Shown here: positions 1 to 64,000 of the stretch, piece by piece
How the letters are laid out: each line of letters begins with the position of its first letter
Position numbering within the stretch: the first letter of the stretch is position 1
Program-made: the position numbers and the translations under genes
Origin: a virus
Reading direction: 5' to 3' (one strand)
Length of the DNA: 64,000 bases
IMG/VR virus record: IMGVR_UViG_3300044673_000278
Location: 123,694 to 187,693 of that record
The notes under the pieces: generated by a model
What the model was told of the DNA's origin: nothing
Database searches by the model: none
The model's input: the letters and a program-made list of their open reading frames with translations, nothing else

Positions 1-1826
1 GGCACGCCTGGTCCCATGATAACACCTCCGTCGAAGGGTCTTGGCAGGAATGTAGCGTTGCTGCGAACGTTGATAATACCAGTTAGAGAGCCCGATACTG
101 CGGCACCTGCTTTGGCAGTGAATGTGAATGTGGTTGTCGACGGTACACTGACTACGTAAAAACTACCCAATGCATATGCATAGTTTGTACCAGCGGTCAT
201 GTCAACCAAAATTGGGGTGCCAGGAACTAATCCGTGAGCGTATGTGGTTGTTACTGTGATGGTACTTGGATTGTTACCATCACTGACAATACTCACAATG
301 TCTAAGTCTGCCCCAGTAAACGGATATGCTTCGCGAACCACTGTGTCAGTTCGATTCAATGGGTATCCTAGTGGATATCCTGGGTCACGATGTGGGTAGT
401 AAGAAAAGTTGTTGGTGTTGTACCCATCAGCAGATATAATGTTAATACCGTTAACATCTGGATCAACAGACGACAATACAGTACAATATTCACCTTCGCC
501 TTCGCCAATGCCGTGATCAGGTGCGTTGACTGCCACTAACGGAATATTGGCGTTGGTGCTGGCATTGTACAAGCCAGTCATACGCACCATCAAAGATCCT
601 GCACCTGCAAGTGTCAGCGGCGTTGAACTAAAAGCGCCACGGCTGATAGTCTGTAGACCGTTTACTGCTGTGTTAATGGCAGTGTGTTGTACTAATTCAA
701 CGTTGCCGCTGAGTTTTTGTATGATACTGCCCACAGCAGCTGAATTTACGCTGGGAATGTTATACCAGCCTCTAGTTAGATCTAATTCTGTACCGTTGGC
801 AATTTCAATTACTCTACCAATTTCAACGCTGGGTACAACATAGATTGCGTTGCCTGCACTAATGTTGGCACCGCCTGAGTTGGTGTTGTTGGTTTGTCTA
901 ATTACAGTGAGAGTGTTAGAACTAACGTTGGTCACCGCCATGACTTCAAACACATTGGCAGTATTGGTTTGAACAATCACATAAGAACCGTCGCTAATAC
1001 CTGCTGCTGCAACGTTGGCGCAGACTACAGAAGTTGTTGCTGTAGAAGTGATGTTGGTAGAAATAGTTGTACCACCGGAGGTTGGACGGGGGATGATCAG
1101 CACGTTATCGCCGATACTGAATCCAGTACTGCTAGCTACTTTAAATGTACGATCTTGCGGACTTGGTACTTCCTGAGTTAAGTATGTACTGGTCAGTACC
1201 GTAGTGTTACCTTGTGTTTGGCTGATTAGCAAAGCAAAGTCGTTGGCTACCCACTCTGGGCTTCCAGGGTTGTTCAATCTCACAGATGTATCAACGTTGG
1301 ATGTAATAGTATCATCGCCAGCAATCATAGCCACATAACCATTAGTTGAATAGTTAATATCTGCACCAGTATATTCAAAGAATCCTGGAATGTTGTTATT
1401 GGTTGAAAAATTCTGCCACTTGGTATTTTGCAAACCGTATTCAAAGTCAGCATCAATCAGAGCTTCGGGGTTGGCAATACGGCTACGTCCAATTGCATCA
1501 AGACCAAACCCATAAGGTTGTGTGTAAATTTGTTGAGTTTCAACCCATACTGCTAGTTTATCACCGGCGCTCATTGAGCTGGTATCGGCATCCAGTGTGA
1601 GTGTAGTTACTCCATCGTATGCTGTAGGAAAGTCGTTGGTTGTGCCAGCTGCCCACGACACTGAACCACCCAACGCTGGATCTCCAAAGTTGTAAATGCA
1701 GATACCGTCAGTGGTATTGTAGATGGCCAAAAACTCATCTAAGTTCACACGTCCTTGCACTTTGACAGTACCCAGCCCTGCGGTACCCGGTGTAAAAACG
1801 TATTGGTTAACTCTTTGTCGTGCCAT
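1..1826 (-). CDS. Large virion structural protein, 3' end cut by window edge
   Basis: An open frame starts at ATG 1826 and runs without a stop off the left edge (608 codons present). A GGAG-type ribosome site lies just upstream (TGGAGTTTAAGAG before the ATG). The N-terminus reads MARQRVNQYVFTPGTAGLG and the protein is rich in Thr, Val, Asn and Gly with almost no Lys, as expected of beta-rich phage surface proteins. Around residues 555-580 is a module (GLVPGTPILV..., SFYVVSVPSTTTFTFTA) like those in gp6 and the gp7-position giant of this window. The last visible stretch (LPRPFDGGVIMGPGV) resembles large structural proteins of aquatic T4-like phages, from memory of the family. It is the last visible gene of the minus-strand fibre block, 3 nt after the preceding stop. 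The exact role (fibre, baseplate or adsorption) is not shown. Confidence 0.85.
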   Translation of the reverse strand, partial: MARQRVNQYVFTPGTAGLGTVKVQGRVNLDEFLAIYNTTDGICIYNFGDPALGGSVSWAAGTTNDFPTAYDGVTTLTLDADTSSMSAGDKLAVWVETQQIYTQPYGFGLDAIGRSRIANPEALIDADFEYGLQNTKWQNFSTNNNIPGFFEYTGADINYSTNGYVAMIAGDDTITSNVDTSVRLNNPGSPEWVANDFALLISQTQGNTTVLTSTYLTQEVPSPQDRTFKVASSTGFSIGDNVLIIPRPTSGGTTISTNITSTATTSVVCANVAAAGISDGSYVIVQTNTANVFEVMAVTNVSSNTLTVIRQTNNTNSGGANISAGNAIYVVPSVEIGRVIEIANGTELDLTRGWYNIPSVNSAAVGSIIQKLSGNVELVQHTAINTAVNGLQTISRGAFSSTPLTLAGAGSLMVRMTGLYNASTNANIPLVAVNAPDHGIGEGEGEYCTVLSSVDPDVNGINIISADGYNTNNFSYYPHRDPGYPLGYPLNRTDTVVREAYPFTGADLDIVSIVSDGNNPSTITVTTTYAHGLVPGTPILVDMTAGTNYAYALGSFYVVSVPSTTTFTFTAKAGAAVSGSLTGIINVRSNATFLPRPFDGGVIMGPGV

Positions 1827-1829
1827 CTC

Positions 1830-2219
1830 TTAAACTCCAAATATGATTTGATTCGCAGTCAATCTTGCCTGCGTGGTTGTACTAAATTTATCGTAACTCA
1901 CAGCACCTGTGGCGATTTTGCTGTTGGTCACAGTTGCATCACTGGGCGTACCAGTGTACAGTGTGTCGCCCATGATGATGCCAAAAAATGGTGTCAATGC
2001 CGCAGGCGCTGTGGTAAAACTTATGGTAGATCCTGATATCGAAAAGTCCACTCCGGGGTTTTGTGTCTCTCCGTTGAGCACTACCATCATAGCAAACGCA
2101 GTAGGGGGATTAAACGAAATACCTCCCACTGTGATCGGAAAGGACGTTGTTGAGCCGTCAAAGCTCAAACTATCCATTTTTCTATACTGACCTATTTGTG
2201 GTGTATTGCCTATGTACAT
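1830..2219 (-). CDS. Small virion/fibre-associated protein
   Basis: 129 aa. The start ATG overlaps the TAA of the upstream fibre gene (TAATG), implying translational coupling. Residues ~15-95 hold a module frequent in phage fibre proteins: a target strand (SLSFDGSTTSFPI), then VVLNGETQNPGVDFSISG and ISFTTAPAA. The same pattern recurs at the N-terminus of the 1437-aa fibre and in the giant protein at the right edge. The C-terminus (VTNSKIATGAVSYDKF) resembles trimerising ends of phage fibres. It is probably a structural protein at a fibre tip or joint. No enzymatic motif is seen. Confidence 0.8.
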   Translation of the reverse strand: MYIGNTPQIGQYRKMDSLSFDGSTTSFPITVGGISFNPPTAFAMMVVLNGETQNPGVDFSISGSTISFTTAPAALTPFFGIIMGDTLYTGTPSDATVTNSKIATGAVSYDKFSTTTQARLTANQIIFGV

Positions 2220-5200
2220 TATAATCTTCCTACAACAACTTCGATGGTGCCTTCGACTCCTACAAAGTCTTCCAGTGCTTTACCAATCACTGAACCAATG
2301 GCCGGTGTTGAACAAGCCATAGCACGACCGTTGCCTGCGGCAACCATCATGTCGCCTTTGCTAACTGGACCCAATACGTATGTAGGTACTCGTCCAGTTA
2401 GCGCCACTGGCACTGGATATTCTCCGTTGATAGCCGAATTCATCAAGTGTGCAGGATCTGTAGAAACTACACCAGCAATTCTGTCATCCCCGGGTGTCAT
2501 TGCAATGGTTACTTCGTTTTTGCCACCAAAAATCAACACAGTTCCTGGAGCATAATCTTGATCTGCACGATACATTTCTGCCAAGTCGGCGTATCGTGCT
2601 TGTGTAGCAGTACCAGTAAACAGTGTAGCACTAACGTTGCCTGCTGTGATATTACCAGTCACTGCCAAGCTGGTCAGCGTACCAACTGAAGTAATATTGG
2701 GCTGTGCTGCTGTGGTCACTGTACCAGCTGTGGTAGCCGATGTAGCCGAAGTAGCACTTGGCACTGTACCAGTTACGTTAGCACCAGTCAATGAACTTAA
2801 ACCAGCACCTGAACCAAAGTGTGAGCCGTTGATGTTTGCACCAGAAATGTTGCCTGTTACTGCCAAGCTAGTCAATGTACCAACTGACGTAATATTAGGT
2901 TGGGCCGCAATGGTCACAGTACCGGCTGTACCAGCCGAAGTCGCTGAAATCGCAGCAGCAACAGTTCCAGTAACGTTGGCGCCATTTAAACTTGACAGGC
3001 CAGCACCTGATCCAAAGAACGTAGAATTAACATTGCCAGCAGTAATGTTTCCTGTAACTGCCAAGCTAGTCAATGTACCAACTGACGTAATATTTGGTTG
3101 GGCTGCTGTGGTTACTGTACCAGCAGTGGTTGCTGATGTAGCGGTGGTTGCTGATCCTGCTGAAGTAGCAAATGTGGCATTGGCCACAGTGCCAGTGACG
3201 TTGGCACCAGTTAGTGAACTTAAACCTGCACCTGAGCCAAAGTGTGTAGCGGTTACGTTACCCGCTACAATATTACCAATACCTAGTGCAATACCTGCAC
3301 CAATAAGGTTACCGGTGGCACTAACCAATCCACCGGTGTTGATATTACCACCAGTGATGTTAGCAGTTACTGCCAAACTTGACAATGTACCAACTGAAGT
3401 GATGTTTGGTTGTGCTGCTGTAGTTACTGTACCAGCTACTGTTGCACTAGCCACTGTACCTGTGACGTTTGCACCAGTTAGTGAACTTAAACCTGCACCA
3501 GAACCAACAAACAAATTAGCAGTTATAACGTTGGCGCCGCTGATATTTCCCCCAGAGCCTGCACCCGTTATAAGGTTTCCTGCTGCTACGTTGCCTGCAA
3601 CACTCAATGATGACAGTGTACCAACAGAAGCAATGTTAGGCTGTGCAGCAGTGGTCAATGTACCAGTTAAATTAGTTGCACTTACTAGAGTAGCACCAGT
3701 TAAGTTACCAGCAGTAATGTTACCAGTTACAGCTAACGATGACAGCGTACCAACTGATGTAATGTTTGGTTGTGCTGCGGTTGTAACAGTACCAGCGGTG
3801 GTTGCCGATGTGGCTGTAGTTGCTGATCCTGCTGAAGTAGCAAATGTGGCGTTGGCCACAGTACCAGTGACGTTTGCACCAGTTAGTGAACTTAAACCTG
3901 CACCTGAACCAAAGTGTGTGCCATTGATATTAGCTCCACTGATGTTGCCAGTTACAGCTAAACTAGTGAGTGTACCAACTGATGTAATGTTTGGTTGTGC
4001 TGCGGTTGTAACAGTACCAGCGGTGGTTGCCGATGTAGCCGTTGTAGCACTGGCCACAGTCCCTGTAACGTTGGCTCCGGTTATGCTCGATAGACCAGCA
4101 CCTGAACCAAAGTGTGTGCCATTGATATTGGCTCCAGTGATATTGCCTGCGGCGCTGACTGTGCCAGTACTGATTAAATTACCTGCTGTGACGTTGCCTG
4201 TAGTAGCAATAGAACTGAGCACATTTCCAGTCAAACTCAGCCCTGAGATTACCAAATTGCCAGCTGATATGTTACCTGCTGCAATAATATTACCAGTTGA
4301 GCTTATGGTAGCGCCGATCACCATCATATTACCTATGAGGTTGCCGCCAAACACATTACCTGTGGCGTTGATATTGCCTGTAGCTGATACTAGTCCGGCT
4401 GTATTAATGTTGCCGCCTGTGACGTTGCCAGTGGCGCTGACTGTCCCGCCTACACTGACCAAGCCTGTGGTTAGAACGTTACCGCCTGTGATGTTGCCGC
4501 CGGCACTGACAGTGGTACCTGCGGTCACAGCTGATATGGCATTTAAATTTCCACCGTTGGTGTTGCCAGTGGCTTGAATAGATCCTGTAGCAGTGATTAA
4601 CCCAGCAGTAGAAATATTTCCACCAATAACGTTGCCAGTAGCAGATACCAACCCAGCTGTGTTGACATTGGCTCCAGTAACGTTGCCAGAACCTGAAATG
4701 GTTGTACCACTGATAGCAGCACCAGTGATTGCACCAGTAGCTGAAATTAACCCACCGGTGACCAAATTGCCACCTGTGACGTTGCCTGTAAATGTTCCGA
4801 AGCCTGTTGCAACAACGTTTGCCCCGGTGACCAAGTTACCAGTAGCAGATACTAAACCTGCTGTGGTAATATTTCCACCAATAACGTTGCCAGCTGCACT
4901 AACGGTTGTTCCTGCTGCTACGCTGCCTGCATTGACTGCGCCAGTAACCGATACTGCGCCGCCTGTGGTTAAGTTTCCACCAACAACATTGCCTACTACA
5001 CTCAATAGAGAAGCAACACGCACTTGTCCGACACCGTTGGGAGTTAGAACAATGTTAGCGTTGGCTGTTGTAGTTTGAATGTCTAACTGATTTGCATCAA
5101 AAATGCCACCAGTTAATATCAAATTACCACCAGTGACGTTGCCAGCTCCTGCTGACAAGCTTGTACCAGTAATTGCAGCACCTGTAATAGCACCAGTTGC

Positions 5201-6532
5201 TGAAACCAGGCCAGCTGTGTTGATATTACCGCCTACGACGTTTCCGGCAGCTGATACTGATGCTGCATTAACTGCACCAGCGGCCGATACTAGGCCACCA
5301 GTGTTAATGTTTCCACCAGTAACGTTGCCAGCTGCACTGATGCTTCCGCCAGTGACTGCTCCAGCAGCAGTGATTATACCGCCTGTGACTAAATTGCCAC
5401 CAGTGACATTACCGGATGCATTCAATGTAGTAGCCGATGCCGCCCCAGTTACTGCTATACCCGAGCCGGATATTGTAGCAATAGTAGTTCCGTTAACGTT
5501 GGCAATGATGTTACCATTGATTGATGGAATTCGAACGGTACTGGTACCATTGTTGATGTTTGTAGTATCTGAAGAAATACCAGTTAGCAATGAGCCGTTG
5601 CCTATGAAGTAAGTTCCTGCAACGTTGCCTGTGGCACTCAAACTAGCCAAAGTCAAACTATTATACTCAAAGCTAGCATTGCCAGTATCTACTGTGGTTC
5701 CTGGTTTGACTGTTAAGTTACCAAACAGTTTCCATTGATCGTCGGTGATGTCACGGAAAAGACCAGCATAGCGAGTTACCCCATCGTTATATTCGGTAAC
5801 AATACCTGAATCAAAACTATCGCCGGGGTTGGCGTTAGCAAGGAAGATAAATGGGTCATTAACTTCGAGACTGTCTGTGCCAGTGGTGCGGAATACACCA
5901 TTGACTGTGAAGTCTCCAACACAAGTTATATTTTCACCTACGTTTAAGTTACCGCCTATGCCAGCGCCGCCGTTGACCAGCAATGCGCCACTGGAAATAC
6001 CAGTGCTGGGAGTAGTAGACAACGAGTGTAGTTCGCCTGTGGCGTGAATATTGCCGTCTGCGCTGATTCCTCCCCCAACTACTATTGCTCCAGTTGCATT
6101 GCCGGTTGAGATCAAATTGGCATTGAAGGTGGTATTTAGAACCCCAGCAACTGAGATACTCATCGATTCGGCATTTGCCCAATAGATACCAGTGTTGTTG
6201 GCAGCAACAGAATATACACTAGGAGCACCAATTGTACCAGCCGGGAACACATTGGCTTGCAAAGTAAGAGAATTTAGTGCGCCAGCGCGATATGTAACTG
6301 TGATATTGTTTGAACCAGTTGCCGGTGCTGTGGTAAACAACAATGTGGTATTTTGAGCAGTATAGTCTACCGTTGGCCTTTGCGGTACATTACCAATTAA
6401 CACATCCAAATCTGATGCGCTGGCAACTGATCGTGCCAGTGTAAACTGAGTAGCCGCACTGTTTCCACTGAAGAACTGAGTGCTGGTATTCAGCAACGGT
6501 ACATTTGGGTCAAGACCTAGATAGCCGCTCAT
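2219..6532 (-). CDS. Repeat-rich tail fibre-like protein (1437 aa)
   Basis: The N-terminal ~90 residues hold the VLIGNVPQRPTVDYTAQ / LLFTTAPATG module. A conserved insert follows at about residues 215-270 (LEVNDPFIFLANANPGDSF, YAGLFRDITDDQWKLFGN). A long array of 18-20-residue units of the type GNVTGGNINTAGLVSATG comes next, then seven copies of the QPNI(T/A)SVGTL unit. The last ~125 residues form a globular domain beginning ARYADLAEMYRADQDYAPG, with FGGKNEVT, AGVVSTDP and ending IEVVVGRL. A close paralogue of this domain ends the 1125-aa protein at 14522. By composition and context it is a trimeric beta-helical fibre or surface protein used in host recognition. That role is inferred; no fibre gene number can be assigned. 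Start and stop both overlap the neighbours as TAATG. Confidence 0.88.
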   Translation of the reverse strand: MSGYLGLDPNVPLLNTSTQFFSGNSAATQFTLARSVASASDLDVLIGNVPQRPTVDYTAQNTTLLFTTAPATGSNNITVTYRAGALNSLTLQANVFPAGTIGAPSVYSVAANNTGIYWANAESMSISVAGVLNTTFNANLISTGNATGAIVVGGGISADGNIHATGELHSLSTTPSTGISSGALLVNGGAGIGGNLNVGENITCVGDFTVNGVFRTTGTDSLEVNDPFIFLANANPGDSFDSGIVTEYNDGVTRYAGLFRDITDDQWKLFGNLTVKPGTTVDTGNASFEYNSLTLASLSATGNVAGTYFIGNGSLLTGISSDTTNINNGTSTVRIPSINGNIIANVNGTTIATISGSGIAVTGAASATTLNASGNVTGGNLVTGGIITAAGAVTGGSISAAGNVTGGNINTGGLVSAAGAVNAASVSAAGNVVGGNINTAGLVSATGAITGAAITGTSLSAGAGNVTGGNLILTGGIFDANQLDIQTTTANANIVLTPNGVGQVRVASLLSVVGNVVGGNLTTGGAVSVTGAVNAGSVAAGTTVSAAGNVIGGNITTAGLVSATGNLVTGANVVATGFGTFTGNVTGGNLVTGGLISATGAITGAAISGTTISGSGNVTGANVNTAGLVSATGNVIGGNISTAGLITATGSIQATGNTNGGNLNAISAVTAGTTVSAGGNITGGNVLTTGLVSVGGTVSATGNVTGGNINTAGLVSATGNINATGNVFGGNLIGNMMVIGATISSTGNIIAAGNISAGNLVISGLSLTGNVLSSIATTGNVTAGNLISTGTVSAAGNITGANINGTHFGSGAGLSSITGANVTGTVASATTATSATTAGTVTTAAQPNITSVGTLTSLAVTGNISGANINGTHFGSGAGLSSLTGANVTGTVANATFATSAGSATTATSATTAGTVTTAAQPNITSVGTLSSLAVTGNITAGNLTGATLVSATNLTGTLTTAAQPNIASVGTLSSLSVAGNVAAGNLITGAGSGGNISGANVITANLFVGSGAGLSSLTGANVTGTVASATVAGTVTTAAQPNITSVGTLSSLAVTANITGGNINTGGLVSATGNLIGAGIALGIGNIVAGNVTATHFGSGAGLSSLTGANVTGTVANATFATSAGSATTATSATTAGTVTTAAQPNITSVGTLTSLAVTGNITAGNVNSTFFGSGAGLSSLNGANVTGTVAAAISATSAGTAGTVTIAAQPNITSVGTLTSLAVTGNISGANINGSHFGSGAGLSSLTGANVTGTVPSATSATSATTAGTVTTAAQPNITSVGTLTSLAVTGNITAGNVSATLFTGTATQARYADLAEMYRADQDYAPGTVLIFGGKNEVTIAMTPGDDRIAGVVSTDPAHLMNSAINGEYPVPVALTGRVPTYVLGPVSKGDMMVAAGNGRAMACSTPAIGSVIGKALEDFVGVEGTIEVVVGRL
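2640..4140 (-). repeat. Tandem fibre repeats, QPNITSVGTL type (C-terminal half of 1437-aa fibre)
   Basis: Seven units carrying QPNITSVGTL (one has QPNIAS) lie in this stretch. They are separated by GSGAGLSSLTGANVTGTV and a Thr/Ser/Ala-rich linker (ATSATTAGTVTT). Similar units occur in the 2531-aa fibre (14 copies) and the 1125-aa fibre (2 copies). DNA identity between units is high by eye, so recombination between units and between genes is plausible. Confidence 0.85.
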
Positions 6533-6864
6533 TAGTTAATTTCCATAATGCTCATAACAACATCTACACTAGATGATGCACTGCTTTGCACATAGATACT
6601 GTCACCAGTTTCTAGCACAACTTTTTGATCTCCACCTACTACAACCAAACTTGAACCTGAACTGATAGGTGCATTGGTCAAAATTGAAGTGTTTGCCACA
6701 GTGTCATTGAGAAAAACATTGGCAGAAATTGAGCTGCCAGATGTGTTAGTAACAGTTAATCCAATTATGACCGCTGTGTTGCCAGCACCAACTGCATAGG
6801 TTCCGACCTGTGTAGCAGTAGTTCCAATCGCTCTACTGAGTTTACGTTTAAATGTATTTGCCAT
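6532..6864 (-). CDS. Small virion structural protein (MANTFKRKLSR family)
   Basis: 110 aa, starting MANTFKRKLSRAIGTTATQ and then a predicted beta-sandwich (NTAVIIGLTVTNTSGSSISA, SLVVVGGDQKVVLETGDSIYV). Small proteins with this start are common in aquatic T4-like phages among fibre and structural genes; no biochemical role is known to me. It lies between two fibre genes. An AGGA ribosome site sits in the end of the upstream gene, 3 nt away, and the stop overlaps the next ATG (TAATG). Its fixed place between fibres suggests an adaptor or accessory role, which is inference. Confidence 0.8.
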   Translation of the reverse strand: MANTFKRKLSRAIGTTATQVGTYAVGAGNTAVIIGLTVTNTSGSSISANVFLNDTVANTSILTNAPISSGSSLVVVGGDQKVVLETGDSIYVQSSASSSVDVVMSIMEIN

Positions 6865-6867
6865 CTT

Positions 6868-9800
6868 TTATCCTAATGCAATTGCTAGTGCAACAGCGTC
6901 GCTTACTGTAGCCACTGGCTGTCCAGCAATATTTATGGTGCCCGAAGCCGACACATTTCCAGCAGTGATGTTGCCAGTTGTTGTAATTCCTGTGGTCATG
7001 TTTAGAGCACTGACCACGTTGCCGCTGAGGCTTAGTCCTGTAGCGTTTAAATTGCCGCCATTGATATTACCTGTAGCACTGATAACACCAGCGGTATTAA
7101 CGTTACCTCCAGTAACATTGCCTCCAACTGAAGCAACACCGCTGGTATAGAATCCGCCAGCGTATACATTGCCGCCAATACCAGCGCCGCCAGCTACTTT
7201 GAGTGCGCCACTAGTTGTGCTGTTTGATACTTCTGAACTCTTGACGTTGGCCAAAGTTACAACTTCTAGCGTGGTTATGTTACCAATACCTGTAGTTGTA
7301 ATGTTAGCGCCAAAAATGTTACCAACTGCACTGAGCACTCCATCTGAATTAACGTTTCCGCCCGAGACGTTGCCTGTAGCTACAATAAGTCCTGCAGTAC
7401 TGATGTTTCCGCCAGCAATATTGCCAGTTGCGGTTACGCTGCCCGAGTTAACAGCACCAGTTGCACTTACCAAACCAGCTGTGTTGATGTTACCACCTGT
7501 GACATTTCCTGTAGCACTTACGCTGCCCGAGTTAACAGCACCAGTTGCACTTACCAAACCACTTGTGGTTAGGTTGCCGCCAGTTACGTTTCCAACTGCA
7601 ATTACTGCGCCTGTGGCACTGACTCTTCCACCTGCGTTAACATTACCACCTGTGATGTTGCCAATGGCACTAATAGTGCTGCCTGATTCAACAGCAGCAC
7701 CGCTGATCGTACCAGTATTGGTAATAACATTACCAGCAACACTGACACGACCTGACACATTAACATCGCCGCCGTTGTTGGTTGCAATGGTTCCGCCTAC
7801 GCTGAGTGCGTTGGTGATAGCATCATATGTAAATCCTGAGTCAGATCCAACAATGCCATTGTTGTTAAACAGTACTTGTGTATTGCTGCCAGTCAAAGAA
7901 ATATTACCTAGCAGGTTACCAATAAAAGTTCCAGCAATAACATTACCACCAGTGATATTACCTGCTGCTGATATACCAACAGCAGCAACCAAATTGGCAC
8001 CAGTAATGTTGCCCGTAGCAGTCACGGTGCCAGCAGTGCTAATATTACCACCGATCAAGCTACCGACAGCAGAAACTAGACCTGCGGTATTGATGTTTCC
8101 GCCTGTGACATTGCCAGTGGCAGTAACCAATCCAACAGTGTTGATGTTACCACCGTTGATGTTTCCAGTTGCTGCAATCAAACCAGCTGTACTAATATTG
8201 CCGCCGGTGATATTGCCTGTGGCAATCATTTGTCCAGCTGCGGTCACAGTTCCAGCAGATACTACGTTGCCACCACGAACGTTACCTGTAGCACTTACTA
8301 AGCCAGCTGTGTTGATGTTACCACCAGTAACATTGCCTGTGGCACTGACTGCGCCAACTGGTACACTTAGACTACCATTGTTAATAGTAATTCCGCTGCC
8401 AGCAGTAATAGCATAAACTGCTTCAATGTTTCCACCAGTAATATTACCTGTGACATTCAGCGGGCTCACTACATTGCCTGTTAGGCTGAGATTGGTTGTG
8501 CTTACGTTTGCGCCAGTAATATTAGCAGTGACATTTAGAGGACCAAGCACGTTGCCTGTGAGGCTGAAGTTAGCAGCGTTAATTGCAGAAGCTGATATGT
8601 TGCCTGTTGCAGTAACACTGCCAAATGAGCCAGTGCCGCTGGTGTTCAAATTACCGCCATCAACGTTGCCACTGACACTCAATGAGCTCAGGGTGCCAAC
8701 TGATGTAATGTTGGGTTGTGCATTGGTTGTAACTGTGCCAGCTGTAGTTGCAGATGTAGCTGTGCCAGCCGATGTAGCATATGTGGCATTAGCCACAGTA
8801 CCTGTAACATTGGCACCTGTCAAACTTGACAATCCTGCGCCATTACCAAAGAATGTTGAGTTAACATTGCCACCATCAACGTTGCCGCTCACACTTAGCG
8901 ATGTCAATGTACCAACTGAGGTGATGTTAGGTTGAGCGTTTGTGGTTACAGTACCTGCTGTGGTTGCAGATGTAGCTGTGCCAGACGAAGTAGCATATGT
9001 AGCATTGGCCACAGTACCTGTAACATTGGCACCTGTAAGAGAACTTAATCCTGCTCCATTACCAAAGAACGTTGAGTTAACATTACCACCATCAACATTG
9101 CCACTGACGCTCAAACTTGTTAATGTTCCAACTGAGGTAATGTTGGGTTGAGCGTTAGTTGTAACTGTACCAGCTGTAGTTGCGCTAGTTGCACTGCCGG
9201 CTGAAGTGGCATATGTGGCATTGGCCACAGTACCTGTGACGTTAGCACCTGTCAAGTTTGACAGGCCAGCACCTGATCCAAAATGTGCTCCGTTGATATT
9301 AGCACCATCAACGTTGCCGCTCACACTTAGCGATGTCAATGTACCAACACTTGTAATATTTGGTTGTGCAGCAGTTGTAACAGTGCCTGCTGTTGTTGCT
9401 GATGTAGCACTACCAGCATTGGTTGCGTATGCAGCATTGGCTACTGTACCAGTAACGTTAGCACCAGTTAAGTTGGTCAGTGTTGAACCGTTACCAACAA
9501 TATAATTTCCTGTGACATTGCCCGAAGCAGACACAGTTTGAGCAGCAATATTACCAGCAACCAGTGTACCATAGTTGTTAACAGTTACGATTTCGTTGGT
9601 AATGCTAACGTTGCTAGCAGCAATTAGGTTGCCCGAAGAATTCTGATAACCAATGAATGCTGAGTTTTCTGCATCGGTATAGTACCAAAGTTGTTCGCCG
9701 CGATCCTTGCCATCGTTGACTGTGAGTGGTGCATTGTTGGGACCGCGACCTAGACCGATAATTGGATCTTGGACGTTTAGGTTCTCGATGTTGACTGAGA

Positions 9801-12800
9801 ATGTATTACCATTGACTACAAGGTCTCCACCAACAATAACGTTGCCAGTGGTTTCAACAGTTGCCGCAGTGACAGCACCAGCAGTACCAATATTACCACC
9901 AGTTACGTTACCACTCACACTCAATGATGACAATGTACCAACGCTGGTTAGACTGCTGAATAAGACGTTGGAACTTAAAGTGTTTCCAGTGAGAGCGGCA
10001 GCATTTACACCCGAAGCTGTTACGCCTGTCAGTAAACTACCGTTACCAATGAAGTAGTCTGCAGATACGTTACCGGTTACACTTAGAGCAGTTAGTGTAC
10101 CAACACTAGTAATGTTGGGTTGTGCAGAAGTTGTAACAGTACCGGCTGTGGTTGCAGATGTAGCACTGCCAGCACTTGTGGCATAAGTGGCATTGGCCAC
10201 TGTACCTGTGACGTTAGCACCTGTAAGAGAACTTAAACCTGCTCCATTGCCAAAATGTGTGCCGTTGATATTGGCTCCATCAACGTTGCCACTCACACTC
10301 AATGATGTTAGTGTACCGACTGATGTGATATTTGGTTGTGCATTGGTTGTAACGGTACCAGCAGTAGTTGCCGATGTAGCTGATCCTGCCGATGTTGCAT
10401 ATGTAGCATTAGCCACTGTACCAGTGACATTGGCGCCAGTAATTGAACTTAATCCAGCACCGTTACCAAAGAATGTTGAGTTGACATTGCCACCATCAAC
10501 ATTACCGCTTACACTCAAGCTTGATAGTGTACCAACTGATGTGATATTTGGTTGTGCATTGGTTGTAACGGTACCAGCAGTAGTTGCCGAAGTTGCCGAG
10601 CCCGCATTGGTTGCATACGTAGCGTTAGCTACAGTACCTGTGACGTTAGCACCAGTTAGGTTGGTTAATGTAGAACCATTGCCAATAATGTACGAGCCAG
10701 TGACATTGCCTGTAGCACTTACTGCACCAGTTACATCTATTCCGGCAGTGCTAGCAGTTACAACAGTAGCGCCCGAAACAGCCACAGCAACGTTGCCATT
10801 GGGGGTTAGCACAGAAACATTGCTATTGCCGCTGACAATTTGTGTACCAGCACCTACAGCAATGTTGGTCAATTGACTACCATCGCCAATAAAATATCCA
10901 GCAACTACGTTGCCCGAAACATTGAGAGGACCCTGAACATTTCCGCTTAGAGTTAAATTGCTAGCACTTACATTGCCACTGACACTCAAACTTGATAGAG
11001 TACCAACTGATGTAATATTTGGTTGTGAAGCAGTGGTTACTGTGCCAGCAGTTGTAGCCGATGTAGCTGACCCAGCTGATGTGGCATAAGTGGCATTGGC
11101 CACAGTACCGGTGACGTTGGCACCAGTTAAGTTTGAAAGTCCTGCTCCCGAACCAAAGAATGTTGAGTTGACATTGCCACCATCAATGTTGCCAGTTACA
11201 CTCAAACTTGATAGAGTACCAACTGATGTAATGTTAGGTTGTGCGGCGGTGGTCACTGTACCAGCAGTGGTAGCCGATGTAGCACTACCAGCACTTGTGG
11301 CATAAGTGGCATTGGCCACAGTACCTGTAACGTTAGCACCTGTCAAGTTTGATAAGCCTGCACCTGATCCAAAATGTGCGCCGTTGACGTTTGCACCGTC
11401 GATATTACCACTAACACTTAGTGATGTCAATGTACCCACTGATGTGATATTTGGTTGTGCGGCGGTGGTCACTGTACCTGCTGTGGTAGCAGAGGTAGCC
11501 GATCCAGCAGAAGTAGCATAAGTGGCATTGGCCACGGTACCTGTGACATTGGCGCCTGGAATATTTGTTAGTCCCGCAGCATTTCCAACAAACTTGCCCG
11601 ACAACGAAACAACATCTGCGGTAGCGTTAAGGTTACCACCTGAAACGTTTGCAGTAGTTGCTACAACACCGTTTAAGTTTGGTAGACTTCCAGTGTATGT
11701 TGGCAAGTAAGCAGCAACATCAGCGTTGCCATAAGTTGCAGGCAATCCAGTTAGCTGACTACCGTTACCAATAAAATAATTGCCAGTGATGTTGCCAGAG
11801 GCGCTGACTTGCCCAGCGGTGACCAGATTGCCACCAATTACATTACCTGTAACAGTGGTCAAGCCAGAAATCACAGCGTTTGCAGCAACAACGTTACCTT
11901 GTGCAGATAATACGCCTAGCACCGCCAAAGTATTTGAATCTTTGTTGTAGGTCAAACCGGCTACTGCATCGGCATTGCCATTGGTATTGAATAACACTTG
12001 TGTGTTAGCACCTGGCACTACAATATTTGCTGTAATATTGCCAGCAAAATTACCTACAAAGAATCCATCAGTGATTATATTGCCTGACGCACTTACAATA
12101 CCTTGGGTTCTTAAGTTACCACCAGTTACATTACCAGTAGAAGAAACTAGACCAGTTGTATTGATGTTGCCGCCAGTAACGTTGCCAGTAGCTGAGACCA
12201 AACCGCCGGTGTTGACGTTGCCACCTGTGACATTTCCACCTGCAGACACCAATCCAGTAGTATTGATGTTACCGCCAGTGACGTTGCCTGTGCCGGTAAC
12301 ACTGCCTGCAATTACTGCACCAGTTGCTGAGATCAAACCGCCGGTGTTGACGTTGCCACCAATTACATTACCAGATGCAGATATTACTGCACCAGTTACA
12401 GATGTTGTAGCACTAAAATTGTTGGCTGTGGCATTAGCAGATACTGCCAAACTTGACAGTGTGCCCACTGATGTAATGTTAGGTTGTGCGTTTGTGGTTA
12501 CTGTACCAGCTGTGGTAGCCGATGTAGCTGTGCCTGCATTGGTTGCATATGTAGCATTGGCCACAGTACCTGTAACGTTAGCGCCAGCAAGATTGGTCAG
12601 TCCGGCACCATTACCATTGAAAGTTCCGCCATCAACATTGCCACTCACACTCAACGAGCTCAATGTGCCAACTGATGTAATATTTGGCTGTGCGTTTGTG
12701 GTTACAGTGCCAGCTGTGGTAGCACTTGTAGCTGACCCAGCACTACCTGCTGTTGCAGCGTATGTGGCATTGGCCACGGTACCAGTGATATTGGCACCAG

Positions 12801-14463
12801 TAATTGAACTGAGGCCGGCACCTGAACCAAAGAAGGTCGAGTTGACATTACCGCCGTCAATGTTGCCACTCACACTCAATGATGTTAGTGTACCGACTGA
12901 TGTAATATTAGGTTGTGCAGCAGTAGTTACAGTGCCTGCGGTAGTAGCCGAAGTTGCCGAGCCCGCATTGGTTGCATACGCAGCATTGGCCACTGTACCG
13001 GTTACGTTGGCGCCAGTTAGGTTGGTCAATGTAGAGCCATTGCCAATTATGTTGCCGCCACTGATGTTACCAGATGTGATAATGTTTGATGTTACCGTAC
13101 CGCTGGCTAGGTAATCAGCAACGTTAGAGTTGGCATAACTGCCGCCTCCACCAGAAATACCAGTAAGGAAAGCACCGTTACCTAAAATATATTGGCCGCT
13201 GATGTTGGCAGTGGTTGTGACATTACCTTGAAGGCTTGACAAATTACCAGTGTATGTTGGCAAATAGGTAGCAACGTCAGCATTGGAATAACCAGCTGGC
13301 AATCCAGTCAGCTGACTACCATTGCCAATAAAATATGCACCAGTGATATTACCAACGGCACTCAAAGATGTTAAGGTACCAACTGATGTGATATTTGGTT
13401 GTGCAGCAGTGGTCACAGTACCTGCTGTGGTTGCTGTTGTAGCAGCACCAGCATTGGTTGCATATGCAGCATTAGCCACAGTACCTGTGACATTTGAACC
13501 TGGAATCAGACTTAAACCAGCGCCTGATCCACTGAATGATGTAGCTGATACAGCACCAGTAACAGTTAAGTTGCCGCCACTTAGGTTGCCAGTGTATGTT
13601 GGTAGATATGCTGCTACATTGGAATTACCATAGGGCTGAAGTGTTCCGCTGCCTTGAATTACAGTTTGCTGACCACTTTCATTGGTTAAAATAACTGAAG
13701 TAGCATTGGCGCTAATAGTGGCATTACCAAGGTAAATGGTACTGTTGGACAGGTACAGATCGTTGAATGTAGCAGTTGGACTACCAATATTTTGAGTACC
13801 GTTGCCGGTTGGCAGTATGTTTCCGCCAAATGTGGTTGCTGCACTTCCGATTACAACCACGTTGGCAACACCACCAACTGTAGCAACAATGTTGCCGCCG
13901 GGACCTGCAATGCTTAAAACTGTGCTGCCATTGGCTAGCTGTGTGGCAGCCACGTTTGAGCTAACTGTGACGTTGGTTAAGAATCCACCATCACCAAAAA
14001 TAAAATTACCTACAACGTTTCCTGTGGTAGAAATACGTCCAGTGGCATTAATATTACTGGCGCCTAAGTTGCCAGAATAAGTGGGCAAATACGCTGCTAC
14101 ATTGGCGTTGCTGTATGTGCTGCCACCAGAAATACCTGTTAGAAAAGCACCGTTGCCGTAGATGTACTCGCCGTGAATTTCGTTGAAAGTTAAGTTTGCA
14201 GAACCTAGATCGTAGACACCGCTGATGCCAGGAACAATGGAACTGTTGGCCTGAATATTACCTATGCCGTTGGCGGCCAGTATCAAATTTTGGTTTAAAC
14301 CGTTGACTGATATTACGTTGTTGGCTATTGTAACATTGCTGCCAACTGGGCCAGCGTTGTAGATTTCTGTAAAATTTTGATTTACAGCATCAAACGCTTC
14401 GCGCAACGGTTCACCGGTGCCGTCGTTAGCGTTTTGGCCGATATTGATTATTTGCTGTGCCAT
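6868..14463 (-). CDS. Giant repeat-rich tail fibre-like protein (2531 aa)
   Basis: The N-terminus (INIGQNANDGTGEPLREAFD, then VNQNFTEIY) is a conserved start of structural/fibre proteins in T4-like phages and probably the virion-attachment end. The body is almost wholly repetitive: 14 units carrying QPNITSVGTL, many exactly 72 aa long, and blocks of GNVTGGNINTAGLVSATG. Around residues 1530-1640 a non-repetitive island (NLNVQDPIIGLGRG, NDGKDRGEQLWYYTD, FIGYQNSSGNL) interrupts the array. The C-terminus ends GQPVATVSDAVALAIALG and lacks the globular domain found on the 1437- and 1125-aa fibres. A weak AGAGG site and a GGTAAATA late box precede the ATG. This is probably a long beta-helical fibre; function is inferred from composition and place. 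Confidence 0.88.
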   Translation of the reverse strand: MAQQIINIGQNANDGTGEPLREAFDAVNQNFTEIYNAGPVGSNVTIANNVISVNGLNQNLILAANGIGNIQANSSIVPGISGVYDLGSANLTFNEIHGEYIYGNGAFLTGISGGSTYSNANVAAYLPTYSGNLGASNINATGRISTTGNVVGNFIFGDGGFLTNVTVSSNVAATQLANGSTVLSIAGPGGNIVATVGGVANVVVIGSAATTFGGNILPTGNGTQNIGSPTATFNDLYLSNSTIYLGNATISANATSVILTNESGQQTVIQGSGTLQPYGNSNVAAYLPTYTGNLSGGNLTVTGAVSATSFSGSGAGLSLIPGSNVTGTVANAAYATNAGAATTATTAGTVTTAAQPNITSVGTLTSLSAVGNITGAYFIGNGSQLTGLPAGYSNADVATYLPTYTGNLSSLQGNVTTTANISGQYILGNGAFLTGISGGGGSYANSNVADYLASGTVTSNIITSGNISGGNIIGNGSTLTNLTGANVTGTVANAAYATNAGSATSATTAGTVTTAAQPNITSVGTLTSLSVSGNIDGGNVNSTFFGSGAGLSSITGANITGTVANATYAATAGSAGSATSATTAGTVTTNAQPNITSVGTLSSLSVSGNVDGGTFNGNGAGLTNLAGANVTGTVANATYATNAGTATSATTAGTVTTNAQPNITSVGTLSSLAVSANATANNFSATTSVTGAVISASGNVIGGNVNTGGLISATGAVIAGSVTGTGNVTGGNINTTGLVSAGGNVTGGNVNTGGLVSATGNVTGGNINTTGLVSSTGNVTGGNLRTQGIVSASGNIITDGFFVGNFAGNITANIVVPGANTQVLFNTNGNADAVAGLTYNKDSNTLAVLGVLSAQGNVVAANAVISGLTTVTGNVIGGNLVTAGQVSASGNITGNYFIGNGSQLTGLPATYGNADVAAYLPTYTGSLPNLNGVVATTANVSGGNLNATADVVSLSGKFVGNAAGLTNIPGANVTGTVANATYATSAGSATSATTAGTVTTAAQPNITSVGTLTSLSVSGNIDGANVNGAHFGSGAGLSNLTGANVTGTVANATYATSAGSATSATTAGTVTTAAQPNITSVGTLSSLSVTGNIDGGNVNSTFFGSGAGLSNLTGANVTGTVANATYATSAGSATSATTAGTVTTASQPNITSVGTLSSLSVSGNVSASNLTLSGNVQGPLNVSGNVVAGYFIGDGSQLTNIAVGAGTQIVSGNSNVSVLTPNGNVAVAVSGATVVTASTAGIDVTGAVSATGNVTGSYIIGNGSTLTNLTGANVTGTVANATYATNAGSATSATTAGTVTTNAQPNITSVGTLSSLSVSGNVDGGNVNSTFFGNGAGLSSITGANVTGTVANATYATSAGSATSATTAGTVTTNAQPNITSVGTLTSLSVSGNVDGANINGTHFGNGAGLSSLTGANVTGTVANATYATSAGSATSATTAGTVTTSAQPNITSVGTLTALSVTGNVSADYFIGNGSLLTGVTASGVNAAALTGNTLSSNVLFSSLTSVGTLSSLSVSGNVTGGNIGTAGAVTAATVETTGNVIVGGDLVVNGNTFSVNIENLNVQDPIIGLGRGPNNAPLTVNDGKDRGEQLWYYTDAENSAFIGYQNSSGNLIAASNVSITNEIVTVNNYGTLVAGNIAAQTVSASGNVTGNYIVGNGSTLTNLTGANVTGTVANAAYATNAGSATSATTAGTVTTAAQPNITSVGTLTSLSVSGNVDGANINGAHFGSGAGLSNLTGANVTGTVANATYATSAGSATSATTAGTVTTNAQPNITSVGTLTSLSVSGNVDGGNVNSTFFGNGAGLSSLTGANVTGTVANATYATSSGTATSATTAGTVTTNAQPNITSVGTLTSLSVSGNVDGGNVNSTFFGNGAGLSSLTGANVTGTVANATYATSAGTATSATTAGTVTTNAQPNITSVGTLSSLSVSGNVDGGNLNTSGTGSFGSVTATGNISASAINAANFSLTGNVLGPLNVTANITGANVSTTNLSLTGNVVSPLNVTGNITGGNIEAVYAITAGSGITINNGSLSVPVGAVSATGNVTGGNINTAGLVSATGNVRGGNVVSAGTVTAAGQMIATGNITGGNISTAGLIAATGNINGGNINTVGLVTATGNVTGGNINTAGLVSAVGSLIGGNISTAGTVTATGNITGANLVAAVGISAAGNITGGNVIAGTFIGNLLGNISLTGSNTQVLFNNNGIVGSDSGFTYDAITNALSVGGTIATNNGGDVNVSGRVSVAGNVITNTGTISGAAVESGSTISAIGNITGGNVNAGGRVSATGAVIAVGNVTGGNLTTSGLVSATGAVNSGSVSATGNVTGGNINTAGLVSATGAVNSGSVTATGNIAGGNISTAGLIVATGNVSGGNVNSDGVLSAVGNIFGANITTTGIGNITTLEVVTLANVKSSEVSNSTTSGALKVAGGAGIGGNVYAGGFYTSGVASVGGNVTGGNVNTAGVISATGNINGGNLNATGLSLSGNVVSALNMTTGITTTGNITAGNVSASGTINIAGQPVATVSDAVALAIALG
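8640..13460 (-). repeat. 216-bp in-frame tandem repeats inside the 2531-aa fibre gene
   Basis: The unit is 72 codons (216 bp). Equivalent bases recur at 11081, 11297 and 11513, exactly 216 bp apart, each beginning with a GTGGCATAAG-like string on the plus strand. The protein unit runs from SVGTLTSLSVSGN through FFGNGAGLSSLTGANVTG to AGTVTTNAQPNIT. Because the unit is a multiple of three, gain or loss of units by recombination keeps the reading frame. Units are nearly but not fully identical. Confidence 0.85.
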
Positions 14464-14465
14464 AG

Positions 14466-14509
14466 GTAAACTTAATCCTCTAGTGTATTTACCAGATTCA
14501 TAAGTTTAC
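14466..14509. repeat. 9-bp inverted repeat flanking the fibre-gene promoter
   Basis: GTAAACTTA (14466-14474) and TAAGTTTAC (14501-14509) are perfect inverted copies on either side of the late box at 14486-14493. The right arm lies upstream of the predicted start of transcription, so this is a DNA-level dyad rather than an mRNA hairpin. It may be an operator or chance in AT-rich DNA. Confidence 0.35.
14486..14493 (-). promoter_or_regulatory. Late promoter-like box GGTAAATA
   Basis: GGTAAATA on the minus strand, 22 nt before the ATG of the 2531-aa fibre. It is one of several TAAATA boxes upstream of late genes and differs from the T4 late consensus TATAAATA at the first two bases. A GAGG ribosome site lies between box and ATG. 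Confidence 0.5.
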
Positions 14510-14521
14510 AGTTTTAGGGAG

Positions 14522-17500
14522 TTAATCGCGTCCTACAACAATCTCAATGATGCCAACATCACCGTTGAAGTTTTCCAAACTCTTGCCAATAATTGTGCCA
14601 GCGGCTGCAGATTTCACAGCTCGAGCTCGTCCATCAGGGGCAGATACCATCAAATCTCCTTTGGCCACTGGTCCTACAACCGCACACGGTACTCGACCTT
14701 GCAAGGCCAATTCCACAGCATAATCGCCATCAAGTCCAGAGTTCATTGTGTAACTTGGATTGGTAGAAACTACGCCAGCTACGCGGTGATCTGCATCTGT
14801 AGTCGATTGTGTGACTTCTTTATCACCACCAAAAACCAACACCGTACCTGGTGCATAGGGTTGATCTGCCAAGAACTTTTCTGCCAAGTCAGCGTATAGA
14901 GCTGTAGTAGCTGTAGCGAATACGCGGTTAAAATAAGTGGTTGAACTACCAATATTGCCCACTCCGTTGCCATTGGCGTTTACAATATTTCCAAGGGTAA
15001 CTGTACCAGTGCTAACACTTAAATTACCGCCGGTGATGTTGGCAGTAACAGCCAAAGAACTCAAAGTGCCAACCGACGTAATATTGGGTTGAGCAGCAGT
15101 AGTTACGGTGCCAGCAGTGGTAGCTGATGTAGCACTGCCTGCAGATGTAGCATAGGTAGCATTAGCCACGGTACCTGTGACATTAGCACCTGTGAGTGCG
15201 CTCAGACTTGCACCATTGCCATAGAACGCAACCGCAGTGATGTTGCCTGACGCACTCATACGCCCGATGTTGACGTTACCAGTGCCGTTAGGTGTTAGTA
15301 CAATGTTAGCATTAACGGCTGTAGTTTGAATATCTAATTGAGAAGAATCATAGATTCCGCCGCTGATGTTTAGGTTGCCACCTGAAATATTTCCAGTAGA
15401 AACACTCAGACTTGCACCAGTAATTGCACCAGTTGCACTTACTTGTCCTGATGTAGTAATATTGCCACCAACAACGTTGCCGCCAGCTGACACTAATCCA
15501 GCTGTATTGACATTTCCGCCTGTGACATTGCCTGTTGCACTTGCAGTACCAGCAGTGGCTAAATTGCCGCCAGTAACTGTGCCACTAGCAGACATTGTTC
15601 CCGAAACTGCGACTCCAGTGTTTGCAACAACTACAACGTTGCTGGTACCGTTTATGCTAATATTGGCATTGCCGTTTAAGGAACCAATGTTAGCTTCGGA
15701 TGTTCCATTAAAAATCTTGCTGGCATTGTAACCTGTGGCAAAAGTAATGTTTCCTAAAATAAATGCACCAGAAACGTTACCAGTTGCTGAAACTCCAGCA
15801 GAAGTATTAATGTTTCCTGTTGCTGTAATTAAACCACCAGTGTTGATGTTTCCACCTGTAACATTGCCAGTGGCTGTAATCAACCCGCCAGTATTAACGT
15901 TTCCGCTAGTTACGTTGCCAGTTGCCAATACTCCGCCGCTGGTGTTGACGTTACCAGTGGCAGTAACAAGACCGCCAGTTCTTATGTTTCCGCCAGTAAC
16001 GTTTCCTGTGGCTAATACTCCGCCACTGGTATTGAGATTTCCAGTCGCTGTAACAAGACCGCCAGTGATCAAGTTTCCACCAGTTACGTTACCTGTAACA
16101 CTGGCAGTAGCAGATACAACCAAAGTATTAATGTTACCGGTGCCAGCAGTGACAAGGTTGCCTCCAGTGATATTACCTGTGGCTGTAATTAATCCGCCGG
16201 TAATCAAATTGCCCGAAGTGGTATTACCAACCACTGACAACGAGCTCATGTTACCAACTGAAGTAATGTTTGGTTGAGCAGCACCACTGACCGTAGCAGA
16301 ATATCCTGAAATGTTAATAGCGTAGATACCTGTGAGTCTATCGCTGGGCACTGTGCCTGTGGTCAAGTTGCTAGCGTTGGCTGCACCAATCACAGTGTTA
16401 AAGTTACCAAAAGTAGCATTGACATTGCCGCCGTTGATGTTGCCTGTGGCACTGACTATACCTGCGGTGTTGACGTTGCCAGCAACCACGTTGCCAGTGG
16501 CTGAAACTACACCAGTCATTGTTAAACTGGTATCTGTTATAATAAGGACGTTAGCCACAGCGTTGACGTCTGCTGTGATTGGACCTGTTGCTGAACGAAC
16601 AGTTAAGTTTGTAACACCGTTTGCTAACTGAGACACTGCCAAGTTTGACACCGCAGTAACGTTGGATAGGAAACCACCGTCGCCTACAAAGTATGCACCA
16701 GTGACAATGTTGCCAGCTGCTGATACCAATCCTGACGAATTAACATTACCGCCAACTACGTTGCCAGTGGCTGTGATTCGACCTGCTGTACCAATATTAC
16801 CGCCTGTGACATTACCTACTGCCGAAATAGTAGAAGTTGCAGTTACTGAACCTGTGTTAGCTACGCCTGGAACATTGACATTTGCACCAGTGATATTTCC
16901 TGATGCACTAACTGTGGTTGCAAAAATGTCTGTGGTTGTTAAATTACCTGTGGCACTAATAATACCTTGGCTGATTAAGTTGCCGCCAGTGATGTTGCCA
17001 GTTGCGCTTACACCGCCTGATCCTGCTGTAATTCTAGTAGTAGCAGATAAGTTGTTTGCAGCCACGTTTGATGTAATAGACAAATTGCCGCCAGCAATGT
17101 TGGCTGCACTTGTAATATTGCCTGTAGCCGATACCAAACCTGCTGTGATATAGTTGCCACCAGTAACGTTGCCAATCACTGTAGCAGTACCGCTGGTATA
17201 AGTATTACCTGACACAGCAAATGTATGCAGCGGAGCGGTGTTTGCAACACCAACATTGCCAACGTTGTCTACTACAAACTTGGCAGAAGCTGCCGATCCG
17301 CCGGTGGATGTTAATACTTCAAAACGTGCGTTACCAGTATCACTGGTTGCTATAGATCTAACCGCAGTGGTTACACGGCCGCCCGGAGAAAGATCGCTTG
17401 TGTACCACTCTACTGCACCCAGCACAGTGTTTGTTGTTACCGTGGTATCAGTGTCGTTGAATATAAACGTAGGCTGGCCGGCGCTAGCGTCCCTAGATAT

Positions 17501-17899
17501 AACAATATTGCCATTGGCATTTAAATTGCCACTAGTACTTACGTTACCAATTGCAGTAATGATACCGTTTGAAGAAACATTTCCTGCTGAAATGTTGCCT
17601 GTAAAACCAATGGATCCTGCAAAAGTTGTTCCTGTTGACGATACAACAACCACATTGCTCACACCGCCTACACTCATGGCAATATTGCCGTTGGGAGAAG
17701 GAATGTCTATGGAAGTTGTGCCGTTAAAAATCTTGTCGCCTGCAATGTTACCAGTTAAACTAGCGTTTCCACTTACACTCAAATCTCCATTGATCACTAC
17801 CGATACTGCGTTGGCTGTAGGTCCAATGAACGACACTGAAGAGTTAGCTTCAAGTGTTTGAAAAACAATATTACCGGTGGAACGCTTATAGGTAGACAT
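14522..17899 (-). CDS. Repeat-rich tail fibre-like protein (1125 aa)
   Basis: The N-terminus reads MSTYKRSTGNIVFQTLEANS. A non-repetitive island at about residues 130-230 (DASAGQPTFIFNDTDTTV, VLGAVEWYTSDLSPGGRV, RFEVLTSTGGSAASAKFVV) resembles receptor-binding knob regions of phage fibres that carry the LGxxEW pattern. GNVTGGNINTGGLVTATGN units follow, with two QPNITSVG units. The ~125-residue C-terminal domain (LYADLAEKFLADQPYAPGTV, FGGDKEVTQST, AGVVSTNPSYTMNSG, IIEIVVGRD) is closely related to the end of the 1437-aa fibre. The start has an AAAGGA site and a GCTAAATA box 17 nt upstream. It is probably a host-recognition fibre, an inference. Confidence 0.87.
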   Translation of the reverse strand: MSTYKRSTGNIVFQTLEANSSVSFIGPTANAVSVVINGDLSVSGNASLTGNIAGDKIFNGTTSIDIPSPNGNIAMSVGGVSNVVVVSSTGTTFAGSIGFTGNISAGNVSSNGIITAIGNVSTSGNLNANGNIVISRDASAGQPTFIFNDTDTTVTTNTVLGAVEWYTSDLSPGGRVTTAVRSIATSDTGNARFEVLTSTGGSAASAKFVVDNVGNVGVANTAPLHTFAVSGNTYTSGTATVIGNVTGGNYITAGLVSATGNITSAANIAGGNLSITSNVAANNLSATTRITAGSGGVSATGNITGGNLISQGIISATGNLTTTDIFATTVSASGNITGANVNVPGVANTGSVTATSTISAVGNVTGGNIGTAGRITATGNVVGGNVNSSGLVSAAGNIVTGAYFVGDGGFLSNVTAVSNLAVSQLANGVTNLTVRSATGPITADVNAVANVLIITDTSLTMTGVVSATGNVVAGNVNTAGIVSATGNINGGNVNATFGNFNTVIGAANASNLTTGTVPSDRLTGIYAINISGYSATVSGAAQPNITSVGNMSSLSVVGNTTSGNLITGGLITATGNITGGNLVTAGTGNINTLVVSATASVTGNVTGGNLITGGLVTATGNLNTSGGVLATGNVTGGNIRTGGLVTATGNVNTSGGVLATGNVTSGNVNTGGLITATGNVTGGNINTGGLITATGNINTSAGVSATGNVSGAFILGNITFATGYNASKIFNGTSEANIGSLNGNANISINGTSNVVVVANTGVAVSGTMSASGTVTGGNLATAGTASATGNVTGGNVNTAGLVSAGGNVVGGNITTSGQVSATGAITGASLSVSTGNISGGNLNISGGIYDSSQLDIQTTAVNANIVLTPNGTGNVNIGRMSASGNITAVAFYGNGASLSALTGANVTGTVANATYATSAGSATSATTAGTVTTAAQPNITSVGTLSSLAVTANITGGNLSVSTGTVTLGNIVNANGNGVGNIGSSTTYFNRVFATATTALYADLAEKFLADQPYAPGTVLVFGGDKEVTQSTTDADHRVAGVVSTNPSYTMNSGLDGDYAVELALQGRVPCAVVGPVAKGDLMVSAPDGRARAVKSAAAGTIIGKSLENFNGDVGIIEIVVGRD

Positions 17900-18487
17900 T
17901 TACAGATCCTTTGTGTTATTTAGCCGGTTTAAGAAGTCCTGCATGGGCATGGTCACGAGGTTGGGCACTCCGTTGAATTCCAAAATGTCTGCTGTGGTTG
18001 TGCCCTTGACTCTGAAGAAGTTTGTTTTAGGAAAATCTTTCATTACTTGTACTAACTGTCTGGCCCAATTGCCTGAAAACGTTGGCTTAGCTGAGCTTTT
18101 TTTGTAAAATTCAGTGTCAGCGTACACATTGTTAAATTGATTATGACCAACTGGGCCCATGTCGAACCCTACGAGATACACAGCAACGTTTTGATCCATA
18201 GCAGCCAACCCGGCAGCAATGGGACCTGAACTGTAACCAAAATAAGGCTGTGGTACACGATAGGCACCAAGACCTGCTATGGGTTTTCGTGTGTACATTC
18301 TATGCTGCTCAGCATATCCAGACTGTTGTATGGCAGTGGCAATAGGTGTATCTGTACTGACCAGCACGTCTGGAGCAAATGTTCTGTACAAGGCATTGCA
18401 GCCGTAGACTTTGCCTTCGCGTTTTAACACGTTTAAATCTACTTCTAATCGGCTTACACCGTTGCCTAGTACAAATGCTCTGCTCAT
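17900..18487 (-). CDS. MptE/DUF115-like Rossmann-fold protein
   Basis: 195 aa. It begins with a strand and glycine-rich turn (FVLGNGVSRLEV, residues 5-16), then GKVYGCNALYRTFAPDVLVS (residues 25-44) and a second strand-turn YLVGFDMG (104-111). This pattern is typical of the 6-hydroxymethylpterin pyrophosphokinase MptE-like / DUF115 fold, which also occurs in motility-accessory and glycan-related proteins. Similar proteins are common in aquatic T4-like phages. Substrate is unknown; a role in nucleotide-sugar chemistry or capsule/flagellin modification is only a guess. Its AGGAGGA ribosome site lies inside a terminator-like hairpin (18493-18519). It abuts the fibre gene downstream. Confidence 0.75.
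   Translation of the reverse strand: MSRAFVLGNGVSRLEVDLNVLKREGKVYGCNALYRTFAPDVLVSTDTPIATAIQQSGYAEQHRMYTRKPIAGLGAYRVPQPYFGYSSGPIAAGLAAMDQNVAVYLVGFDMGPVGHNQFNNVYADTEFYKKSSAKPTFSGNWARQLVQVMKDFPKTNFFRVKGTTTADILEFNGVPNLVTMPMQDFLNRLNNTKDL
17917..17924 (-). promoter_or_regulatory. Late promoter-like box GCTAAATA
   Basis: GCTAAATA on the minus strand, inside the last codons of the MptE-like gene and 17 nt before the ATG of the 1125-aa fibre, which has an AAAGGA ribosome site. It shares the TAAATA core with the other boxes in this window. Confidence 0.4.
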
Positions 18488-18519
18488 AAAAAATCCTCCT
18501 AGTAGTTATCTAGGAGGAT
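18488..18519 (-). terminator. Terminator hairpin that contains the next gene's ribosome site
   Basis: On the minus strand, ATCCTCCTAG (18519-18510), a 7-nt loop and CTAGGAGGAT (18502-18493) form a perfect 10-bp stem followed by a run of six T (18493-18488) and then directly the ATG at 18487. It looks like a Rho-independent terminator for the gene ending at 18537. The AGGAGGA in its 3' arm is also the only good ribosome site for the MptE-like gene, so the stem would hide it. Attenuation or structure-dependent translation is inferred. Confidence 0.75.
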
Positions 18520-18536
18520 CTCAGGGTTACACCAAA

Positions 18537-19052
18537 TTAAACGTATTTTTCAACAGCAGCGTAAGTGATAGTAGCGTTATCAGCAGCGCCAGACTTGACA
18601 CCAGTTCCACCATCAGTGAAGAAGTTGATAGCATAACGGTTGTTGCTGTAATCAAGCGCATAGCGGTTGGTCAAACGAGCAATTGTGGTGGCGGCAGAGT
18701 CGCCTACGCTCATGGTAATGTTCATGTTACCTTCGGTCAATGCACCGTCAGCTTCGTCGGCTAGTGTGCAAACACCAGTGTTAGTACCGTCAGTGACCAA
18801 ATACTTGGTAGCACCCTTTTGACGGATAATGTAACCGTCAGCTTCGGCGCCTGCACCGGAAATAAACACACGGCACTTGACTACAGGATAGGTAGCAGTG
18901 GCCAAATCGTTGGCAGCATCATTTCCGCCCACTACGTTGGTAAATTGGTCTGTGTTAAAAAGTTCAGGCACTACTGGTGATGTTAGTGTGTCCCAGGCGT
19001 TGAAACCAATGTCTTTGGTTGTGGTTTTTTTGATTTTTAGTGGACGTCCCAT
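18537..19052 (-). CDS. Small virion structural protein (MGRPLKIKK family)
   Basis: 171 aa, beginning MGRPLKIKKTTTKDIGFN. Short proteins with this start are widespread in aquatic T4-like phages and are annotated as structural. The rest is beta-rich (CRVFISGAGAEADGYIIRQK, TKYLVTDGTNTGVCTLAD). There are no catalytic motifs. An AAGGAG ribosome site precedes the ATG. The gene opens a late transcription unit with an exact TATAAATA box 88 nt upstream and a 5' stem-loop in its leader. A terminator hairpin follows. Exact virion location is unknown. Confidence 0.82.
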   Translation of the reverse strand: MGRPLKIKKTTTKDIGFNAWDTLTSPVVPELFNTDQFTNVVGGNDAANDLATATYPVVKCRVFISGAGAEADGYIIRQKGATKYLVTDGTNTGVCTLADEADGALTEGNMNITMSVGDSAATTIARLTNRYALDYSNNRYAINFFTDGGTGVKSGAADNATITYAAVEKYV

Positions 19053-19115
19053 TTGTTTTCTCCTTAAAGAAGTCCGATCGGGGTTCTAGCCCGTACGCGG
19101 TGGTTGGCCGCATAA

Positions 19116-19131
19116 AACGCAGAATTGCGTT
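19116..19131 (-). other. Predicted 5'-terminal mRNA stem-loop
   Basis: AACGCA and TGCGTT pair around a 4-nt loop. If transcription starts about 6 nt after the TATAAATA box, this stem begins only a few bases from the mRNA 5' end. Such 5' stems often stabilise phage late mRNAs. A second small stem (GCGG...CCGC) follows in the leader. Confidence 0.4.
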
Positions 19132-19140
19132 GTAACCAAA

Positions 19141-19148
19141 TATTTATA
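19141..19148 (-). promoter_or_regulatory. T4 late promoter, exact TATAAATA
   Basis: An exact match to the T4 late promoter -10 consensus on the minus strand, in the divergent gap between the MGRPLKIKK gene and the glycosyltransferase gene. The window encodes gp55, the sigma factor that reads this sequence in T4. Confidence 0.75.
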
Positions 19149-19176
19149 TAAAATGTCTAAACTGCCGCTCTAGCAC

Positions 19177-19184
19177 ATTAAATA
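19177..19184 (+). promoter_or_regulatory. Late promoter-like box ATTAAATA, 5 nt before ATG
   Basis: The TAAATA core ends exactly 5 nt before ATG 19190, and the ATG has no Shine-Dalgarno sequence (upstream is CACATTAAATAGACGC). With T4 late-promoter geometry the first transcribed base would be the A of the ATG. Confidence 0.45.
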
Positions 19185-19189
19185 GACGC

Positions 19190-20338
19190 ATGGAAACAGA
19201 TTTTTTAATTGCACAAGGCAATCAACATCGTAGCGATAGACAATATCACGAAGCACTAAAATGCTATGCTTTGGCATTTGTACAAGATCCTGAATCTTCA
19301 GCAGCATGGAACAACTACGGCAATGTCACAAGAGAAATGGGCTACCCCAAGCGTGCCGTACCGTTTTTGCAACATGCCATTGAATTAGATCCTACAAACA
19401 TCACTGCGCATTTTAATTTGGCAGTTTGCTATTTGTTGTCCGGTGACTATGCCCGTGGATGGCCTCAGTACGAATCGCGCTGGAACTATGAACACCTTGC
19501 TGGCACAGAACCTCAGTTTTCACAGCCACGTTGGCGCGGTGAATCACTACAAGGCAAAACTATTCTAGTAGTAGGCGAACAAGGACACGGTGATAACATA
19601 CAATTTGTACGCTTCCTTTGGAACTTGCACGTCATGGGTGCTCGAATCAAATTGCAAGTCACTGATGGACTAATCCCATTGTTGGGTCGTAGCAGCATTA
19701 TTGAACAGATAGGACGTTACAGCGACGACATGGGCGAGTTTGATTATTGGGTTCCGATCATGAGCATTCCGGGCGTGCTGGGTATTACCTTAGACACACT
19801 AGCAAAGCCTGTGAGTTATCTCAATGCTGACCCTGCGTTGATGCAGCAATGGCAACAAACACTGGGGCCGAAAACAAAACTGAGAATTGGTCTGTGTTGG
19901 AGCGGCCGCAGAGATAGTTGGCTCAATCAGCACAAAGCCATGCCGTTTGAGGATGTAGTTCGCATGATCGAAACCAATTCCCAATACGAATGGATCAATT
20001 TACAGTGCGATGCTACACCCGAAGAAGAAGCCAAGTTACTGGAACTAGGTGTAAAAACTTTCCCCGGCCATATTCAAAGCTTTGCTGAAACTGCTGCGTT
20101 GATCATGCACATGGATGTGGTTGTAAGTGTGGATACCGCAGTGGCGCACCTTGCAGGGGCTTTGGGTAGACCTCTGTGGCTAATGCTCAACAAGTACAGC
20201 ACAGACTGGCGTTGGTTGTTGGATCGAGATTCCAGTCCTTGGTATTCCAGTGCCCGTCTGTTCCGTCAAGACGAGTATGGTGTTTGGAATAATGCTATCA
20301 ACAAAGTAACACAATTTTTGTCGTGGTTTAAAGTATGA
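19190..20338 (+). CDS. TPR-containing glycosyltransferase (GT9/GT41-like)
   Basis: 382 aa. Residues ~1-105 contain TPR helices (AAWNNYGNVTREMGYPKRAV, then AHFNLAVCYLLSGDYARGW). The catalytic part carries KTILVVGEQGHGDNIQFVRF (~124-143), RIGLCWSGRRDSW (~230-245) and VVVSVDTAVAHLAGALGRPL (~310-330). The last is the nucleotide-sugar binding signature of heptosyltransferase-like and TPR-linked glycosyltransferases. It presumably moves a sugar onto a phage protein, DNA or host glycan; the acceptor is unknown. It overlaps the next gene by 4 nt (ATGA), forming a two-gene unit on the strand opposite its structural neighbours. Unlike most genes here it has no ribosome site, only a TAAATA box 5 nt upstream. 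Confidence 0.82.
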   Translation: METDFLIAQGNQHRSDRQYHEALKCYALAFVQDPESSAAWNNYGNVTREMGYPKRAVPFLQHAIELDPTNITAHFNLAVCYLLSGDYARGWPQYESRWNYEHLAGTEPQFSQPRWRGESLQGKTILVVGEQGHGDNIQFVRFLWNLHVMGARIKLQVTDGLIPLLGRSSIIEQIGRYSDDMGEFDYWVPIMSIPGVLGITLDTLAKPVSYLNADPALMQQWQQTLGPKTKLRIGLCWSGRRDSWLNQHKAMPFEDVVRMIETNSQYEWINLQCDATPEEEAKLLELGVKTFPGHIQSFAETAALIMHMDVVVSVDTAVAHLAGALGRPLWLMLNKYSTDWRWLLDRDSSPWYSSARLFRQDEYGVWNNAINKVTQFLSWFKV

Positions 20339-21399
20339 ATATCCAAGTTCTTGACGAGAAAAATATTCTAGGAACCAAATTTCACATGGCTCAGCAATAC
20401 ATCGAGTATTGTTCCCAGTTATTTGATTCACCTGAAATAACTTGGAGTACTGCCAAAGGAGAATTACTGGCCGTTACAAACATTGATCTACAAGAAAGAC
20501 TGACCATAGATTGGCATGACGTTAATTTAATCTTTGCAGAAACTTGCCAACAAATCTACGATTATTCGTTCAAATTAAACCCTGCCAAAGCATATGTGTT
20601 TATCACAGAAAGTGCTGCTGACTTCAAGGATTTACAAGAAAAGTTTTTTGGTATTTCAATCGTCAAACACTTTACAATATTCAACGAAGTAATTGACTAT
20701 GGCAAAGAGTTATTTGTCATGCAATCACATTTGGCTACAATAGAGCCAGCTAGGCACGAACCTGAGTTTGATTTTTTCTGTTTGGTGGGCAGGAAAAGCA
20801 CACTGAGAAGTCGTTTTGTTTCAAGACTGTCACAGCTTGATCTCAGTAAAAGCTTGGTAAAATATCACGGCGAAGTTGTTCCTGGATCGGGCGCACCGTT
20901 TGGTTACGATCAGTTTGATTATGCGTCGAAAAATTTCTATCGAGATTACTACATGGTCACGTCTGGTATGACTTTGTTGAGTAAAATTGTACAGCCAAAA
21001 CTTTACGATAATTTTCGATTCGAAGTACAATACGAAACAGACTCTCTAGAAAGTCACGGCTGGAGTATCAAAGAATATCATGTTACCGAAAAGACCATCA
21101 AGCCATTGATAATGAACAAACCTTGTTTAATGTACGGACCTTGGCAGTATCATCAATGGCTAGCATCGTACGGTGTAGATCTAGGGCACGGAAACTTTGA
21201 TTACGCTCAATTTGACAACATTCAAGATGATGCGCATCGAGCAGATGCAATGATACATTATCTAAAGAGCTTTGAAAACTATCAAGCGATAGTACCCGAT
21301 CAATCTTGTTTTGAAAAAAACATTTTTGGCTTGTACCGTTTGTCGTGCTGGACCAGAGAGAACGTCAGAGATTTTTATTCGTTTCTGAAAAACTCTTAA
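20335..21399 (+). CDS. Probable glycosyltransferase (exostosin-like C-terminus)
   Basis: 354 aa, coupled by an ATGA overlap to the TPR glycosyltransferase. Around residues 250-282 it reads TEKTIKPLIMNKPCLMYGP followed by a hydrophobic helix and SYGVDLGHGNFD. This EKT-x-KP-(L/I)-x8-PFL-x-G-x-G(F/V)D pattern is typical of the C-terminal half of exostosin/fucosyltransferase-like enzymes of viruses and bacteria. The N-terminal half (residues 1-130) has no recognisable motif. It probably works with its neighbour on the same glycan. Family assignment is moderate; substrate is unknown. Confidence 0.6.
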   Translation: MNIQVLDEKNILGTKFHMAQQYIEYCSQLFDSPEITWSTAKGELLAVTNIDLQERLTIDWHDVNLIFAETCQQIYDYSFKLNPAKAYVFITESAADFKDLQEKFFGISIVKHFTIFNEVIDYGKELFVMQSHLATIEPARHEPEFDFFCLVGRKSTLRSRFVSRLSQLDLSKSLVKYHGEVVPGSGAPFGYDQFDYASKNFYRDYYMVTSGMTLLSKIVQPKLYDNFRFEVQYETDSLESHGWSIKEYHVTEKTIKPLIMNKPCLMYGPWQYHQWLASYGVDLGHGNFDYAQFDNIQDDAHRADAMIHYLKSFENYQAIVPDQSCFEKNIFGLYRLSCWTRENVRDFYSFLKNS

Positions 21400-21408
21400 C
21401 CATACTGG

Positions 21409-21436
21409 TTGTAAATTTTTTCCAAGACAGTATAAT
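21409..21436 (+). promoter_or_regulatory. Sigma70-type promoter (TTGTAA, 16 nt, TATAAT)
   Basis: -35 TTGTAA at 21409-21414, a 16-nt spacer, and a perfect -10 TATAAT at 21431-21436. It lies in the gap after the glycosyltransferase pair and points to a terminator about 100 nt downstream, with no gene between. Confidence 0.5.
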
Positions 21437-21442
21437 TACAAC

Positions 21443-21547
21443 TGCGTGTCAACGCTTATTATCTATAGTAAAAGCAAGGTCGTTAAACTTATATTATCTG
21501 GCCCGCACTTCTCCTGGACTGACCGAACTGGATGTGCGGGCTTTCTT
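21443..21547 (+). ncRNA. Candidate small RNA, ~105 nt
   Basis: This stretch is bounded by the sigma70-type promoter at 21409-21436 and the terminator at 21501-21547. It holds no ORF with a ribosome site. The first ~55 nt are AT-rich and the 3' end is the strong terminator stem, as in many small RNAs. It matches no RNA family I recognise. It could instead be only the untranslated tail of the glycosyltransferase operon, with the TATAAT a coincidence. Confidence 0.4.
21501..21547 (+). terminator. Rho-independent terminator after the glycosyltransferase pair
   Basis: GCCCGCAC (21501-21508) pairs with GTGCGGGC (21534-21541) and is followed by TTTCTT. An inner TCC/GGA extends the stem. It faces the plus strand and ends both the glycosyltransferase operon and the possible small RNA. 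Confidence 0.75.
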
Positions 21548-21562
21548 ACGAGTTAAGTTTTA

Positions 21563-22111
21563 TTAACCAATGCGCCAAACACTACCGTCCGACCACACCG
21601 GCACAATATTGCTGCCACCGTCGGTGATCTGGGCACCAAAATTTCCTGCGGCTGCTAGATTGGCATCATTAGCAAATCCGCGGAGGCCAGCACCAAAAGT
21701 AGCAGGAGGAAGATTGTTCAAGGGCATTACGTCAAATATCATGTATTTGGTCGAGAGCTGTTCTAAGGTGCCAATGTTGTTGGCAATAATGTTGCCCGTA
21801 ACCGAGACATTGGCTGTTGCAGAGATGTTACCGCCAGTGATGTTGCCTGTGGTAGATATAGTATTAGATCCAAATGTGGCCAACAGTGTCACTACATTGG
21901 CATTGCCATAGGTGCCTCCAGTGGTGACAGCAGTTAATTGTCCAGAGTTGTTGCCTACATACAGCGGAGGGGGATCTTGAGTTAGATCAACTACCAGTTC
22001 GCCTGGGCGTGCATTGCCGTTATATTCTGCCAGTGTAACCTGCGCATTGTCTTTCATTACAGCACGACTTATGCCAGTGATATCATCATATGGTGGTGGA
22101 GGATTTGCCAT
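21563..22111 (-). CDS. Virion structural protein with short fibre-like segment (182 aa)
   Basis: The start MANPPPPYDDITGISRAVMK and the stretch NGNARPGELVVDLTQDPPPL are shared with structural proteins of aquatic T4-like phages. The middle (ISTTGNITGGNISATANVSV) is one short block of the same repeat used in the giant fibres. The C-terminus (GGSNIVPVWSDGSVWRIG) resembles fibre tip ends. It lies just after the major capsid gene but behind a terminator, so it has its own box (GGTAAATA, 5 nt before the ATG). No Shine-Dalgarno sequence is seen. A Met at residue 19 is an alternative start. Confidence 0.78.
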   Translation of the reverse strand: MANPPPPYDDITGISRAVMKDNAQVTLAEYNGNARPGELVVDLTQDPPPLYVGNNSGQLTAVTTGGTYGNANVVTLLATFGSNTISTTGNITGGNISATANVSVTGNIIANNIGTLEQLSTKYMIFDVMPLNNLPPATFGAGLRGFANDANLAAAGNFGAQITDGGSNIVPVWSDGSVWRIG

Positions 22112-22116
22112 GTTTA

Positions 22117-22124
22117 TATTTACC
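22117..22124 (-). promoter_or_regulatory. Late promoter-like box GGTAAATA, 5 nt before ATG
   Basis: The minus-strand box ends exactly 5 nt before ATG 22111, and there is no ribosome site between. It lies just after the gp23 terminator, as expected for a new transcription unit. Confidence 0.5.
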
Positions 22125-22134
22125 GAGTCAACAA

Positions 22135-22156
22135 AAAAGGCCCCGAAGGGCCTTTT
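22135..22156 (-). terminator. Rho-independent terminator after gp23
   Basis: AAAAGGCCC and GGGCCTTTT form a 9-bp stem with a TTCG tetraloop on the minus strand, followed by further T residues. It lies 25 nt after the gp23 stop. The stem would work in both directions, but only minus-strand transcription reaches it as a gene end. Confidence 0.9.
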
Positions 22157-22180
22157 GGATCGTGTAATCCAGCTGGTTGA

Positions 22181-23377
22181 TTAGCTGAAAGACAAGTTCT
22201 GTACAGCGATCTCACCAACGTAGTCGCCAGCGTTGCCGAAGCTGCTAGCAGTGTTGGTCAATTCGATGTAACCATAACGAGTCATGAAGCTCACGACTGG
22301 TTCGAATGTTGACGGATCCAGAACAACACCGCTGCTCATCAATGGGATGTATGGGCAGTAGAATGCTGGAGCGTCAGCTTCGCTGGAACCCTTGTAACCT
22401 ACGAGCACAGGAGTTGTGTCGCTGGCGTAAGAGTCAACAAACACACGCATAGAACCGTTCAGGGTACCAGCGAACTTGGTGTTTGTAGGAGCTTCGAAAG
22501 TACCTTCGGTGGTACGAGCGAAAGCAGAAGTAGTAGCACTTTGCAGTACTGTCAGAGCGGCTGAGCTAACAACGGCGTAGTTACCAGCGCCACGACGTGT
22601 ACGCTGAGCGATCAGGTTAGCAACACGGTTGATCAGAACGGCCAGAGCGGCGTGTTCGTCACCAACGAATGTAGCAGTACCAGAAACGGTAGCTTGGTTG
22701 TATGTGAACTCAGTAGAAGCTAGGCTGCGTAGGGACAGGAGAATCTCCTGGTCAATTTCAGCTGTAATTTCTTGTGCCAGAGCAGCCATGATTTCGGCTT
22801 CGACGTCAATACCGTGCATAGCTTGAGCGTCTTGGGCACTTTCAAATGTCCAACGAGCTTGCAGCTTACGGGTCTTGGCTTCAACAGCTTGCTTCAGGAT
22901 CTGAACGCTGATCTGCTTACCGCCGGTACCTTCCATGCTAGCAGTAGAACCGCCAGTGTAGCTAGTAGCTGTGCTAGTGTTTTGTGGAACAGTAGAGTAA
23001 GCTGTAGCAATGGTGAAGGGAGACAGAGCTTCCTGGCCAGCTGTTACAGAAGTAGCAGCCAAGCTGTTGTCGGTCAAGCTCTGAGCGTAACGAACACGCA
23101 GAGTGTGGATTTGACCAACAGGACCGGTCATGGGCTGAACGCCAACCAACTCGTTAGCAATAACGGTAGGCATAACACGACGAATAACTGGCAGAATCAC
23201 ACGGTTAAGTGTGGCGATGTTGCCAGCAGAGGTAGAACCTGCGGAAGCGTTTTCCTTCAGGTACTTGCGAGTGTTTTCGAGGATAACACTCATGCTATTG
23301 CGCTTAGTGCCGTTCAGACCTTCGAGCAGAGCTTCTTTGGTCTCGCCCCAGCGACTTTCAAGTAGTTCTTGTGACAT
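22181..23377 (-). CDS. gp23: Major capsid protein gp23
   Basis: 398 aa. Motifs of the T4 gp23 family are plain: LNRVILPVIRRVMPTVIANE, LVGVQPMTGPVGQIHTLRVR, QARWTFESAQDAQAMHGIDV and MTRYGYIELTN near the C-terminus. It is shorter than T4 gp23 (521 aa). Residues 40-42 (LKE, followed by NASAGSTSAG) fit the (L/I)xE cleavage consensus of the gp21 protease and would mark removal of a ~42-residue propeptide, an inference. It follows scaffold gp22 with a good AGGAG site (TATAGGAGACTTAAATG) and ends in a strong terminator. It forms the hexameric shell of the head. Confidence 0.97.
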   Translation of the reverse strand: MSQELLESRWGETKEALLEGLNGTKRNSMSVILENTRKYLKENASAGSTSAGNIATLNRVILPVIRRVMPTVIANELVGVQPMTGPVGQIHTLRVRYAQSLTDNSLAATSVTAGQEALSPFTIATAYSTVPQNTSTATSYTGGSTASMEGTGGKQISVQILKQAVEAKTRKLQARWTFESAQDAQAMHGIDVEAEIMAALAQEITAEIDQEILLSLRSLASTEFTYNQATVSGTATFVGDEHAALAVLINRVANLIAQRTRRGAGNYAVVSSAALTVLQSATTSAFARTTEGTFEAPTNTKFAGTLNGSMRVFVDSYASDTTPVLVGYKGSSEADAPAFYCPYIPLMSSGVVLDPSTFEPVVSFMTRYGYIELTNTASSFGNAGDYVGEIAVQNLSFS

Positions 23378-23399
23378 TTAAGTCTCCTATAATAAAAGA

Positions 23400-24491
23400 T
23401 TATAAACCTGCCAAACGCTTGAGGTCGATCACATTGCTGCGGTCTTCCGGCTCTTGCTGTGTTGGAACAGTTTTATCTCCAGTAGCAACAGATACAGATT
23501 CAGCAATCACGTTACGGGCTTTTGCTGAACGATCTTCCATTACTGCAGGGAGATATTTTTCGAATGCGCCTTTGAGACGGCTAGTCTGTACGCTTTCGAG
23601 CAAATTACGCATTACTTCGGCTTTTTCACGATTTAACGGAGCAAGCAATTCGGCCATGAGTTCTTTACGCTCATTGCTTTCACGAAGAATACGCATTTCG
23701 CGTTCTTTGGACTCAACGAGGACTTTCGCCTTTTCGGTGAGTTGGATGGCTTCCGCCAACTTGCGATCTTTGTCAGCGATCATGTTATACAGCTTCTTGA
23801 CTTCGGCCTTCTCATTGAGGTGAGTAGAACCAAATTCGGCTGCATATGCTTCAAAGATACGACGACCAAAACTGTTCTCGCGAGCAATTTTGATGTCTTC
23901 TTGCAACTGTGTGAGTTCAGCCTTGAGATGGCTGCTAACTGCTCGGCTCATCTTCTGAGCACTTTCCTTAACGAAACGTGCCTTGAGATTTTCTAATTGT
24001 GTGCGGGCTTCACGAACTAGGCGTACCTTGGTTTCCACCATGTCACGCTTGTCAGCAGCAAACTCTTGAATTTCTTTGGCCAGAGCATGCACAACAAAGT
24101 TCTCGAGTTTGGCGATTCCTTCGGCATGCATTTTACGATCTTTACGCAGTTCGCTAATTTCTTCGGCCAATTTGGTCACCAAGAAGCCGTTAAACTTCTG
24201 TGCTGATTCTTTCATCTTGGCTTGGAACTTAACGCGATCTTCAACAATTGCTTTCTTTTCAGCAGCAACAGCTTGAAGTTCAGCAGCAAGACCTTCAGTT
24301 ACCATCTTATCTAAGGCTTCGACCATGACTGTTTTGTCATGGTCGTAGCGTTGTGCGAATTCCTCACGGAGTTCTGCACGTACTTGCTCACGTGCCTCGT
24401 TCAACTTAGATTCCCAAGCCTCGTTTAATTCTCGGCTTACGTCTTCGTTGATCAGGCCGCTTTCGAGCAAAGGTTTGATTGCATCAAACAT
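23400..24491 (-). CDS. gp22: Prohead scaffold/core protein gp22
   Basis: 363 aa, highly charged and almost wholly alpha-helical with long coiled-coil stretches (EEISELRKDRKMHAEGIAK, ELTQLQEDIKIARENSFGRR). The motif NSFGRRIFEAYAAEF and the C-terminal block LMAELLAPLNREKAEVMRNL then LLESVQTSRLKGAFEKYLP are characteristic of T4 gp22. It forms the core around which gp23 assembles and is then cut by gp21. An AGGAG site precedes the ATG. It lies between gp21 and gp23, as in T4. Confidence 0.95.
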   Translation of the reverse strand: MFDAIKPLLESGLINEDVSRELNEAWESKLNEAREQVRAELREEFAQRYDHDKTVMVEALDKMVTEGLAAELQAVAAEKKAIVEDRVKFQAKMKESAQKFNGFLVTKLAEEISELRKDRKMHAEGIAKLENFVVHALAKEIQEFAADKRDMVETKVRLVREARTQLENLKARFVKESAQKMSRAVSSHLKAELTQLQEDIKIARENSFGRRIFEAYAAEFGSTHLNEKAEVKKLYNMIADKDRKLAEAIQLTEKAKVLVESKEREMRILRESNERKELMAELLAPLNREKAEVMRNLLESVQTSRLKGAFEKYLPAVMEDRSAKARNVIAESVSVATGDKTVPTQQEPEDRSNVIDLKRLAGL

Positions 24492-24503
24492 TCCTGATTC
24501 TCC

Positions 24504-25142
24504 TTAGATTTTAAGTTCTCGGATAAGGCGTTTTACTTCCTCGGCCAAGTACTTTTGCACTTTGTCGCTTTGACCAGACTCACGAGCAATTTCCAACACT
24601 CGGTGTCCGTGTTTCATATTCATGAGACCTTCGTACACTGCTGTGGGATAAGCATTGGGTGCGCTGGGTTGGGCAACCACATCAATAGTGACTATTTCAA
24701 AGTCACTAACATGTCCTGTTCTGTCATCAACGTTACCTGATCCGCGGCTGGAAACACCCAACTTGACACCACTTTGCAACAGGGTTTTAATCAGGTTGCC
24801 CATGGGTGTGGGTAGAATCTTGAGCTTGCCGCAACCGGCGTGGCCGTCCATCCACATGCCCTCAACCGAGTGACATACTCGGTCAAGGTTGATCTTGAGA
24901 TCGTCAGGATGGTCCACTTCACCTAATACAGAGTTTCCATTGCGAATTTGCTCGTTAATGGTTTCAACTGCCTTGATGATCTCGTGGCGTGGATAGATAC
25001 GTTCGTTTGCATTGCGCTTGTCGCCTTCAATGCAAATGCCCTTGAGATAAAGATTCTTACCGCCAGACACATCAGCTTCTTCAAGAACCTGAATGTTCGC
25101 CTGGACGAATGTAAGATCTTCTCTTAGGTATCTAGATGACAT
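24504..25142 (-). CDS. gp21: Prohead core protease gp21
   Basis: 212 aa, a serine protease of the T4 prohead protease family. GEVDHPD (residues 74-80) holds the catalytic His, and GVSSRGSG (129-136) holds the nucleophile Ser. RNANERIYPRHEI and DFEIVTIDVVAQPSAP are further family blocks. It cleaves the head core and gp23 after (L/I)xE. It starts 4 nt after the acidic core gene, with the ribosome site in that gene's end, and precedes gp22 as in T4. Confidence 0.95.
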   Translation of the reverse strand: MSSRYLREDLTFVQANIQVLEEADVSGGKNLYLKGICIEGDKRNANERIYPRHEIIKAVETINEQIRNGNSVLGEVDHPDDLKINLDRVCHSVEGMWMDGHAGCGKLKILPTPMGNLIKTLLQSGVKLGVSSRGSGNVDDRTGHVSDFEIVTIDVVAQPSAPNAYPTAVYEGLMNMKHGHRVLEIARESGQSDKVQKYLAEEVKRLIRELKI

Positions 25143-25146
25143 TTAA

Positions 25147-26013
25147 TTAACCTTTACGGCCGCCTGGTAGCGGGCTCTTGGTGTTTACGCCAGTGGCTTG
25201 AGCCAAGTGTGGCTTGGTAGCAGCAGAAAGGTCTTTCATGCTAGAACCAGCCTTGTTCTGGAAGTCACCAATGAGATCTTTGGTCTGATTGCTATAGGCG
25301 CCAGCAGCATCGTGCTTGCCGCCCATGCTAGCACCAGTGTGAACTGGCTTGGCAGCCATGCCAGCGGCACCGCTGTTAGCAGCAACTGTAGACTTCTTGT
25401 TTACACCGCCTTCTTCGCTAGTAACTGGCTTTGGAGCAGCCTTCAAACTTACGGCTTCGGCCATGGGGATCATTTCTTCTGTGTCGTCAACTTCGATAGC
25501 ATCGCCACCTTCGTCGGCACCAAAGTCATCGCCGTCGCCCATGTCACCACCGGCTTCGCTGCCCATTAGTTCTTCAAATTCAGCCATGAGTTCGTCAAGC
25601 TTGTCTTCAAGGTCCATAACACGGTCTTCGAGTTCTTCTTCGCCGGCTTCAGCGCCTTCGTCGTCGGCAGCACCAACTTCCATGTCGTCGGCGCCTTCGT
25701 CGTCGCCTTCGGCTTCCATGCTCATGTCTGACTCTTCTTCCATTTCGACATCGTCGATCAGGTCGTCAGCAGCGTCACCGCCCATGGCACCTTCTTCAAT
25801 ATCTTCGTCAGCAGATTCGTCAAGTTCTTCTTCGTCCTTGGCTTCATCTAGCTCTTCTTCTTTGGCTTCGTCGAGGTCTTCCTCGGCTTCTTCAGCCATG
25901 ATATTTTCGTAAATCTGGCGGCTCTTTTCTACAACAATGTCGTGGAAAAGCTCGCGAGCTTTTTGTTCTTCATCGTTGATCACGTATTCGATCAACTGTT
26001 CAAATCTGTTCAT
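25147..26013 (-). CDS. Acidic prohead core protein (gp67/gp68 type)
   Basis: 288 aa. The N-terminal helix (FEQLIEYVINDEEQKARELF) matches the start of head-core proteins found between portal and protease in T4-like phages. A very acidic middle (residues ~38-190, mostly Glu/Asp/Ala/Gly) contains a coiled coil (EELEDRVMDLEDKLDELMAE). The C-terminal ~90 residues are basic and Gly/Ala-rich, ending SPLPGGRKG. T4 has two small core proteins, gp67 and gp68, at this position; this one is much longer than either. Role: internal head core, later degraded. An AGGAG ribosome site and a TGTAAATA box lie upstream. Confidence 0.8.
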   Translation of the reverse strand: MNRFEQLIEYVINDEEQKARELFHDIVVEKSRQIYENIMAEEAEEDLDEAKEEELDEAKDEEELDESADEDIEEGAMGGDAADDLIDDVEMEEESDMSMEAEGDDEGADDMEVGAADDEGAEAGEEELEDRVMDLEDKLDELMAEFEELMGSEAGGDMGDGDDFGADEGGDAIEVDDTEEMIPMAEAVSLKAAPKPVTSEEGGVNKKSTVAANSGAAGMAAKPVHTGASMGGKHDAAGAYSNQTKDLIGDFQNKAGSSMKDLSAATKPHLAQATGVNTKSPLPGGRKG

Positions 26014-26044
26014 AGAGAAAACTCCTATAGGTAAAGTGTATTGT

Positions 26045-26052
26045 TATTTACA
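26045..26052 (-). promoter_or_regulatory. Late promoter-like box TGTAAATA
   Basis: Minus-strand TAAATA-core box 31 nt before the acidic core gene, which has a normal AGGAG site. The sequence around it (ATTGTTATTTACAAT on the plus strand) is a short imperfect palindrome. Confidence 0.4.
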
Positions 26053-26083
26053 ATAGAGGGAAAAAATACGCGGTTTAATCGGC

Positions 26084-26104
26084 AAAAAAGACTATAAATT
26101 GTCT
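26084..26104 (-). terminator. Weak terminator-like stem after the 72-aa head gene
   Basis: On the minus strand AGAC and GTCT can pair around an AT-rich loop and are followed by six T. The stem is only 4 bp, so termination would be poor. It sits in the 103-nt gap before the next late box. Confidence 0.25.
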
Positions 26105-26116
26105 GTTCTTATTAGA

Positions 26117-26335
26117 TTACGCAATGGGCTGCGGTGGAGGTGCGTACTGTTGACGAATTTTCTTGAGCTTTTCTTTGTATTCAAAAGCTCGTACATCATT
26201 CATCTTTCGTAGCTTGTTGAGCTGTCGCAAAGTCAAACGAGTTTTACGCAGGTCATTTTTGGTAACCTGTGCATTGTCTTGACTTACGTCTTGATAGGCT
26301 TCGGGGGCCTTTTTCCAAAATTCTTGTAACAGCAT
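26117..26335 (-). CDS. Small conserved head-module protein (72 aa)
   Basis: 72 aa, basic and helical: RKTRLTLRQLNKLRKMNDVR and EYKEKLKKIRQQYAPPP. Small proteins of this type lie between gp20 and gp21 in aquatic T4-like phages, in the place of T4 gp67. Sequence alone does not show the function. It begins 9 nt after the gp20 stop region, with no Shine-Dalgarno sequence, and has a CATAAATA box exactly 5 nt before its ATG that overlaps the gp20 stop codon. Confidence 0.8.
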   Translation of the reverse strand: MLLQEFWKKAPEAYQDVSQDNAQVTKNDLRKTRLTLRQLNKLRKMNDVRAFEYKEKLKKIRQQYAPPPQPIA

Positions 26336-26340
26336 GACTT

Positions 26341-26348
26341 TATTTATG
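26341..26348 (-). promoter_or_regulatory. Late promoter-like box CATAAATA, 5 nt before ATG
   Basis: It matches the NATAAATA form of the T4-like late box. It overlaps the gp20 TAA stop and ends exactly 5 nt before ATG 26335. It could be chance, since TAA ATA arises easily after a stop codon, but the 5-nt spacing recurs at three other genes. Confidence 0.4.
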
Positions 26349-28140
26349 CGGGTGGGGGTGCGCCTGTGGCGCTAGCAGGAACTACACCGCCCGGGCCACC
26401 TGGGGCAGCAGCAGCGTCGACTCCGGGTGTGCCTGGTGTGCCTGGCTGCATTCCGGCCATTTCTGCACCAGCTTCGATGTCACTTTCCAGGCCGCCTGGA
26501 GTAATGCCCACAGAACGTAGATCCTGTCCTGAAGTGGTTTGCATTTCAGGTTGATCACGTTCTTCCATCCACATGTCTTCGTTTTCTTTGATCTCGTCTT
26601 CGGTGAGACCAAGGTAACGTTTGAGCAAGAAACGCTTGCTCATGTAAGGCAGTGGCTCTAAACTAGTAAATGCATTGATACGTGTAGTATCCAGCTCTGC
26701 TTGACGATAGCTGGCAAAGTTCTGCGGTGGGTTAAACTTCAGTGTAAACAGACCAGAGTCAATGTTGAATCCGCGCCACTTCAAGAACATCTTGAATTCG
26801 TCGTCTAACTTCTGTGCAATGTGTCCTTGTAGACGTTCGCAGTATTGATTGAAACGATATTCTTGAATCAATGCTGTGCCTACTTTGCCGTCGGCCATTG
26901 AGCGATCTGAGTCATCGGGGCCTGTGGGCAAGTAGCTAGAAGGCACACGCAGGCCACGTGCCATTTTGTTGTTGAAGTACTTTAGGTCGTCAATCTCGCC
27001 TAGGTTCTGTCCGCCGGGCAGAGTTTCAACTGAGCTGCCACGACCGTCTTGTGTTTGTGGAAAGAAGTAATCTTCGTTGATACTCAGTGGATTGTAGCTG
27101 GCATCCATCATGTTCTGTCCACCACCTGTTACAGTGGGGATTCTACGCTGGTGCATTTCGTTTTTCACACGTTCTACAAACGCCATAGCAAGGTGACTAG
27201 GCATGTTGCCCACGTCAATCTTGAAGATTCTACGCTCTGGAGCACGGCTCACACGATAGATAAGAATTGAGTCTTCTAGCAGTTCTTTTTGCTTGAATAC
27301 CTTGTAAATCTGTTCCAGTACTGATCGTCCAAAAGGCCAAAATACGTCAAGACCTTCGTTCAAACTCATGTGAACCACGTGCTTGGCATCAATACAAGTT
27401 TCGTTCATGGCAGTCATAAAGCGGCTGTTGCCCACACCGCCACCTACACCGCCGTTGGGCATGGTATAGTTTGCTGAACCAGAGATTGTGCCTGTCACAG
27501 GGTTGGTCATGTAGTCTGTGGTTGTTTTTGCAGCCACAGTCATGTTTTGGAAGTTGGGATTGATGTCACGAATCACATACTGCTCAGGGCGCTTGCCTTC
27601 TGATTCGTTTACAATGATTCGCATGACCTTTGACATGTCTACCCAGAACATTTCAAAAGTTTCTGGGTCACGCACAAATACCTGATCTCCGTACTTTATA
27701 GTATTACGGAACAGTTTGAAAATTCTGTTGTCTAGTTGGTTGATTTTGACCCACTGCTGTAGCTGCTTGCGGATAATGCTGACTTCGTTGTCAGTGGGCT
27801 TGTCTTTGTAATCTACAGCAAAAGGTGTGCCGTTGTCTTCGTTAATCTGTGTGGAGAATTCAGCAATGATGTCTAAGCAAGCATTGATTTCTGAATCCAT
27901 GTCCATGTTTTCGTATTGGTTGTATCGCTCAATACGGTTGGGGTGGCCAGAATAAACTTCGGGAAGTCTACTGGCATAGTTGCGGAATACAAAGTCCGGG
28001 GGCATGCCGCCAGTGCCGTCGTTTTTGCCGTAACCGGGCAGACCGTATTGATTGCTGCCCGAAATGGGACTCATCACGCCCGATGTGTCTGCTACTTTGA
28101 AGTATTTGCGCCAGCCGCCGCTTGATCTTGGTTCTGCCAT
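26344..28140 (-). CDS. gp20: Portal vertex protein gp20
   Basis: 598 aa (T4 gp20 is 524). Family blocks are clear: NMDMDSEINACLDIIAEFST (~78-97), TIKYGDQVFVRDPETFEMFW, ILIYRVSRAPERRIFKIDVG, and LPGGQNLGEIDDLKYFNNKM with the downstream ARGLRVPSSYL. The C-terminal ~60 residues are a Pro/Gly/Ala-rich tail (GTPGTPGVDAAAAPGGPGGV). It forms the dodecameric head portal that nucleates assembly and binds the terminase. It heads the capsid cluster; a GGTAAATA box lies 7 nt before the ATG and no Shine-Dalgarno sequence is visible. Confidence 0.97.
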   Translation of the reverse strand: MAEPRSSGGWRKYFKVADTSGVMSPISGSNQYGLPGYGKNDGTGGMPPDFVFRNYASRLPEVYSGHPNRIERYNQYENMDMDSEINACLDIIAEFSTQINEDNGTPFAVDYKDKPTDNEVSIIRKQLQQWVKINQLDNRIFKLFRNTIKYGDQVFVRDPETFEMFWVDMSKVMRIIVNESEGKRPEQYVIRDINPNFQNMTVAAKTTTDYMTNPVTGTISGSANYTMPNGGVGGGVGNSRFMTAMNETCIDAKHVVHMSLNEGLDVFWPFGRSVLEQIYKVFKQKELLEDSILIYRVSRAPERRIFKIDVGNMPSHLAMAFVERVKNEMHQRRIPTVTGGGQNMMDASYNPLSINEDYFFPQTQDGRGSSVETLPGGQNLGEIDDLKYFNNKMARGLRVPSSYLPTGPDDSDRSMADGKVGTALIQEYRFNQYCERLQGHIAQKLDDEFKMFLKWRGFNIDSGLFTLKFNPPQNFASYRQAELDTTRINAFTSLEPLPYMSKRFLLKRYLGLTEDEIKENEDMWMEERDQPEMQTTSGQDLRSVGITPGGLESDIEAGAEMAGMQPGTPGTPGVDAAAAPGGPGGVVPASATGAPPPA

Positions 28141-28147
28141 GGTGACT

Positions 28148-28155
28148 TATTTACC
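28148..28155 (-). promoter_or_regulatory. Late promoter-like box GGTAAATA, 7 nt before ATG
   Basis: Minus-strand box in the 16-nt gap between the tape-measure-like gene and gp20. It ends 7 nt before ATG 28140. No ribosome site is seen between. Confidence 0.45.
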
Positions 28156-28156
28156 G

Positions 28157-31100
28157 TTAGTTAGACGCCAGCTGTGCCATTCTTGTGCTGGCTGTGGCAG
28201 TAGTTTGCTGATTACGACTGATCGATTCCAACAATTCAATCATGCGCTGCTGTGATCCGCTGTCTTTCATGGCTATCATAGCGTTGGTTAATTCACGCAT
28301 CATTGATCCCATTTCGTTGCGCAACACTTGTACTTGGGCGTCTACTGCACGGTTAGATGATACAAGTTCATCTAAACTGGGCAAGCTCACAGGAACAGCA
28401 CCGTTTTTCAGTGGTATCACTGCTTCTTTGCCGTGTAGCACAGCAGGGTAGCCAGTCATCGGTCCTGAGAACATGCCGCCATCTCTAGCTTTGGGGGCGT
28501 CTGACAGAGCAGTTAGCACCTCTTGCCGACTGATAGTTGCTTTGTTTGATCCAACACCTTGAGCAGCACTAACACCACTGGACAATGGAAGTCCTGCCCA
28601 TACCTGTGCAATGGCATCAGCAAATTGTTCCGCAGACATTTTTCCGCTTTGGAATTTTTGAAAGCCTTTTTCATTGAGCAATGCAATTGCCAATTTGTCC
28701 TGTGTACCCGGAGAAAATGTTTCGTTGGGAGTTACTACTCCCTGGTTTAGCAACCCTTGTAAAGTTTTTTGCACAATTTGGTATTTGCCAACTGCGGTAC
28801 TTTCGTGCCCCTGTGCAATCATGTTGCGTTGGAAATCCAATACTTCACGGATGGTCATGCTGGTAAGCTCAGGATTTACTTTGCCACCAACTAAAATATT
28901 GTAGTTGCCACCACTTTCAGCTTTACCAATAATATCTAGTATCCTAGTAGCAGAGGTTGTTGGGCGTTCTCCAGCAAGTGGCGTTTCTTGTCCAACACGA
29001 GCTCTTGCAGACATTTCTGCTGCACCAGCACGTTCTGCTTGTCTTCTTGCTTTGAATTCGGCTATACGTGCTGCTCTGGCTTCTGGACTTGCAGCACCTT
29101 TTTCTTCTGTTATTTTGACTCGTTTGGCTGTAGCTTCTTGCAGTGCAGCTTGTGCTGTTTTTGCGTCGATTGTAGTTGCTGCTGCTGCACCTGCGGCAGT
29201 GCCTGACTTAGTCGACGATGGTGCAGGAACAGCTGGTGCGCTCTTGCCTGCTGCTGAAGCTGTGCCTCCATCATACACCGGTGTTCCTCCTGGGACCTGT
29301 GTTCCAATGATATCGCCAAATGTAGACACTGCATCAGCAAAAGTTTTTGATGCTGTTTCGTGTATCTCTGCTGCAATGTTGAACTGACTGATACCACGTT
29401 CCATGGTCATAGTAGCAGCTCTTTGCGCACGATTGGCGTCAATTAGATCTTTGGTGTTCTTATCAACTTTGATACGTTCATCTTTGACTGCTTCAACAAA
29501 TTGAATAACAGCGTCTGGTCCTGTGAATCCGCGTGCTTCGGCAGCTTTTCTAAGTTGTGCCTGGCGAGCTTCGTCTTCTCGCAACGGCACAGATGCAATT
29601 TGAAATCCTTTGATGTCGCCAACTATTGCATTGATACTGGCCAACGAATCTGCTTGTGCTACAGCAGTTTTTACTGATCGGTCGTAAACTTGTGCTACAG
29701 TTAAGTTTGTGTCTTCGATTAAACTAGTAAAACCTGTGCTGAGTTCTAGCTGAGTAGCTGCTTCTGTTGTCAGCGCACCTCGACTTGCTCCTAGCTGCAA
29801 TGCACCAACAAACGCTTCTTCGCCCAGCGTTTTACGATACATGCTTGCTACTTCTTGCACACGCTTCAGTCTGTTGATTTCTGCAACGTTGCCTTCTTTC
29901 ATGGCTTGTGTAAGAGCAGCACGGAATCTGGTTTCAGCCAACGCAGCTTCTCTGGCTTCTTGTTGATCTTTTCTAGTAGTGCCTGTGAGCTGTGCTGCAA
30001 GATCCAGTTCTCTGATGTAGTTGGCAGAGCTTTCAACTAACTTGTTGGTATTGTTGAGTTGCAATTGACCAGTTCGAGCCAGAATCGACATGTAGCTTAG
30101 AGTAACTTCACGTTGCTCCTGCATTGTGATGCCCATGTATTCAAGTTCTCGGCCAAACTGTCCTTTAGTTAAATCGCCGGCAACTTTTGTAAATGCTTTA
30201 GCACCAAGTTGCGAAGTTCCACCCATGATAGCCAAGTTGCGATTGTTTTCAACAATGAGTTTGTTGAACTGCTCAATCTCACTCATGGTCATACCCAGAG
30301 TCTGAACTGCGTCGATAATACCGTCTATACCGTTCTCTACTGCTATGCCGCCCCGACTGAGTTCATTGAAACTTTTGAGTTGTGCATCCAGTTGCTTGGC
30401 GGCCATTTCATTGACTTTGAGTGTTGCGCTGATTGCAGCAGTGCCCAATCCCAACAATGCAGCACCAGCTCGCATACCCCATTTTATTATGTTGGCCATT
30501 GGGCCAGCAGGCGTAAAGAAGGATGCAATGGTCAATATATTGCTTGCAAGACTGCCTAACTCCAACAACGGCTTGGCAAATTCAGAAACAGCTTTGGCTG
30601 AAAGTTCGGCACCTTGTTTGCCGTCTAGTAGACCTGTGGCAAACAACTTCAAAGACTGAGTTGCACCTTGGCCTGCTGCGCCAAGCACTCTTAGGCCAGT
30701 CTGGGCTGCTATTGAGTCGCCAGCTAGATCAAAGAATCTGGTTTTTAATAGTTCGGACGCGGACCCAGATGCAGCAAAGGCATCAAACATCACGGCGCTG
30801 CTGGCTTGAGCTTTGTTTAGATCTTCAGCTTGTCTACGAACGTTTTTAGACCTAGCTTCTGTTTCTGCTTTGGCTCGTTGCTGTGCTTGCTCACGTTCTT
30901 CTTTTATCAACTGTTCTTGTGATAGCTTGCTTTTGCGTATAGCTTCTTCACGAGCCTTGGCTTCTTCTTCCAGTTTGTCAATGGCAGCTTGACGTTCTTT
31001 TTCTTCTTCGTCAAGTTTTCCTGCTGTTTTCTCCACAGCTTTGGTAAACTTTTCGATGGCTTCTTGTTCAGTGACTCGATTTTTCTTAGAGGTATCGAGC

Positions 31101-31270
31101 TTGACTGCCAGGGCGCCCAAGGCCACAACCACACGATCCACGCTGCGAACCATGCGTTCGGTGCCGTCCACTGCGTTCTTCGGAGACGTAGCCCCTGTGC
31201 CGCTGATGTTTTGCAGCACAGGAATCAACTGACGCATCTGTTCAACTAAGTCTCTTAATTCTTGATCCAT
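28157..31270 (-). CDS. Tape-measure-like tail protein with lysozyme-like domain
   Basis: 1037 aa. Residues ~70-165 are a charged coiled coil (KLDEEEKERQAAIDKLEEEA). Hydrophobic helices follow at ~235-290 (ASFFTPAGPMANIIKWGMRA, ALLGLGTAAISATLKV). After an Ala/Thr/Pro linker (~680-720), residues ~775-900 form a lysozyme/transglycosylase-like domain: IGKAESGGNYN with the likely catalytic Glu, MTIREVLDFQRNM, TAVGKYQIVQKTLQGLL. Near the C-terminus GPMTGYPAVLHGKEAVIPL is a motif found in many tape-measure proteins. It probably spans the tail tube and opens the cell wall during injection, inferred from domains. It heads the minus-strand head operon. Conventional T4 gp29 has no such domain. Confidence 0.8.
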   Translation of the reverse strand: MDQELRDLVEQMRQLIPVLQNISGTGATSPKNAVDGTERMVRSVDRVVVALGALAVKLDTSKKNRVTEQEAIEKFTKAVEKTAGKLDEEEKERQAAIDKLEEEAKAREEAIRKSKLSQEQLIKEEREQAQQRAKAETEARSKNVRRQAEDLNKAQASSAVMFDAFAASGSASELLKTRFFDLAGDSIAAQTGLRVLGAAGQGATQSLKLFATGLLDGKQGAELSAKAVSEFAKPLLELGSLASNILTIASFFTPAGPMANIIKWGMRAGAALLGLGTAAISATLKVNEMAAKQLDAQLKSFNELSRGGIAVENGIDGIIDAVQTLGMTMSEIEQFNKLIVENNRNLAIMGGTSQLGAKAFTKVAGDLTKGQFGRELEYMGITMQEQREVTLSYMSILARTGQLQLNNTNKLVESSANYIRELDLAAQLTGTTRKDQQEAREAALAETRFRAALTQAMKEGNVAEINRLKRVQEVASMYRKTLGEEAFVGALQLGASRGALTTEAATQLELSTGFTSLIEDTNLTVAQVYDRSVKTAVAQADSLASINAIVGDIKGFQIASVPLREDEARQAQLRKAAEARGFTGPDAVIQFVEAVKDERIKVDKNTKDLIDANRAQRAATMTMERGISQFNIAAEIHETASKTFADAVSTFGDIIGTQVPGGTPVYDGGTASAAGKSAPAVPAPSSTKSGTAAGAAAATTIDAKTAQAALQEATAKRVKITEEKGAASPEARAARIAEFKARRQAERAGAAEMSARARVGQETPLAGERPTTSATRILDIIGKAESGGNYNILVGGKVNPELTSMTIREVLDFQRNMIAQGHESTAVGKYQIVQKTLQGLLNQGVVTPNETFSPGTQDKLAIALLNEKGFQKFQSGKMSAEQFADAIAQVWAGLPLSSGVSAAQGVGSNKATISRQEVLTALSDAPKARDGGMFSGPMTGYPAVLHGKEAVIPLKNGAVPVSLPSLDELVSSNRAVDAQVQVLRNEMGSMMRELTNAMIAMKDSGSQQRMIELLESISRNQQTTATASTRMAQLASN

Positions 31271-31282
31271 GTTTTTGTGGCC

Positions 31283-31290
31283 TATAAATA
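31283..31290 (+). promoter_or_regulatory. T4 late promoter, exact TATAAATA
   Basis: An exact consensus 30 nt before the gp26-like ATG (31321). It faces the minus-strand box at 31301-31308, so each transcript runs through the other promoter. Confidence 0.75.
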
Positions 31291-31300
31291 GATATAATCA

Positions 31301-31308
31301 TATTTACC
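31301..31308 (-). promoter_or_regulatory. Late promoter-like box GGTAAATA
   Basis: Minus-strand box 30 nt before ATG 31270 of the tape-measure-like gene. It lies downstream, in the plus sense, of the TATAAATA serving gp26, giving face-to-face promoters with start sites predicted within a few bases of each other. Confidence 0.5.
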
Positions 31309-31320
31309 GCGAGAAAATCC

Positions 31321-32157
31321 ATGAATTCTAATCCCCTAAGTCAATACTTTAGGCAACCCGCTATCTTTATTAGATTGCCCAGTCAGGGCGATTTTTATCC
31401 TCAAGGCACACTTGAGCACACTGTAAACGGTGAATACCCTGTGCTGCCCATGACCACTGCTGACGAAATTACCTATCGTACACCTGATGCACTGTTCAAC
31501 GGACAAGCAGTGTGTTCGGTAATTGAAAGCTGTGTACCCAACATCAAAAATGCCTGGGCCGTACCCAGTGTGGACCTGGACACTATTTTGGTGGCCATTC
31601 GCATTGCTACTTACGGCAACGATCTTGATATCATGAGCACATGTCCTGCCTGTGAAACTGAAACTGAATATACCTTGGATCTAACACAGGTACTTTCCAG
31701 TATTCAGGGCATTGACTACAGCAAGAGCTTGGTGTTAGGCGATTTGGAAATCTATTTCCAACCCATGAGCTACAAGCAAATGAACGATAATTCGCTGATT
31801 CAGTTCGAAGAACAACGTGCGTTACAGTCTTTGCAAAATGCCGAAGTTGACAGCGAGGCACAAACCAAACAACTGTCCGAAGTGCTGAGAAAGATCAACA
31901 CAGTGACCACCCGAGCACTGGCTCAAAGCATTGCAGTGGTCAAGACACCCACAGCACAAGTCACCGATCCTAACCACATCGGTGAATGGTTGCTAAACTG
32001 TGACCGCAACACTTTTGCTGCCATTAGAGACTTTATTATCGAGAGCAAGCAGCAAAGCGAACTCAAGCCAATGAAGATCAAATGCACCAATTGCAATCAC
32101 GGTTATGATCAACCATTTACACTGAACATGACTGATTTTTTCGCGGCCGCCTCCTGA
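31321..32157 (+). CDS. gp26: Baseplate hub protein gp26-like
   Basis: 278 aa (T4 gp26 is 208). The N-terminal domain (FIRLPSQGDFYPQGT, LPMTTADEITYRTPDALFNG, VAIRIATYGNDLDI) is typical of the T4 baseplate hub/assembly family. Two Cys pairs, CPAC (~108-111) and CTNC (~258-261), could form a zinc ribbon between the middle and the C-terminus. In T4 gp26 takes part in building the central hub of the baseplate. It opens a plus-strand late operon under an exact TATAAATA box. Confidence 0.85.
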   Translation: MNSNPLSQYFRQPAIFIRLPSQGDFYPQGTLEHTVNGEYPVLPMTTADEITYRTPDALFNGQAVCSVIESCVPNIKNAWAVPSVDLDTILVAIRIATYGNDLDIMSTCPACETETEYTLDLTQVLSSIQGIDYSKSLVLGDLEIYFQPMSYKQMNDNSLIQFEEQRALQSLQNAEVDSEAQTKQLSEVLRKINTVTTRALAQSIAVVKTPTAQVTDPNHIGEWLLNCDRNTFAAIRDFIIESKQQSELKPMKIKCTNCNHGYDQPFTLNMTDFFAAAS

Positions 32158-32174
32158 TTCAAGACAATGAGCAA

Positions 32175-32372
32175 GTGGTTGCGTCAATAGAGCGACTGGA
32201 GAAGGAGGCCAAGCAGATCAAAGACGAAATGTTTAGGGTTTGCTGGCACATGCGCGGTGGTATCACCATAGATCAAGCCATGCAACTGAGTTATCGCGAC
32301 AGGGAAAGCATTGCTGAACTGATCAAGAGCAATCTAGAAACAACCAAAAAATCTGGACTTCCATATTTCTAA
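32175..32372 (+). CDS. Small baseplate-hub assembly protein (gp51-like position)
   Basis: 65 aa from GTG 32175. The core (EMFRVCWHMRGGITIDQAMQ, LSYRDRESIAELIKSNLETT, then KKSGLPYF) matches small proteins that follow gp26 in aquatic T4-like phages and are there called gp51, the hub assembly catalyst. The start is unsure: no ATG or ribosome site fits, and the frame stays open to 32136, so an unusual start overlapping the gp26 end is possible. Its TAA overlaps the next ATG (TAATG). The gp51 label rests on position and remembered similarity only. Confidence 0.65.
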   Translation: MVASIERLEKEAKQIKDEMFRVCWHMRGGITIDQAMQLSYRDRESIAELIKSNLETTKKSGLPYF

Positions 32373-32875
32373 TGGACATTGAACAAGTTAAAAAAGACAT
32401 CGAGCAGTGGTTAGTGAACTTTGTAGAAGTTCCACATCCTGCCCTGGGAGGATTCCCTCCTTGTCCTTACGCACGGTCTGCACGATTGAAAAAGAGCTAC
32501 CAAGTGTTTTTGGGCACAGATCCCTACTACGATCTAAAAAATCGAGCTAGGATGGGCATGGGTCAGTGGGAAGTTATAATCTATGCCTACGATCCTGCAG
32601 AATGGAATCACGCACTGTTCAGTGCCAGTTTGCACTCAGCCAACACAGAATTCCTGCTGCACAACGACATACTGGCCTTGGAAGATCATCCTCACGATGT
32701 AGAAAACGTCAATGGCGTGATCATGAATCAAGGTACCTATGCTTTGGCTTTGGTGCAGAGCCTAAGCGATCTCAACACCAAAGCAAAGATCATGGCCAGC
32801 AAAGGTTTCTACGATTCGTGGCCCGAAGAGTATCTTCAAGCACTGTTTCATCACAGACAGGACCCTAGACTATGA
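32372..32875 (+). CDS. Conserved phage protein of unknown function (167 aa)
   Basis: 167 aa with a distinctive block at residues 19-38 (VEVPHPALGGFPPCPYARSA) and WEVIIYAYDPAEWNHALFSA later. Proteins with the HPALxGFPPCP(Y/F)A pattern occur in other aquatic T4-like phages, to my memory, without assigned function. It sits in a run of four genes joined by TAATG or ATGA overlaps after gp26, so it is made with them, probably late. No catalytic motif is recognised; the conserved Cys and His in HPALGGFPPC could bind metal, which is a guess. Confidence 0.7.
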   Translation: MDIEQVKKDIEQWLVNFVEVPHPALGGFPPCPYARSARLKKSYQVFLGTDPYYDLKNRARMGMGQWEVIIYAYDPAEWNHALFSASLHSANTEFLLHNDILALEDHPHDVENVNGVIMNQGTYALALVQSLSDLNTKAKIMASKGFYDSWPEEYLQALFHHRQDPRL

Positions 32876-33306
32876 GTTGGCAGTTTGGGCGCATTGATCT
32901 TGCCAAAACAACCTACAACAACGAGCTCGACTGGTGGTTGTTGGACCCTGTGCCTGTAGAACAAGTGCAGCGAGTGTACAGAGATTATTGTGCTCACAAA
33001 AACTTTCAAAGTGTAATGCCCATGCTAGCTGGCAGACTCACTGCACCCAACACTGAAATCATTGGCTATCATGATCAGGGCCGTCTGGTAGCTTGGAGCA
33101 TGTACAGGGTCTGGGACAACGAAAATGTGCTCAGTGATCATTTTGCCTGGGATTATCGCAATCCCCGGTTGAGACTGGGCATACGCAGTATTGAAAACGA
33201 GTGTGCGATCTACAGAGATCGCGGTTACCGCTGGATGTATTTTGAAGCGGTAGAGCCCTACATGTTAAGCTTGCAGGGTTTTGAAATTTTAGGAGCACTG
33301 AAGTAA
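32872..33306 (+). CDS. Conserved phage protein, possible acetyltransferase-like fold
   Basis: 144 aa, overlapping its upstream neighbour by ATGA. The pattern of strands in EIIGYHDQGRLVAWSMYRVW, followed by PRLRLGIRSIENECAIYRDR and a closing WMYFEAVEPYMLSL, recalls the strand-helix-strand core of GNAT acetyltransferases, but the usual acetyl-CoA loop (QxxGxG/A) is not clear. The call is therefore weak. It is Trp- and Tyr-rich. It belongs to the gp26 operon. Confidence 0.65.
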   Translation: MSWQFGRIDLAKTTYNNELDWWLLDPVPVEQVQRVYRDYCAHKNFQSVMPMLAGRLTAPNTEIIGYHDQGRLVAWSMYRVWDNENVLSDHFAWDYRNPRLRLGIRSIENECAIYRDRGYRWMYFEAVEPYMLSLQGFEILGALK

Positions 33307-33638
33307 TGGATATCTACACAATTTGGGCCGACAAAGAAGGCGACATCTCTGACCTAGACTGGGTCAACAACATGAAGAAGTTTTTTGACCACTTGGTCAG
33401 CGAAGACCGAATGGTCAGCTATAGAATCACACGCTGCAAAATGGGCTTTAGATCTATCCCAGACATGCCGGAATGGATGATACTGATGGAATTCCGCGAC
33501 ATGGGTCAAATGGATTCGGCATTTCGTCGTGTGGCACCACTCAAAGGCGAATTAGAAGACAAACACCGCAGCTTCAATCAATTTGTGTCAGGCAACATTC
33601 AACACGCACTGTTTAGAGACTGGCCCGATCAACTATGA
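33306..33638 (+). CDS. DUF6614-like small protein
   Basis: 110 aa. MDIYTIWADKEGDISDLDWV at the start, then VSYRITRCKMGFRSIPDMPE, a middle strand WMILMEFRDMGQMDSAFRRV and ending HALFRDWPDQL. This layout matches a small family of bacterial and phage proteins I know as DUF6614, of unknown function; the ferredoxin-like beta-alpha-beta pattern suggests a dimeric alpha/beta-barrel-type fold. It overlaps both neighbours (TAATG upstream, ATGA downstream). A host-derived origin is possible. Confidence 0.65.
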   Translation: MDIYTIWADKEGDISDLDWVNNMKKFFDHLVSEDRMVSYRITRCKMGFRSIPDMPEWMILMEFRDMGQMDSAFRRVAPLKGELEDKHRSFNQFVSGNIQHALFRDWPDQL

Positions 33639-34669
33639 CCAATTTGGTATGTACCACTAGCCGACATTCAGTTGGATGCACGTTTTTAGATTGGTCTATA
33701 AACTATCTCAAAGGTGCGTCCAAATTCTTCAATAGAAAACTAGGCTGGATTGATGTGATCAGCGATCCACTTCAGTCAATCAATGCTCACGGGCATCGTA
33801 AAAATCATCCCAATGGATTTTTAGAAACACGCGAGTTTGTTGAGTTCTTGCAGAAAAATTCAGATTTTGTATCTTTGTATCCCTGTCCTATATCATTGAA
33901 TTTAGCTGCCACAGCATTGAATCTTTCGTTAGAAAACGTAGATAAAAAGTCCTGGCAGGCGGTAGTTGGTTACTGTGACAACGATTACAATCAGATGTTG
34001 CATTGGTTGGAAAAGCAAGGAGCAAAAACTGTTTTTGTCTCCATTGACAAATTTTCACCGTTGTATGTGACCAGCGAAGTCAGATCGCTGGAAAAAATGA
34101 TGCACTACGACAGAGTACCAACATCAATTGACGAAATCAGACAAAGTAGAGACATAGTGTTTTTTCAACACAGTGTCAACGAGTGGGAAAAAAACGGACT
34201 CAAAGATGTCTGGGATGTCAGGGAAAGACTGGCGTTGGATACACGCCCATTTGAAATGCTCAATGAAAACGTAGATCTTTCATTTGAACACTATTGGATA
34301 GATTCTCGAGAATTGTGGTTCAATGGTGATAAAAAAATTCCTGAGATCATGGACTGGCTAGAAATAAAAGTCGATTCTCAAAGATACAACCAATGGCTAA
34401 CAGTGTATCACAAATGGAGAAATTTGCAATCAAAAACTTTTTCATTTCAAGTCAACTATCAACACATAGTTGAATCGATTGTCAATGGTTGGTCGTATCC
34501 CATAGACCTAACATTTGATCAAGAAGTTGTAATTCAGCATTGTTTGATCTATCAACACAATCTCAACTTGAAAACTTGGGAGCTAACAAAATTCCCCAAT
34601 AACACCAAAGACCTACACAATCTACTTGAGCCAAACATACATCCAATAGAAAAATATGTTAATGCATAA
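33635..34669 (+). CDS. Unknown protein, possibly P-loop/sulfotransferase-like
   Basis: 344 aa. It starts with a strand and small-residue loop then a helix (TTSRHSVGCTFLDWSINYL), which recalls but does not match a P-loop. The C-terminus reads IYQHNLNLKTWELTKFPNNT followed by KDLHNLLEPN. The gene between gp47 and gp46 (37348-38178) has a similar layout, with N-terminal YPSGGFGHFVNAVLTLYG and C-terminal NTTDIVKMLEDN, so the two may be distant paralogues. It is the last gene of the gp26 operon, followed at once by a hairpin. Function unknown. Confidence 0.65.
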   Translation: MTNLVCTTSRHSVGCTFLDWSINYLKGASKFFNRKLGWIDVISDPLQSINAHGHRKNHPNGFLETREFVEFLQKNSDFVSLYPCPISLNLAATALNLSLENVDKKSWQAVVGYCDNDYNQMLHWLEKQGAKTVFVSIDKFSPLYVTSEVRSLEKMMHYDRVPTSIDEIRQSRDIVFFQHSVNEWEKNGLKDVWDVRERLALDTRPFEMLNENVDLSFEHYWIDSRELWFNGDKKIPEIMDWLEIKVDSQRYNQWLTVYHKWRNLQSKTFSFQVNYQHIVESIVNGWSYPIDLTFDQEVVIQHCLIYQHNLNLKTWELTKFPNNTKDLHNLLEPNIHPIEKYVNA

Positions 34670-34671
34670 AA

Positions 34672-34690
34672 TGATCTACTTCGTAGATCA
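34672..34690 (+). terminator. Hairpin at end of the gp26 operon
   Basis: TGATCTAC and GTAGATCA pair perfectly (8 bp, TTC loop) 2 nt after the stop of the 344-aa gene and are followed by a T-rich stretch (GTTGTTTTC). It is likely the plus-strand terminator, though the T run is broken by G. Confidence 0.55.
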
Positions 34691-34770
34691 GTTGTTTTCG
34701 CTATCGCTCAACAACATGTTTAGTTAAAGAGCGAAGCGATTAAGTATTCATCCAGATTCAATGGTCACAC

Positions 34771-34789
34771 TTTGCCCGCACAGGGCAAA
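34771..34789. repeat. Perfect 7-bp hairpin
   Basis: TTTGCCC, a GCACA loop and GGGCAAA, in the non-coding region. It could work on either strand; followed by AA on the plus strand and preceded by TT on the minus sense. Confidence 0.6.
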
Positions 34790-34834
34790 AGGTGCTTCAT
34801 CCGAGTTCGGCAAGTCACACAGCGTTAGGATCTG

Positions 34835-34856
34835 TTTGCTATTTGCAAATAGCAAA
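34835..34856. repeat. Perfect 22-bp palindrome
   Basis: The 11-base arm TTTGCTATTTG is followed directly by its exact inverse complement with no loop. Such unbroken dyads are typical of protein-binding or cleavage sites rather than RNA hairpins. Confidence 0.7.
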
Positions 34857-34942
34857 TGCGTAGGCGGTTGTCCGGTACCTACTCATCCCGTCTTATTACA
34901 ACGGCGGTTGATGCAACATACGCTATCACATCACATCAACGT

Positions 34943-34958
34943 GCTGCCCCACGGCAGC
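34943..34958 (+). terminator. GC hairpin GCTGCC-CCAC-GGCAGC
   Basis: A 6-bp GC stem with a tetraloop. A run of seven T lies about 12 nt further on the plus strand, too far for a standard terminator; it may be part of a larger RNA structure. Confidence 0.4.
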
Positions 34959-35132
34959 GTCATTTTAGCTTTTTTTGTATTCTGTTCAAACAGCAAAACC
35001 GCAAGCATTTCGCGATCGTCGTCCTGTTAAGGATAGTTGCTGAGTGCTCACTAGCGCGGTGAGGCTTCCGTCCCTGCGATCCGAGATCCAGGTCTAGGGC
35101 ACACGGTGTTGGCTTGTGCGGGCCGTAACTGC

Positions 35133-35561
35133 TTAAAGTTTGCCTATGATATGACTACCATGAACACGTACTTGAATGTGTCCGTTGTAGTAGTCTTTGC
35201 TTTCTAATACTCGTCGGGAAAATTGTTCTCTTGCTTCAATGTAACTGCATTCGGCTTTGCTTTTACAATAATATAGGATTTCGCGTTGGAATTTGTCTGT
35301 GCCTAACTGTTCCACATCCTTGGTAAGCTCAGGACTTGACCCGTAATAGTCTCGCCAATCGCTGTCGACCTTAGTGCGGATTTTCTTTTTCTTTTTGCTG
35401 CCGTTTTTTAATTTGACTGTTTTTTGTGTAGTCTTAGAGAACTTTGCTAGTTTTTTGCCTATATACATGCGGCCGTTTGTGGTGTTTGTAATAAGATATA
35501 CAAACCCCACACAATCTTCAGGTAGTTGATCTACCACTTGATTTTGAAACGTCCATGTCAT
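35133..35561 (-). CDS. GIY-YIG family endonuclease
   Basis: 142 aa. VYLITN (21-26) and MYIGKK (32-37) form the GIY-YIG motif; DWRDYYGSS (69-77) and the helix with YIEAREQF (108-114), whose Glu is the likely metal ligand, complete the domain. A Lys/Arg-rich loop (residues ~50-65) could contact DNA. Single-domain GIY-YIG proteins of this sort are common in T4-like phages and may be homing (Seg-like) or repair nucleases. No separate DNA-binding module is seen. It is the last gene of the early minus-strand operon, 36 nt after gp46, and borders the structured non-coding region. No clear ribosome site. Confidence 0.82.
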   Translation of the reverse strand: MTWTFQNQVVDQLPEDCVGFVYLITNTTNGRMYIGKKLAKFSKTTQKTVKLKNGSKKKKKIRTKVDSDWRDYYGSSPELTKDVEQLGTDKFQREILYYCKSKAECSYIEAREQFSRRVLESKDYYNGHIQVRVHGSHIIGKL

Positions 35562-35597
35562 GTATCGTAATTATCATGGTACTGCCTGTGGGTAAAA

Positions 35598-37364
35598 TTA
35601 TGCTATATCAATGTCTGTGTTGTAATTTGTAAATCCGTTTTCTTTGATCACTTTGAGTATGTTTTCTACTCGTCCAGCTAATTCGTCTTTGTGACTCACA
35701 AGCCAGATACTCTTATGACGTTCGCGGCTCATCTTCTTCAGCAAGCCCAAGCCGTTTTCCACACCTTGTGTGTCCAAACCATTGTCCATGAGTTCATCGA
35801 TGAACAACAAGTTTATGGGATGGTACAGGCTTTCCCACACATCGCGGAATGCCCAACTCATTGAGAGAATCAAACGTGTGCGTTCACCACGACTCAAGTT
35901 GTCGAAGTCTAGTTCACGACCTAGCTCTTCGATGCTGACACTGAGATCATTCTGGAATTTCACAGTGTGTGGCAATCCAATGCGATCCAAGTAGTGTGTG
36001 AGTCGCTGATTCAAGTAACTCAAGTTCTGGTCAATGATCTTCTTGCGCACAAATGAATCTTTGCTGGTCAACAGTTTGAGCAAGAAGTCTTGATGCTCTT
36101 GCACTCGAGTAAGTTCGTTCAGCGTGTCATAGGTCACTGTTTGCAATGCTTGTCCTTGCATGTCGGCAATTTGTTCGCCGTAAGGATCAACTTCGGCAAG
36201 GCGTGCAGCAAGGTCTTTGGCAAACCCATCCACGGTGTTTTTGTGATTCAGTGCTTGTTCAAGGCTGTCGTAAAACACCACAGGTGCAGTGCCTAGCTCG
36301 CCTAGCTCGTCGAGTTCATTTTCGTATTCCACTAGCTCGTTGCGTTTTTCTTGCCATGTGGCGTTGATTTCTTCCAATTCCTGAAGTTTGGCTAACTTGA
36401 TAGTTTCGTGTTGGTTGTCGTGAATGTCTTGACCACATGCATGACAGCGATGCGAATTCAACATAGCAAGTTCTTGTTCTAGCTTGACACGGCTTTTTTC
36501 TAATTTACTAATCTCTGCAGACACCAGTCTGTGATTGCGAGTACAATCGTCTATGTTCTTTTTCAGGCGCTGATACGTATCTAAATCTCTATGTGCTTGA
36601 ACTTCGTGATCAATGTCGATGTGTTCAAGATCCCGAATGGCCTGTTCAAATGCTGCACAGTCTTCTTGTTGCTTTTTGAGCCACAACGTCTGACGCTTAC
36701 GCAAGCTTTCAATCTGTTCTTCAATACGTTTGTTGGCTTCTTGTACAGCACGGATACGGAATTCTTCTTGGCTGATGGCATCTTTGGTTGACTTATTGAG
36801 TTCTTTGATGCGATCAGCACGTTCACTGAGTTGTGTGATACCCAACAACTGCTCAATGATAGTGCGTTGCTCATTGGCCTTCAAACTCAAAAACGGTTCA
36901 GTGTAAGTGTTCAGGGCCAAGATATGTTTGAACATATCATGGCTCATGCCTAAGATACGTTCGATGGCTTCCTGTGTTTCTCTGCTGTCACCTTGTGCTT
37001 CGTCTGTGGCCGCTTGTTCTTCATTGTTGACGTAAAACTTTAGCACATTGGGTTTACGCCCACGCTCAATCTTGTATTCTTTGCTACCTACAGTGAAATC
37101 CAAACTTACCAACATGTGTTTGGCATTGGTCTTGTTAACCAAATTGTCTTTGCGAATGTTGCTCAGTGCCTGGCCGTACAGAGCATAGCTCAGTGCATTG
37201 ATGATTGTGGTCTTGCCTGTGCCGTTACGACTACCGTCGCCGCCGAGATCCAAGTTTTCGCCCAGCACCAGGGTAAGGTCTCTGCGGTCAAAGTCAATGC
37301 CTTGCGTGGCATTGCCCACGCTCATAAAGTTACGAACAGTTAAAGTTTTAAAATGAATCAACAT
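35598..37364 (-). CDS. gp46: Recombination endonuclease subunit gp46 (Rad50-like)
   Basis: 588 aa SMC-type ATPase. Walker A is GDGSRNGTGKTT (42-53); long coiled coils flank a zinc-hook CHACGQ (~307-312); the ABC signature LSRGERTRLILS lies near 487-498 and Walker B NLLFIDELMDNGLD near 515-528. With gp47 it forms the phage Mre11/Rad50 complex that resects DNA ends for recombination-dependent replication and host DNA breakdown. In T4 the genes 47 and 46 are close; here one extra gene lies between. Its start overlaps the end of that gene by 17 nt. Confidence 0.96.
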   Translation of the reverse strand: MLIHFKTLTVRNFMSVGNATQGIDFDRRDLTLVLGENLDLGGDGSRNGTGKTTIINALSYALYGQALSNIRKDNLVNKTNAKHMLVSLDFTVGSKEYKIERGRKPNVLKFYVNNEEQAATDEAQGDSRETQEAIERILGMSHDMFKHILALNTYTEPFLSLKANEQRTIIEQLLGITQLSERADRIKELNKSTKDAISQEEFRIRAVQEANKRIEEQIESLRKRQTLWLKKQQEDCAAFEQAIRDLEHIDIDHEVQAHRDLDTYQRLKKNIDDCTRNHRLVSAEISKLEKSRVKLEQELAMLNSHRCHACGQDIHDNQHETIKLAKLQELEEINATWQEKRNELVEYENELDELGELGTAPVVFYDSLEQALNHKNTVDGFAKDLAARLAEVDPYGEQIADMQGQALQTVTYDTLNELTRVQEHQDFLLKLLTSKDSFVRKKIIDQNLSYLNQRLTHYLDRIGLPHTVKFQNDLSVSIEELGRELDFDNLSRGERTRLILSMSWAFRDVWESLYHPINLLFIDELMDNGLDTQGVENGLGLLKKMSRERHKSIWLVSHKDELAGRVENILKVIKENGFTNYNTDIDIA

Positions 37365-38178
37365 TTACTCCATTGTCTTCCAACATTTTAACAATGTCGG
37401 TGGTATTTGTAAACCAGTTTGAATAGTCGTTGTGTGGCACCTCTATGTGGAACTCTAGATAGATAAAGTAATACAGCACTGCCTGGGTCCACAAGTCTGT
37501 TATGTGAGTTAGATCGTGTGGTTGTTTGTTTTTTACTTTGGTGATAATTTTTTTTGATATTTCAACGGGAGAAATGTAAACATCGTTTGCATCGCGCCAT
37601 TTTTCCCAAGTAGACTTAAAGTGGCCCATGTGTACAATCTGATCCAGTGCTTTGTATAACTGGCGATAATCACAGATCTGTTCTATGTTGATAGCGTATT
37701 CTCCCCAGGTATCGTCCTTCCACTGAAATCGAAATTTGTGATCCCTGAGATACAAAAAATATTTTTCGCGACGTGCCCAGTCGTCGTCGATGTCCCATGC
37801 ATCAGTGGTTAACTCCCGGTCTATACTACTATTCATGGCTTTGTCAATTGCAGTTCTAGCAACAATAGGCCAAGAATAATCTGTGTAGCAAATTTTAACA
37901 ACTTCGGCTTGGGGCAACACCAATTTAAACTGCTTGCTTTCGTTGTCAATACCGTTATCGATTAACACCGAGTAGTTTTTTGATTGATCAAATTCGATTC
38001 CTCCGGGCCAGCATTCGTGTATATATTTTGGGGTAACCAGATCCAAAGAATGGCTGTTACCATTGGATGAAAACTCTAATGCTCCCTTGGGACGAACAAA
38101 GTTATTCCCGTACAAAGTCAACACAGCGTTTACAAAATGTCCAAACCCGCCACTAGGGTACCAAACACAATAAATCAT
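37348..38178 (-). CDS. Unknown protein inserted between gp47 and gp46
   Basis: 276 aa. The start MIYCVWYPSGGFGHFVNAVL (a strand, glycine-rich loop and helix) and NGNSHSLDLVTPKYIHECWP are distinctive; the C-terminus ends NTTDIVKMLEDNGVN. Related proteins occur in aquatic T4-like phages without known function; the layout recalls sulfotransferase- or glycosyltransferase-like folds but no motif proves it. It may be a distant paralogue of the 344-aa gene at 33635. It overlaps gp47 by ATGA and gp46 by 17 nt, so its translation is tied to the recombination genes, suggesting an early cargo gene. Confidence 0.68.
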   Translation of the reverse strand: MIYCVWYPSGGFGHFVNAVLTLYGNNFVRPKGALEFSSNGNSHSLDLVTPKYIHECWPGGIEFDQSKNYSVLIDNGIDNESKQFKLVLPQAEVVKICYTDYSWPIVARTAIDKAMNSSIDRELTTDAWDIDDDWARREKYFLYLRDHKFRFQWKDDTWGEYAINIEQICDYRQLYKALDQIVHMGHFKSTWEKWRDANDVYISPVEISKKIITKVKNKQPHDLTHITDLWTQAVLYYFIYLEFHIEVPHNDYSNWFTNTTDIVKMLEDNGVNVDSF

Positions 38179-39191
38179 AGATTCTGATAGATCTTCAACA
38201 ACAATTTGTTGTCGTAAAACTCTGATTCAATGTTTGTGAGCTGATCTACTACGATTTGGTCCACCGATTCAAATTTGACTTCACCGGGGGCCATGTCTTC
38301 GTCCACGCCCGCGGTTTTGTTTGGGATAAGCGCCATCTCGCGTAGACCGTGCTGTTGAATAAACGTTTCTTTGATGAAGTTGGCTTCTTCGTACGAGATT
38401 TCGATATCGAGATTAACCCGAACGTGCATTTTGGGCTGAAGAAGAGTTTGAGCGTTGTCGATAAGGTTGGCAAGTCCGTAAACTCTGTAAGTAGGCTGGT
38501 CTGGCCAGGCATGATATACCGGATCTTTGCCCCACTCCAACACAGTGAGCCCACGTTCGTCGTCACCAGCGTCCGCATAGTTGTGTGGGAACGCATTGCC
38601 AATGTAGGTGATATTCTTTTTAGTCTGGCGTTTGTGAAAGTGTCCTGTAAAAACATGACCAAACCCTGTAAGATCTTCACGTTTGATTTCTCCATGATCT
38701 GGCATCTCCACCATTGCGTTCATTAGATACCCGGGAAGTTCAAAGTGTCCAAACAAGTAGTCGCCTGACATCTTGGTCAACCTCTTGTGATCATCGCCAC
38801 AAAGCCAAGGAGCGATAGTGACACCACCACTACTAAACCAATCGTTGCAGATTTCCACATTGGGCAGGTGCTTGGCCCATTCCACACTTTGAATATCGCG
38901 TTTGTCGCGATAGTACAAGTCGTGGTTGCCAGGAATAAAGTAAACCCGCTCAAAGTTGGCATTGAGATGCTCCAGCGCTCGTAGGCTGTAGTTCAGGGTA
39001 ACAATGTTTAGGCTGGCACGGTTGTTGTGCCAATCACCTAGGAACAAGCAGGTTTCGCAGCCCTCTTCACGAGCCTTTTGGGTAGCCCACTGGACAAAAG
39101 CCAAACAGTCTTCGTTGTGAACTACACTGTTTGACTTGAGCCCAAAATGGATGTCAGTAAAGATTGCTGCTTTGCGAAATAAGTTACTCAT
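38175..39191 (-). CDS. gp47: Recombination nuclease subunit gp47 (Mre11-like)
   Basis: 338 aa metallophosphoesterase. FTDIHFG (11-17), FLGDWHNN (50-57), PGNHD (87-91), GHFELPG (~148-154) and TGHFHKRQ (~195-202) give the metal-binding residues of Mre11/SbcD nucleases. It pairs with the Rad50-like gp46 two genes downstream. It starts 12 nt after the gp55 stop and overlaps the next gene by 4 nt, so it is part of the early operon driven by the promoter at 40117-40144. Confidence 0.96.
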   Translation of the reverse strand: MSNLFRKAAIFTDIHFGLKSNSVVHNEDCLAFVQWATQKAREEGCETCLFLGDWHNNRASLNIVTLNYSLRALEHLNANFERVYFIPGNHDLYYRDKRDIQSVEWAKHLPNVEICNDWFSSGGVTIAPWLCGDDHKRLTKMSGDYLFGHFELPGYLMNAMVEMPDHGEIKREDLTGFGHVFTGHFHKRQTKKNITYIGNAFPHNYADAGDDERGLTVLEWGKDPVYHAWPDQPTYRVYGLANLIDNAQTLLQPKMHVRVNLDIEISYEEANFIKETFIQQHGLREMALIPNKTAGVDEDMAPGEVKFESVDQIVVDQLTNIESEFYDNKLLLKIYQNL

Positions 39192-39203
39192 CTCGCTAGT
39201 ATA

Positions 39204-40088
39204 TTACTCATCCAAGCTAGATACAACCGGTCCGGACATTTCTGCTGCACTTTTGCCCCCGGCGTTTTGGCGAGTCCAACTTGGATTCAATCCGTTGATT
39301 TCCAAAATGTCGTCGCGAATGTTCTGCATCTTTTTCTCAATGTTGAGGATTCTGGTAAAGCTGTTGGTGATTGCAGCAGTGTAATACGCAAACGGGTTTT
39401 GACTCTTGCTTTCGTCAAACTGCAAACCAATTTGACTGAGCTGTAGCAGGGCCTGACCGCGCATTTCTTCGTTGTAGGTATAGCCGCGCCAGTTAGAACG
39501 GGTAGCATAGCGTTCGCACAGTTTCATAAACATCATGGCCAACTTGCGAGTCATGTTGCCGTGATCTCTACAGTATTCACCGGTTTCCAAATCGCCTTTC
39601 CAGTGACTCTTGCCCACAATGTAAGGCACTTTGTCGGCGTCAATACGGTAGTGAAAAAACGGGGGGAAGTTCAGTCGCACATGTGTTGGGTCCAACACTG
39701 GCTCTTCCACTAGGTCGTCTAGCACTGGATCAGCATCGTCCAAATCCAAGATGTCTTCGAGCTTTTTGCGCTTGGGAGCATTTTTGGGCACTTTTTTTGG
39801 TGCCATGGGTATGTGATCCCATGTAGTAACACGAAACACTAGATCTGTGTTTTCAATCTTTTTGGGATCGATTATTTCGCCAGTTTCGCGTTTGATACGG
39901 TCAGCACGGTTGCGACGAGCTTCGGCAATGGTACGCTGATTGATCTTGTCCACTGAGGGTAGAATAATGTCGTACTGGTGATCTAGCACGGGATCTCGGT
40001 AGCTGCAATATGTGTTTTTGCTGAGATGGATTTCTTTGAGAATGTCTCTGTTGTTTAAGTAATTGACCTTTTTTGCTGGTTCTAGCAT
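39204..40088 (-). CDS. gp55: Late sigma factor gp55
   Basis: 294 aa from ATG 40088. The region RSNWRGYTYNEEMRGQALLQ, then LQFDESKSQNPFAYYTAAIT and NSFTRILNIEKKMQNIRDDI, is the conserved sigma region-2-like core of T4 gp55. The open frame extends to 40202, but ATG 40088 is chosen because AGGAG lies 10 nt upstream and the sigma70-type promoter (40117-40144) would otherwise be inside the gene. T4 gp55 directs host RNA polymerase, with the gp45 clamp and gp33, to TATAAATA late promoters, which are present in this window. The acidic LDLDDADPVLDDLVEEPVLD segment is unusual. Confidence 0.94.
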   Translation of the reverse strand: MLEPAKKVNYLNNRDILKEIHLSKNTYCSYRDPVLDHQYDIILPSVDKINQRTIAEARRNRADRIKRETGEIIDPKKIENTDLVFRVTTWDHIPMAPKKVPKNAPKRKKLEDILDLDDADPVLDDLVEEPVLDPTHVRLNFPPFFHYRIDADKVPYIVGKSHWKGDLETGEYCRDHGNMTRKLAMMFMKLCERYATRSNWRGYTYNEEMRGQALLQLSQIGLQFDESKSQNPFAYYTAAITNSFTRILNIEKKMQNIRDDILEINGLNPSWTRQNAGGKSAAEMSGPVVSSLDE

Positions 40089-40116
40089 TGGGGGTAGTCT
40101 CCTGGGATATGTACTT

Positions 40117-40144
40117 ATTGTACTACAAAAGTGTGGCTTGTCAA
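40117..40144 (-). promoter_or_regulatory. Strong sigma70-type promoter for gp55-gp47-gp46
   Basis: -35 TTGACA (40144-40139), a 16-nt spacer and -10 TACAAT (40122-40117) on the minus strand. Transcription would start near 40110, giving a short leader with AGGAG before ATG 40088. This is an early, host-polymerase promoter. Confidence 0.8.
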
Positions 40145-40174
40145 CCTTTCTTAAACTATGCCGATAATTTTTTG

Positions 40175-40182
40175 GGTAAATA
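40175..40182 (+). promoter_or_regulatory. Late promoter-like box GGTAAATA for the baseplate operon
   Basis: Plus-strand box 18 nt before ATG 40201, with an AGGA ribosome site between. It is back to back with the early promoter of the gp55 operon. Confidence 0.55.
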
Positions 40183-40200
40183 AGGTATAGGAATACAAAC

Positions 40201-42195
40201 ATGGGTTACGATGCAAAAAAGGCGGAAACGTTTAACAAACTGCGACAGGCTGGCGTTTCAGAAGATCAGGCACTAGCTCAGGCTGGTATCACTGACGCTG
40301 ACATAGGCAATTACGCCCTGGGCAGCAACGGCCAAATGGGTGCGCTGAACATCGGCGGCGGCAAAGTTGCTGGGGTTGATTATGAAAAGTTATCACCTGC
40401 TGAACTTCGTGAGCAAGCTCGTTTTGATCAAGGTCTCAAGTCAGTTGACTACGATGAAACCGCCAACGCACCGCCTAAGCCAACAACACCAATCAACTAT
40501 ACCACAACCAGCACAGAAACTGTAAGCGGTGGTGGATCTACTACTATTGTTGCAGGCCCTAGACAATCCAATGCAACCAGTCAAGCACTGGGCAGCGCCT
40601 ATGATGCAAAAAATGCCGAGTACAATCAATTTGTCAAAGACAATCCCAGCGACTTTGCTAGACGCCGCCAAGGCCTTCCGCCCCTGACTCCCCAAGAGGC
40701 GCAGCAAAGACAAGCTCGCTTGGATCAGCTCAATCAAGAAAAAGAAACACTGAAGAATCGACAAATTGATGCTGAAACACCAGGCACACCCACAGTAGTT
40801 ACTACACCCAACACAACCACAACCACGACCACAGTGACGTCGGGACGAGTGGCACCCAATGAACCGGTGAACATTCAAAACGATCCAGCAGTATTCAATC
40901 AGGCTGAACAACAACTTGATAATCAAACTCCTCAGGCAGCTACTGTAAACACAGTTAGCGCACCAACCGAAGTTGACACAGGTGCAGACGCAGGTGAAAT
41001 CACAGTGGCACAAGAACCGCCTACGTTTGAACCTCAAAGCATTGACCCCCAGGAAGATCCCTTTGAAGCCGAACGATTACGTATAGAGCAAGAGTTTGAC
41101 AATCCTGCTCCGGTGCTCACAGCTGAAGATGTACCGCCATTGGATCCTGAAGTACAGGCACAGATTGAACGTGAGCAAGAACAATTTCGTGCTGATTTTG
41201 CAGTGCAGTCAGCACAGGCCGATGCTGTTGATCTCGACAATGATCCAGCAGTAAGAGAATTTGCAGAGCAGTCGCGACTGGAAGCAGAACAACGCTTTAA
41301 CGAAATGTCTGATCCTGATGGGGCATACGAAGCAGAAACCAAAGCTAAACTAGCGGAATTACAAAAACAATCCACTATACAAGATCGCTTGGGTCAAAAT
41401 GCCAAAGGCGACTGGCGTGTACGTTTGCGCATTGCACCTGAAGCCACATATCTATATCAGGACCCAAGTAACACGTTGCTGGCTCCACTCAAAGTCAGTG
41501 ACGGTGTGGTATTCCCGTATACTCCTATCATCAATACCAACTATGCTGCCAAATATGATGCATATGATCTAACGCACTCTAACTATCGTGGATATTTCTA
41601 TCGCGGTAGCCAGGTCAGCGACATCAATATTCAAGCTACATTTACAGCACAAGACACTCGAGAAGCTGAGTATGTGTTGGCAGTGATACACTTTTTTAGA
41701 TCTGCTACCAAGATGTTCTATGGGCAGGACAGAGAGCGCGGCGCCCCGCCTCCACTGGTATACCTACGTGGTTATGGAGAATATCAATTCAATGACCACG
41801 CCTGTGTAATTTCTAACTTTCAGTACAACTTGCCCAATGATGTAGACTACATCTCTATAACCCCCAACAACATTGGATTGAATATGAGCAACCGTCTTGC
41901 TCAAGTAGGTTCGTCGCCTACTAGCACACTAAGCTCTGCTGTGAATCGCTTGAAGAATTTGTACAATGCAGTATCTGGTCAACCTGGCGTACCGAGAGGT
42001 GCCAAACCCGGAGAGCGTGTAGAACTTGGCACAGTGTCTCAAACAGTTAACAAAACTGGTCAGTCTAGCTACGTGCCTACCAAGATCGATCTCAGCATTA
42101 CACTGTTGCCTGTGCAAACTCGCAGTCAAGTTAGCAAGCAGTTCAGTGTTAAAGAATTTAGCAATGGCAACTTATTGAAGAAAGGATTCTGGTAA
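40201..42195 (+). CDS. gp48-like tail tube/baseplate protein with long N-terminal extension
   Basis: 664 aa. Residues ~390-560 match the T4 gp48/gp54 tail-tube-associated baseplate family: VRLRIAPEATYLYQDPSN, VVFPYTPIINTNYAAKYDAY, FYRGSQVSDINIQATFTAQD, AVIHFFRSATKMFYGQDRER, VISNFQYNLPNDVDYISITP. The first ~390 residues are low-complexity (Pro/Thr/Gln/Glu/Asp-rich, runs of Thr near 200-215) and absent from T4 gp48 (364 aa). In T4 gp48 caps the baseplate hub and starts tail tube growth. It opens the plus-strand baseplate operon; the stop overlaps the next ATG (TAATG). Confidence 0.82.
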   Translation: MGYDAKKAETFNKLRQAGVSEDQALAQAGITDADIGNYALGSNGQMGALNIGGGKVAGVDYEKLSPAELREQARFDQGLKSVDYDETANAPPKPTTPINYTTTSTETVSGGGSTTIVAGPRQSNATSQALGSAYDAKNAEYNQFVKDNPSDFARRRQGLPPLTPQEAQQRQARLDQLNQEKETLKNRQIDAETPGTPTVVTTPNTTTTTTTVTSGRVAPNEPVNIQNDPAVFNQAEQQLDNQTPQAATVNTVSAPTEVDTGADAGEITVAQEPPTFEPQSIDPQEDPFEAERLRIEQEFDNPAPVLTAEDVPPLDPEVQAQIEREQEQFRADFAVQSAQADAVDLDNDPAVREFAEQSRLEAEQRFNEMSDPDGAYEAETKAKLAELQKQSTIQDRLGQNAKGDWRVRLRIAPEATYLYQDPSNTLLAPLKVSDGVVFPYTPIINTNYAAKYDAYDLTHSNYRGYFYRGSQVSDINIQATFTAQDTREAEYVLAVIHFFRSATKMFYGQDRERGAPPPLVYLRGYGEYQFNDHACVISNFQYNLPNDVDYISITPNNIGLNMSNRLAQVGSSPTSTLSSAVNRLKNLYNAVSGQPGVPRGAKPGERVELGTVSQTVNKTGQSSYVPTKIDLSITLLPVQTRSQVSKQFSVKEFSNGNLLKKGFW

Positions 42196-42494
42196 TGGCC
42201 AACTACGATTCTACCAGTCCCTATTACGCAACACCATACAGTCAGTTTTTTCTTGACGTCATGGTTGATCGTCCCATTCCCAAAGAAAGCGACGATTTGA
42301 AAACCATTATCAACTTGACCTATCAATATCGTCCAGACTTGTTGGCATTTGACTTGTACGGTACTCCTACCCTGTGGTGGGTGTTCTATCAACGAAACCC
42401 CAACACGCTGACCAAGCCACCGTTGGATTTCACAGTGGGCAAAGAAATTTACTTGCCCAAAGAATCAACACTGAAATCAGTGCTGGGGTACTAA
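42195..42494 (+). CDS. gp53: Baseplate wedge protein gp53-like
   Basis: 99 aa. The C-terminal half (YRPDLLAFDLYGTPTLWWVF, YQRNPNTLTKPPLDFTVGKE, IYLPK) is the LysM-like core of gp53-type baseplate wedge proteins. T4 gp53 is 196 aa, so this is a short form. In T4 it joins wedges to the hub. It is coupled to the gp48-like gene (TAATG overlap) and lies 3 nt before the next gene. Confidence 0.85.
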   Translation: MANYDSTSPYYATPYSQFFLDVMVDRPIPKESDDLKTIINLTYQYRPDLLAFDLYGTPTLWWVFYQRNPNTLTKPPLDFTVGKEIYLPKESTLKSVLGY

Positions 42495-42497
42495 TCA

Positions 42498-45400
42498 ATG
42501 GCCAATCCAGCAGTAGAAATTGCCAACTTACAGCGTCGTCGTGAACAGTTGTTTGCCGAGCGCGACAGACTGGAAAGTGAAAGAGATGCATTAATCGCAA
42601 AAGCACGGATTCAATCGCAAGGCGGCGACAGAGAGGGTGCTACCACTCTGCGAGATCTTGCAGCTCGAATTGAAACACAATTAAATGGCATTGAAGAACA
42701 GATTGGTAATCTATCTACTCAAATTGGCATATTAGAGCAACAACAAACACGTCAAGACAAAGAAGAGCAACCACAAACCACTGTCAGCGGTCCCGCGCCG
42801 CCCACAGAAGATCCGACAACAAAACAAGTAGATGCTGCATCAAATGCTGCTGATGTCAACACCAACAGTGGTGACCCTGGCGATCCTGGACCTGCTGCTA
42901 TTGCAAAAAAAGGCGACAACAGCGCTCAAGATGACAATCCTCAAACTGCTAACACGTCTGCGCTGGGTCAGCCTGTTGCTACCACTGCTGCAACTCCAGT
43001 AAATTCCCCAGCGTCCAAACCTATTGTTCCTCAGCCCAACATACTTGACCGTTTTGCTAGTTATACATATCAGGCCGCAGTTTATCTGTTGACACCCGAA
43101 CAACTCAATGCGCTGCAAACTAGTCAAAAAAAATCAGTCAACGGATACAACTTGTTATTTCAAAGCGGCGGAGCCCCCAACAACATTGGCGGCCCACAGG
43201 CCGCGCCAACTTCTCAAACAAACACAAGTTCATCAGACGGAGTAGATGCAACTGCTGGTACACCAGTGGCATCAGGACCCGACGCTGGCCGTAATCCTTT
43301 TTTCCCTAACGACTTTTACATCGACACAATTACCATTGAAAACGTACCGTTGGGCAAAGGTACTATGGCCGCGCACGGCTCTACACAATTGAAATTCACA
43401 GTAATTGAACCTGCAAATATCACCTTGCTGGATTGCATGTATCAGGCTGTGCAAAACTTGCAGCCAAAAAGTGGCGGGGGCAAAGGCCCTGTAAACTATG
43501 CAGCCGCTTGCTATCTCATGGTAATTCGTTTCTATGGATACGATGAACAGGGCAGATTACAAAAAGCTGGATTCCTTACAGAAAATTCATCGTTGACTGA
43601 TCCCAATGCAGCCATAGAAAAATACATTCCTTTTAGAATTAAAAATATCAACTGGGAAGTCAGCAACAGGTTGGTATCGTACGAATTTGATTGCCAACCC
43701 ATTGGTCAAATTGTAGCTGGCGGAACTCGTCGAGGAACCATACCTGCTGATGTTGAAATCAGTGGACAGACTGTGGGCGAACTTCTAGTTGGCAGTGTGC
43801 CTGCCAACAATGCCAGCGCCACAGCCCAAACTGGATTGCGAGCAGATGAAAATCAAACTCAGGCCGAAACAAATCGTCTGGCTGGCCAGGCATCGGCACC
43901 ACCCAAAGCCGCTGCTGCCCAACAAAAATCAGCTCTGCGTACCGGAATAATTGGTGCAATGAATGCTCAACAACAAAAGTTGTTGAAAATGAACGAAGTT
44001 GAAATTGCCGACGAGTACGAAATAGTATTTGCTACAGGTGCAGAAAAAATCAGAGACGCCACTGTGACCAAGCCGGGGTCCACAGTAAACAAAGGTGCCA
44101 CTGACATGGGCCCTGCACCTCAACAGAATCCCAGTGGGCTCAGTCCAGACAAAGGCGCTGTAAAACAAAACAGCAGAAATCAAGGCATCACTGCTGGTAT
44201 GCAATTGTTGCAAGTGATTGATTTGGCCATTAGAAATTCAAACTATATCACTGACCAAGCAACCACTGTGATCACCGAAGGCAGCGATGGCAAATCAGAA
44301 GCCAATGGCACTGCCAACTCCACTTCATTTTTGTGGTATCACATTGCCATGAGTGTGCAGCAACTGGGCTACGACTTCAAACGCCGTGACTTTGCATACC
44401 GTGTGAGATACACTATTCTCCCCTACGCACCACAGGATTTTCAAAGTCAGTATTTCCCTCAGCCCAAATTCCGTGGAGTGGTCAAAAGCTATCCATACTG
44501 GTTTACAGGACAGAACACAGCAGTGTTGGACTACAGAGCCAGCTTCAACAAGATGTATCATTTAACAGTGTCTGGAAGTTCAGCCGAAACGTCACTGTTG
44601 GCAAAAAGCAGACAAGATTATGTGACCAGCATGAGAGATCTGCCATTTGTACAGTATCAGGCCCGCAGTACTGAATCGTCGATGGGTGCAGCAGGTCGTG
44701 CCAACGAACTAGCAGCCAATGCTGCTGAATATCTGTACAATCCAGCAGACAACGGCCAGGCCGAAATGACCATAATAGGCGATCCGGCTTGGATACAACA
44801 AGGTTCTTCCATTGGCCAACTTGATCCCAAAAATATCAATTATGATCCGTTCAATCCCGACGGCACTATCAATTTTGACACCAATGATGTGTTGTTTGAA
44901 ATAGTGTGGCAACGACCTGAAGATTATGATCTAGGCACTGGCCTGGCAGATCCTTACGCTAGAACTCAAGCTACATTCGGCGATAGACAACCACGGCAAA
45001 GTGTGATTTACCGAGCAATCAATGTAGTCAGCGAGTTCCGACAAGGTAGATTCCAACAAAAACTCAAAGGCGTTCTGTATAGATATCCAGTGCCGGGCAA
45101 AAAGTCAGACGCTGATACCACTGCATCAAAAGCAACCGGTGGCAGCGAAACTGGTTTAGACGCAAGTGGTCGCCAAACCAGCGCCAGCGACACTCGTGTG
45201 CAGGGTCGCAGTAATCAAAGTTTGGCTGTGCAATTGAGAACTGGTGTCAACTTAAACAGCACAGCAGGTGCTGGCCGCGGCATTGTTGCTGGGCCCACAG
45301 CTGAAGAACTTGCTGCTTACTCGGATGCAAAATCTGCACAGACTGCGGCTGCAAGATTATCATCGTCGGCCACGCCCAGTGCTAGACCTGCCCCAACACC

Positions 45401-45644
45401 AAACGTCACAGCAACACCTGTCAGTAGCGGAGAGTTTTCTGCTCCTACGGCCGAATCTGGTGCAGTTTCTCCACTGCCTCCTGCTCAACCGGTAACTAGT
45501 AATGGTGCAACAGTGACTCGACCAGCAACTAATAGTACCGCAACAGCAAATCAATCTGGTGCAGATACAGCAAGGCTGAGACGAGCAGGACAAGCAACAG
45601 CTGGTGCTCTTAACTTGCCCCAACAAGGCGCTAGAGATTATTAA
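42498..45644 (+). CDS. Large baseplate/hub-associated structural protein (1048 aa)
   Basis: Residues ~1-75 form a coiled coil (LQRRREQLFAERDRLESERD). A Pro/Thr/Ala-rich linker follows to ~180, then beta-rich blocks (NPFFPNDFYIDTITIENVPL, TQLKFTVIEPANITLLDCMY, SFLWYHIAMSVQQLGYDFKR, RFRYP-like PQPKFRGVVKSYPYWFTGQN). The last ~170 residues are again low-complexity (Ala/Thr/Ser/Pro). It stands between gp53 and the gp5-like spike; in T4 gp27 forms a torus around gp5, so a hub role is likely, but I see no sequence match to gp27. It may be conserved only in aquatic T4-like phages. Confidence 0.75.
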   Translation: MANPAVEIANLQRRREQLFAERDRLESERDALIAKARIQSQGGDREGATTLRDLAARIETQLNGIEEQIGNLSTQIGILEQQQTRQDKEEQPQTTVSGPAPPTEDPTTKQVDAASNAADVNTNSGDPGDPGPAAIAKKGDNSAQDDNPQTANTSALGQPVATTAATPVNSPASKPIVPQPNILDRFASYTYQAAVYLLTPEQLNALQTSQKKSVNGYNLLFQSGGAPNNIGGPQAAPTSQTNTSSSDGVDATAGTPVASGPDAGRNPFFPNDFYIDTITIENVPLGKGTMAAHGSTQLKFTVIEPANITLLDCMYQAVQNLQPKSGGGKGPVNYAAACYLMVIRFYGYDEQGRLQKAGFLTENSSLTDPNAAIEKYIPFRIKNINWEVSNRLVSYEFDCQPIGQIVAGGTRRGTIPADVEISGQTVGELLVGSVPANNASATAQTGLRADENQTQAETNRLAGQASAPPKAAAAQQKSALRTGIIGAMNAQQQKLLKMNEVEIADEYEIVFATGAEKIRDATVTKPGSTVNKGATDMGPAPQQNPSGLSPDKGAVKQNSRNQGITAGMQLLQVIDLAIRNSNYITDQATTVITEGSDGKSEANGTANSTSFLWYHIAMSVQQLGYDFKRRDFAYRVRYTILPYAPQDFQSQYFPQPKFRGVVKSYPYWFTGQNTAVLDYRASFNKMYHLTVSGSSAETSLLAKSRQDYVTSMRDLPFVQYQARSTESSMGAAGRANELAANAAEYLYNPADNGQAEMTIIGDPAWIQQGSSIGQLDPKNINYDPFNPDGTINFDTNDVLFEIVWQRPEDYDLGTGLADPYARTQATFGDRQPRQSVIYRAINVVSEFRQGRFQQKLKGVLYRYPVPGKKSDADTTASKATGGSETGLDASGRQTSASDTRVQGRSNQSLAVQLRTGVNLNSTAGAGRGIVAGPTAEELAAYSDAKSAQTAAARLSSSATPSARPAPTPNVTATPVSSGEFSAPTAESGAVSPLPPAQPVTSNGATVTRPATNSTATANQSGADTARLRRAGQATAGALNLPQQGARDY

Positions 45645-45653
45645 GGACAAACA

Positions 45654-47159
45654 ATGGCACAAGAAACGGAACGCAGTAGAGGTCGGCCGCAGAATTACAA
45701 GTTAGATCGCGGCGGAGTACCTGCGGAACCAGGTCCATTTATTGGTATAGTAATGAACAACGTAGACCCTGCCCGATCTGGCAGACTACAAGTGTACATC
45801 GAAGCGTTCGGTACCGGGGATATCAACGATTCTAGCAAATGGGTACGTGTAAGATACTTGCCGCCATTTTACGGTGCTACACCTGCTGGCAAGACACCCG
45901 GCACAGGGCCCGGAACATATCCAGGTAATCAAAACAGTTATGGCATGTGGTTTACTCCGCCAGACATTGGTGTCAAAGTACTGTGCTTCTTTGTCAACGG
46001 TGACAGAAGCGAAGGTGGATACTATGTTGGTGTAGTACCCGAAAATGGTGTAAGTCACATGGTTCCTGCCATTGGTGCAGAAGCCAACTACATTGTAGGC
46101 AACAAAAACCAAGAAAGTTATTTTGCTGATAGCCCGTTGTTGCCTGTGACAGAAATCAATACCAACAACAAACAGCTAGACAACGCTGGCAGATTTTACG
46201 ATCAAGCCAAACCAGTTCACGGTGTTGTAGCGTCAGCAATGTTCCAGCAAGGACTAAACAACGACGTTGAACGTGGACCTGTGCGCAGTAGCAGTCAGCG
46301 CGAATCTCCGTCTGCGGTATTTGGAATCAGCACACCGGGTGTGGCAGTTTATCAAGGCGGCTTGACTCCACAAGATATACGAGAAAAACTCAACGCAGGT
46401 GAAGTAAAGCCTTCTGATGTGGGTGTAATTGGACGCATGGGCGGTCATACCTTGGTCATGGACGACGGCGACATAGACGGCAACAATCAAATGTTGCGTT
46501 TGCGCACAGCCAAAGGTCATCAAATCACCATGAATGACACAGGTAACTTCTTGTACATCATTCATGCCAACGGGCAAACTTGGATTGAACTAGGGGTAGA
46601 AGGCACAGTTGATGTGTTCAGCACTAACTCTGTGAACATACGTACACAGGGAGATATCAACTTGCATGCCGACCGTGACATCAACATGTACGCTGGTAGA
46701 GATTTCAAAGTCAAAGCCAATGCCAACATCACCATGGAAGCAGTGGTCAACACCACAATTACGGCACAAGCAGATTTGAAACTGTACAGCAAAGCCACCA
46801 TTGGAGTCAAAGCCGATGGATCATTGGCATTGAACAGCGAAGGCGGCTCATGGGCCGCTGGCGGCAGTTTGATCGTGAGTGCAGGTGGAATTGACCTCAA
46901 TGGTCCTGCTGCTCCTGCTGTGGAAGCGCCGCGCCCATTGCAAAAAACCAAGTTAGATGATACTGCATTTGATAACCTCAAAGGCTGGCAAGTTGAAAAA
47001 GAAATGCTAGAAAGCATTGTGGGACGAGCACCCACACACGAACCATACCCATATCACAACAAAGGTGTGGACGTTGAAGTTGCGTTTGAAGAAGGAACAC
47101 CAAGTCCGCCGCCAGGCGCACCGCCTGTTCCTGCTGGTGTAGAGATTGTGAGGGTATAA
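45654..47159 (+). CDS. gp5: gp5-like baseplate spike without lysozyme domain
   Basis: 501 aa. Residues ~25-150 are the gp5 OB-fold (FIGIVMNNVDPARSGRLQVY, WVRVRYLPPFYG, MWFTPPDIGVKVLCFFVNGD). Residues ~295-430 are the beta-helical spike, with 8-residue-like periodicity (VEGTVDVFSTNSVNIRTQGD, INLHADRDINMYAGRDFKVK). T4 gp5 (575 aa) carries a lysozyme domain between these parts; here that stretch (150-290) has no lysozyme motif. A lysozyme-like domain instead occurs in the tape-measure-like protein at 28157. An AAGGA site precedes the ATG. It is the membrane-piercing needle at the tail tip, inferred by homology. Confidence 0.88.
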   Translation: MAQETERSRGRPQNYKLDRGGVPAEPGPFIGIVMNNVDPARSGRLQVYIEAFGTGDINDSSKWVRVRYLPPFYGATPAGKTPGTGPGTYPGNQNSYGMWFTPPDIGVKVLCFFVNGDRSEGGYYVGVVPENGVSHMVPAIGAEANYIVGNKNQESYFADSPLLPVTEINTNNKQLDNAGRFYDQAKPVHGVVASAMFQQGLNNDVERGPVRSSSQRESPSAVFGISTPGVAVYQGGLTPQDIREKLNAGEVKPSDVGVIGRMGGHTLVMDDGDIDGNNQMLRLRTAKGHQITMNDTGNFLYIIHANGQTWIELGVEGTVDVFSTNSVNIRTQGDINLHADRDINMYAGRDFKVKANANITMEAVVNTTITAQADLKLYSKATIGVKADGSLALNSEGGSWAAGGSLIVSAGGIDLNGPAAPAVEAPRPLQKTKLDDTAFDNLKGWQVEKEMLESIVGRAPTHEPYPYHNKGVDVEVAFEEGTPSPPPGAPPVPAGVEIVRV

Positions 47160-47160
47160 A

Positions 47161-48777
47161 ATGGGCAGTTTTGTCTTTAATTTACCAACAGCTGGTGCAG
47201 CAAATCTTGGTGCCAATATTGATGCCAATTTGTACGCCAAGACCAAAGATTCTGATTTGACCTATGGCGGCGACGATACCATTGTGTGGGACAGAATCGA
47301 TGCTGAACGACAGCGTCGAGGATTACCAGGGCTAGCAGCAATAGGTTCGCCTCGTCCACCAGAAGAAGAAACGCCTACAACTTCTGATTCAGGCGGCGGA
47401 ACTTTTGAAGTCAAAGGGCCACCTGGCATGACCTTTGAACAAGCCAAAGCCATATTTGATCAACAAGTTGCTGCTGGCAGTTTTGTGGGATTCAAACCCG
47501 GTGACGTGTTGAACGCAGCAAGTCAAGCCGCTGCTGGCCTGCCTGGCGCAGCATCACAACTGACTCAGTCTCTAACTGGCACTACCAGTATAATCAACGG
47601 TTCTGTGATCAACAACGCTGTTGGAAAAATTGGAGGACAAGTATCGCAAGCAGTTAATCAAGCAGTGTCTGTGGCCAAGCAAGCTGTGAGCACAGTGACT
47701 GGCGTGCTGAGTAAAGTTCCTGTAACCGACGGAATTAACACCGCAGACTTTGCAAAACAAGTACCTGCGTTGACATCCATGGGCAGTTTGACCGCAGTAG
47801 ATGTTAGGGCAGGCCTAGCACAAGCATCCAAATTGGTAGGACAACCCGCTGACAAGATTACTGACGCTGTGGGAGTTGGCAAGTTTGGGCTCGATGCTAC
47901 TCAACTAGAAGCAGCAGGTGTTCTCAAACCAGGTGTAGCAGCACAGTATCTGCAAAGTGGCGCTAACTCTTTGACCAGTGTGCTAAAAAGTCCCACAGTG
48001 TTTACGGGCAAAGACGGTATAAAGTCGCTGACAGATCTGTTGAAGTCAGATTCAAAACAAAACGCAATACAACAAAACTTAATGGCTCAAGGACTCAGTG
48101 GATTAAAACAAGTGGGCATACCCACTGACAGTTTGAATCCTTCTGCCCTCACTGGCACAGTATTAAACGCAGCCAAAAGCCTACCTAACACAGTTGATTG
48201 GGCTAAAGGACTGCCATTGCCGCCGGGGGTAAAGACATCATTTGACACTGTGGCTAGAGACTCTGCTTTTGCCGTGGATTTTGCCAAGCAAAAAGTTGAC
48301 AACAGTTTGAAACAAGAGATTGTACCTACACCAGCCAGCGACACAGTCAACAGAGAAACACTGAATGCAGCAGCCACCAGAGTAGTAGGCAATGACAAAG
48401 TGCCGCCTGTGAGTTACAGCAGCAAGACCACACAAAGAACGCCAAGAGAACTTGACGCTGCAATATCTGTGATTCTCAACAATATAAACATTTTGATAGA
48501 TGCCAGCATTGTGGTAATGAGTAAATCTGACCGCACACGAGCAGAAACCAACAGTTACAACGCTGATATTAGAAATCTTGAATTGCTGATTGCTGACTTG
48601 CAAGCAGCCGATGGACAACTGCTGGAAATTGTTAGAGAATCCAACGCACTTGAACCGCCGTTCCCAGCCATTACAGCAAGAGCTGAAACAATAATAGAAA
48701 AAGCCAAAAAAGCCATTGCAGTTATACAAAGTGCAATAGATTCTTTACGCAGGACTGTGGCTAACTTATCAGCCTAA
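47161..48777 (+). CDS. Virion-associated helical protein of unknown function (538 aa)
   Basis: It follows the spike gene by 1 nt. Residues ~85-115 (MTFEQAKAIFDQQVAAGSFV) resemble a small helical binding module seen in other phage baseplate proteins. Residues 120-400 are Ala/Ser/Val-rich amphipathic helices (VSQAVNQAVSVAKQAVSTVT). The C-terminal ~110 residues form a coiled coil (ELDAAISVILNNINILIDAS, ETIIEKAKKAIAVIQSAIDS). No enzyme motif is seen. By position it is a baseplate or tail protein, perhaps a hub plug; that is inference. The stop codon overlaps a late-type box for gp25. Confidence 0.75.
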   Translation: MGSFVFNLPTAGAANLGANIDANLYAKTKDSDLTYGGDDTIVWDRIDAERQRRGLPGLAAIGSPRPPEEETPTTSDSGGGTFEVKGPPGMTFEQAKAIFDQQVAAGSFVGFKPGDVLNAASQAAAGLPGAASQLTQSLTGTTSIINGSVINNAVGKIGGQVSQAVNQAVSVAKQAVSTVTGVLSKVPVTDGINTADFAKQVPALTSMGSLTAVDVRAGLAQASKLVGQPADKITDAVGVGKFGLDATQLEAAGVLKPGVAAQYLQSGANSLTSVLKSPTVFTGKDGIKSLTDLLKSDSKQNAIQQNLMAQGLSGLKQVGIPTDSLNPSALTGTVLNAAKSLPNTVDWAKGLPLPPGVKTSFDTVARDSAFAVDFAKQKVDNSLKQEIVPTPASDTVNRETLNAAATRVVGNDKVPPVSYSSKTTQRTPRELDAAISVILNNINILIDASIVVMSKSDRTRAETNSYNADIRNLELLIADLQAADGQLLEIVRESNALEPPFPAITARAETIIEKAKKAIAVIQSAIDSLRRTVANLSA

Positions 48778-48783
48778 TAAATA
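48776..48783 (+). promoter_or_regulatory. Late promoter-like box AATAAATA, 5 nt before gp25 ATG
   Basis: NATAAATA form, overlapping the TAA of the previous gene and ending exactly 5 nt before ATG 48789. No Shine-Dalgarno sequence precedes the ATG. Confidence 0.45.
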
Positions 48784-48788
48784 TTGCT

Positions 48789-49163
48789 ATGACTACATTT
48801 ATCGGCTTCAACACTATCAATCAATTCAAAAAGTTTACACTCACAGACTTTGCATTGATTCAGCGCGACCTGTTGAATGCCTTTAACATACGTCAAGGCG
48901 AACTTCCAGGCCGTCCTGCATATGGCACTGTGATGTGGGACTTCTTGTTTGAAAATCAAATTGAAGAATTAGCCAACAACATTCGCGCCGAAGTAGAGCG
49001 TGTGGTATCTGGCGATCCTAGAATTGTGGTATCAGACATTCAAATATTTCCGCAGCAAAACGGCATTTTGCTACAGATACAAGTCACAGTGGTGCCCACA
49101 GCCAACGCTGAAATACTCAGTATCTTTTTTGACCTACAACAACGTTCCGCTTCCTACGTATAA
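48789..49163 (+). CDS. gp25: Baseplate wedge protein gp25
   Basis: 124 aa, the usual size (T4 132). FTLTDFALIQRDLLNAFNIR, QGELPGRPAYGTVMWDFLFE and VERVVSGDPRIVVSDIQIFP are the GPW/gp25 family blocks. gp25 joins the wedge to the first sheath ring and is conserved in all contractile tail machines. It lacks a ribosome site; a late-type box is 5 nt upstream. A hairpin follows the stop. Confidence 0.95.
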   Translation: MTTFIGFNTINQFKKFTLTDFALIQRDLLNAFNIRQGELPGRPAYGTVMWDFLFENQIEELANNIRAEVERVVSGDPRIVVSDIQIFPQQNGILLQIQVTVVPTANAEILSIFFDLQQRSASYV

Positions 49164-49166
49164 CTA

Positions 49167-49183
49167 CGCCGTTTTTTACGGCG
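49167..49183 (+). other. Hairpin between gp25 and gp6
   Basis: CGCCGT, a five-T loop and ACGGCG, a perfect 6-bp stem 3 nt after the gp25 stop. No T run follows, so it is more likely an RNA-stability or processing stem than a terminator. The next late box overlaps its last base. Confidence 0.6.
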
Positions 49184-49190
49184 ATAAATA
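49183..49190 (+). promoter_or_regulatory. Late promoter-like box GATAAATA for gp6
   Basis: NATAAATA form, 18 nt before ATG 49209, with a GAGG ribosome site (CAGAGGTTCTACGGAATGG) between. Confidence 0.55.
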
Positions 49191-49208
49191 ATACAGAGGT
49201 TCTACGGA

Positions 49209-52200
49209 ATGGCACAAACTACTAGACAAACAGCTATCTTTGGCGTTGAAGACTGGAAACAGATCTATCAAACATATCGCGAAGCAGACTTTCAAAGCTA
49301 TGACTTTGAAACTCTGCGCAAAAGCTTTATTGACTATATCCGCCTCTACTACCCTGAAACATTCAATGACTATATTGAATCGTCAGAATTCATTGCTTTG
49401 CTGGACGTTATTGCGTTCATGGGCCAAGCTCTAGCCTTCCGTACAGACCTAAACACTCGTGAAAACTACCTAGACACTGCTGAACGTAGAGATTCAGTGG
49501 TGCGCCTTGCTAATCTTGTTAGCTATACACCCAAGCGTAACACAGCAGCCGAAGGCCTGCTCAAAGTATTCAACGTCACAACTACAGAAAATGTTGTGGA
49601 CTATAACGGTGTTAACCTTTCAAACGTCACCGTGAACTGGGCTGATCCCACAAACCCAGACTGGCAAGAACAGTTTACAACCATTATCAATGCTGCATTG
49701 GTTGACAGCCAAAAAGTGGGACGCCCTGGCAATCGTCAAACTATCCTAGGTGTTCGCACTGACGAATATGCAATTAACCTAGTGCCTGGATTCTTGCCTG
49801 TTGTGCCTTACAGCGCAACAGTGGACGGCATCAACATGCCTTTTGAAGCTGTGACTTCTACCACAGTGGGCGCAGACGTAATCTACGAACCCAGCCCTGT
49901 GTCTAGTACCAGTTTCAACGTGCTGTATCGCAATGACCAACTGGGATTCAACTCTGACAACACAGGTTATTTCTTCCTGTTCAAACAAGGTATTTTGCAA
50001 AATCAAGATTTTAACCTTGCAGAGCGCATCGCTAACCGTACGGTTGACATCAACATCGAAGGTGTCAACAACCAAGACCGTTGGCTGTTCCAACTTGACA
50101 ACCTAGGCAATGTAAGTCGTGAATGGACATACGTTGAAAACGTATACACAGCGGCTGCTGAACAGCAGACCACATTGCGTCCAATTTATTCAACTACCAG
50201 CAGAGCCAATGATCAGATCACTATGATTTTTGGTGATGGCGTGTTCTCTGAAATTCCTGTGGGCACATTCCGTGCATACGTTCGTAGTTCCAACGGATTG
50301 CAGTATATTATCAATCCCGAAGAAATGCAGAACGTTGTGATTCCAATCAGTTACACTGATCGCAACGGCAACCTGCAGACTATTACATTTACTTGCGGTA
50401 TCACTCGTCCTGTGACCAATGCACAGGCACGTGAGCCCATTGCTGCGATCAAACAACGTGCTCCTGCTCGTTACTATACACAGAACCGCATGGTCAACGG
50501 CGAAGATTACAACCTATTCCCGTTTACCCAATATAATTCTATCATCAAGTCAAAGGCATTGAATCGTGCTTCGATTGGTACCAGTCGTTATCTTGATCTA
50601 GTGGACAACACTGGCAAATACAGTTCTACCAATACATTCGGCAGCGACGGCGGATTGTGGGAACAAAACATTCTGCCCACAATACTGTTTTCGTGGACCA
50701 ATCGAAATGAAATTGCTGATGTTATTTCTAACCAAGTTCAGCCAGAGCTTACACAAGCTTCGGTAAAACAATTTTACTATGCCAACTTCCCACGCAAGTC
50801 AATAAACACCATTGACGTGGTTTGTACCGCAACTACTCAAACAGTGAACACTATCACAGTGAGTGATGCCACTGCTGCATTGTTTGGTCAATATGTATTT
50901 GACAACATGCCTGTGGTGTTTGGCAATGCCGGTGACGGAGATGTGTTTGGCGGACTAATCGGTGGCATCACATACTATGTACGTCCCGGTAGCTGGAATG
51001 CCACTGCCAAAACTTTTACAGTGAGTTCAATTGCCAACGGTGGTGTATTCCCTCTCAGTACCACCACAGCTAAATCAGTTGCCACTGTGGCCACTGTGAT
51101 CACCGGCGGAACAGTGTGGAATCAAAGCACAACCATAGCCAACGAAACCACAGGTTATTTCAAAACTGCCACAGGAACACCAGTGCTAGTAGGCCCTGAC
51201 TCGGGCACAAATTTTGAATATGCAGTAACAGGCAGCTTGATTAAATTTGTTGCACCTGCAGGCCAATACTTTGATCGTAACAACAAACTACAATCAGGTA
51301 TTCCTACCAAAACAGAACAAAAAACAGAAATTTGGGCCAGTCCAGTACAAGTTATTGGTGACGGCACAAACTCTAACCTAGGTAACTTCAGCAACGGCAC
51401 AGGTCCCATTACTCTTAATAACTTTGTGCCTACCGGCGCCATTGTAGACACTATCATTCCATTGTTTGTGTCCGATTTGCCTGTGAGCATTGAGCAGCAA
51501 ATGGCTGAACAAATCACACTGTTCAGAAACTTTGGCCTGGGCTACGACAGTGATGGCGCTATCACAGGTACACCGTATTCGTGGTATTTGATTCCATCAC
51601 AATACCTTGACGAAAACGCACCTTGGAGTCAAACCAATGCAGGCCAACCAGTACCCGGCGGCGATGCTAGTTGGATGATTCAATTTGTAGTTGAAAATCA
51701 AAACTACACAATTACTTTCCGCGGCCTGGCCTACTACTTTGGTTCTGTACTACAAACTAGATTCTTCTTCTTTGAGGATCAGCAAGTGTACGACAGTCGT
51801 ACAGGCACAGTAATCAAAGACTTTATCAATGTCTTGGCCATGAATAGCCGCCCTGGCGACACACTGGGCGAGCCTTTGCAGAGCGACATACCAGTGACTA
51901 TCATTGGTCAGCCAGTGGAAAGCGACGGCTATGTAGATGACTTCCAAGTGTTGGTCAGTTATCGAGACTCAGACAACGATGGAGTGCCCGACAATCCAGA
52001 TTTCTTTGACGAAATTGTTGGTACAGTGCCTGCTACTGCCAACGCAAGCTCTCCTTGGGTGTTCTTGGAACGCACAGTTGACTTCGACAACCTACAAAGA
52101 TATCTGCTGGTAGACAGTGATAGAGTAGTAAGTCAATACGGAACTTTGGACGAGATTGAATTGGTCAAGACTGAATGGACACCGGGACAAGTGTTCTATG

Positions 52201-52940
52201 CCTACAGCGAAAATACTTTCTACAGACTAAACATCACAGTTACTGGAGTCAGAGAACTTATTGAATTTGAACAAGGTGAGTGGCTTGCACGTTCGGGGCG
52301 CCAAGGCCTGTACTATCAGTATCGTCACAACTCGCCGCTGACTAACCGTATCGACCCAGGCACATCCAACATTATTGACCTTTATGTTGTTACACAGGCC
52401 TACTATACTGCATATCAGAACTGGTTGCGAGATACCACTGGCACCGTAGTAGAGCCTGAACAACCTACCATTGATGAGTTGAACACTGCATATCAAGGAT
52501 TGCAGGACTACAAAATGGTGTCGGACAACATTGTATTGAACTCGGTTACCTTTAAGCCATTGTTTGGCGCCAAAGCATCACCTGAGCTCAGAGCCACAAT
52601 CAAAGTTATTCGTGCGCAAAATTCAACAGCATCTAGTTCAGAGATCAAGTCGGCAGTGCTGGCACAGATGAATGAATACTTCAGTATTGACAAGTGGAAT
52701 TTTGGAGACACGTTCTACTTCTCAGAACTGGCTGCATATTTGCACCGAACTTTAGGAACCATAATTAGTAGTGTGGTCCTAGTTCCTTTAGATCCTCAAA
52801 AAGCTTTTGGCGATCTTTATGAAATCCGATCACAACCTAACGAAATATTTGCCAATGGCGCAACCATTGACAATATTGATGTAATTGAAGCATTGACAAG
52901 TACTAACTTGCGTACCGCAGCCGGCAGTGGAGTAATTTAA
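49209..52940 (+). CDS. gp6: Baseplate wedge protein gp6, enlarged
   Basis: 1243 aa against 660 in T4. The N-terminal part (SFIDYIRLYYPETFNDYIES, FIALLDVIAFMGQALAFRTD, NTRENYLDTAERRDSVVRLA) is clear gp6. The middle has YSTTSRANDQITMIFGDGVF and ARYYTQNRMVNGEDYNLFPF, also gp6 blocks. Residues ~535-650 hold an inserted beta-rich module (VCTATTQTVNTITVSDATAA, GITYYVRPGSWNATAKTFTV) like that in the neighbouring giant protein. The C-terminus returns to gp6-like sequence (MNEYFSIDKWNFGDTFYFSE). It forms the wedge ring of the baseplate. Its stop overlaps the next ATG (TAATG). Confidence 0.93.
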   Translation: MAQTTRQTAIFGVEDWKQIYQTYREADFQSYDFETLRKSFIDYIRLYYPETFNDYIESSEFIALLDVIAFMGQALAFRTDLNTRENYLDTAERRDSVVRLANLVSYTPKRNTAAEGLLKVFNVTTTENVVDYNGVNLSNVTVNWADPTNPDWQEQFTTIINAALVDSQKVGRPGNRQTILGVRTDEYAINLVPGFLPVVPYSATVDGINMPFEAVTSTTVGADVIYEPSPVSSTSFNVLYRNDQLGFNSDNTGYFFLFKQGILQNQDFNLAERIANRTVDINIEGVNNQDRWLFQLDNLGNVSREWTYVENVYTAAAEQQTTLRPIYSTTSRANDQITMIFGDGVFSEIPVGTFRAYVRSSNGLQYIINPEEMQNVVIPISYTDRNGNLQTITFTCGITRPVTNAQAREPIAAIKQRAPARYYTQNRMVNGEDYNLFPFTQYNSIIKSKALNRASIGTSRYLDLVDNTGKYSSTNTFGSDGGLWEQNILPTILFSWTNRNEIADVISNQVQPELTQASVKQFYYANFPRKSINTIDVVCTATTQTVNTITVSDATAALFGQYVFDNMPVVFGNAGDGDVFGGLIGGITYYVRPGSWNATAKTFTVSSIANGGVFPLSTTTAKSVATVATVITGGTVWNQSTTIANETTGYFKTATGTPVLVGPDSGTNFEYAVTGSLIKFVAPAGQYFDRNNKLQSGIPTKTEQKTEIWASPVQVIGDGTNSNLGNFSNGTGPITLNNFVPTGAIVDTIIPLFVSDLPVSIEQQMAEQITLFRNFGLGYDSDGAITGTPYSWYLIPSQYLDENAPWSQTNAGQPVPGGDASWMIQFVVENQNYTITFRGLAYYFGSVLQTRFFFFEDQQVYDSRTGTVIKDFINVLAMNSRPGDTLGEPLQSDIPVTIIGQPVESDGYVDDFQVLVSYRDSDNDGVPDNPDFFDEIVGTVPATANASSPWVFLERTVDFDNLQRYLLVDSDRVVSQYGTLDEIELVKTEWTPGQVFYAYSENTFYRLNITVTGVRELIEFEQGEWLARSGRQGLYYQYRHNSPLTNRIDPGTSNIIDLYVVTQAYYTAYQNWLRDTTGTVVEPEQPTIDELNTAYQGLQDYKMVSDNIVLNSVTFKPLFGAKASPELRATIKVIRAQNSTASSSEIKSAVLAQMNEYFSIDKWNFGDTFYFSELAAYLHRTLGTIISSVVLVPLDPQKAFGDLYEIRSQPNEIFANGATIDNIDVIEALTSTNLRTAAGSGVI

Positions 52941-55900
52941 TGGCCCGAGTAAGATCAGTAGATTTTCTACCAGAAATTTTTAGAACAGACGCCAACAAGC
53001 AATTCTTGGCAGCTACTCTTGATCAGTTGATCCAAGAGCCTAAGTTCAAAAAAACACAAGGTTATATTGGTAGAACTGTAGGACCGGGTGTAAACCCCAA
53101 CGATCGTTATGTAGTTGAGCCAACCAAAACTAGATCAGATTATCAGCTGGAAACTACAGTTGTTAATCTGCGTCCTGAAACCAACATCATACAAAACGCA
53201 ATCACATACCCAGGCATCAACGATGCCATTCGTCTAGCCGGCGGTAACAGCAGCCGTCCCGATCGTCTGTATGAAAGTGATTACTATACTTGGGACCCGT
53301 TTGTTGATTTTGATACTTTTGTAAACTTCAGTCAATACTATTGGTTACCCAACGGGCCTGACGCTGTGGAAGTATCAGCTTCTACTATTCCTGCCACAGA
53401 AAATTTTGTTGTCACTCGCGAAAACGGGGTATACACATTCTCTGGATTGCCAGGCACAAACCCTAATATTGAGTTAGTGCGCGGCGGCAGCTACACATTC
53501 CAAGTAGCGCAAAATGCCAAAGAAACTGTTAACTATCGCGTGGGCAATCAAGGCAATGCAGCCTACCTTATTGATTTTGTCAGCAACCCCACACTGACAC
53601 TGGCTCGTGGCAACACCTACGTGTTCAACGTTGACACCCAAGGTGTCTATCCTTTCTGGATCAAAACAGCACCTACCACTGGCACTGGCGATGCCTACAG
53701 CATCGGTGTAACACGCAACGGTGCATCAACCGGCCTGGTAACTTTTGTTGTGCCCCAAGATGCTCCTGACACACTGTATTACATCAGTCAGACAGTGTCA
53801 AACATGGGCGGCCAGATCAACATTGTCGATGGCACACCGGGCACAGGTCCTGGATTTTGGATTCAAACCAATCCTGGAGTATCTGGTCGTATTCCCACAA
53901 CACCAAACATCAGCAGTAGAGATGTGTTTGGTGTAGTTAACAATGGCGAAGACCTTGGTGTAGTTACATTTGATGTGCCCACCCGCACTGCACAAGAGTT
54001 TTTCTATAACCTCGATCCCACAGTTCAACCTGTTGACCTAGTTACTGATTTGAATTTTAGTCAAATCAACAATGCAAGACTTGATCAGTTTGTTGCACAA
54101 TACGGCGGCATCGATGGTATTACCAGTCTTGAAGGTAGAAACCTTGTGTTTATTGGCTCCTCAGAGGACGATGCAGCGTGGGAGCGCACTAGCTTTTTTG
54201 ATCCTTTAAATGCTGGACTATCTAACAATGGTCTTCCGGGCAGCTACGATACCTTGACTTACTCTGAAGAGAACTTGATACCTCTAGCTGATCGTCGACA
54301 GATCTGGCAAATCGGCTATGTTGTTGACAACGGCCTTACCTATCTTCGTTTGACCAAACTTACTAACATTGACGAATTACAAAAGTTCAGTGTGAGATAC
54401 GGTAATGTGTACAGCAATACCAATTGGTACAAAACCAACGTTGGAGAAATCAAACAGATTCCGTTGTTGACTGCTGCTCTAAACACATTATATTACCAAG
54501 ACGGTACAGACCCAGAAATTTTTGGTCGCATCACGCTGCTTGAGCAACCCGAAGAGTCTACTCTGTTTATCAACAACATTATTGGACAACCAAACTACAC
54601 TTCTCCCAACGGAGTTGAGTTCACCAACGGACTCAAAGTGGTATTCCGTGGAGATGTACGTCCAGCAAGTTACAAATCAGGCTCAATTGCTTTTACTTGT
54701 ACAGCAACCACTGCTGGTACCAACACAATTACAACTTACAGCACAGAAGATCTATATCCTGGTCTTGCAGTGGTATTCACTGACCCCACCGGCGGACTTG
54801 TCAGCGGCGTAACATACTATGTCAGTTCAGTTGTAAACTTGTTTGAGTTTACTGTGGCTGCTACACCTGGTGGCCTACCTGTGACACTGACCAACAGTAC
54901 AGCTGACTTTGATGCTTTGGCCATAGTTTACAAAGAATATTATGTGTCTGGAGTAGGCACTGGAATCAGACTGTTGCCTGTAACCAACTTTGTTACTCCA
55001 GAGACCTATGTTGAAGCCAGCAACGACAGCAGTTTGCCTGTGCCCGAAGAACCTGATTATCTAACCATCGACCGCGGCAGCAGAGATCTCAATGCCTGGA
55101 GCCGCTCAAACCGTTGGTTCCACATTGATGTTATCAATGCCACATCAGCTTATAACGGCACTATTGCTGTGCTAGACAACAATTTTAGAGCCAAGCGTCC
55201 TATTATTCAGTTCCGCCCAGATCTAAGATTGTACAACATGGGCACACAAGGCAAGCAGCCTGTGGATATCATTGACTTCAACGAAACAGATGCTCTAAGT
55301 AACATTCAAGGTGCTACTAGTTATTCAGTAGACGGATACAGTTTTGTAAACGGTACACGAGTTATTTTTGCCGCCGACGAAGACAACCAGGTCAGAAACA
55401 AAATTTATGTTGTTGAGTTTATTACACCCGACACAGTTGCTCCATTGATTGATCAACCAATCATTAATCTCACACTGGCCACTGACGGTAATGTTGAAAT
55501 AAACGAAAGCACACTGATACTGCAAGGTCAAACCCTACAAGGAAAGACTTACTGGTATGACGGTGTCGAGTGGACCGAAGCACAACAAAAAACTGCAATA
55601 CAACAAGCACCGTTGTTTGACATCTATGATTCAGACGGCGTAAGTTTTGGTAACCGCGCAGTCTATCCAAGTTCAAACTTCAACGGTAGCAAGTTGTTCA
55701 GTTATGCAATAGGTGATACTGGCATTCTAGACACAGTATTGAAATTCCCGTTGAAATATCTAAACATTGCCAACGTAGGCGATATTGTTTTTGACAATAA
55801 TTTCTACGCTGATACTTTTGTGTATACTGTAAACAACGTCAGCACCGAATTGCCTATCAGCCGCGGATATGTTAGAGAATATGCAACTCGCACAACATAT

Positions 55901-58900
55901 CAATCTTTGATTGGTTGGCAGAATGCAGTGGCTCCAACCAGAGTATATCAGCAATTTAAATTTGCATACGACGGCAGACCGCTGACTGTGGACGTTCGTG
56001 CCAATGACGCTGGCACCGTGCCAGTGATTAAAATTTATGTTGGATCAGCGTATGTATTGCCACGAGACTTTACCTATACACGTACCAGCAATACTACCAC
56101 AATTACTCTGTCCAAAGTTTACGCACCTGACGACATCATTGAAGTGCTGGTGCTCAGCGATCAAACCAGCAAAACTGGATTCTATCAAGTTCCTATCAAC
56201 TTGGAAAACAATCCGCTGAACGGCAACAGTGACACTTTCACTCTGGGTACAGTTCGTCAACACTATCAGACAATTTGCGAAAACCTCAGCACATTCTCAG
56301 GATCAATCTCTGGCGCTAACAACACTAGAGACCTGGGAAATATTGTTCCCTATGGACTGAAGATTCTTCAACAAAGTTCTCCGCTGACCATGGCTGGCTA
56401 TTTCATGCGCAGCGAAGAATACAATGTATTCAATTCGTTGGTTTACAACAGTCGTGAGTATATCAAGATGAAAAACTTGATACTCAACAATGTAACTCAA
56501 CAAAACATACAGTTCCAGACTCCGGCGCAGATACTGGACGAAGCAATAGAAATGCTAACTGCTGGTCGAGTAGAATCACAACCATTCTACTGGAGTGACA
56601 TGTTGCCGTCAGGCGCTGTGTACACTGATACAACCTATACCATTGGTTTTACAACCACCGACGTGTTTGATACAGTGTTGGTACATGATTATACCAAGTC
56701 GAATTATCAGGGTATGAACGTGTATCTCAACAACGTAATTCTCACAAGAAACCTAGATTATGTTGTGGCTACCGACGGTCCTCGTATCACTGTATTGACT
56801 AACTTAAATGTTGGCGATGTACTGGTCATTCGTGAATACACAGCAACCTATGGTAACTTTGTACCAAACACACCGTCTAAGATGGGTCTGTACCCAGCTT
56901 GGCGTCCTGAAATAACCACTATTGTATCATCGACTGGAACACAAGAAGTTATTATTGGGCATGATGGTTCTGTGACACCAGTGTTTGGTGATGTTCGTGA
57001 CGATGTATTGTTGGAATTCGAAACTAGAATTTTCAACAATATCAAGATGGATGACAATCCTATTCCTCTAACTGTGGCAGACGTAATTCCGGGTCAGTTC
57101 CGCGTTACTGGTTATTCAAACAACGAGATCAACGGTATCCTTGATCAGCAGTTTTTGAGCTATGTTGCTTGGAACAAGCTGGATTACAACACTCAAAATT
57201 ACAGTGCCAGCAACGAGTTTACTTGGAACTATAGTTCAGCACAAAACAAACTCAACAATCAAAACTTGTTGGGCGCCTGGCGCGGCATCTATAGATATTT
57301 CTACGATACACAACAACCAGAATTAACACCTTGGGAAATGTTGGGCCTCACAGTAAAACCAGACTGGTGGGACAACACCTACGGTACTGCACCGTATACA
57401 TCTGGAAACTTGGTGTTGTGGGATGACCTTGAAGCTGGTTATGTTAGAGATCCTGTGGCTCCTTACTATAACTTGCAATATGCTCGTCCAGGTTTGACTC
57501 AGGTAATCCCTACCAGCGACGAAGGTGAATTGCTGAGCCCGTTTGACTGTGTTGTAGGAACATACGACAACACACAATTCCGCAAGAGTTGGGGCACTGC
57601 CGACGGCGGTCCTGTGCAAGCATCGTGGTACAACAGCTCAGACTATCCTTTTGCTGTGATGCGTTTGTTGGCGCTGACCAAGCCGGCACAGTTCTTTGCA
57701 CTGTTTGCTGACAGAGATTTGTATCGATACAACGCTGACCTTGATCAGTACCTGTACAACAATCGTTATAGACTCGACGCCAATGGCGTTGAAGTGTATG
57801 GCAACGGATTGAGCAAAGCCAGTTTTATCAACTGGATTGTAGATTACAACCGTCAGAGTGGACTGGACTCAACTGCGGATCTAACAGCCAATTTGGCTAG
57901 CCTTGATGTTCGCCTGAGCTATCGTTTGGCCAGCTTCTCAGACAAGCAATACATTAAGATTTTCACTGAAAAGTCCAGCCCTAATTCTACCAATACTTCA
58001 TTCTTGATACCAGACGAAAGTTATAACTTGATTCTGTACAAGAACCAACCATTTGAACGAATTACCTATAGCTCGGTGCTGGTCCAACAAGTGCCCGGCG
58101 GCTATTCAGTGTTTGGTTACAGCACTGTACAACCGTACTTTAATGTCTTGCGCAGTGTGCCCAACGGCAGATTGCAAACCATAAGTGTAGCCGGCGCAAC
58201 TGTGAGAGTTCCCACTACATATTCGGACACTGTGGTACAGATACCCTATGGCTATGTGTTTAACAACACAACGTCCGTGGTTGATTTCTTGCTGAGCCTT
58301 GGCAAATACTATGAGACACAAGGTCTAGAATTTACCAACATTGACAATGGTTATGTGCTGACATGGGGTCAAATGGCACAGGAATTCCTGTACTGGAGCC
58401 AACAAGGTTGGGACACAGATGCATTGATTAACCTCAATCCGCTGGCAACCAAACTCAGTGTCACACGAGAGCAAGCTGTGGTTGATAGCATCAAAACACA
58501 GACCAGCCAGAACGTACTGTTGGATCAAAACCGTCAAGAACTACCAACCAAGAATGTAAACATTGTCAGAGTTGACAACACATTCTCTGTTCAGCCCCTA
58601 GTGGATCAAACACTGAGTTTTGTTGAACTCAATTATACTTCCTACGAACACATGATTGTGTTGGATAATGTCAGTGTGTTTGGCGACTTGATTTATCAAC
58701 CTATTACTGGCGCTCGCCAGAGCCGACTCAACTTGGTCATGACCAACAGCACCGACTGGAACGGCAGTGTTGACGCTCAAGGCTTTATTCTCAATCAGAA
58801 CAATGTAGAAGAGTGGACAGGACTGCGTACATACAGCAAAGGCGAAATCGTCAAGTACAAAAACAGATTCTGGAGTGCTGCTACCATTGTACAGCCCAGC

Positions 58901-61900
58901 GTTGAATTCAATTACAGTGACTGGTTGCAAAGCGACTATGAACAAATTGAACAAGGCTTGTTGCCAAACTTGGCCAACAAAGCTGATCAACTGGAAAACA
59001 GTTACAACATCAACACAGCCAACGTTGAGAGCGAAAATGACTTGTTCAGTTATGGACTGATTGGATTCCGACCACGCGAATACATGGCTGCATTGAACCT
59101 TGACGATGTAAGTCAGGTCAACATCTATCGACAGTTCTTGGGCAGCAAAGGTACTATTCTAAGTGCAGAACTGTTCAGTCAAGCCAACCTTGGCAAAGAA
59201 AGTGCTGATTACGATATCTATGAAAACTGGGCGGTACAACGTGCTGTGTACGGCGCTAATGCTAACCGCAGTTATGTAGAATTGCGACTGAACCGTGCGC
59301 TGTTGAGTGCAAGTCCTAGCACAATACAAGTAACAAATCCTCAGGAACCCAGCGTTGCAGATCAACAGATATTCCTGAGCAATGTTTGGAAACAAAGTTT
59401 CAAATTGACTTCTCCAGACTTCCTGCCGACTACCACTGAGCTGCCTACAGACATTGGTTTGCCCGGTGCTGGTTACGTCAATTTAAATGATGTTGATATC
59501 ACAATATTTGATATCAACGATTCAGACAACATCTTGGCCAATCTTGATCAAGTTGTTAATGGCGCTACAATTTGGGCAGCTAAAGTAAACAACTATGATT
59601 GGAATGTGTATCAGTGTGATGCTGTGCCTGGTGTGATCAGTCACGTTTGCGATAACTTAGACTTTACCAGCAGAGTAATTTTTACCCAGCAACACAATCT
59701 CACTGTTGGCGAAAAACTGATTATCAAGTATTTTGACACTGAAGTTGACGGCGTGTACGAAGTACTGTCAGTGCCAACGCTAACTGAAATTACCATTGCC
59801 TTCCAGTTTGCAGGAAATCGAACAGTTGTCAACGGCAACGGCATAGGCTTTACTCTAAAGAGCCTGCGAGTCGCTCAAGCCAGCGATGTTGTAGACTTAC
59901 CGTATGCCAACAACATTGGTACCAACATCAAAGTATGGGTCGACAACAACGGCGACAACCTCTGGGAAGTGTTGGAAAAAAATGTAGTGTTCAATCAGGT
60001 AACTGAACTTGCACCCAAAACTCTAGATGCTAGAGAAGAATTTGGTCGTTCTATTGCACAAGGCGGCGATCAATTTGCAGCCTTGGTAGGTAGCCCCAAT
60101 TACCTAGCAGGTACAGATCCTTACCAGCGCGGCGCAGTGTATGTCTATGTAAAAGATTTCAGCGGCAATTATCAACCAGTAAGCCCTGTAGATAATTCAG
60201 ATGCTATTTTGACTCTATCTGTAGAGCAAAGCGCCGGCGTTCCTGCAGTTCGAGGATATGGATACTCAGTTGACTTTGGCAACAAAGATTGGGCTATAGC
60301 TGGTGCACCTTATAGTCTTGGATCTGCAGGGCAGGCCAACAATGGATATGCTTGTGTAATTTACAGAGATCAGTCTTCGTACACTCCTGGCACCAATCCG
60401 TACTTCAACTGGCAAATGCTTACTACACCTGACAGTGTCAGTGTAGACCAAGGCAAGTTTGGTTACAGCGTAACCATGAGTCAGGACGAGCGTTGGATGT
60501 ACGTTGGTGCACCTGCTGTGAACAAAGTTTACGCATATGGTCGAGTTGACTGGCAAGATCAGACTGTGAATGCTCGTGGCGACGGCGCCACTACTACATT
60601 TAATTTTGATGACAATATCAAAATTGCAGCAAACACACAGATTCGTGTGACCTTAGACGGCGCTACACAAACATTGGGTGTTGACTATACAGTTAGTTCG
60701 CTGTCATCGGTTGTGTTTGCAACTGCACCAGCAGATGGTGTTCTTGTAACAATCACACGTATTTCTTTGTATCAGTTGACAACCAACGGAGTTACCACAT
60801 CGTTTGCGTTGGCACCTTACTTGTATCAAGTAGGATTAACTGACAGCACAATCAACAGTTTCAGCATTGAAATAGACACTGTGCTTCAGCGACCCAACAT
60901 TGACTATACATTCAATACATCAACCAAACAAGTGACATTTGCAGTGGCACCTGGATCTTCGGATGTTGTTATTGTACGAGCCAAAGGATACTGGCAGTAT
61001 GTAGACACACTTACAGCAGCCGGCTTAGCTAGCGATGCCAACTTTGGACAAAGTATCAGCTGCACCACAGATGGGCGACAAGTTCTAATTGGTGCTTCGG
61101 GCGTGGATGTTGGCAGCGAAGCTGATGCTGGATCGGTATATGTGTTTGACAGAAACGTTCAGCGATTCATCTACCAAGGCAGCAGTGACATTGTGTTCAG
61201 TGTCGATGGCACAGTCACCGAGCCTGTTAGTGTAATTGTAAACAATCAATTCTTGGTCAACGAACTATACAGCTCGCCGGCTGCTACCAATACATTCTCT
61301 GTGAGTGGCAACAATGTTACAATCAACTATCCGTTGAGCATTGGAGATATTGTTGAAATTGAAACCAATCAATTTGTACTTGCCCAACAGATCACACAGG
61401 ATGTACCTGCTGAGTTCTCTAACTATGGACAGAGCGTTGACATCTGTAATTACAATTGCAGTTTGTATGTTGGCGCACCTCAAAGCAGTATTCAAGTGTA
61501 CAAAGGTGGTGTTGTAGAACGACAAGTAAACCAAGCCAGAGTGTATGGCACAATTACTTCTACCGTTTCTAATCCTACCCTCACTGCTGGTGATACTCTG
61601 CGTGTCAACAACATTGACGTATTTGTTCCTGTGGCTCCCAACAACAACATTGCCGGCCTTGCTGCTGCAATTCAAAACACAGTTCCCAACACCACAACAT
61701 TGGTAACTGCGGACGGCAAGCTCACAATCAGTGTTGCAAATACCAACGCAGCACCATTTGGCAACAAGCTCCAAGTTGCTCCAGGCAGCATTGGATCAGC
61801 GTTTGATGATCTTGGTTTTGAAATGTTTGTGTACACACAAACTATCACAAGCCCTTATCCACAAAACTATGCACAGTTTGGTTACAGTGTAAACGTAGAT

Positions 61901-64000
61901 GACACTGCAACAACCTTGGTTGTTGGAGCACCAACAGGAACCACTTACATCATTGCTGTATGGGATGACAACACCACAGATTGGGATGCCGGCGCCACTG
62001 AATTCTTTAGCGGCGTGCCACAGAGCGGTGCTGTTTACACATACGATTATTTAAATGCAGCATCACCGTCTATAACCAACCCAGGAAAATTTGTGTTTGG
62101 TACACAGGTAGAAATCCCATCGTTGATCTACGGCGACAACTTTGGTACCAGTGTAAATTACGCTTCGGGCGTGCTGTGGATGTCTGCACCCGGTGACGAT
62201 TTCAACGATTCTTCGTCATCTAACTACGGTCGTGTATACGTTTGGAGTAACCCAACTCGTGAACCTACTTGGTTGCCTGTGAGACTTCAGCAACCTACTG
62301 TAGACATTCGCCTGTTGAACTCTGTGTTCTTGTACGATCAAGTTACATCAGCAACCACAGAGTTCTTGGATTTCTTCAACCCACTGCAAGGCAAGATCCT
62401 TGGTGCGGCACAACAGAACATTGATTACACAGGTGCTGTTGATCCTGCTGGATACAACGCTGGTCCAAGAAACAATCGTGGATCTACTTGGGGCAAAGAA
62501 CACGTAGGCGAAGTTTGGTGGGATATCAGTTCAGTGAGATTCATTGATCCCAACCAAGACGACATTGTTTATGCAAGCCGTCGTTGGGGTCAACTATTCC
62601 CGGGCAGCACCGTAAATGTTTATCAGTGGATTGAGAGCCCTGTACCGCCAGCTAACTATACAGGCCCTGGTACACCGCTTGACACATTGAGTTTCACCAT
62701 TAACAACACCCTCAATCAACAAGGTGTGTTCAGCACACAATATTACTTCTGGGTGCGCGGGTTGACCACAGTGGCCACTCAACGAGGTAAAACTCTAAGC
62801 GTTGACACGGTTGCAAGATACATTGAAAATCCACGTGCAACTGGTATTTCATACTTGGCACCCATTGATGCCAACACAGTGGCAATTTACAACTGCGAAA
62901 CATTGATTGAAGCACAAGATACTGTGCTGCACATCGAGTTTGATAGAGAGCTAACTGACGACAATGTTCACGTTGAATATGAATTAATTCCTCAGGATCG
63001 CGAAGACGGTTTCTTGAGCACTGGACTCTATAGAAAGTTCCAGGACAGCCTATGCGGTGTTGACACCGCTGGCAACCAAGTACCTGACTTGAACCTAAGT
63101 CCTGCAGAACGCTACGGTGTACAATTCCGTCCACGTCAGTCGATGTTTGTTGACAGATTTGCAGCACTGCAAAACTATGTCAACAAAGTTAACAATGTGT
63201 TGGCTCAATATCCTATCACTGAGATTCGCAGTTTTAACTTGTTAAACAGTGCTGATCCTGTGCCCAAAGCAGGTACAGGTGAATGGAACATGGAAGTAGC
63301 TAACCTTGAGATTCTTGGCTTCCAAAATATCTACGCAGTACCACTGGGTTATAGATATCTTGTGCTGTCTGACGCAGACAACCGAGGACTGTGGACCATC
63401 TACGAAGTTCAATCAGTAGCTGGCAGCACCCTGGGTGCTAGGGACCTAGTACTGATCAAAGTACAAAACTACAACACACCCGACTACTGGAACTATATCA
63501 ATTGGTATCGAGTAGGATACAACTCAAGTATCAAGCCAATTGCTGAAGTTCCTACATTCAGCAGCCTTGACACAATTGACGTGCCAGTTGGTAGTTCAGT
63601 CAAAGTCACCGCAAACGCCCAAGGCAAGTTTGAAATTTATCTGCTGACCGAACTTGGATGGGAGCGTGTAGGTCTCCAGGACGGAACCATTGCAATATCT
63701 AACGAAGTTTGGAATTACTCTATTGGTCGATTTGGGTTTGATGCAGAAGTGTTTGATGCTCAATACTACGATCAAGAACCCAGCATCGAAACTCGTAAGA
63801 TTATTCAAGCAATCAACGAAGAATTGTTAATCGACGAATTGGCTATTGAGCGTAACCGTGCGCTGATTCTAATGTTCAACTTTATTCTCAGCGAATTTAC
63901 AGCACCTGAGTGGTTGGTTAAGACCAGCTTGGTTGACGTTGACCACAGAATTCGTGAGCTGCTGCCATTCCAGAACTACAGCAGAGATAACCAAGAGTTT
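52940..64000 (+). CDS. Giant baseplate-associated protein at the gp7 position (at least 3687 aa, cut by edge)
   Basis: An open frame from ATG 52940 to the right edge, 3687 codons with no stop. The N-terminus (MARVRSVDFLPEIFRTDANK, FLAATLDQLIQEPKFKKTQG, YIGRTVGPGVNPNDRYVVEP) matches large proteins following gp6 in aquatic T4-like phages, where T4 has gp7 (1032 aa, wedge initiator); equivalence rests on position and remembered similarity. YYWLPNGPDAV (~136-146) and the TRIxTYYV-type modules near ~590-650 recur elsewhere. Residues ~2367-3095 hold seven FG-GAP units suggestive of an integrin-type beta-propeller, with beta modules (VTLDGATQTLGVDYTVSS, IEIDTVLQRPNIDYTF) inserted. It is translationally coupled to gp6. 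Probable wedge scaffold carrying carbohydrate- or protein-binding domains, the latter inferred. Confidence 0.85.
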   Translation, partial: MARVRSVDFLPEIFRTDANKQFLAATLDQLIQEPKFKKTQGYIGRTVGPGVNPNDRYVVEPTKTRSDYQLETTVVNLRPETNIIQNAITYPGINDAIRLAGGNSSRPDRLYESDYYTWDPFVDFDTFVNFSQYYWLPNGPDAVEVSASTIPATENFVVTRENGVYTFSGLPGTNPNIELVRGGSYTFQVAQNAKETVNYRVGNQGNAAYLIDFVSNPTLTLARGNTYVFNVDTQGVYPFWIKTAPTTGTGDAYSIGVTRNGASTGLVTFVVPQDAPDTLYYISQTVSNMGGQINIVDGTPGTGPGFWIQTNPGVSGRIPTTPNISSRDVFGVVNNGEDLGVVTFDVPTRTAQEFFYNLDPTVQPVDLVTDLNFSQINNARLDQFVAQYGGIDGITSLEGRNLVFIGSSEDDAAWERTSFFDPLNAGLSNNGLPGSYDTLTYSEENLIPLADRRQIWQIGYVVDNGLTYLRLTKLTNIDELQKFSVRYGNVYSNTNWYKTNVGEIKQIPLLTAALNTLYYQDGTDPEIFGRITLLEQPEESTLFINNIIGQPNYTSPNGVEFTNGLKVVFRGDVRPASYKSGSIAFTCTATTAGTNTITTYSTEDLYPGLAVVFTDPTGGLVSGVTYYVSSVVNLFEFTVAATPGGLPVTLTNSTADFDALAIVYKEYYVSGVGTGIRLLPVTNFVTPETYVEASNDSSLPVPEEPDYLTIDRGSRDLNAWSRSNRWFHIDVINATSAYNGTIAVLDNNFRAKRPIIQFRPDLRLYNMGTQGKQPVDIIDFNETDALSNIQGATSYSVDGYSFVNGTRVIFAADEDNQVRNKIYVVEFITPDTVAPLIDQPIINLTLATDGNVEINESTLILQGQTLQGKTYWYDGVEWTEAQQKTAIQQAPLFDIYDSDGVSFGNRAVYPSSNFNGSKLFSYAIGDTGILDTVLKFPLKYLNIANVGDIVFDNNFYADTFVYTVNNVSTELPISRGYVREYATRTTYQSLIGWQNAVAPTRVYQQFKFAYDGRPLTVDVRANDAGTVPVIKIYVGSAYVLPRDFTYTRTSNTTTITLSKVYAPDDIIEVLVLSDQTSKTGFYQVPINLENNPLNGNSDTFTLGTVRQHYQTICENLSTFSGSISGANNTRDLGNIVPYGLKILQQSSPLTMAGYFMRSEEYNVFNSLVYNSREYIKMKNLILNNVTQQNIQFQTPAQILDEAIEMLTAGRVESQPFYWSDMLPSGAVYTDTTYTIGFTTTDVFDTVLVHDYTKSNYQGMNVYLNNVILTRNLDYVVATDGPRITVLTNLNVGDVLVIREYTATYGNFVPNTPSKMGLYPAWRPEITTIVSSTGTQEVIIGHDGSVTPVFGDVRDDVLLEFETRIFNNIKMDDNPIPLTVADVIPGQFRVTGYSNNEINGILDQQFLSYVAWNKLDYNTQNYSASNEFTWNYSSAQNKLNNQNLLGAWRGIYRYFYDTQQPELTPWEMLGLTVKPDWWDNTYGTAPYTSGNLVLWDDLEAGYVRDPVAPYYNLQYARPGLTQVIPTSDEGELLSPFDCVVGTYDNTQFRKSWGTADGGPVQASWYNSSDYPFAVMRLLALTKPAQFFALFADRDLYRYNADLDQYLYNNRYRLDANGVEVYGNGLSKASFINWIVDYNRQSGLDSTADLTANLASLDVRLSYRLASFSDKQYIKIFTEKSSPNSTNTSFLIPDESYNLILYKNQPFERITYSSVLVQQVPGGYSVFGYSTVQPYFNVLRSVPNGRLQTISVAGATVRVPTTYSDTVVQIPYGYVFNNTTSVVDFLLSLGKYYETQGLEFTNIDNGYVLTWGQMAQEFLYWSQQGWDTDALINLNPLATKLSVTREQAVVDSIKTQTSQNVLLDQNRQELPTKNVNIVRVDNTFSVQPLVDQTLSFVELNYTSYEHMIVLDNVSVFGDLIYQPITGARQSRLNLVMTNSTDWNGSVDAQGFILNQNNVEEWTGLRTYSKGEIVKYKNRFWSAATIVQPSVEFNYSDWLQSDYEQIEQGLLPNLANKADQLENSYNINTANVESENDLFSYGLIGFRPREYMAALNLDDVSQVNIYRQFLGSKGTILSAELFSQANLGKESADYDIYENWAVQRAVYGANANRSYVELRLNRALLSASPSTIQVTNPQEPSVADQQIFLSNVWKQSFKLTSPDFLPTTTELPTDIGLPGAGYVNLNDVDITIFDINDSDNILANLDQVVNGATIWAAKVNNYDWNVYQCDAVPGVISHVCDNLDFTSRVIFTQQHNLTVGEKLIIKYFDTEVDGVYEVLSVPTLTEITIAFQFAGNRTVVNGNGIGFTLKSLRVAQASDVVDLPYANNIGTNIKVWVDNNGDNLWEVLEKNVVFNQVTELAPKTLDAREEFGRSIAQGGDQFAALVGSPNYLAGTDPYQRGAVYVYVKDFSGNYQPVSPVDNSDAILTLSVEQSAGVPAVRGYGYSVDFGNKDWAIAGAPYSLGSAGQANNGYACVIYRDQSSYTPGTNPYFNWQMLTTPDSVSVDQGKFGYSVTMSQDERWMYVGAPAVNKVYAYGRVDWQDQTVNARGDGATTTFNFDDNIKIAANTQIRVTLDGATQTLGVDYTVSSLSSVVFATAPADGVLVTITRISLYQLTTNGVTTSFALAPYLYQVGLTDSTINSFSIEIDTVLQRPNIDYTFNTSTKQVTFAVAPGSSDVVIVRAKGYWQYVDTLTAAGLASDANFGQSISCTTDGRQVLIGASGVDVGSEADAGSVYVFDRNVQRFIYQGSSDIVFSVDGTVTEPVSVIVNNQFLVNELYSSPAATNTFSVSGNNVTINYPLSIGDIVEIETNQFVLAQQITQDVPAEFSNYGQSVDICNYNCSLYVGAPQSSIQVYKGGVVERQVNQARVYGTITSTVSNPTLTAGDTLRVNNIDVFVPVAPNNNIAGLAAAIQNTVPNTTTLVTADGKLTISVANTNAAPFGNKLQVAPGSIGSAFDDLGFEMFVYTQTITSPYPQNYAQFGYSVNVDDTATTLVVGAPTGTTYIIAVWDDNTTDWDAGATEFFSGVPQSGAVYTYDYLNAASPSITNPGKFVFGTQVEIPSLIYGDNFGTSVNYASGVLWMSAPGDDFNDSSSSNYGRVYVWSNPTREPTWLPVRLQQPTVDIRLLNSVFLYDQVTSATTEFLDFFNPLQGKILGAAQQNIDYTGAVDPAGYNAGPRNNRGSTWGKEHVGEVWWDISSVRFIDPNQDDIVYASRRWGQLFPGSTVNVYQWIESPVPPANYTGPGTPLDTLSFTINNTLNQQGVFSTQYYFWVRGLTTVATQRGKTLSVDTVARYIENPRATGISYLAPIDANTVAIYNCETLIEAQDTVLHIEFDRELTDDNVHVEYELIPQDREDGFLSTGLYRKFQDSLCGVDTAGNQVPDLNLSPAERYGVQFRPRQSMFVDRFAALQNYVNKVNNVLAQYPITEIRSFNLLNSADPVPKAGTGEWNMEVANLEILGFQNIYAVPLGYRYLVLSDADNRGLWTIYEVQSVAGSTLGARDLVLIKVQNYNTPDYWNYINWYRVGYNSSIKPIAEVPTFSSLDTIDVPVGSSVKVTANAQGKFEIYLLTELGWERVGLQDGTIAISNEVWNYSIGRFGFDAEVFDAQYYDQEPSIETRKIIQAINEELLIDELAIERNRALILMFNFILSEFTAPEWLVKTSLVDVDHRIRELLPFQNYSRDNQEF
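60041..62260 (+). repeat. Seven FG-GAP repeats in the giant protein
   Basis: Each unit has (F/Y)GxS(I/V), then a strand and (V/A)G(A/S)P or a close variant, and often G-x-V-Y-V. Approximate residues: FGRSIAQGGDQFAALVGSP (2367), YGYSVDFGNKDWAIAGAP (2438), FGYSVTMSQDERWMYVGAP (2507), FGQSISCTTDGRQVLIGAS (2701), YGQSVDICNYNCSLYVGAP (2828), FGYSVNVDDTATTLVVGAP (2979), FGTSVNYASGVLWMSAP (3067). Seven is the blade number of integrin-alpha propellers. Calcium-binding DxDxDG loops are not obvious. Confidence 0.75.

Follow-up and report, generated by a model that had tools for sequence, protein, structure and literature searches.

Two architectures of TAAATA late promoters in a T4-type jumbo phage, one of them probably leaderless or nearly so

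Phage T4 provides the textbook example of late transcription; its late promoters are well known, as are leaderless mRNAs. The late mRNAs of T4-type phages are usually regarded as leadered and driven by a Shine-Dalgarno (SD) sequence. Among bacteria, Deinococcus has leaderless mRNAs, and the lambda cI repressor is a phage protein with a leaderless mRNA. In the leaderless mRNAs of mycobacteria, a -10-type element lies a few nucleotides upstream of the AUG and no SD is present (PMC4633059), and one paper describes phage transcripts as often leaderless (PMC5312081). The T4 late box spans positions -13 to -6 relative to the transcription start (PMC1524935). We analyzed a window of 64,000 nucleotides, comprising bases 123694-187693 of a virus record of 251,693 bp; positions below refer to the window unless given as genome positions. 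The phage resembles the T4 gp55/gp33/gp45 late promoter system (TATAAATA) in the core motif, in possessing a gp55-family sigma factor and in the location of boxes upstream of structural genes (PMC1524935, PMC2988020). In T4, S-PM2 and KVP40, however, the late boxes lie further upstream, and an SD core accompanies 26 of the 30 far-box genes of T4. The phage and its relatives also do not match the full octamer TATAAATA, as its second base is mostly A or G in this clade. Here, the TAAATA boxes fall into a near class, ending 4-7 nt before the ATG, and a far class, about 15 nt or more upstream. We consider it likely that these are two architectures of one set of late promoters and that the near class gives leaderless or nearly leaderless mRNAs, although the 5' ends, the gp55 dependence and the leaderless translation are inferred. 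Unlike the bacterial and lambda cI cases, the phage would employ a phage late promoter for about 20 late genes, including those for virion parts, alongside leadered genes that share the box and depend on an SD.

Late boxes and gene starts in the window

The preliminary description of this DNA had placed a late box 5 nt before the ATG of four genes and 7 nt before that of a fifth, all of them without an SD sequence. We found all five gaps as described and no SD at any of the five genes. On the plus strand, the box cacATTAAATAgacgc-ATG (19179-19184) precedes the ATG at 19190 by 5 nt, where the gene of a TPR/heptosyltransferase-like protein of 382 residues begins (19190-20338). The box of its orthologues is located at a distance of 5 nt in four genomes (G001, G003, G004 and G013) and of 4 nt in two (G007 and G008). 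The upstream neighbor of this gene is divergent and 137 nt away, which leaves no possibility of translational coupling. The second plus-strand case is the gp25-like baseplate wedge gene (48789-49163), with the box AATAAATAttgct-ATG at 48778-48783, also 5 nt before the ATG.

The other three genes lie on the minus strand. The box GGTAAATAtaaac-ATG (22117-22122) ends 5 nt before the ATG at 22111 of a gene for 182 residues without a PHROG match (21563-22111); in G006 and G008, the box of the orthologues is 23-24 nt away and accompanied by an SD. Just upstream of this box and after the major head gene, we noticed a hairpin with a T-run, ggcccttcggggccttttttg (22132-22152, minus strand), by direct reading of the sequence, as the pattern scan did not list it. 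It looks like a terminator of the major head gene. The box CATAAATAaagtc-ATG (26341-26346) overlaps the stop codon of the portal gene and lies 5 nt before the ATG at 26335 of a 72-residue protein of unknown function (26117-26335, phrog_13986). The portal protein gp20 itself (26344-28140, phrog_213) has the box GGTAAATAagtcacc-ATG at 28148-28153, 7 nt before its ATG at 28140, from which a leader of 1-3 nt is inferred.

Most genes with more distant boxes had been reported to carry an SD. This applies to five of the six comparison genes named, with boxes 17-31 nt away. Three are on the minus strand: 14463 (box 14486-14491, 22 nt, with AGAGGA at long spacing), 17899 (17917-17922, 17 nt, AAAGGA) and 26013 (26045-26050, 31 nt, AGGAG). 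The two plus-strand genes are 40201 (40177-40182, 18 nt, AGGA) and the gp6-like baseplate wedge gene at 49209 (49185-49190, 18 nt, GAGG). The sixth gene, at 19052, has AAGGAG as its SD, but its box is 88 nt distant. The divergent pair 31270/31321, with a box 30 nt upstream of each gene and only weak SDs, forms an exception. With 16 copies in the window vs 28.4 in shuffled sequences, TAAATA is underrepresented, and the majority of the copies are found directly upstream of genes. One further gap-5 match (62040-62053, minus strand) does not mark the start of a gene but lies antisense within a giant ORF. An unidentified ORF with no fewer than 3,687 codons follows the gp25 and gp6-like baseplate genes, occupies 52940-64000 and continues past the window end.

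A late sigma factor of the gp55 family is encoded on the minus strand at 39204-40202 (phrog_12791, 1e-75; phrog_234, 4e-23). The dependence of the near-class promoters on it is inferred from the motif alone. Besides the portal protein, the gp25-like wedge and virion structural proteins, near-class genes encode a radical SAM protein, glycosyltransferase-like proteins, a cytidylyltransferase-like protein and endonucleases, and the class thus spans more than one functional category. Outside the window, two divergent genes at genome positions 70479 (minus) and 70510 (plus; piece L012) are separated by 31 nt with back-to-back boxes at near-class gaps of 5 and 6 nt, leaving little space for any leader.

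Spacing, Shine-Dalgarno sequences and conservation among relatives

The spacing in the whole record is bimodal. An ATG follows at a gap of 5 nt in 12 of the 87 TAAATA copies and at gaps of 4, 6 and 7 nt in 4 copies each; gaps of 8-16 nt are almost empty, and gaps of 17 and 18 nt occur 6 times each. For the 306 mechanically called genes of the phage, among which some small ORFs are uncertain, a box lies at 4-7 nt in 20 genes, vs 1.4 expected when the 20 nt upstream of each gene are shuffled (P 9e-17). At the gene level no box was found at 8-13 nt, and 28 boxes lie at 14-35 nt. The start codon at 4-7 nt is ATG in 20 cases and GTG or TTG in one, and the relatives are alike in this respect.

Eight relatives, identified through matches to the portal protein or the ribosomal protein bS21, display the same pattern, with a near-class excess in each genome (P 1e-8 to 1e-20). 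The pooled histogram of eight genomes contains 26, 36, 14 and 20 boxes at 4, 5, 6 and 7 nt, respectively, a total of 8 at 8-13 nt, and 18 and 16 at 17 and 18 nt. The spacing peak predicted for related genomes is therefore present in all nine genomes of the clade; the peak is indeed at 5 nt, but the class as a whole extends from 4 to 7 nt and is not restricted to exactly 5 nt as had been stated. When every hexamer 4-7 nt before ATG was scored, the 14 highest-ranking words were all SD words except TAAATA, which occurred 116 times vs 14.5 expected. The base preceding TAAATA in the far class is A in 49% and G in 34% of cases. TAAGTA occurs in the clade as a minor box variant, with 17 near copies, none with an SD, and 24 far copies, 13 with an SD.

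The link between a near box and a missing SD, also proposed beforehand, holds in the relatives. An SD core within -16 to -5 was detected in 2 of the 125 near genes vs 118 of the 157 far genes of the nine genomes. An alternative count over eight genomes with a slightly different window gave 5/96 vs 98/121 (Fisher 3e-32). Far-class SDs mostly start at least 5 nt past the box, that is, approximately at the transcription start, so that the shortest leaders consist only of an SD and its spacer.

The spacing is conserved although the intervening bases are not. The portal box lies exactly 7 nt before the ATG in 75 of 79 loci, or 54 of 58 distinct upstream sequences, while the seven spacer bases vary. 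Three portal relatives of 83-84% identity (L049, L070 and L102) have no TAAATA box directly ahead of the portal gene and may regulate it differently from the other relatives. The gap of 5 nt is kept in nine of nine genomes for the 72-residue protein and in seven genomes for the cytidylyltransferase-like gene, and gp25 is near-class (4-6 nt) in six genomes. Five ortholog groups contain members of both classes. Three of them (the groups of 70479, 145804 and 62080) are natural switches, in which the near members lack an SD and the far members mostly possess one. The other two are not clean: one mixes paralogues, and the far members of the other mostly lack a clear SD.

Transcription start register and competing explanations

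The bases between box and ATG provide a hint as to where transcription begins. Of the 36 genes with a gap of 5 nt, 33 have a pyrimidine at -1, vs 59% of far genes and 45% of those lacking a box (Fisher 4e-8 against all others). In the far promoters, no ATG constrains the sequence. A pyrimidine followed by A, with +1 at box+5 or box+6, was present in 77 of 114 of them, compared with 39 and 12 at two control offsets. Genes with a gap of 7 nt have A at box+5 in 19 of 20 cases, many of which are portal orthologues and hence not all independent. With this register, +1 would coincide with the A of the AUG at gaps of 4-5 nt, and a leader of at most 3 nt would remain at gaps of 6-7 nt, so that these genes are not strictly leaderless. 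The mRNAs of gap-7 genes, including that of the portal protein, probably start as ACY-AUG, judging from the sequence. The pyrimidine at -1 and the matching signature at box+5/+6 of the leadered promoters strengthen the leaderless reading, which remains a prediction from sequence. As a separate observation on the near class of the clade, alanine at codon 2 is encoded by GCA in 15 of 17 cases, and by GCA in about half elsewhere, without removal of gene relatedness.

We propose that the gp55-family sigma factor would recognize TAAATA late promoters that come in two fixed arrangements. A near-class box, ending 4-7 nt before the ATG, would direct initiation to the A of the AUG (gaps of 4-5 nt) or 1-3 nt earlier (gaps of 6-7 nt). 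The resulting mRNA would be leaderless or almost so and would not need an SD, presumably because the ribosome recognizes the 5'-terminal AUG. A far-class box, about 15 nt or more upstream, would yield a leader just sufficient for an SD. Intermediate leaders might be avoided because they suit neither initiation mode: the range of 8-13 nt would be empty since leaders of 4-9 nt are too short for an SD and yet too long to be leaderless.

The absence of an SD could also reflect coupling to, or re-initiation from, the upstream gene, with the box merely squeezed into a short intergenic space. Indeed, 62 of 130 near genes begin within 25 nt of an upstream gene on the same strand, and the distance to the preceding neighbor is only 16 nt for the portal gene, 8 nt for the gene of 72 residues and 11 nt for gp25. 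Yet no SD occurs where coupling is impossible, in 0 of the 44 near genes with a divergent upstream gene, whereas 25 of 42 far genes in this arrangement have one. The same holds at gaps above 60 nt (0/18 near vs 26/29 far genes), and the terminator-like hairpin ahead of the 22111 box likewise speaks against coupling. The divergent neighbors rule out translational coupling as the cause of the missing SD, and we regard this explanation as very unlikely.

Another reading, for which the lack of mapped 5' ends leaves room, accepts the boxes as real late promoters but assumes that transcription starts elsewhere, or that translation proceeds mainly from longer transcripts through an SD-independent, AT-rich region. 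SD-independent initiation occurs in many bacteria. It would nevertheless leave unexplained the fixed spacing of 4-7 nt, the empty range of 8-13 nt, the pyrimidine at -1 and the pyrimidine-A at box+5/+6, and we consider it unlikely. We also give practically no weight to chance or faulty gene models as the origin of the pattern, even though TAAATA is a common word, the starts were called mechanically and some small ORFs are doubtful. The excess has a probability of about 1e-16 in the phage genome alone, and the spacing remains exact across relatives despite changed spacers. Depositors' start codons coincide with ours at many sites of the pelagiphage HTVC008M and several of Xanthomonas phage XacN1, and an in-frame downstream start with an SD within the first 40 codons exists in only 5 of 94 near genes. 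Initiation at or next to the AUG from the near-class box thus remains our preferred explanation.

Other phage lineages and translation factors

The near class is scattered among more distant T4-type lineages. TAAATA was found 4-7 nt before a called ATG in no case in T4 (2.3 expected), S-PM2 or KVP40, and once in RaK2 (4.0 expected). The four near matches in P-SSM2 were discarded, as they do not exceed chance and have A at -1. HTVC008M has 12 near genes vs 1.95 expected, ten of them at exactly 5 nt, and XacN1 has 18 vs 1.9, or about 15 without the duplicates of the terminal repeats. The signal is weak in Mosig (six genes, all at 5 nt, P 0.03) and not significant in Melnitz (three genes). HTVC008M, Mosig and XacN1 thus resemble our phage in having boxes at 4-7 nt without an SD, mostly at exactly 5 nt in the pelagiphages, although they belong to distant lineages. 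A near-class box precedes gp25 in the clade of our phage as well as in HTVC008M (5 nt before the start at 31132) and XacN1 (6 nt before the start at 199971), in the latter two with starts chosen by the depositors; in KVP40 and Melnitz, gp25 has a far box and an SD. Judged without a tree, so patchy an occurrence suggests that the near class was gained separately or lost repeatedly. Late-promoter prediction in pelagimyophages was described as "unsuccessful" and no leaderless class was reported (PMC7029224), nor was one in the account of XacN1, which contains no promoter analysis (PMC5852040). Our literature search, which was limited and left out many subscription papers and all preprints, did not find a leaderless class in gp55-type late regulons.

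It is possible, but in our opinion rather less than probable, that several T4-type lineages separately evolved a leaderless late regulon in which only the own late promoter yields efficiently translated mRNA and read-through remains largely silent. If so, RNA reading through from early or middle promoters would have no SD for these genes, including gp25 in three lineages, and late translation would be controlled in a promoter-locked form; any such regulatory purpose is inferred. A systematic leaderless class in gp55-type regulons, kept across a very abundant group of environmental phages and present in the cultured HTVC008M and XacN1, would mean that the geometry of a promoter is tied directly to how translation begins. 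Whether lytic phages use leaderless mRNA thereby becomes a testable question. Gene callers that rely on an SD, and promoter searches, can overlook start codons and late genes that TAAATA 4-7 nt before an ATG identifies.

The phage encodes bS21 on the minus strand at genome positions 40812-41036 (L011:1813-2037); this gene has a strong SD and belongs to the far class, its late box lying at a distance of 24 nt. The protein is also encoded in larger relatives, HTVC008M, Mosig, Melnitz and Atu_ph07; a match in CAKLQF020000002 was left out, as it resembled bacterial DNA. Phages encoding bS21 and a proposed role of the protein in late translation have already been published (PMC9723584). Its presence in near-class phages suggested modified ribosomes, but we rejected the idea that bS21 is required: XacN1 lacks it despite its near class, Atu_ph07 has bS21 without a near-class excess in 188 kb, and SCTP-2 and PA5oct also have bS21 and no enrichment. 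Nor did bS21 inform about the host, the closest cellular matches being at most 67% and from mixed MAGs. A phage-encoded IF3 does not offer an explanation either, since only Atu_ph07 carries one among the phages searched, and a phage initiator tRNA is not apparent, as the only CAU tRNA looks like an elongator by its G1:C72 pair. This tRNA belongs to a cluster of 33 tRNA genes near the record end (L021:7338-16761). The Agrobacterium phage Atu_ph07 (MF403008 244-747, L460), which carries both IF3 and bS21, is the best-scoring isolate by portal protein among the records listed.

Follow-up and report, generated by a model that had tools for sequence, protein, structure and literature searches.

The locus encodes a giant, predicted virion structural protein directly downstream of two baseplate wedge genes. 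The DNA analyzed here is a 64,000-nt window of a 251,693 bp virus record from IMG/VR, in which a gp25-like baseplate wedge gene (48789..49163, plus strand) is followed by a gp6-like baseplate wedge gene (49209..52940, plus strand; phrog_10646 and phrog_219) and then by the giant ORF (52940..64000, plus strand; ORF list and source record), which is assigned to phrog_10938, virion structural protein. The start and most of the length of this ORF lie within the window, which holds residues 1-3687. The ORF is still open at the window end, and the complete protein in the source record is 4842 aa long (L001 1..14529). The portal protein of this phage is nearest to those of Atu_ph07 and PA5oct. Elsewhere in the window, three large minus-strand ORFs (2219-6532, 6868-14463, and 14522-17899, encoding 1437, 2531, and 1125 aa) are repetitive paralogues with about 30-40% identity. 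A further ORF of 597 aa, which lies downstream of the giant (L001 15328-17121), is related to these three.

The giant has two conserved cores, and homologues of both are present in the jumbo phages PA5oct, Atu_ph07, RaK2, and Salicola phage SCTP-2. The N-terminal part spans residues 1-2330 (52940..59929, plus strand), and the C-terminal core starts at residue 3113 and continues to about residue 3731, beyond the window end (62276..64000, plus strand; L001 9337-11193). Within the N-terminal part, a module of about 100 aa (residues 198-297; 53531-53830) has 37-52% identity to tail-fibre and baseplate-connector proteins of cyanophages and pelagiphages, and positions 1665-1742 of the N core profile (alignment A4) weakly match the All3316 protein in the PDB (entry 7b5h, E=0.0017). 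The first-pass annotation had described small beta modules common to the giant and other genes in the window. Such sharing was detected weakly, as matches to the gp6-like protein at 534-621 (E=3e-4) and to a small ORF at 1830-2219 (E=0.004).

Seven FG-GAP units are located between the two cores, at residues 2366-3105, in agreement with the earlier placement of seven such units between residues ~2367 and ~3095. All seven were found on the plus strand with a repeat HMM: unit 1 (residues 2366-2406; 60035..60157), unit 2 (2438-2478; 60251..60373), unit 3 (2505-2537; 60452..60550), unit 4 (2700-2739; 61037..61156), which also has a Pfam match, unit 5 (2827-2860; 61418..61519), unit 6 (2978-3039; 61871..62056), which has a hairpin in its b-c loop, and unit 7 (3066-3105; 62135..62254). 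The expected FG-GAP profile match was obtained with Pfam PF14312 (FG-GAP_2, E=1.4e-14), although PF01839, the older and classic FG-GAP model, had no match on the genome. In order to avoid circularity, the repeat HMM was trained solely on propellers of a distant clade and then applied to the window protein, where it recovered the same seven units and no more (9.5, 18.1, 20.9, 24.5, 27.0, 31.1, and 39.1 bits). The best of 200 shuffled sequences reached 2.9 bits and the reversed window protein gave nothing; the seven-unit pattern thus exceeds chance. A phmmer search of the propeller against PDB sequences returned chance-level matches only. The hairpin of unit 6 contains a TTFD-like motif (61934-62026) that recurs in the consensus throughout the propeller lineage.

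Residues ~2350-3115 are strongly predicted to fold into a single seven-bladed beta-propeller of the FG-GAP/integrin-alpha type, with closure of the ring read from the pTM and the fold match. The AlphaFold2 model of residues 2331-3127, built with 26 related sequences, has a mean pLDDT of 84.7 and a pTM of 0.88, and the predicted secondary structure is consistent with four strands per unit. In a Foldseek search of the PDB, the six best matches were integrin alpha chains (alpha-5, alpha-6, and alpha-V; best E 1.4e-9), with a TM score of 0.63 normalised to the integrin alpha-5 chain. Other PDB matches included the portal-tail complex of cyanophage A4 (9k09) and tailspike TSP4 of CBA120, and matches among viral models included FG-GAP proteins, a structural protein of cyanophage S-TIM5, and an Atu_ph07 protein. 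The integrin-like propeller proposed at first pass is therefore upheld by profile, repeat number, model, and fold search alike. It had been suggested at the same time that structure prediction might instead return separate beta domains; long inserts do keep units 3, 4, 5, and 6 apart, and small beta modules are abundant in the protein. Seven beta repeats that are unrelated and distributed over individual small domains are nevertheless very improbable, as the prediction is a single confident domain with integrin alpha as its best fold match, and the count of seven is conserved over a deep clade.

The likeness to integrin alpha-5, alpha-V, and alpha-6 lies in seven FG-GAP repeats in a seven-bladed ring, which is predicted here. 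The phage propeller differs in having about 10% identity to the integrin alpha chains, in carrying its inserts in other loops, in being embedded in a phage structural protein, and in lacking DxDxDGxxD blade loops. The blades of the window propeller contain no DxDxDGxxD calcium motif, and among relatives the pattern was present in 14 of 128, mostly in the segment preceding unit 1. The integrin-like fold together with blades free of this motif therefore indicates a propeller of the FG-GAP_2 kind and not an integrin. Proteins with Pfam FG-GAP_2 repeats share with the window protein and nearly all of its relatives a profile match above cut-off (26/26 close relatives and 28/30 distant members), whereas here the repeats are flanked by the conserved cores of a giant virion protein and have modules inserted in them.

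The beta modules noted earlier between some blades are present inside units 3, 4, and 5, between strands c and d (plus strand). They comprise 146 aa in unit 3 (about residues 2537-2682; 60548..60985), ~70 aa in unit 4 (about residues 2739-2803; 61154..61348), and 98 aa in unit 5 (about residues 2865-2962; 61532..61825). The insert of unit 3 contains a module resembling the N-terminal part of the T7 tail fibre (residues 2542-2609), which was found in 7 of 26 close relatives, while Flagellin_IN was found in four of the 26. Across 102 distinct propellers with seven units under the refined repeat model, the spacing from unit 3 to unit 4 ranges from 117 to 409 aa and that from unit 1 to unit 2 from 50 to 199 aa, yet the count stays at seven. 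A single distant member has a CBM_5_12-like insert, just below the Pfam cut-off, and one of 30 distant propellers contains a YHYH domain (PF14240, E=2.5e-35; alignment A7). Two more stretches of the protein of one relative (L007) appear CBM_5_12-like by eye and have no profile match. Loops vary more than strands (0.54-0.58 versus 0.71-0.82), which is usual for propellers.

Many seven-bladed propellers are carbohydrate-active, and the ring or one of its inserts could act on a host surface polymer as a depolymerase- or lyase-like enzyme. Single members have weak matches to the Lactonase and NANM propellers, and the YHYH domain of one member fits the same idea. However, the best matches are to FG-GAP proteins and integrins rather than to enzymes, and no catalytic motif was identified, leaving an enzymatic role improbable.

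The propeller is restricted to part of a large family of core-bearing giants. IMG/VR scans that used either the propeller or the C core as query gave at least 575 core relatives; counts drawn from this set depend on the choice of query and should not be read as frequencies. Exactly seven units were present in 112 of the 135 core-bearing giants first examined, and 43 giants with the core and sufficient upstream sequence had no unit under the refined model. All propeller-bearing members found here are on metagenomic contigs. In PA5oct and RaK2, the gene immediately before the giant is annotated as baseplate wedge; in Atu_ph07 and SCTP-2, it is a large gene at the corresponding position. The propeller was absent from the giants of all four of these cultured phages. 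Thus PA5oct gp355, RaK2 ORF070, CBB_236, and the Atu_ph07 structural protein share with the window giant the homologous cores and the position after gp6, but the three of these that were scanned, PA5oct, RaK2, and Atu_ph07, lack a propeller where the cores join. In the cultured relatives, the sequences filling the junction showed no match to FG-GAP, nor did any Pfam family exceed its cut-off in them. A tblastn search of a cultured-phage collection with the window propeller and a distant one returned no match, a result that very divergent copies could escape. Bacterial genome contigs gave no clue to a source or host.

An unrooted tree was built from 74 C cores with the propeller left out, and presence was scored as at least three units detected. 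The 41 members with the propeller and the 33 without it were split by one branch (SH-aLRT 100), corresponding to one change, and none of the 41 sampled members on the propeller side had lost it. The root is unplaced, so this change is either one gain or one loss. The propeller is thus strongly predicted to have undergone a single gain or loss where the two conserved cores meet, in a T4-like jumbo phage lineage.

The name gp7 is a positional label only for the giant. The first-pass annotation had placed it at the gp7 position, which the order 25-6-giant supports; sequence homology to T4 gp7 was not found. T4 gp7, as stated there, is 1032 aa long and has no propeller, and what it shares with the giant is its gene position after gp6. 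Alignment of both cores with the single sequence of T4 gp7 in hhalign gave a probability of 0.2, with no similarity detected. The C core, which is widespread in jumbo phages, was modeled with a pLDDT of 82.9 and a pTM of 0.56, and its PDB fold search returned nothing at E<=0.001 (best 0.18). No relationship to T4 gp7 thus emerged from the profile comparison of both cores or from the C-core fold search.

Homologues of the giant have been detected in virions. The record of the propeller-less PA5oct homologue gp355 carries the note ESI-MS/MS, that is, virion mass spectrometry, and CBB_236 was identified in virions by mass spectrometry (PMC5259590). CBB also encodes propeller proteins of the Kelch type, and one of these is a virion component (PMC5259590). 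Propellers at phage baseplates are already known in a few cases whose roles are unproven, and the present one would be a variant of these. In the jumbo phage phiKZ, gp131 ends in a C-terminal seven-bladed propeller (4GBF) at the baseplate periphery and is a proposed but unproven receptor binder (PMC4901313). It belongs to a separate phage group, and a gp131-type match was looked for and not found among the best 50 fold matches listed for the window propeller. The baseplate receptor-binding protein of Staphylococcus phage phi11 likewise contains a propeller, proposed to hold GlcNAc, but it is five-bladed, its protein is trimeric, and it is not an FG-GAP protein as described (PMC4901313). The open-access literature searched made no mention of FG-GAP, baseplate, and phage together. 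The gene order, the detection of homologues in virions by mass spectrometry, and these precedents make it plausible that, as first suggested, the giant sits at the baseplate periphery and binds surface polymers.

A propeller in this setting might also be purely structural, serving as a packing domain between wedges or between wedge and fibre with no host contact. In the T7 nozzle protein gp12, subunits touch through an extended loop on a blade of the seven-bladed propeller (PMC6702177), and the similarity in fold to the portal-tail complex of cyanophage A4, the T7 tail-fibre-like insert, and the model match to TSP4 would all suit such a part, as would the lack of any loss among the 41 members. 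Against this, relatives with equivalent cores do without any propeller, and the inserts vary in kind and length among lineages, unlike a conserved packing surface. We regard a purely structural role as a serious possibility that falls short of an even chance.

The explanation we favor, to which we give roughly even odds of being correct, is that a rigid FG-GAP propeller near the baseplate acts as a platform whose variable inserts make contact with the host surface or with fibres. The propeller would have been gained or lost once between the two conserved cores and then inherited vertically, its ring would serve as the rigid support, and the blade-loop modules (T7 tail-fibre-like here and CBM_5_12-like in another clade) would contact the host surface or attached fibres. 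The seven-unit count holds while insert lengths and families differ, and a ring that is kept while the modules plugged into it change suggests a fixed platform for host contact. These observations do not tell apart contact between module and host, docking between module and fibre, and contact through the ring face. Full retention across the clade would fit a purely structural part equally well. More speculatively, and with considerable doubt on our part, an integrin-alpha-type head in this deep uncultured jumbo lineage may be a permanent adhesion platform on which exchanged inserts change the grip; if true, phages have evolved an integrin-like device for adhesion of their own. Here a single ring can be followed across a large environmental lineage, with a single clean gain or loss and striking differences in the inserts, and the choice between platform and receptor binder is therefore testable by comparison of ring and inserts.

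FG-GAP_2 repeats also occur outside the giant in one cultured relative. Atu_ph07, whose giant has no propeller, encodes them in a separate 393-aa gene annotated as a hemagglutinin protein (MF403008.1 243018-244199; L249 7019-8200).
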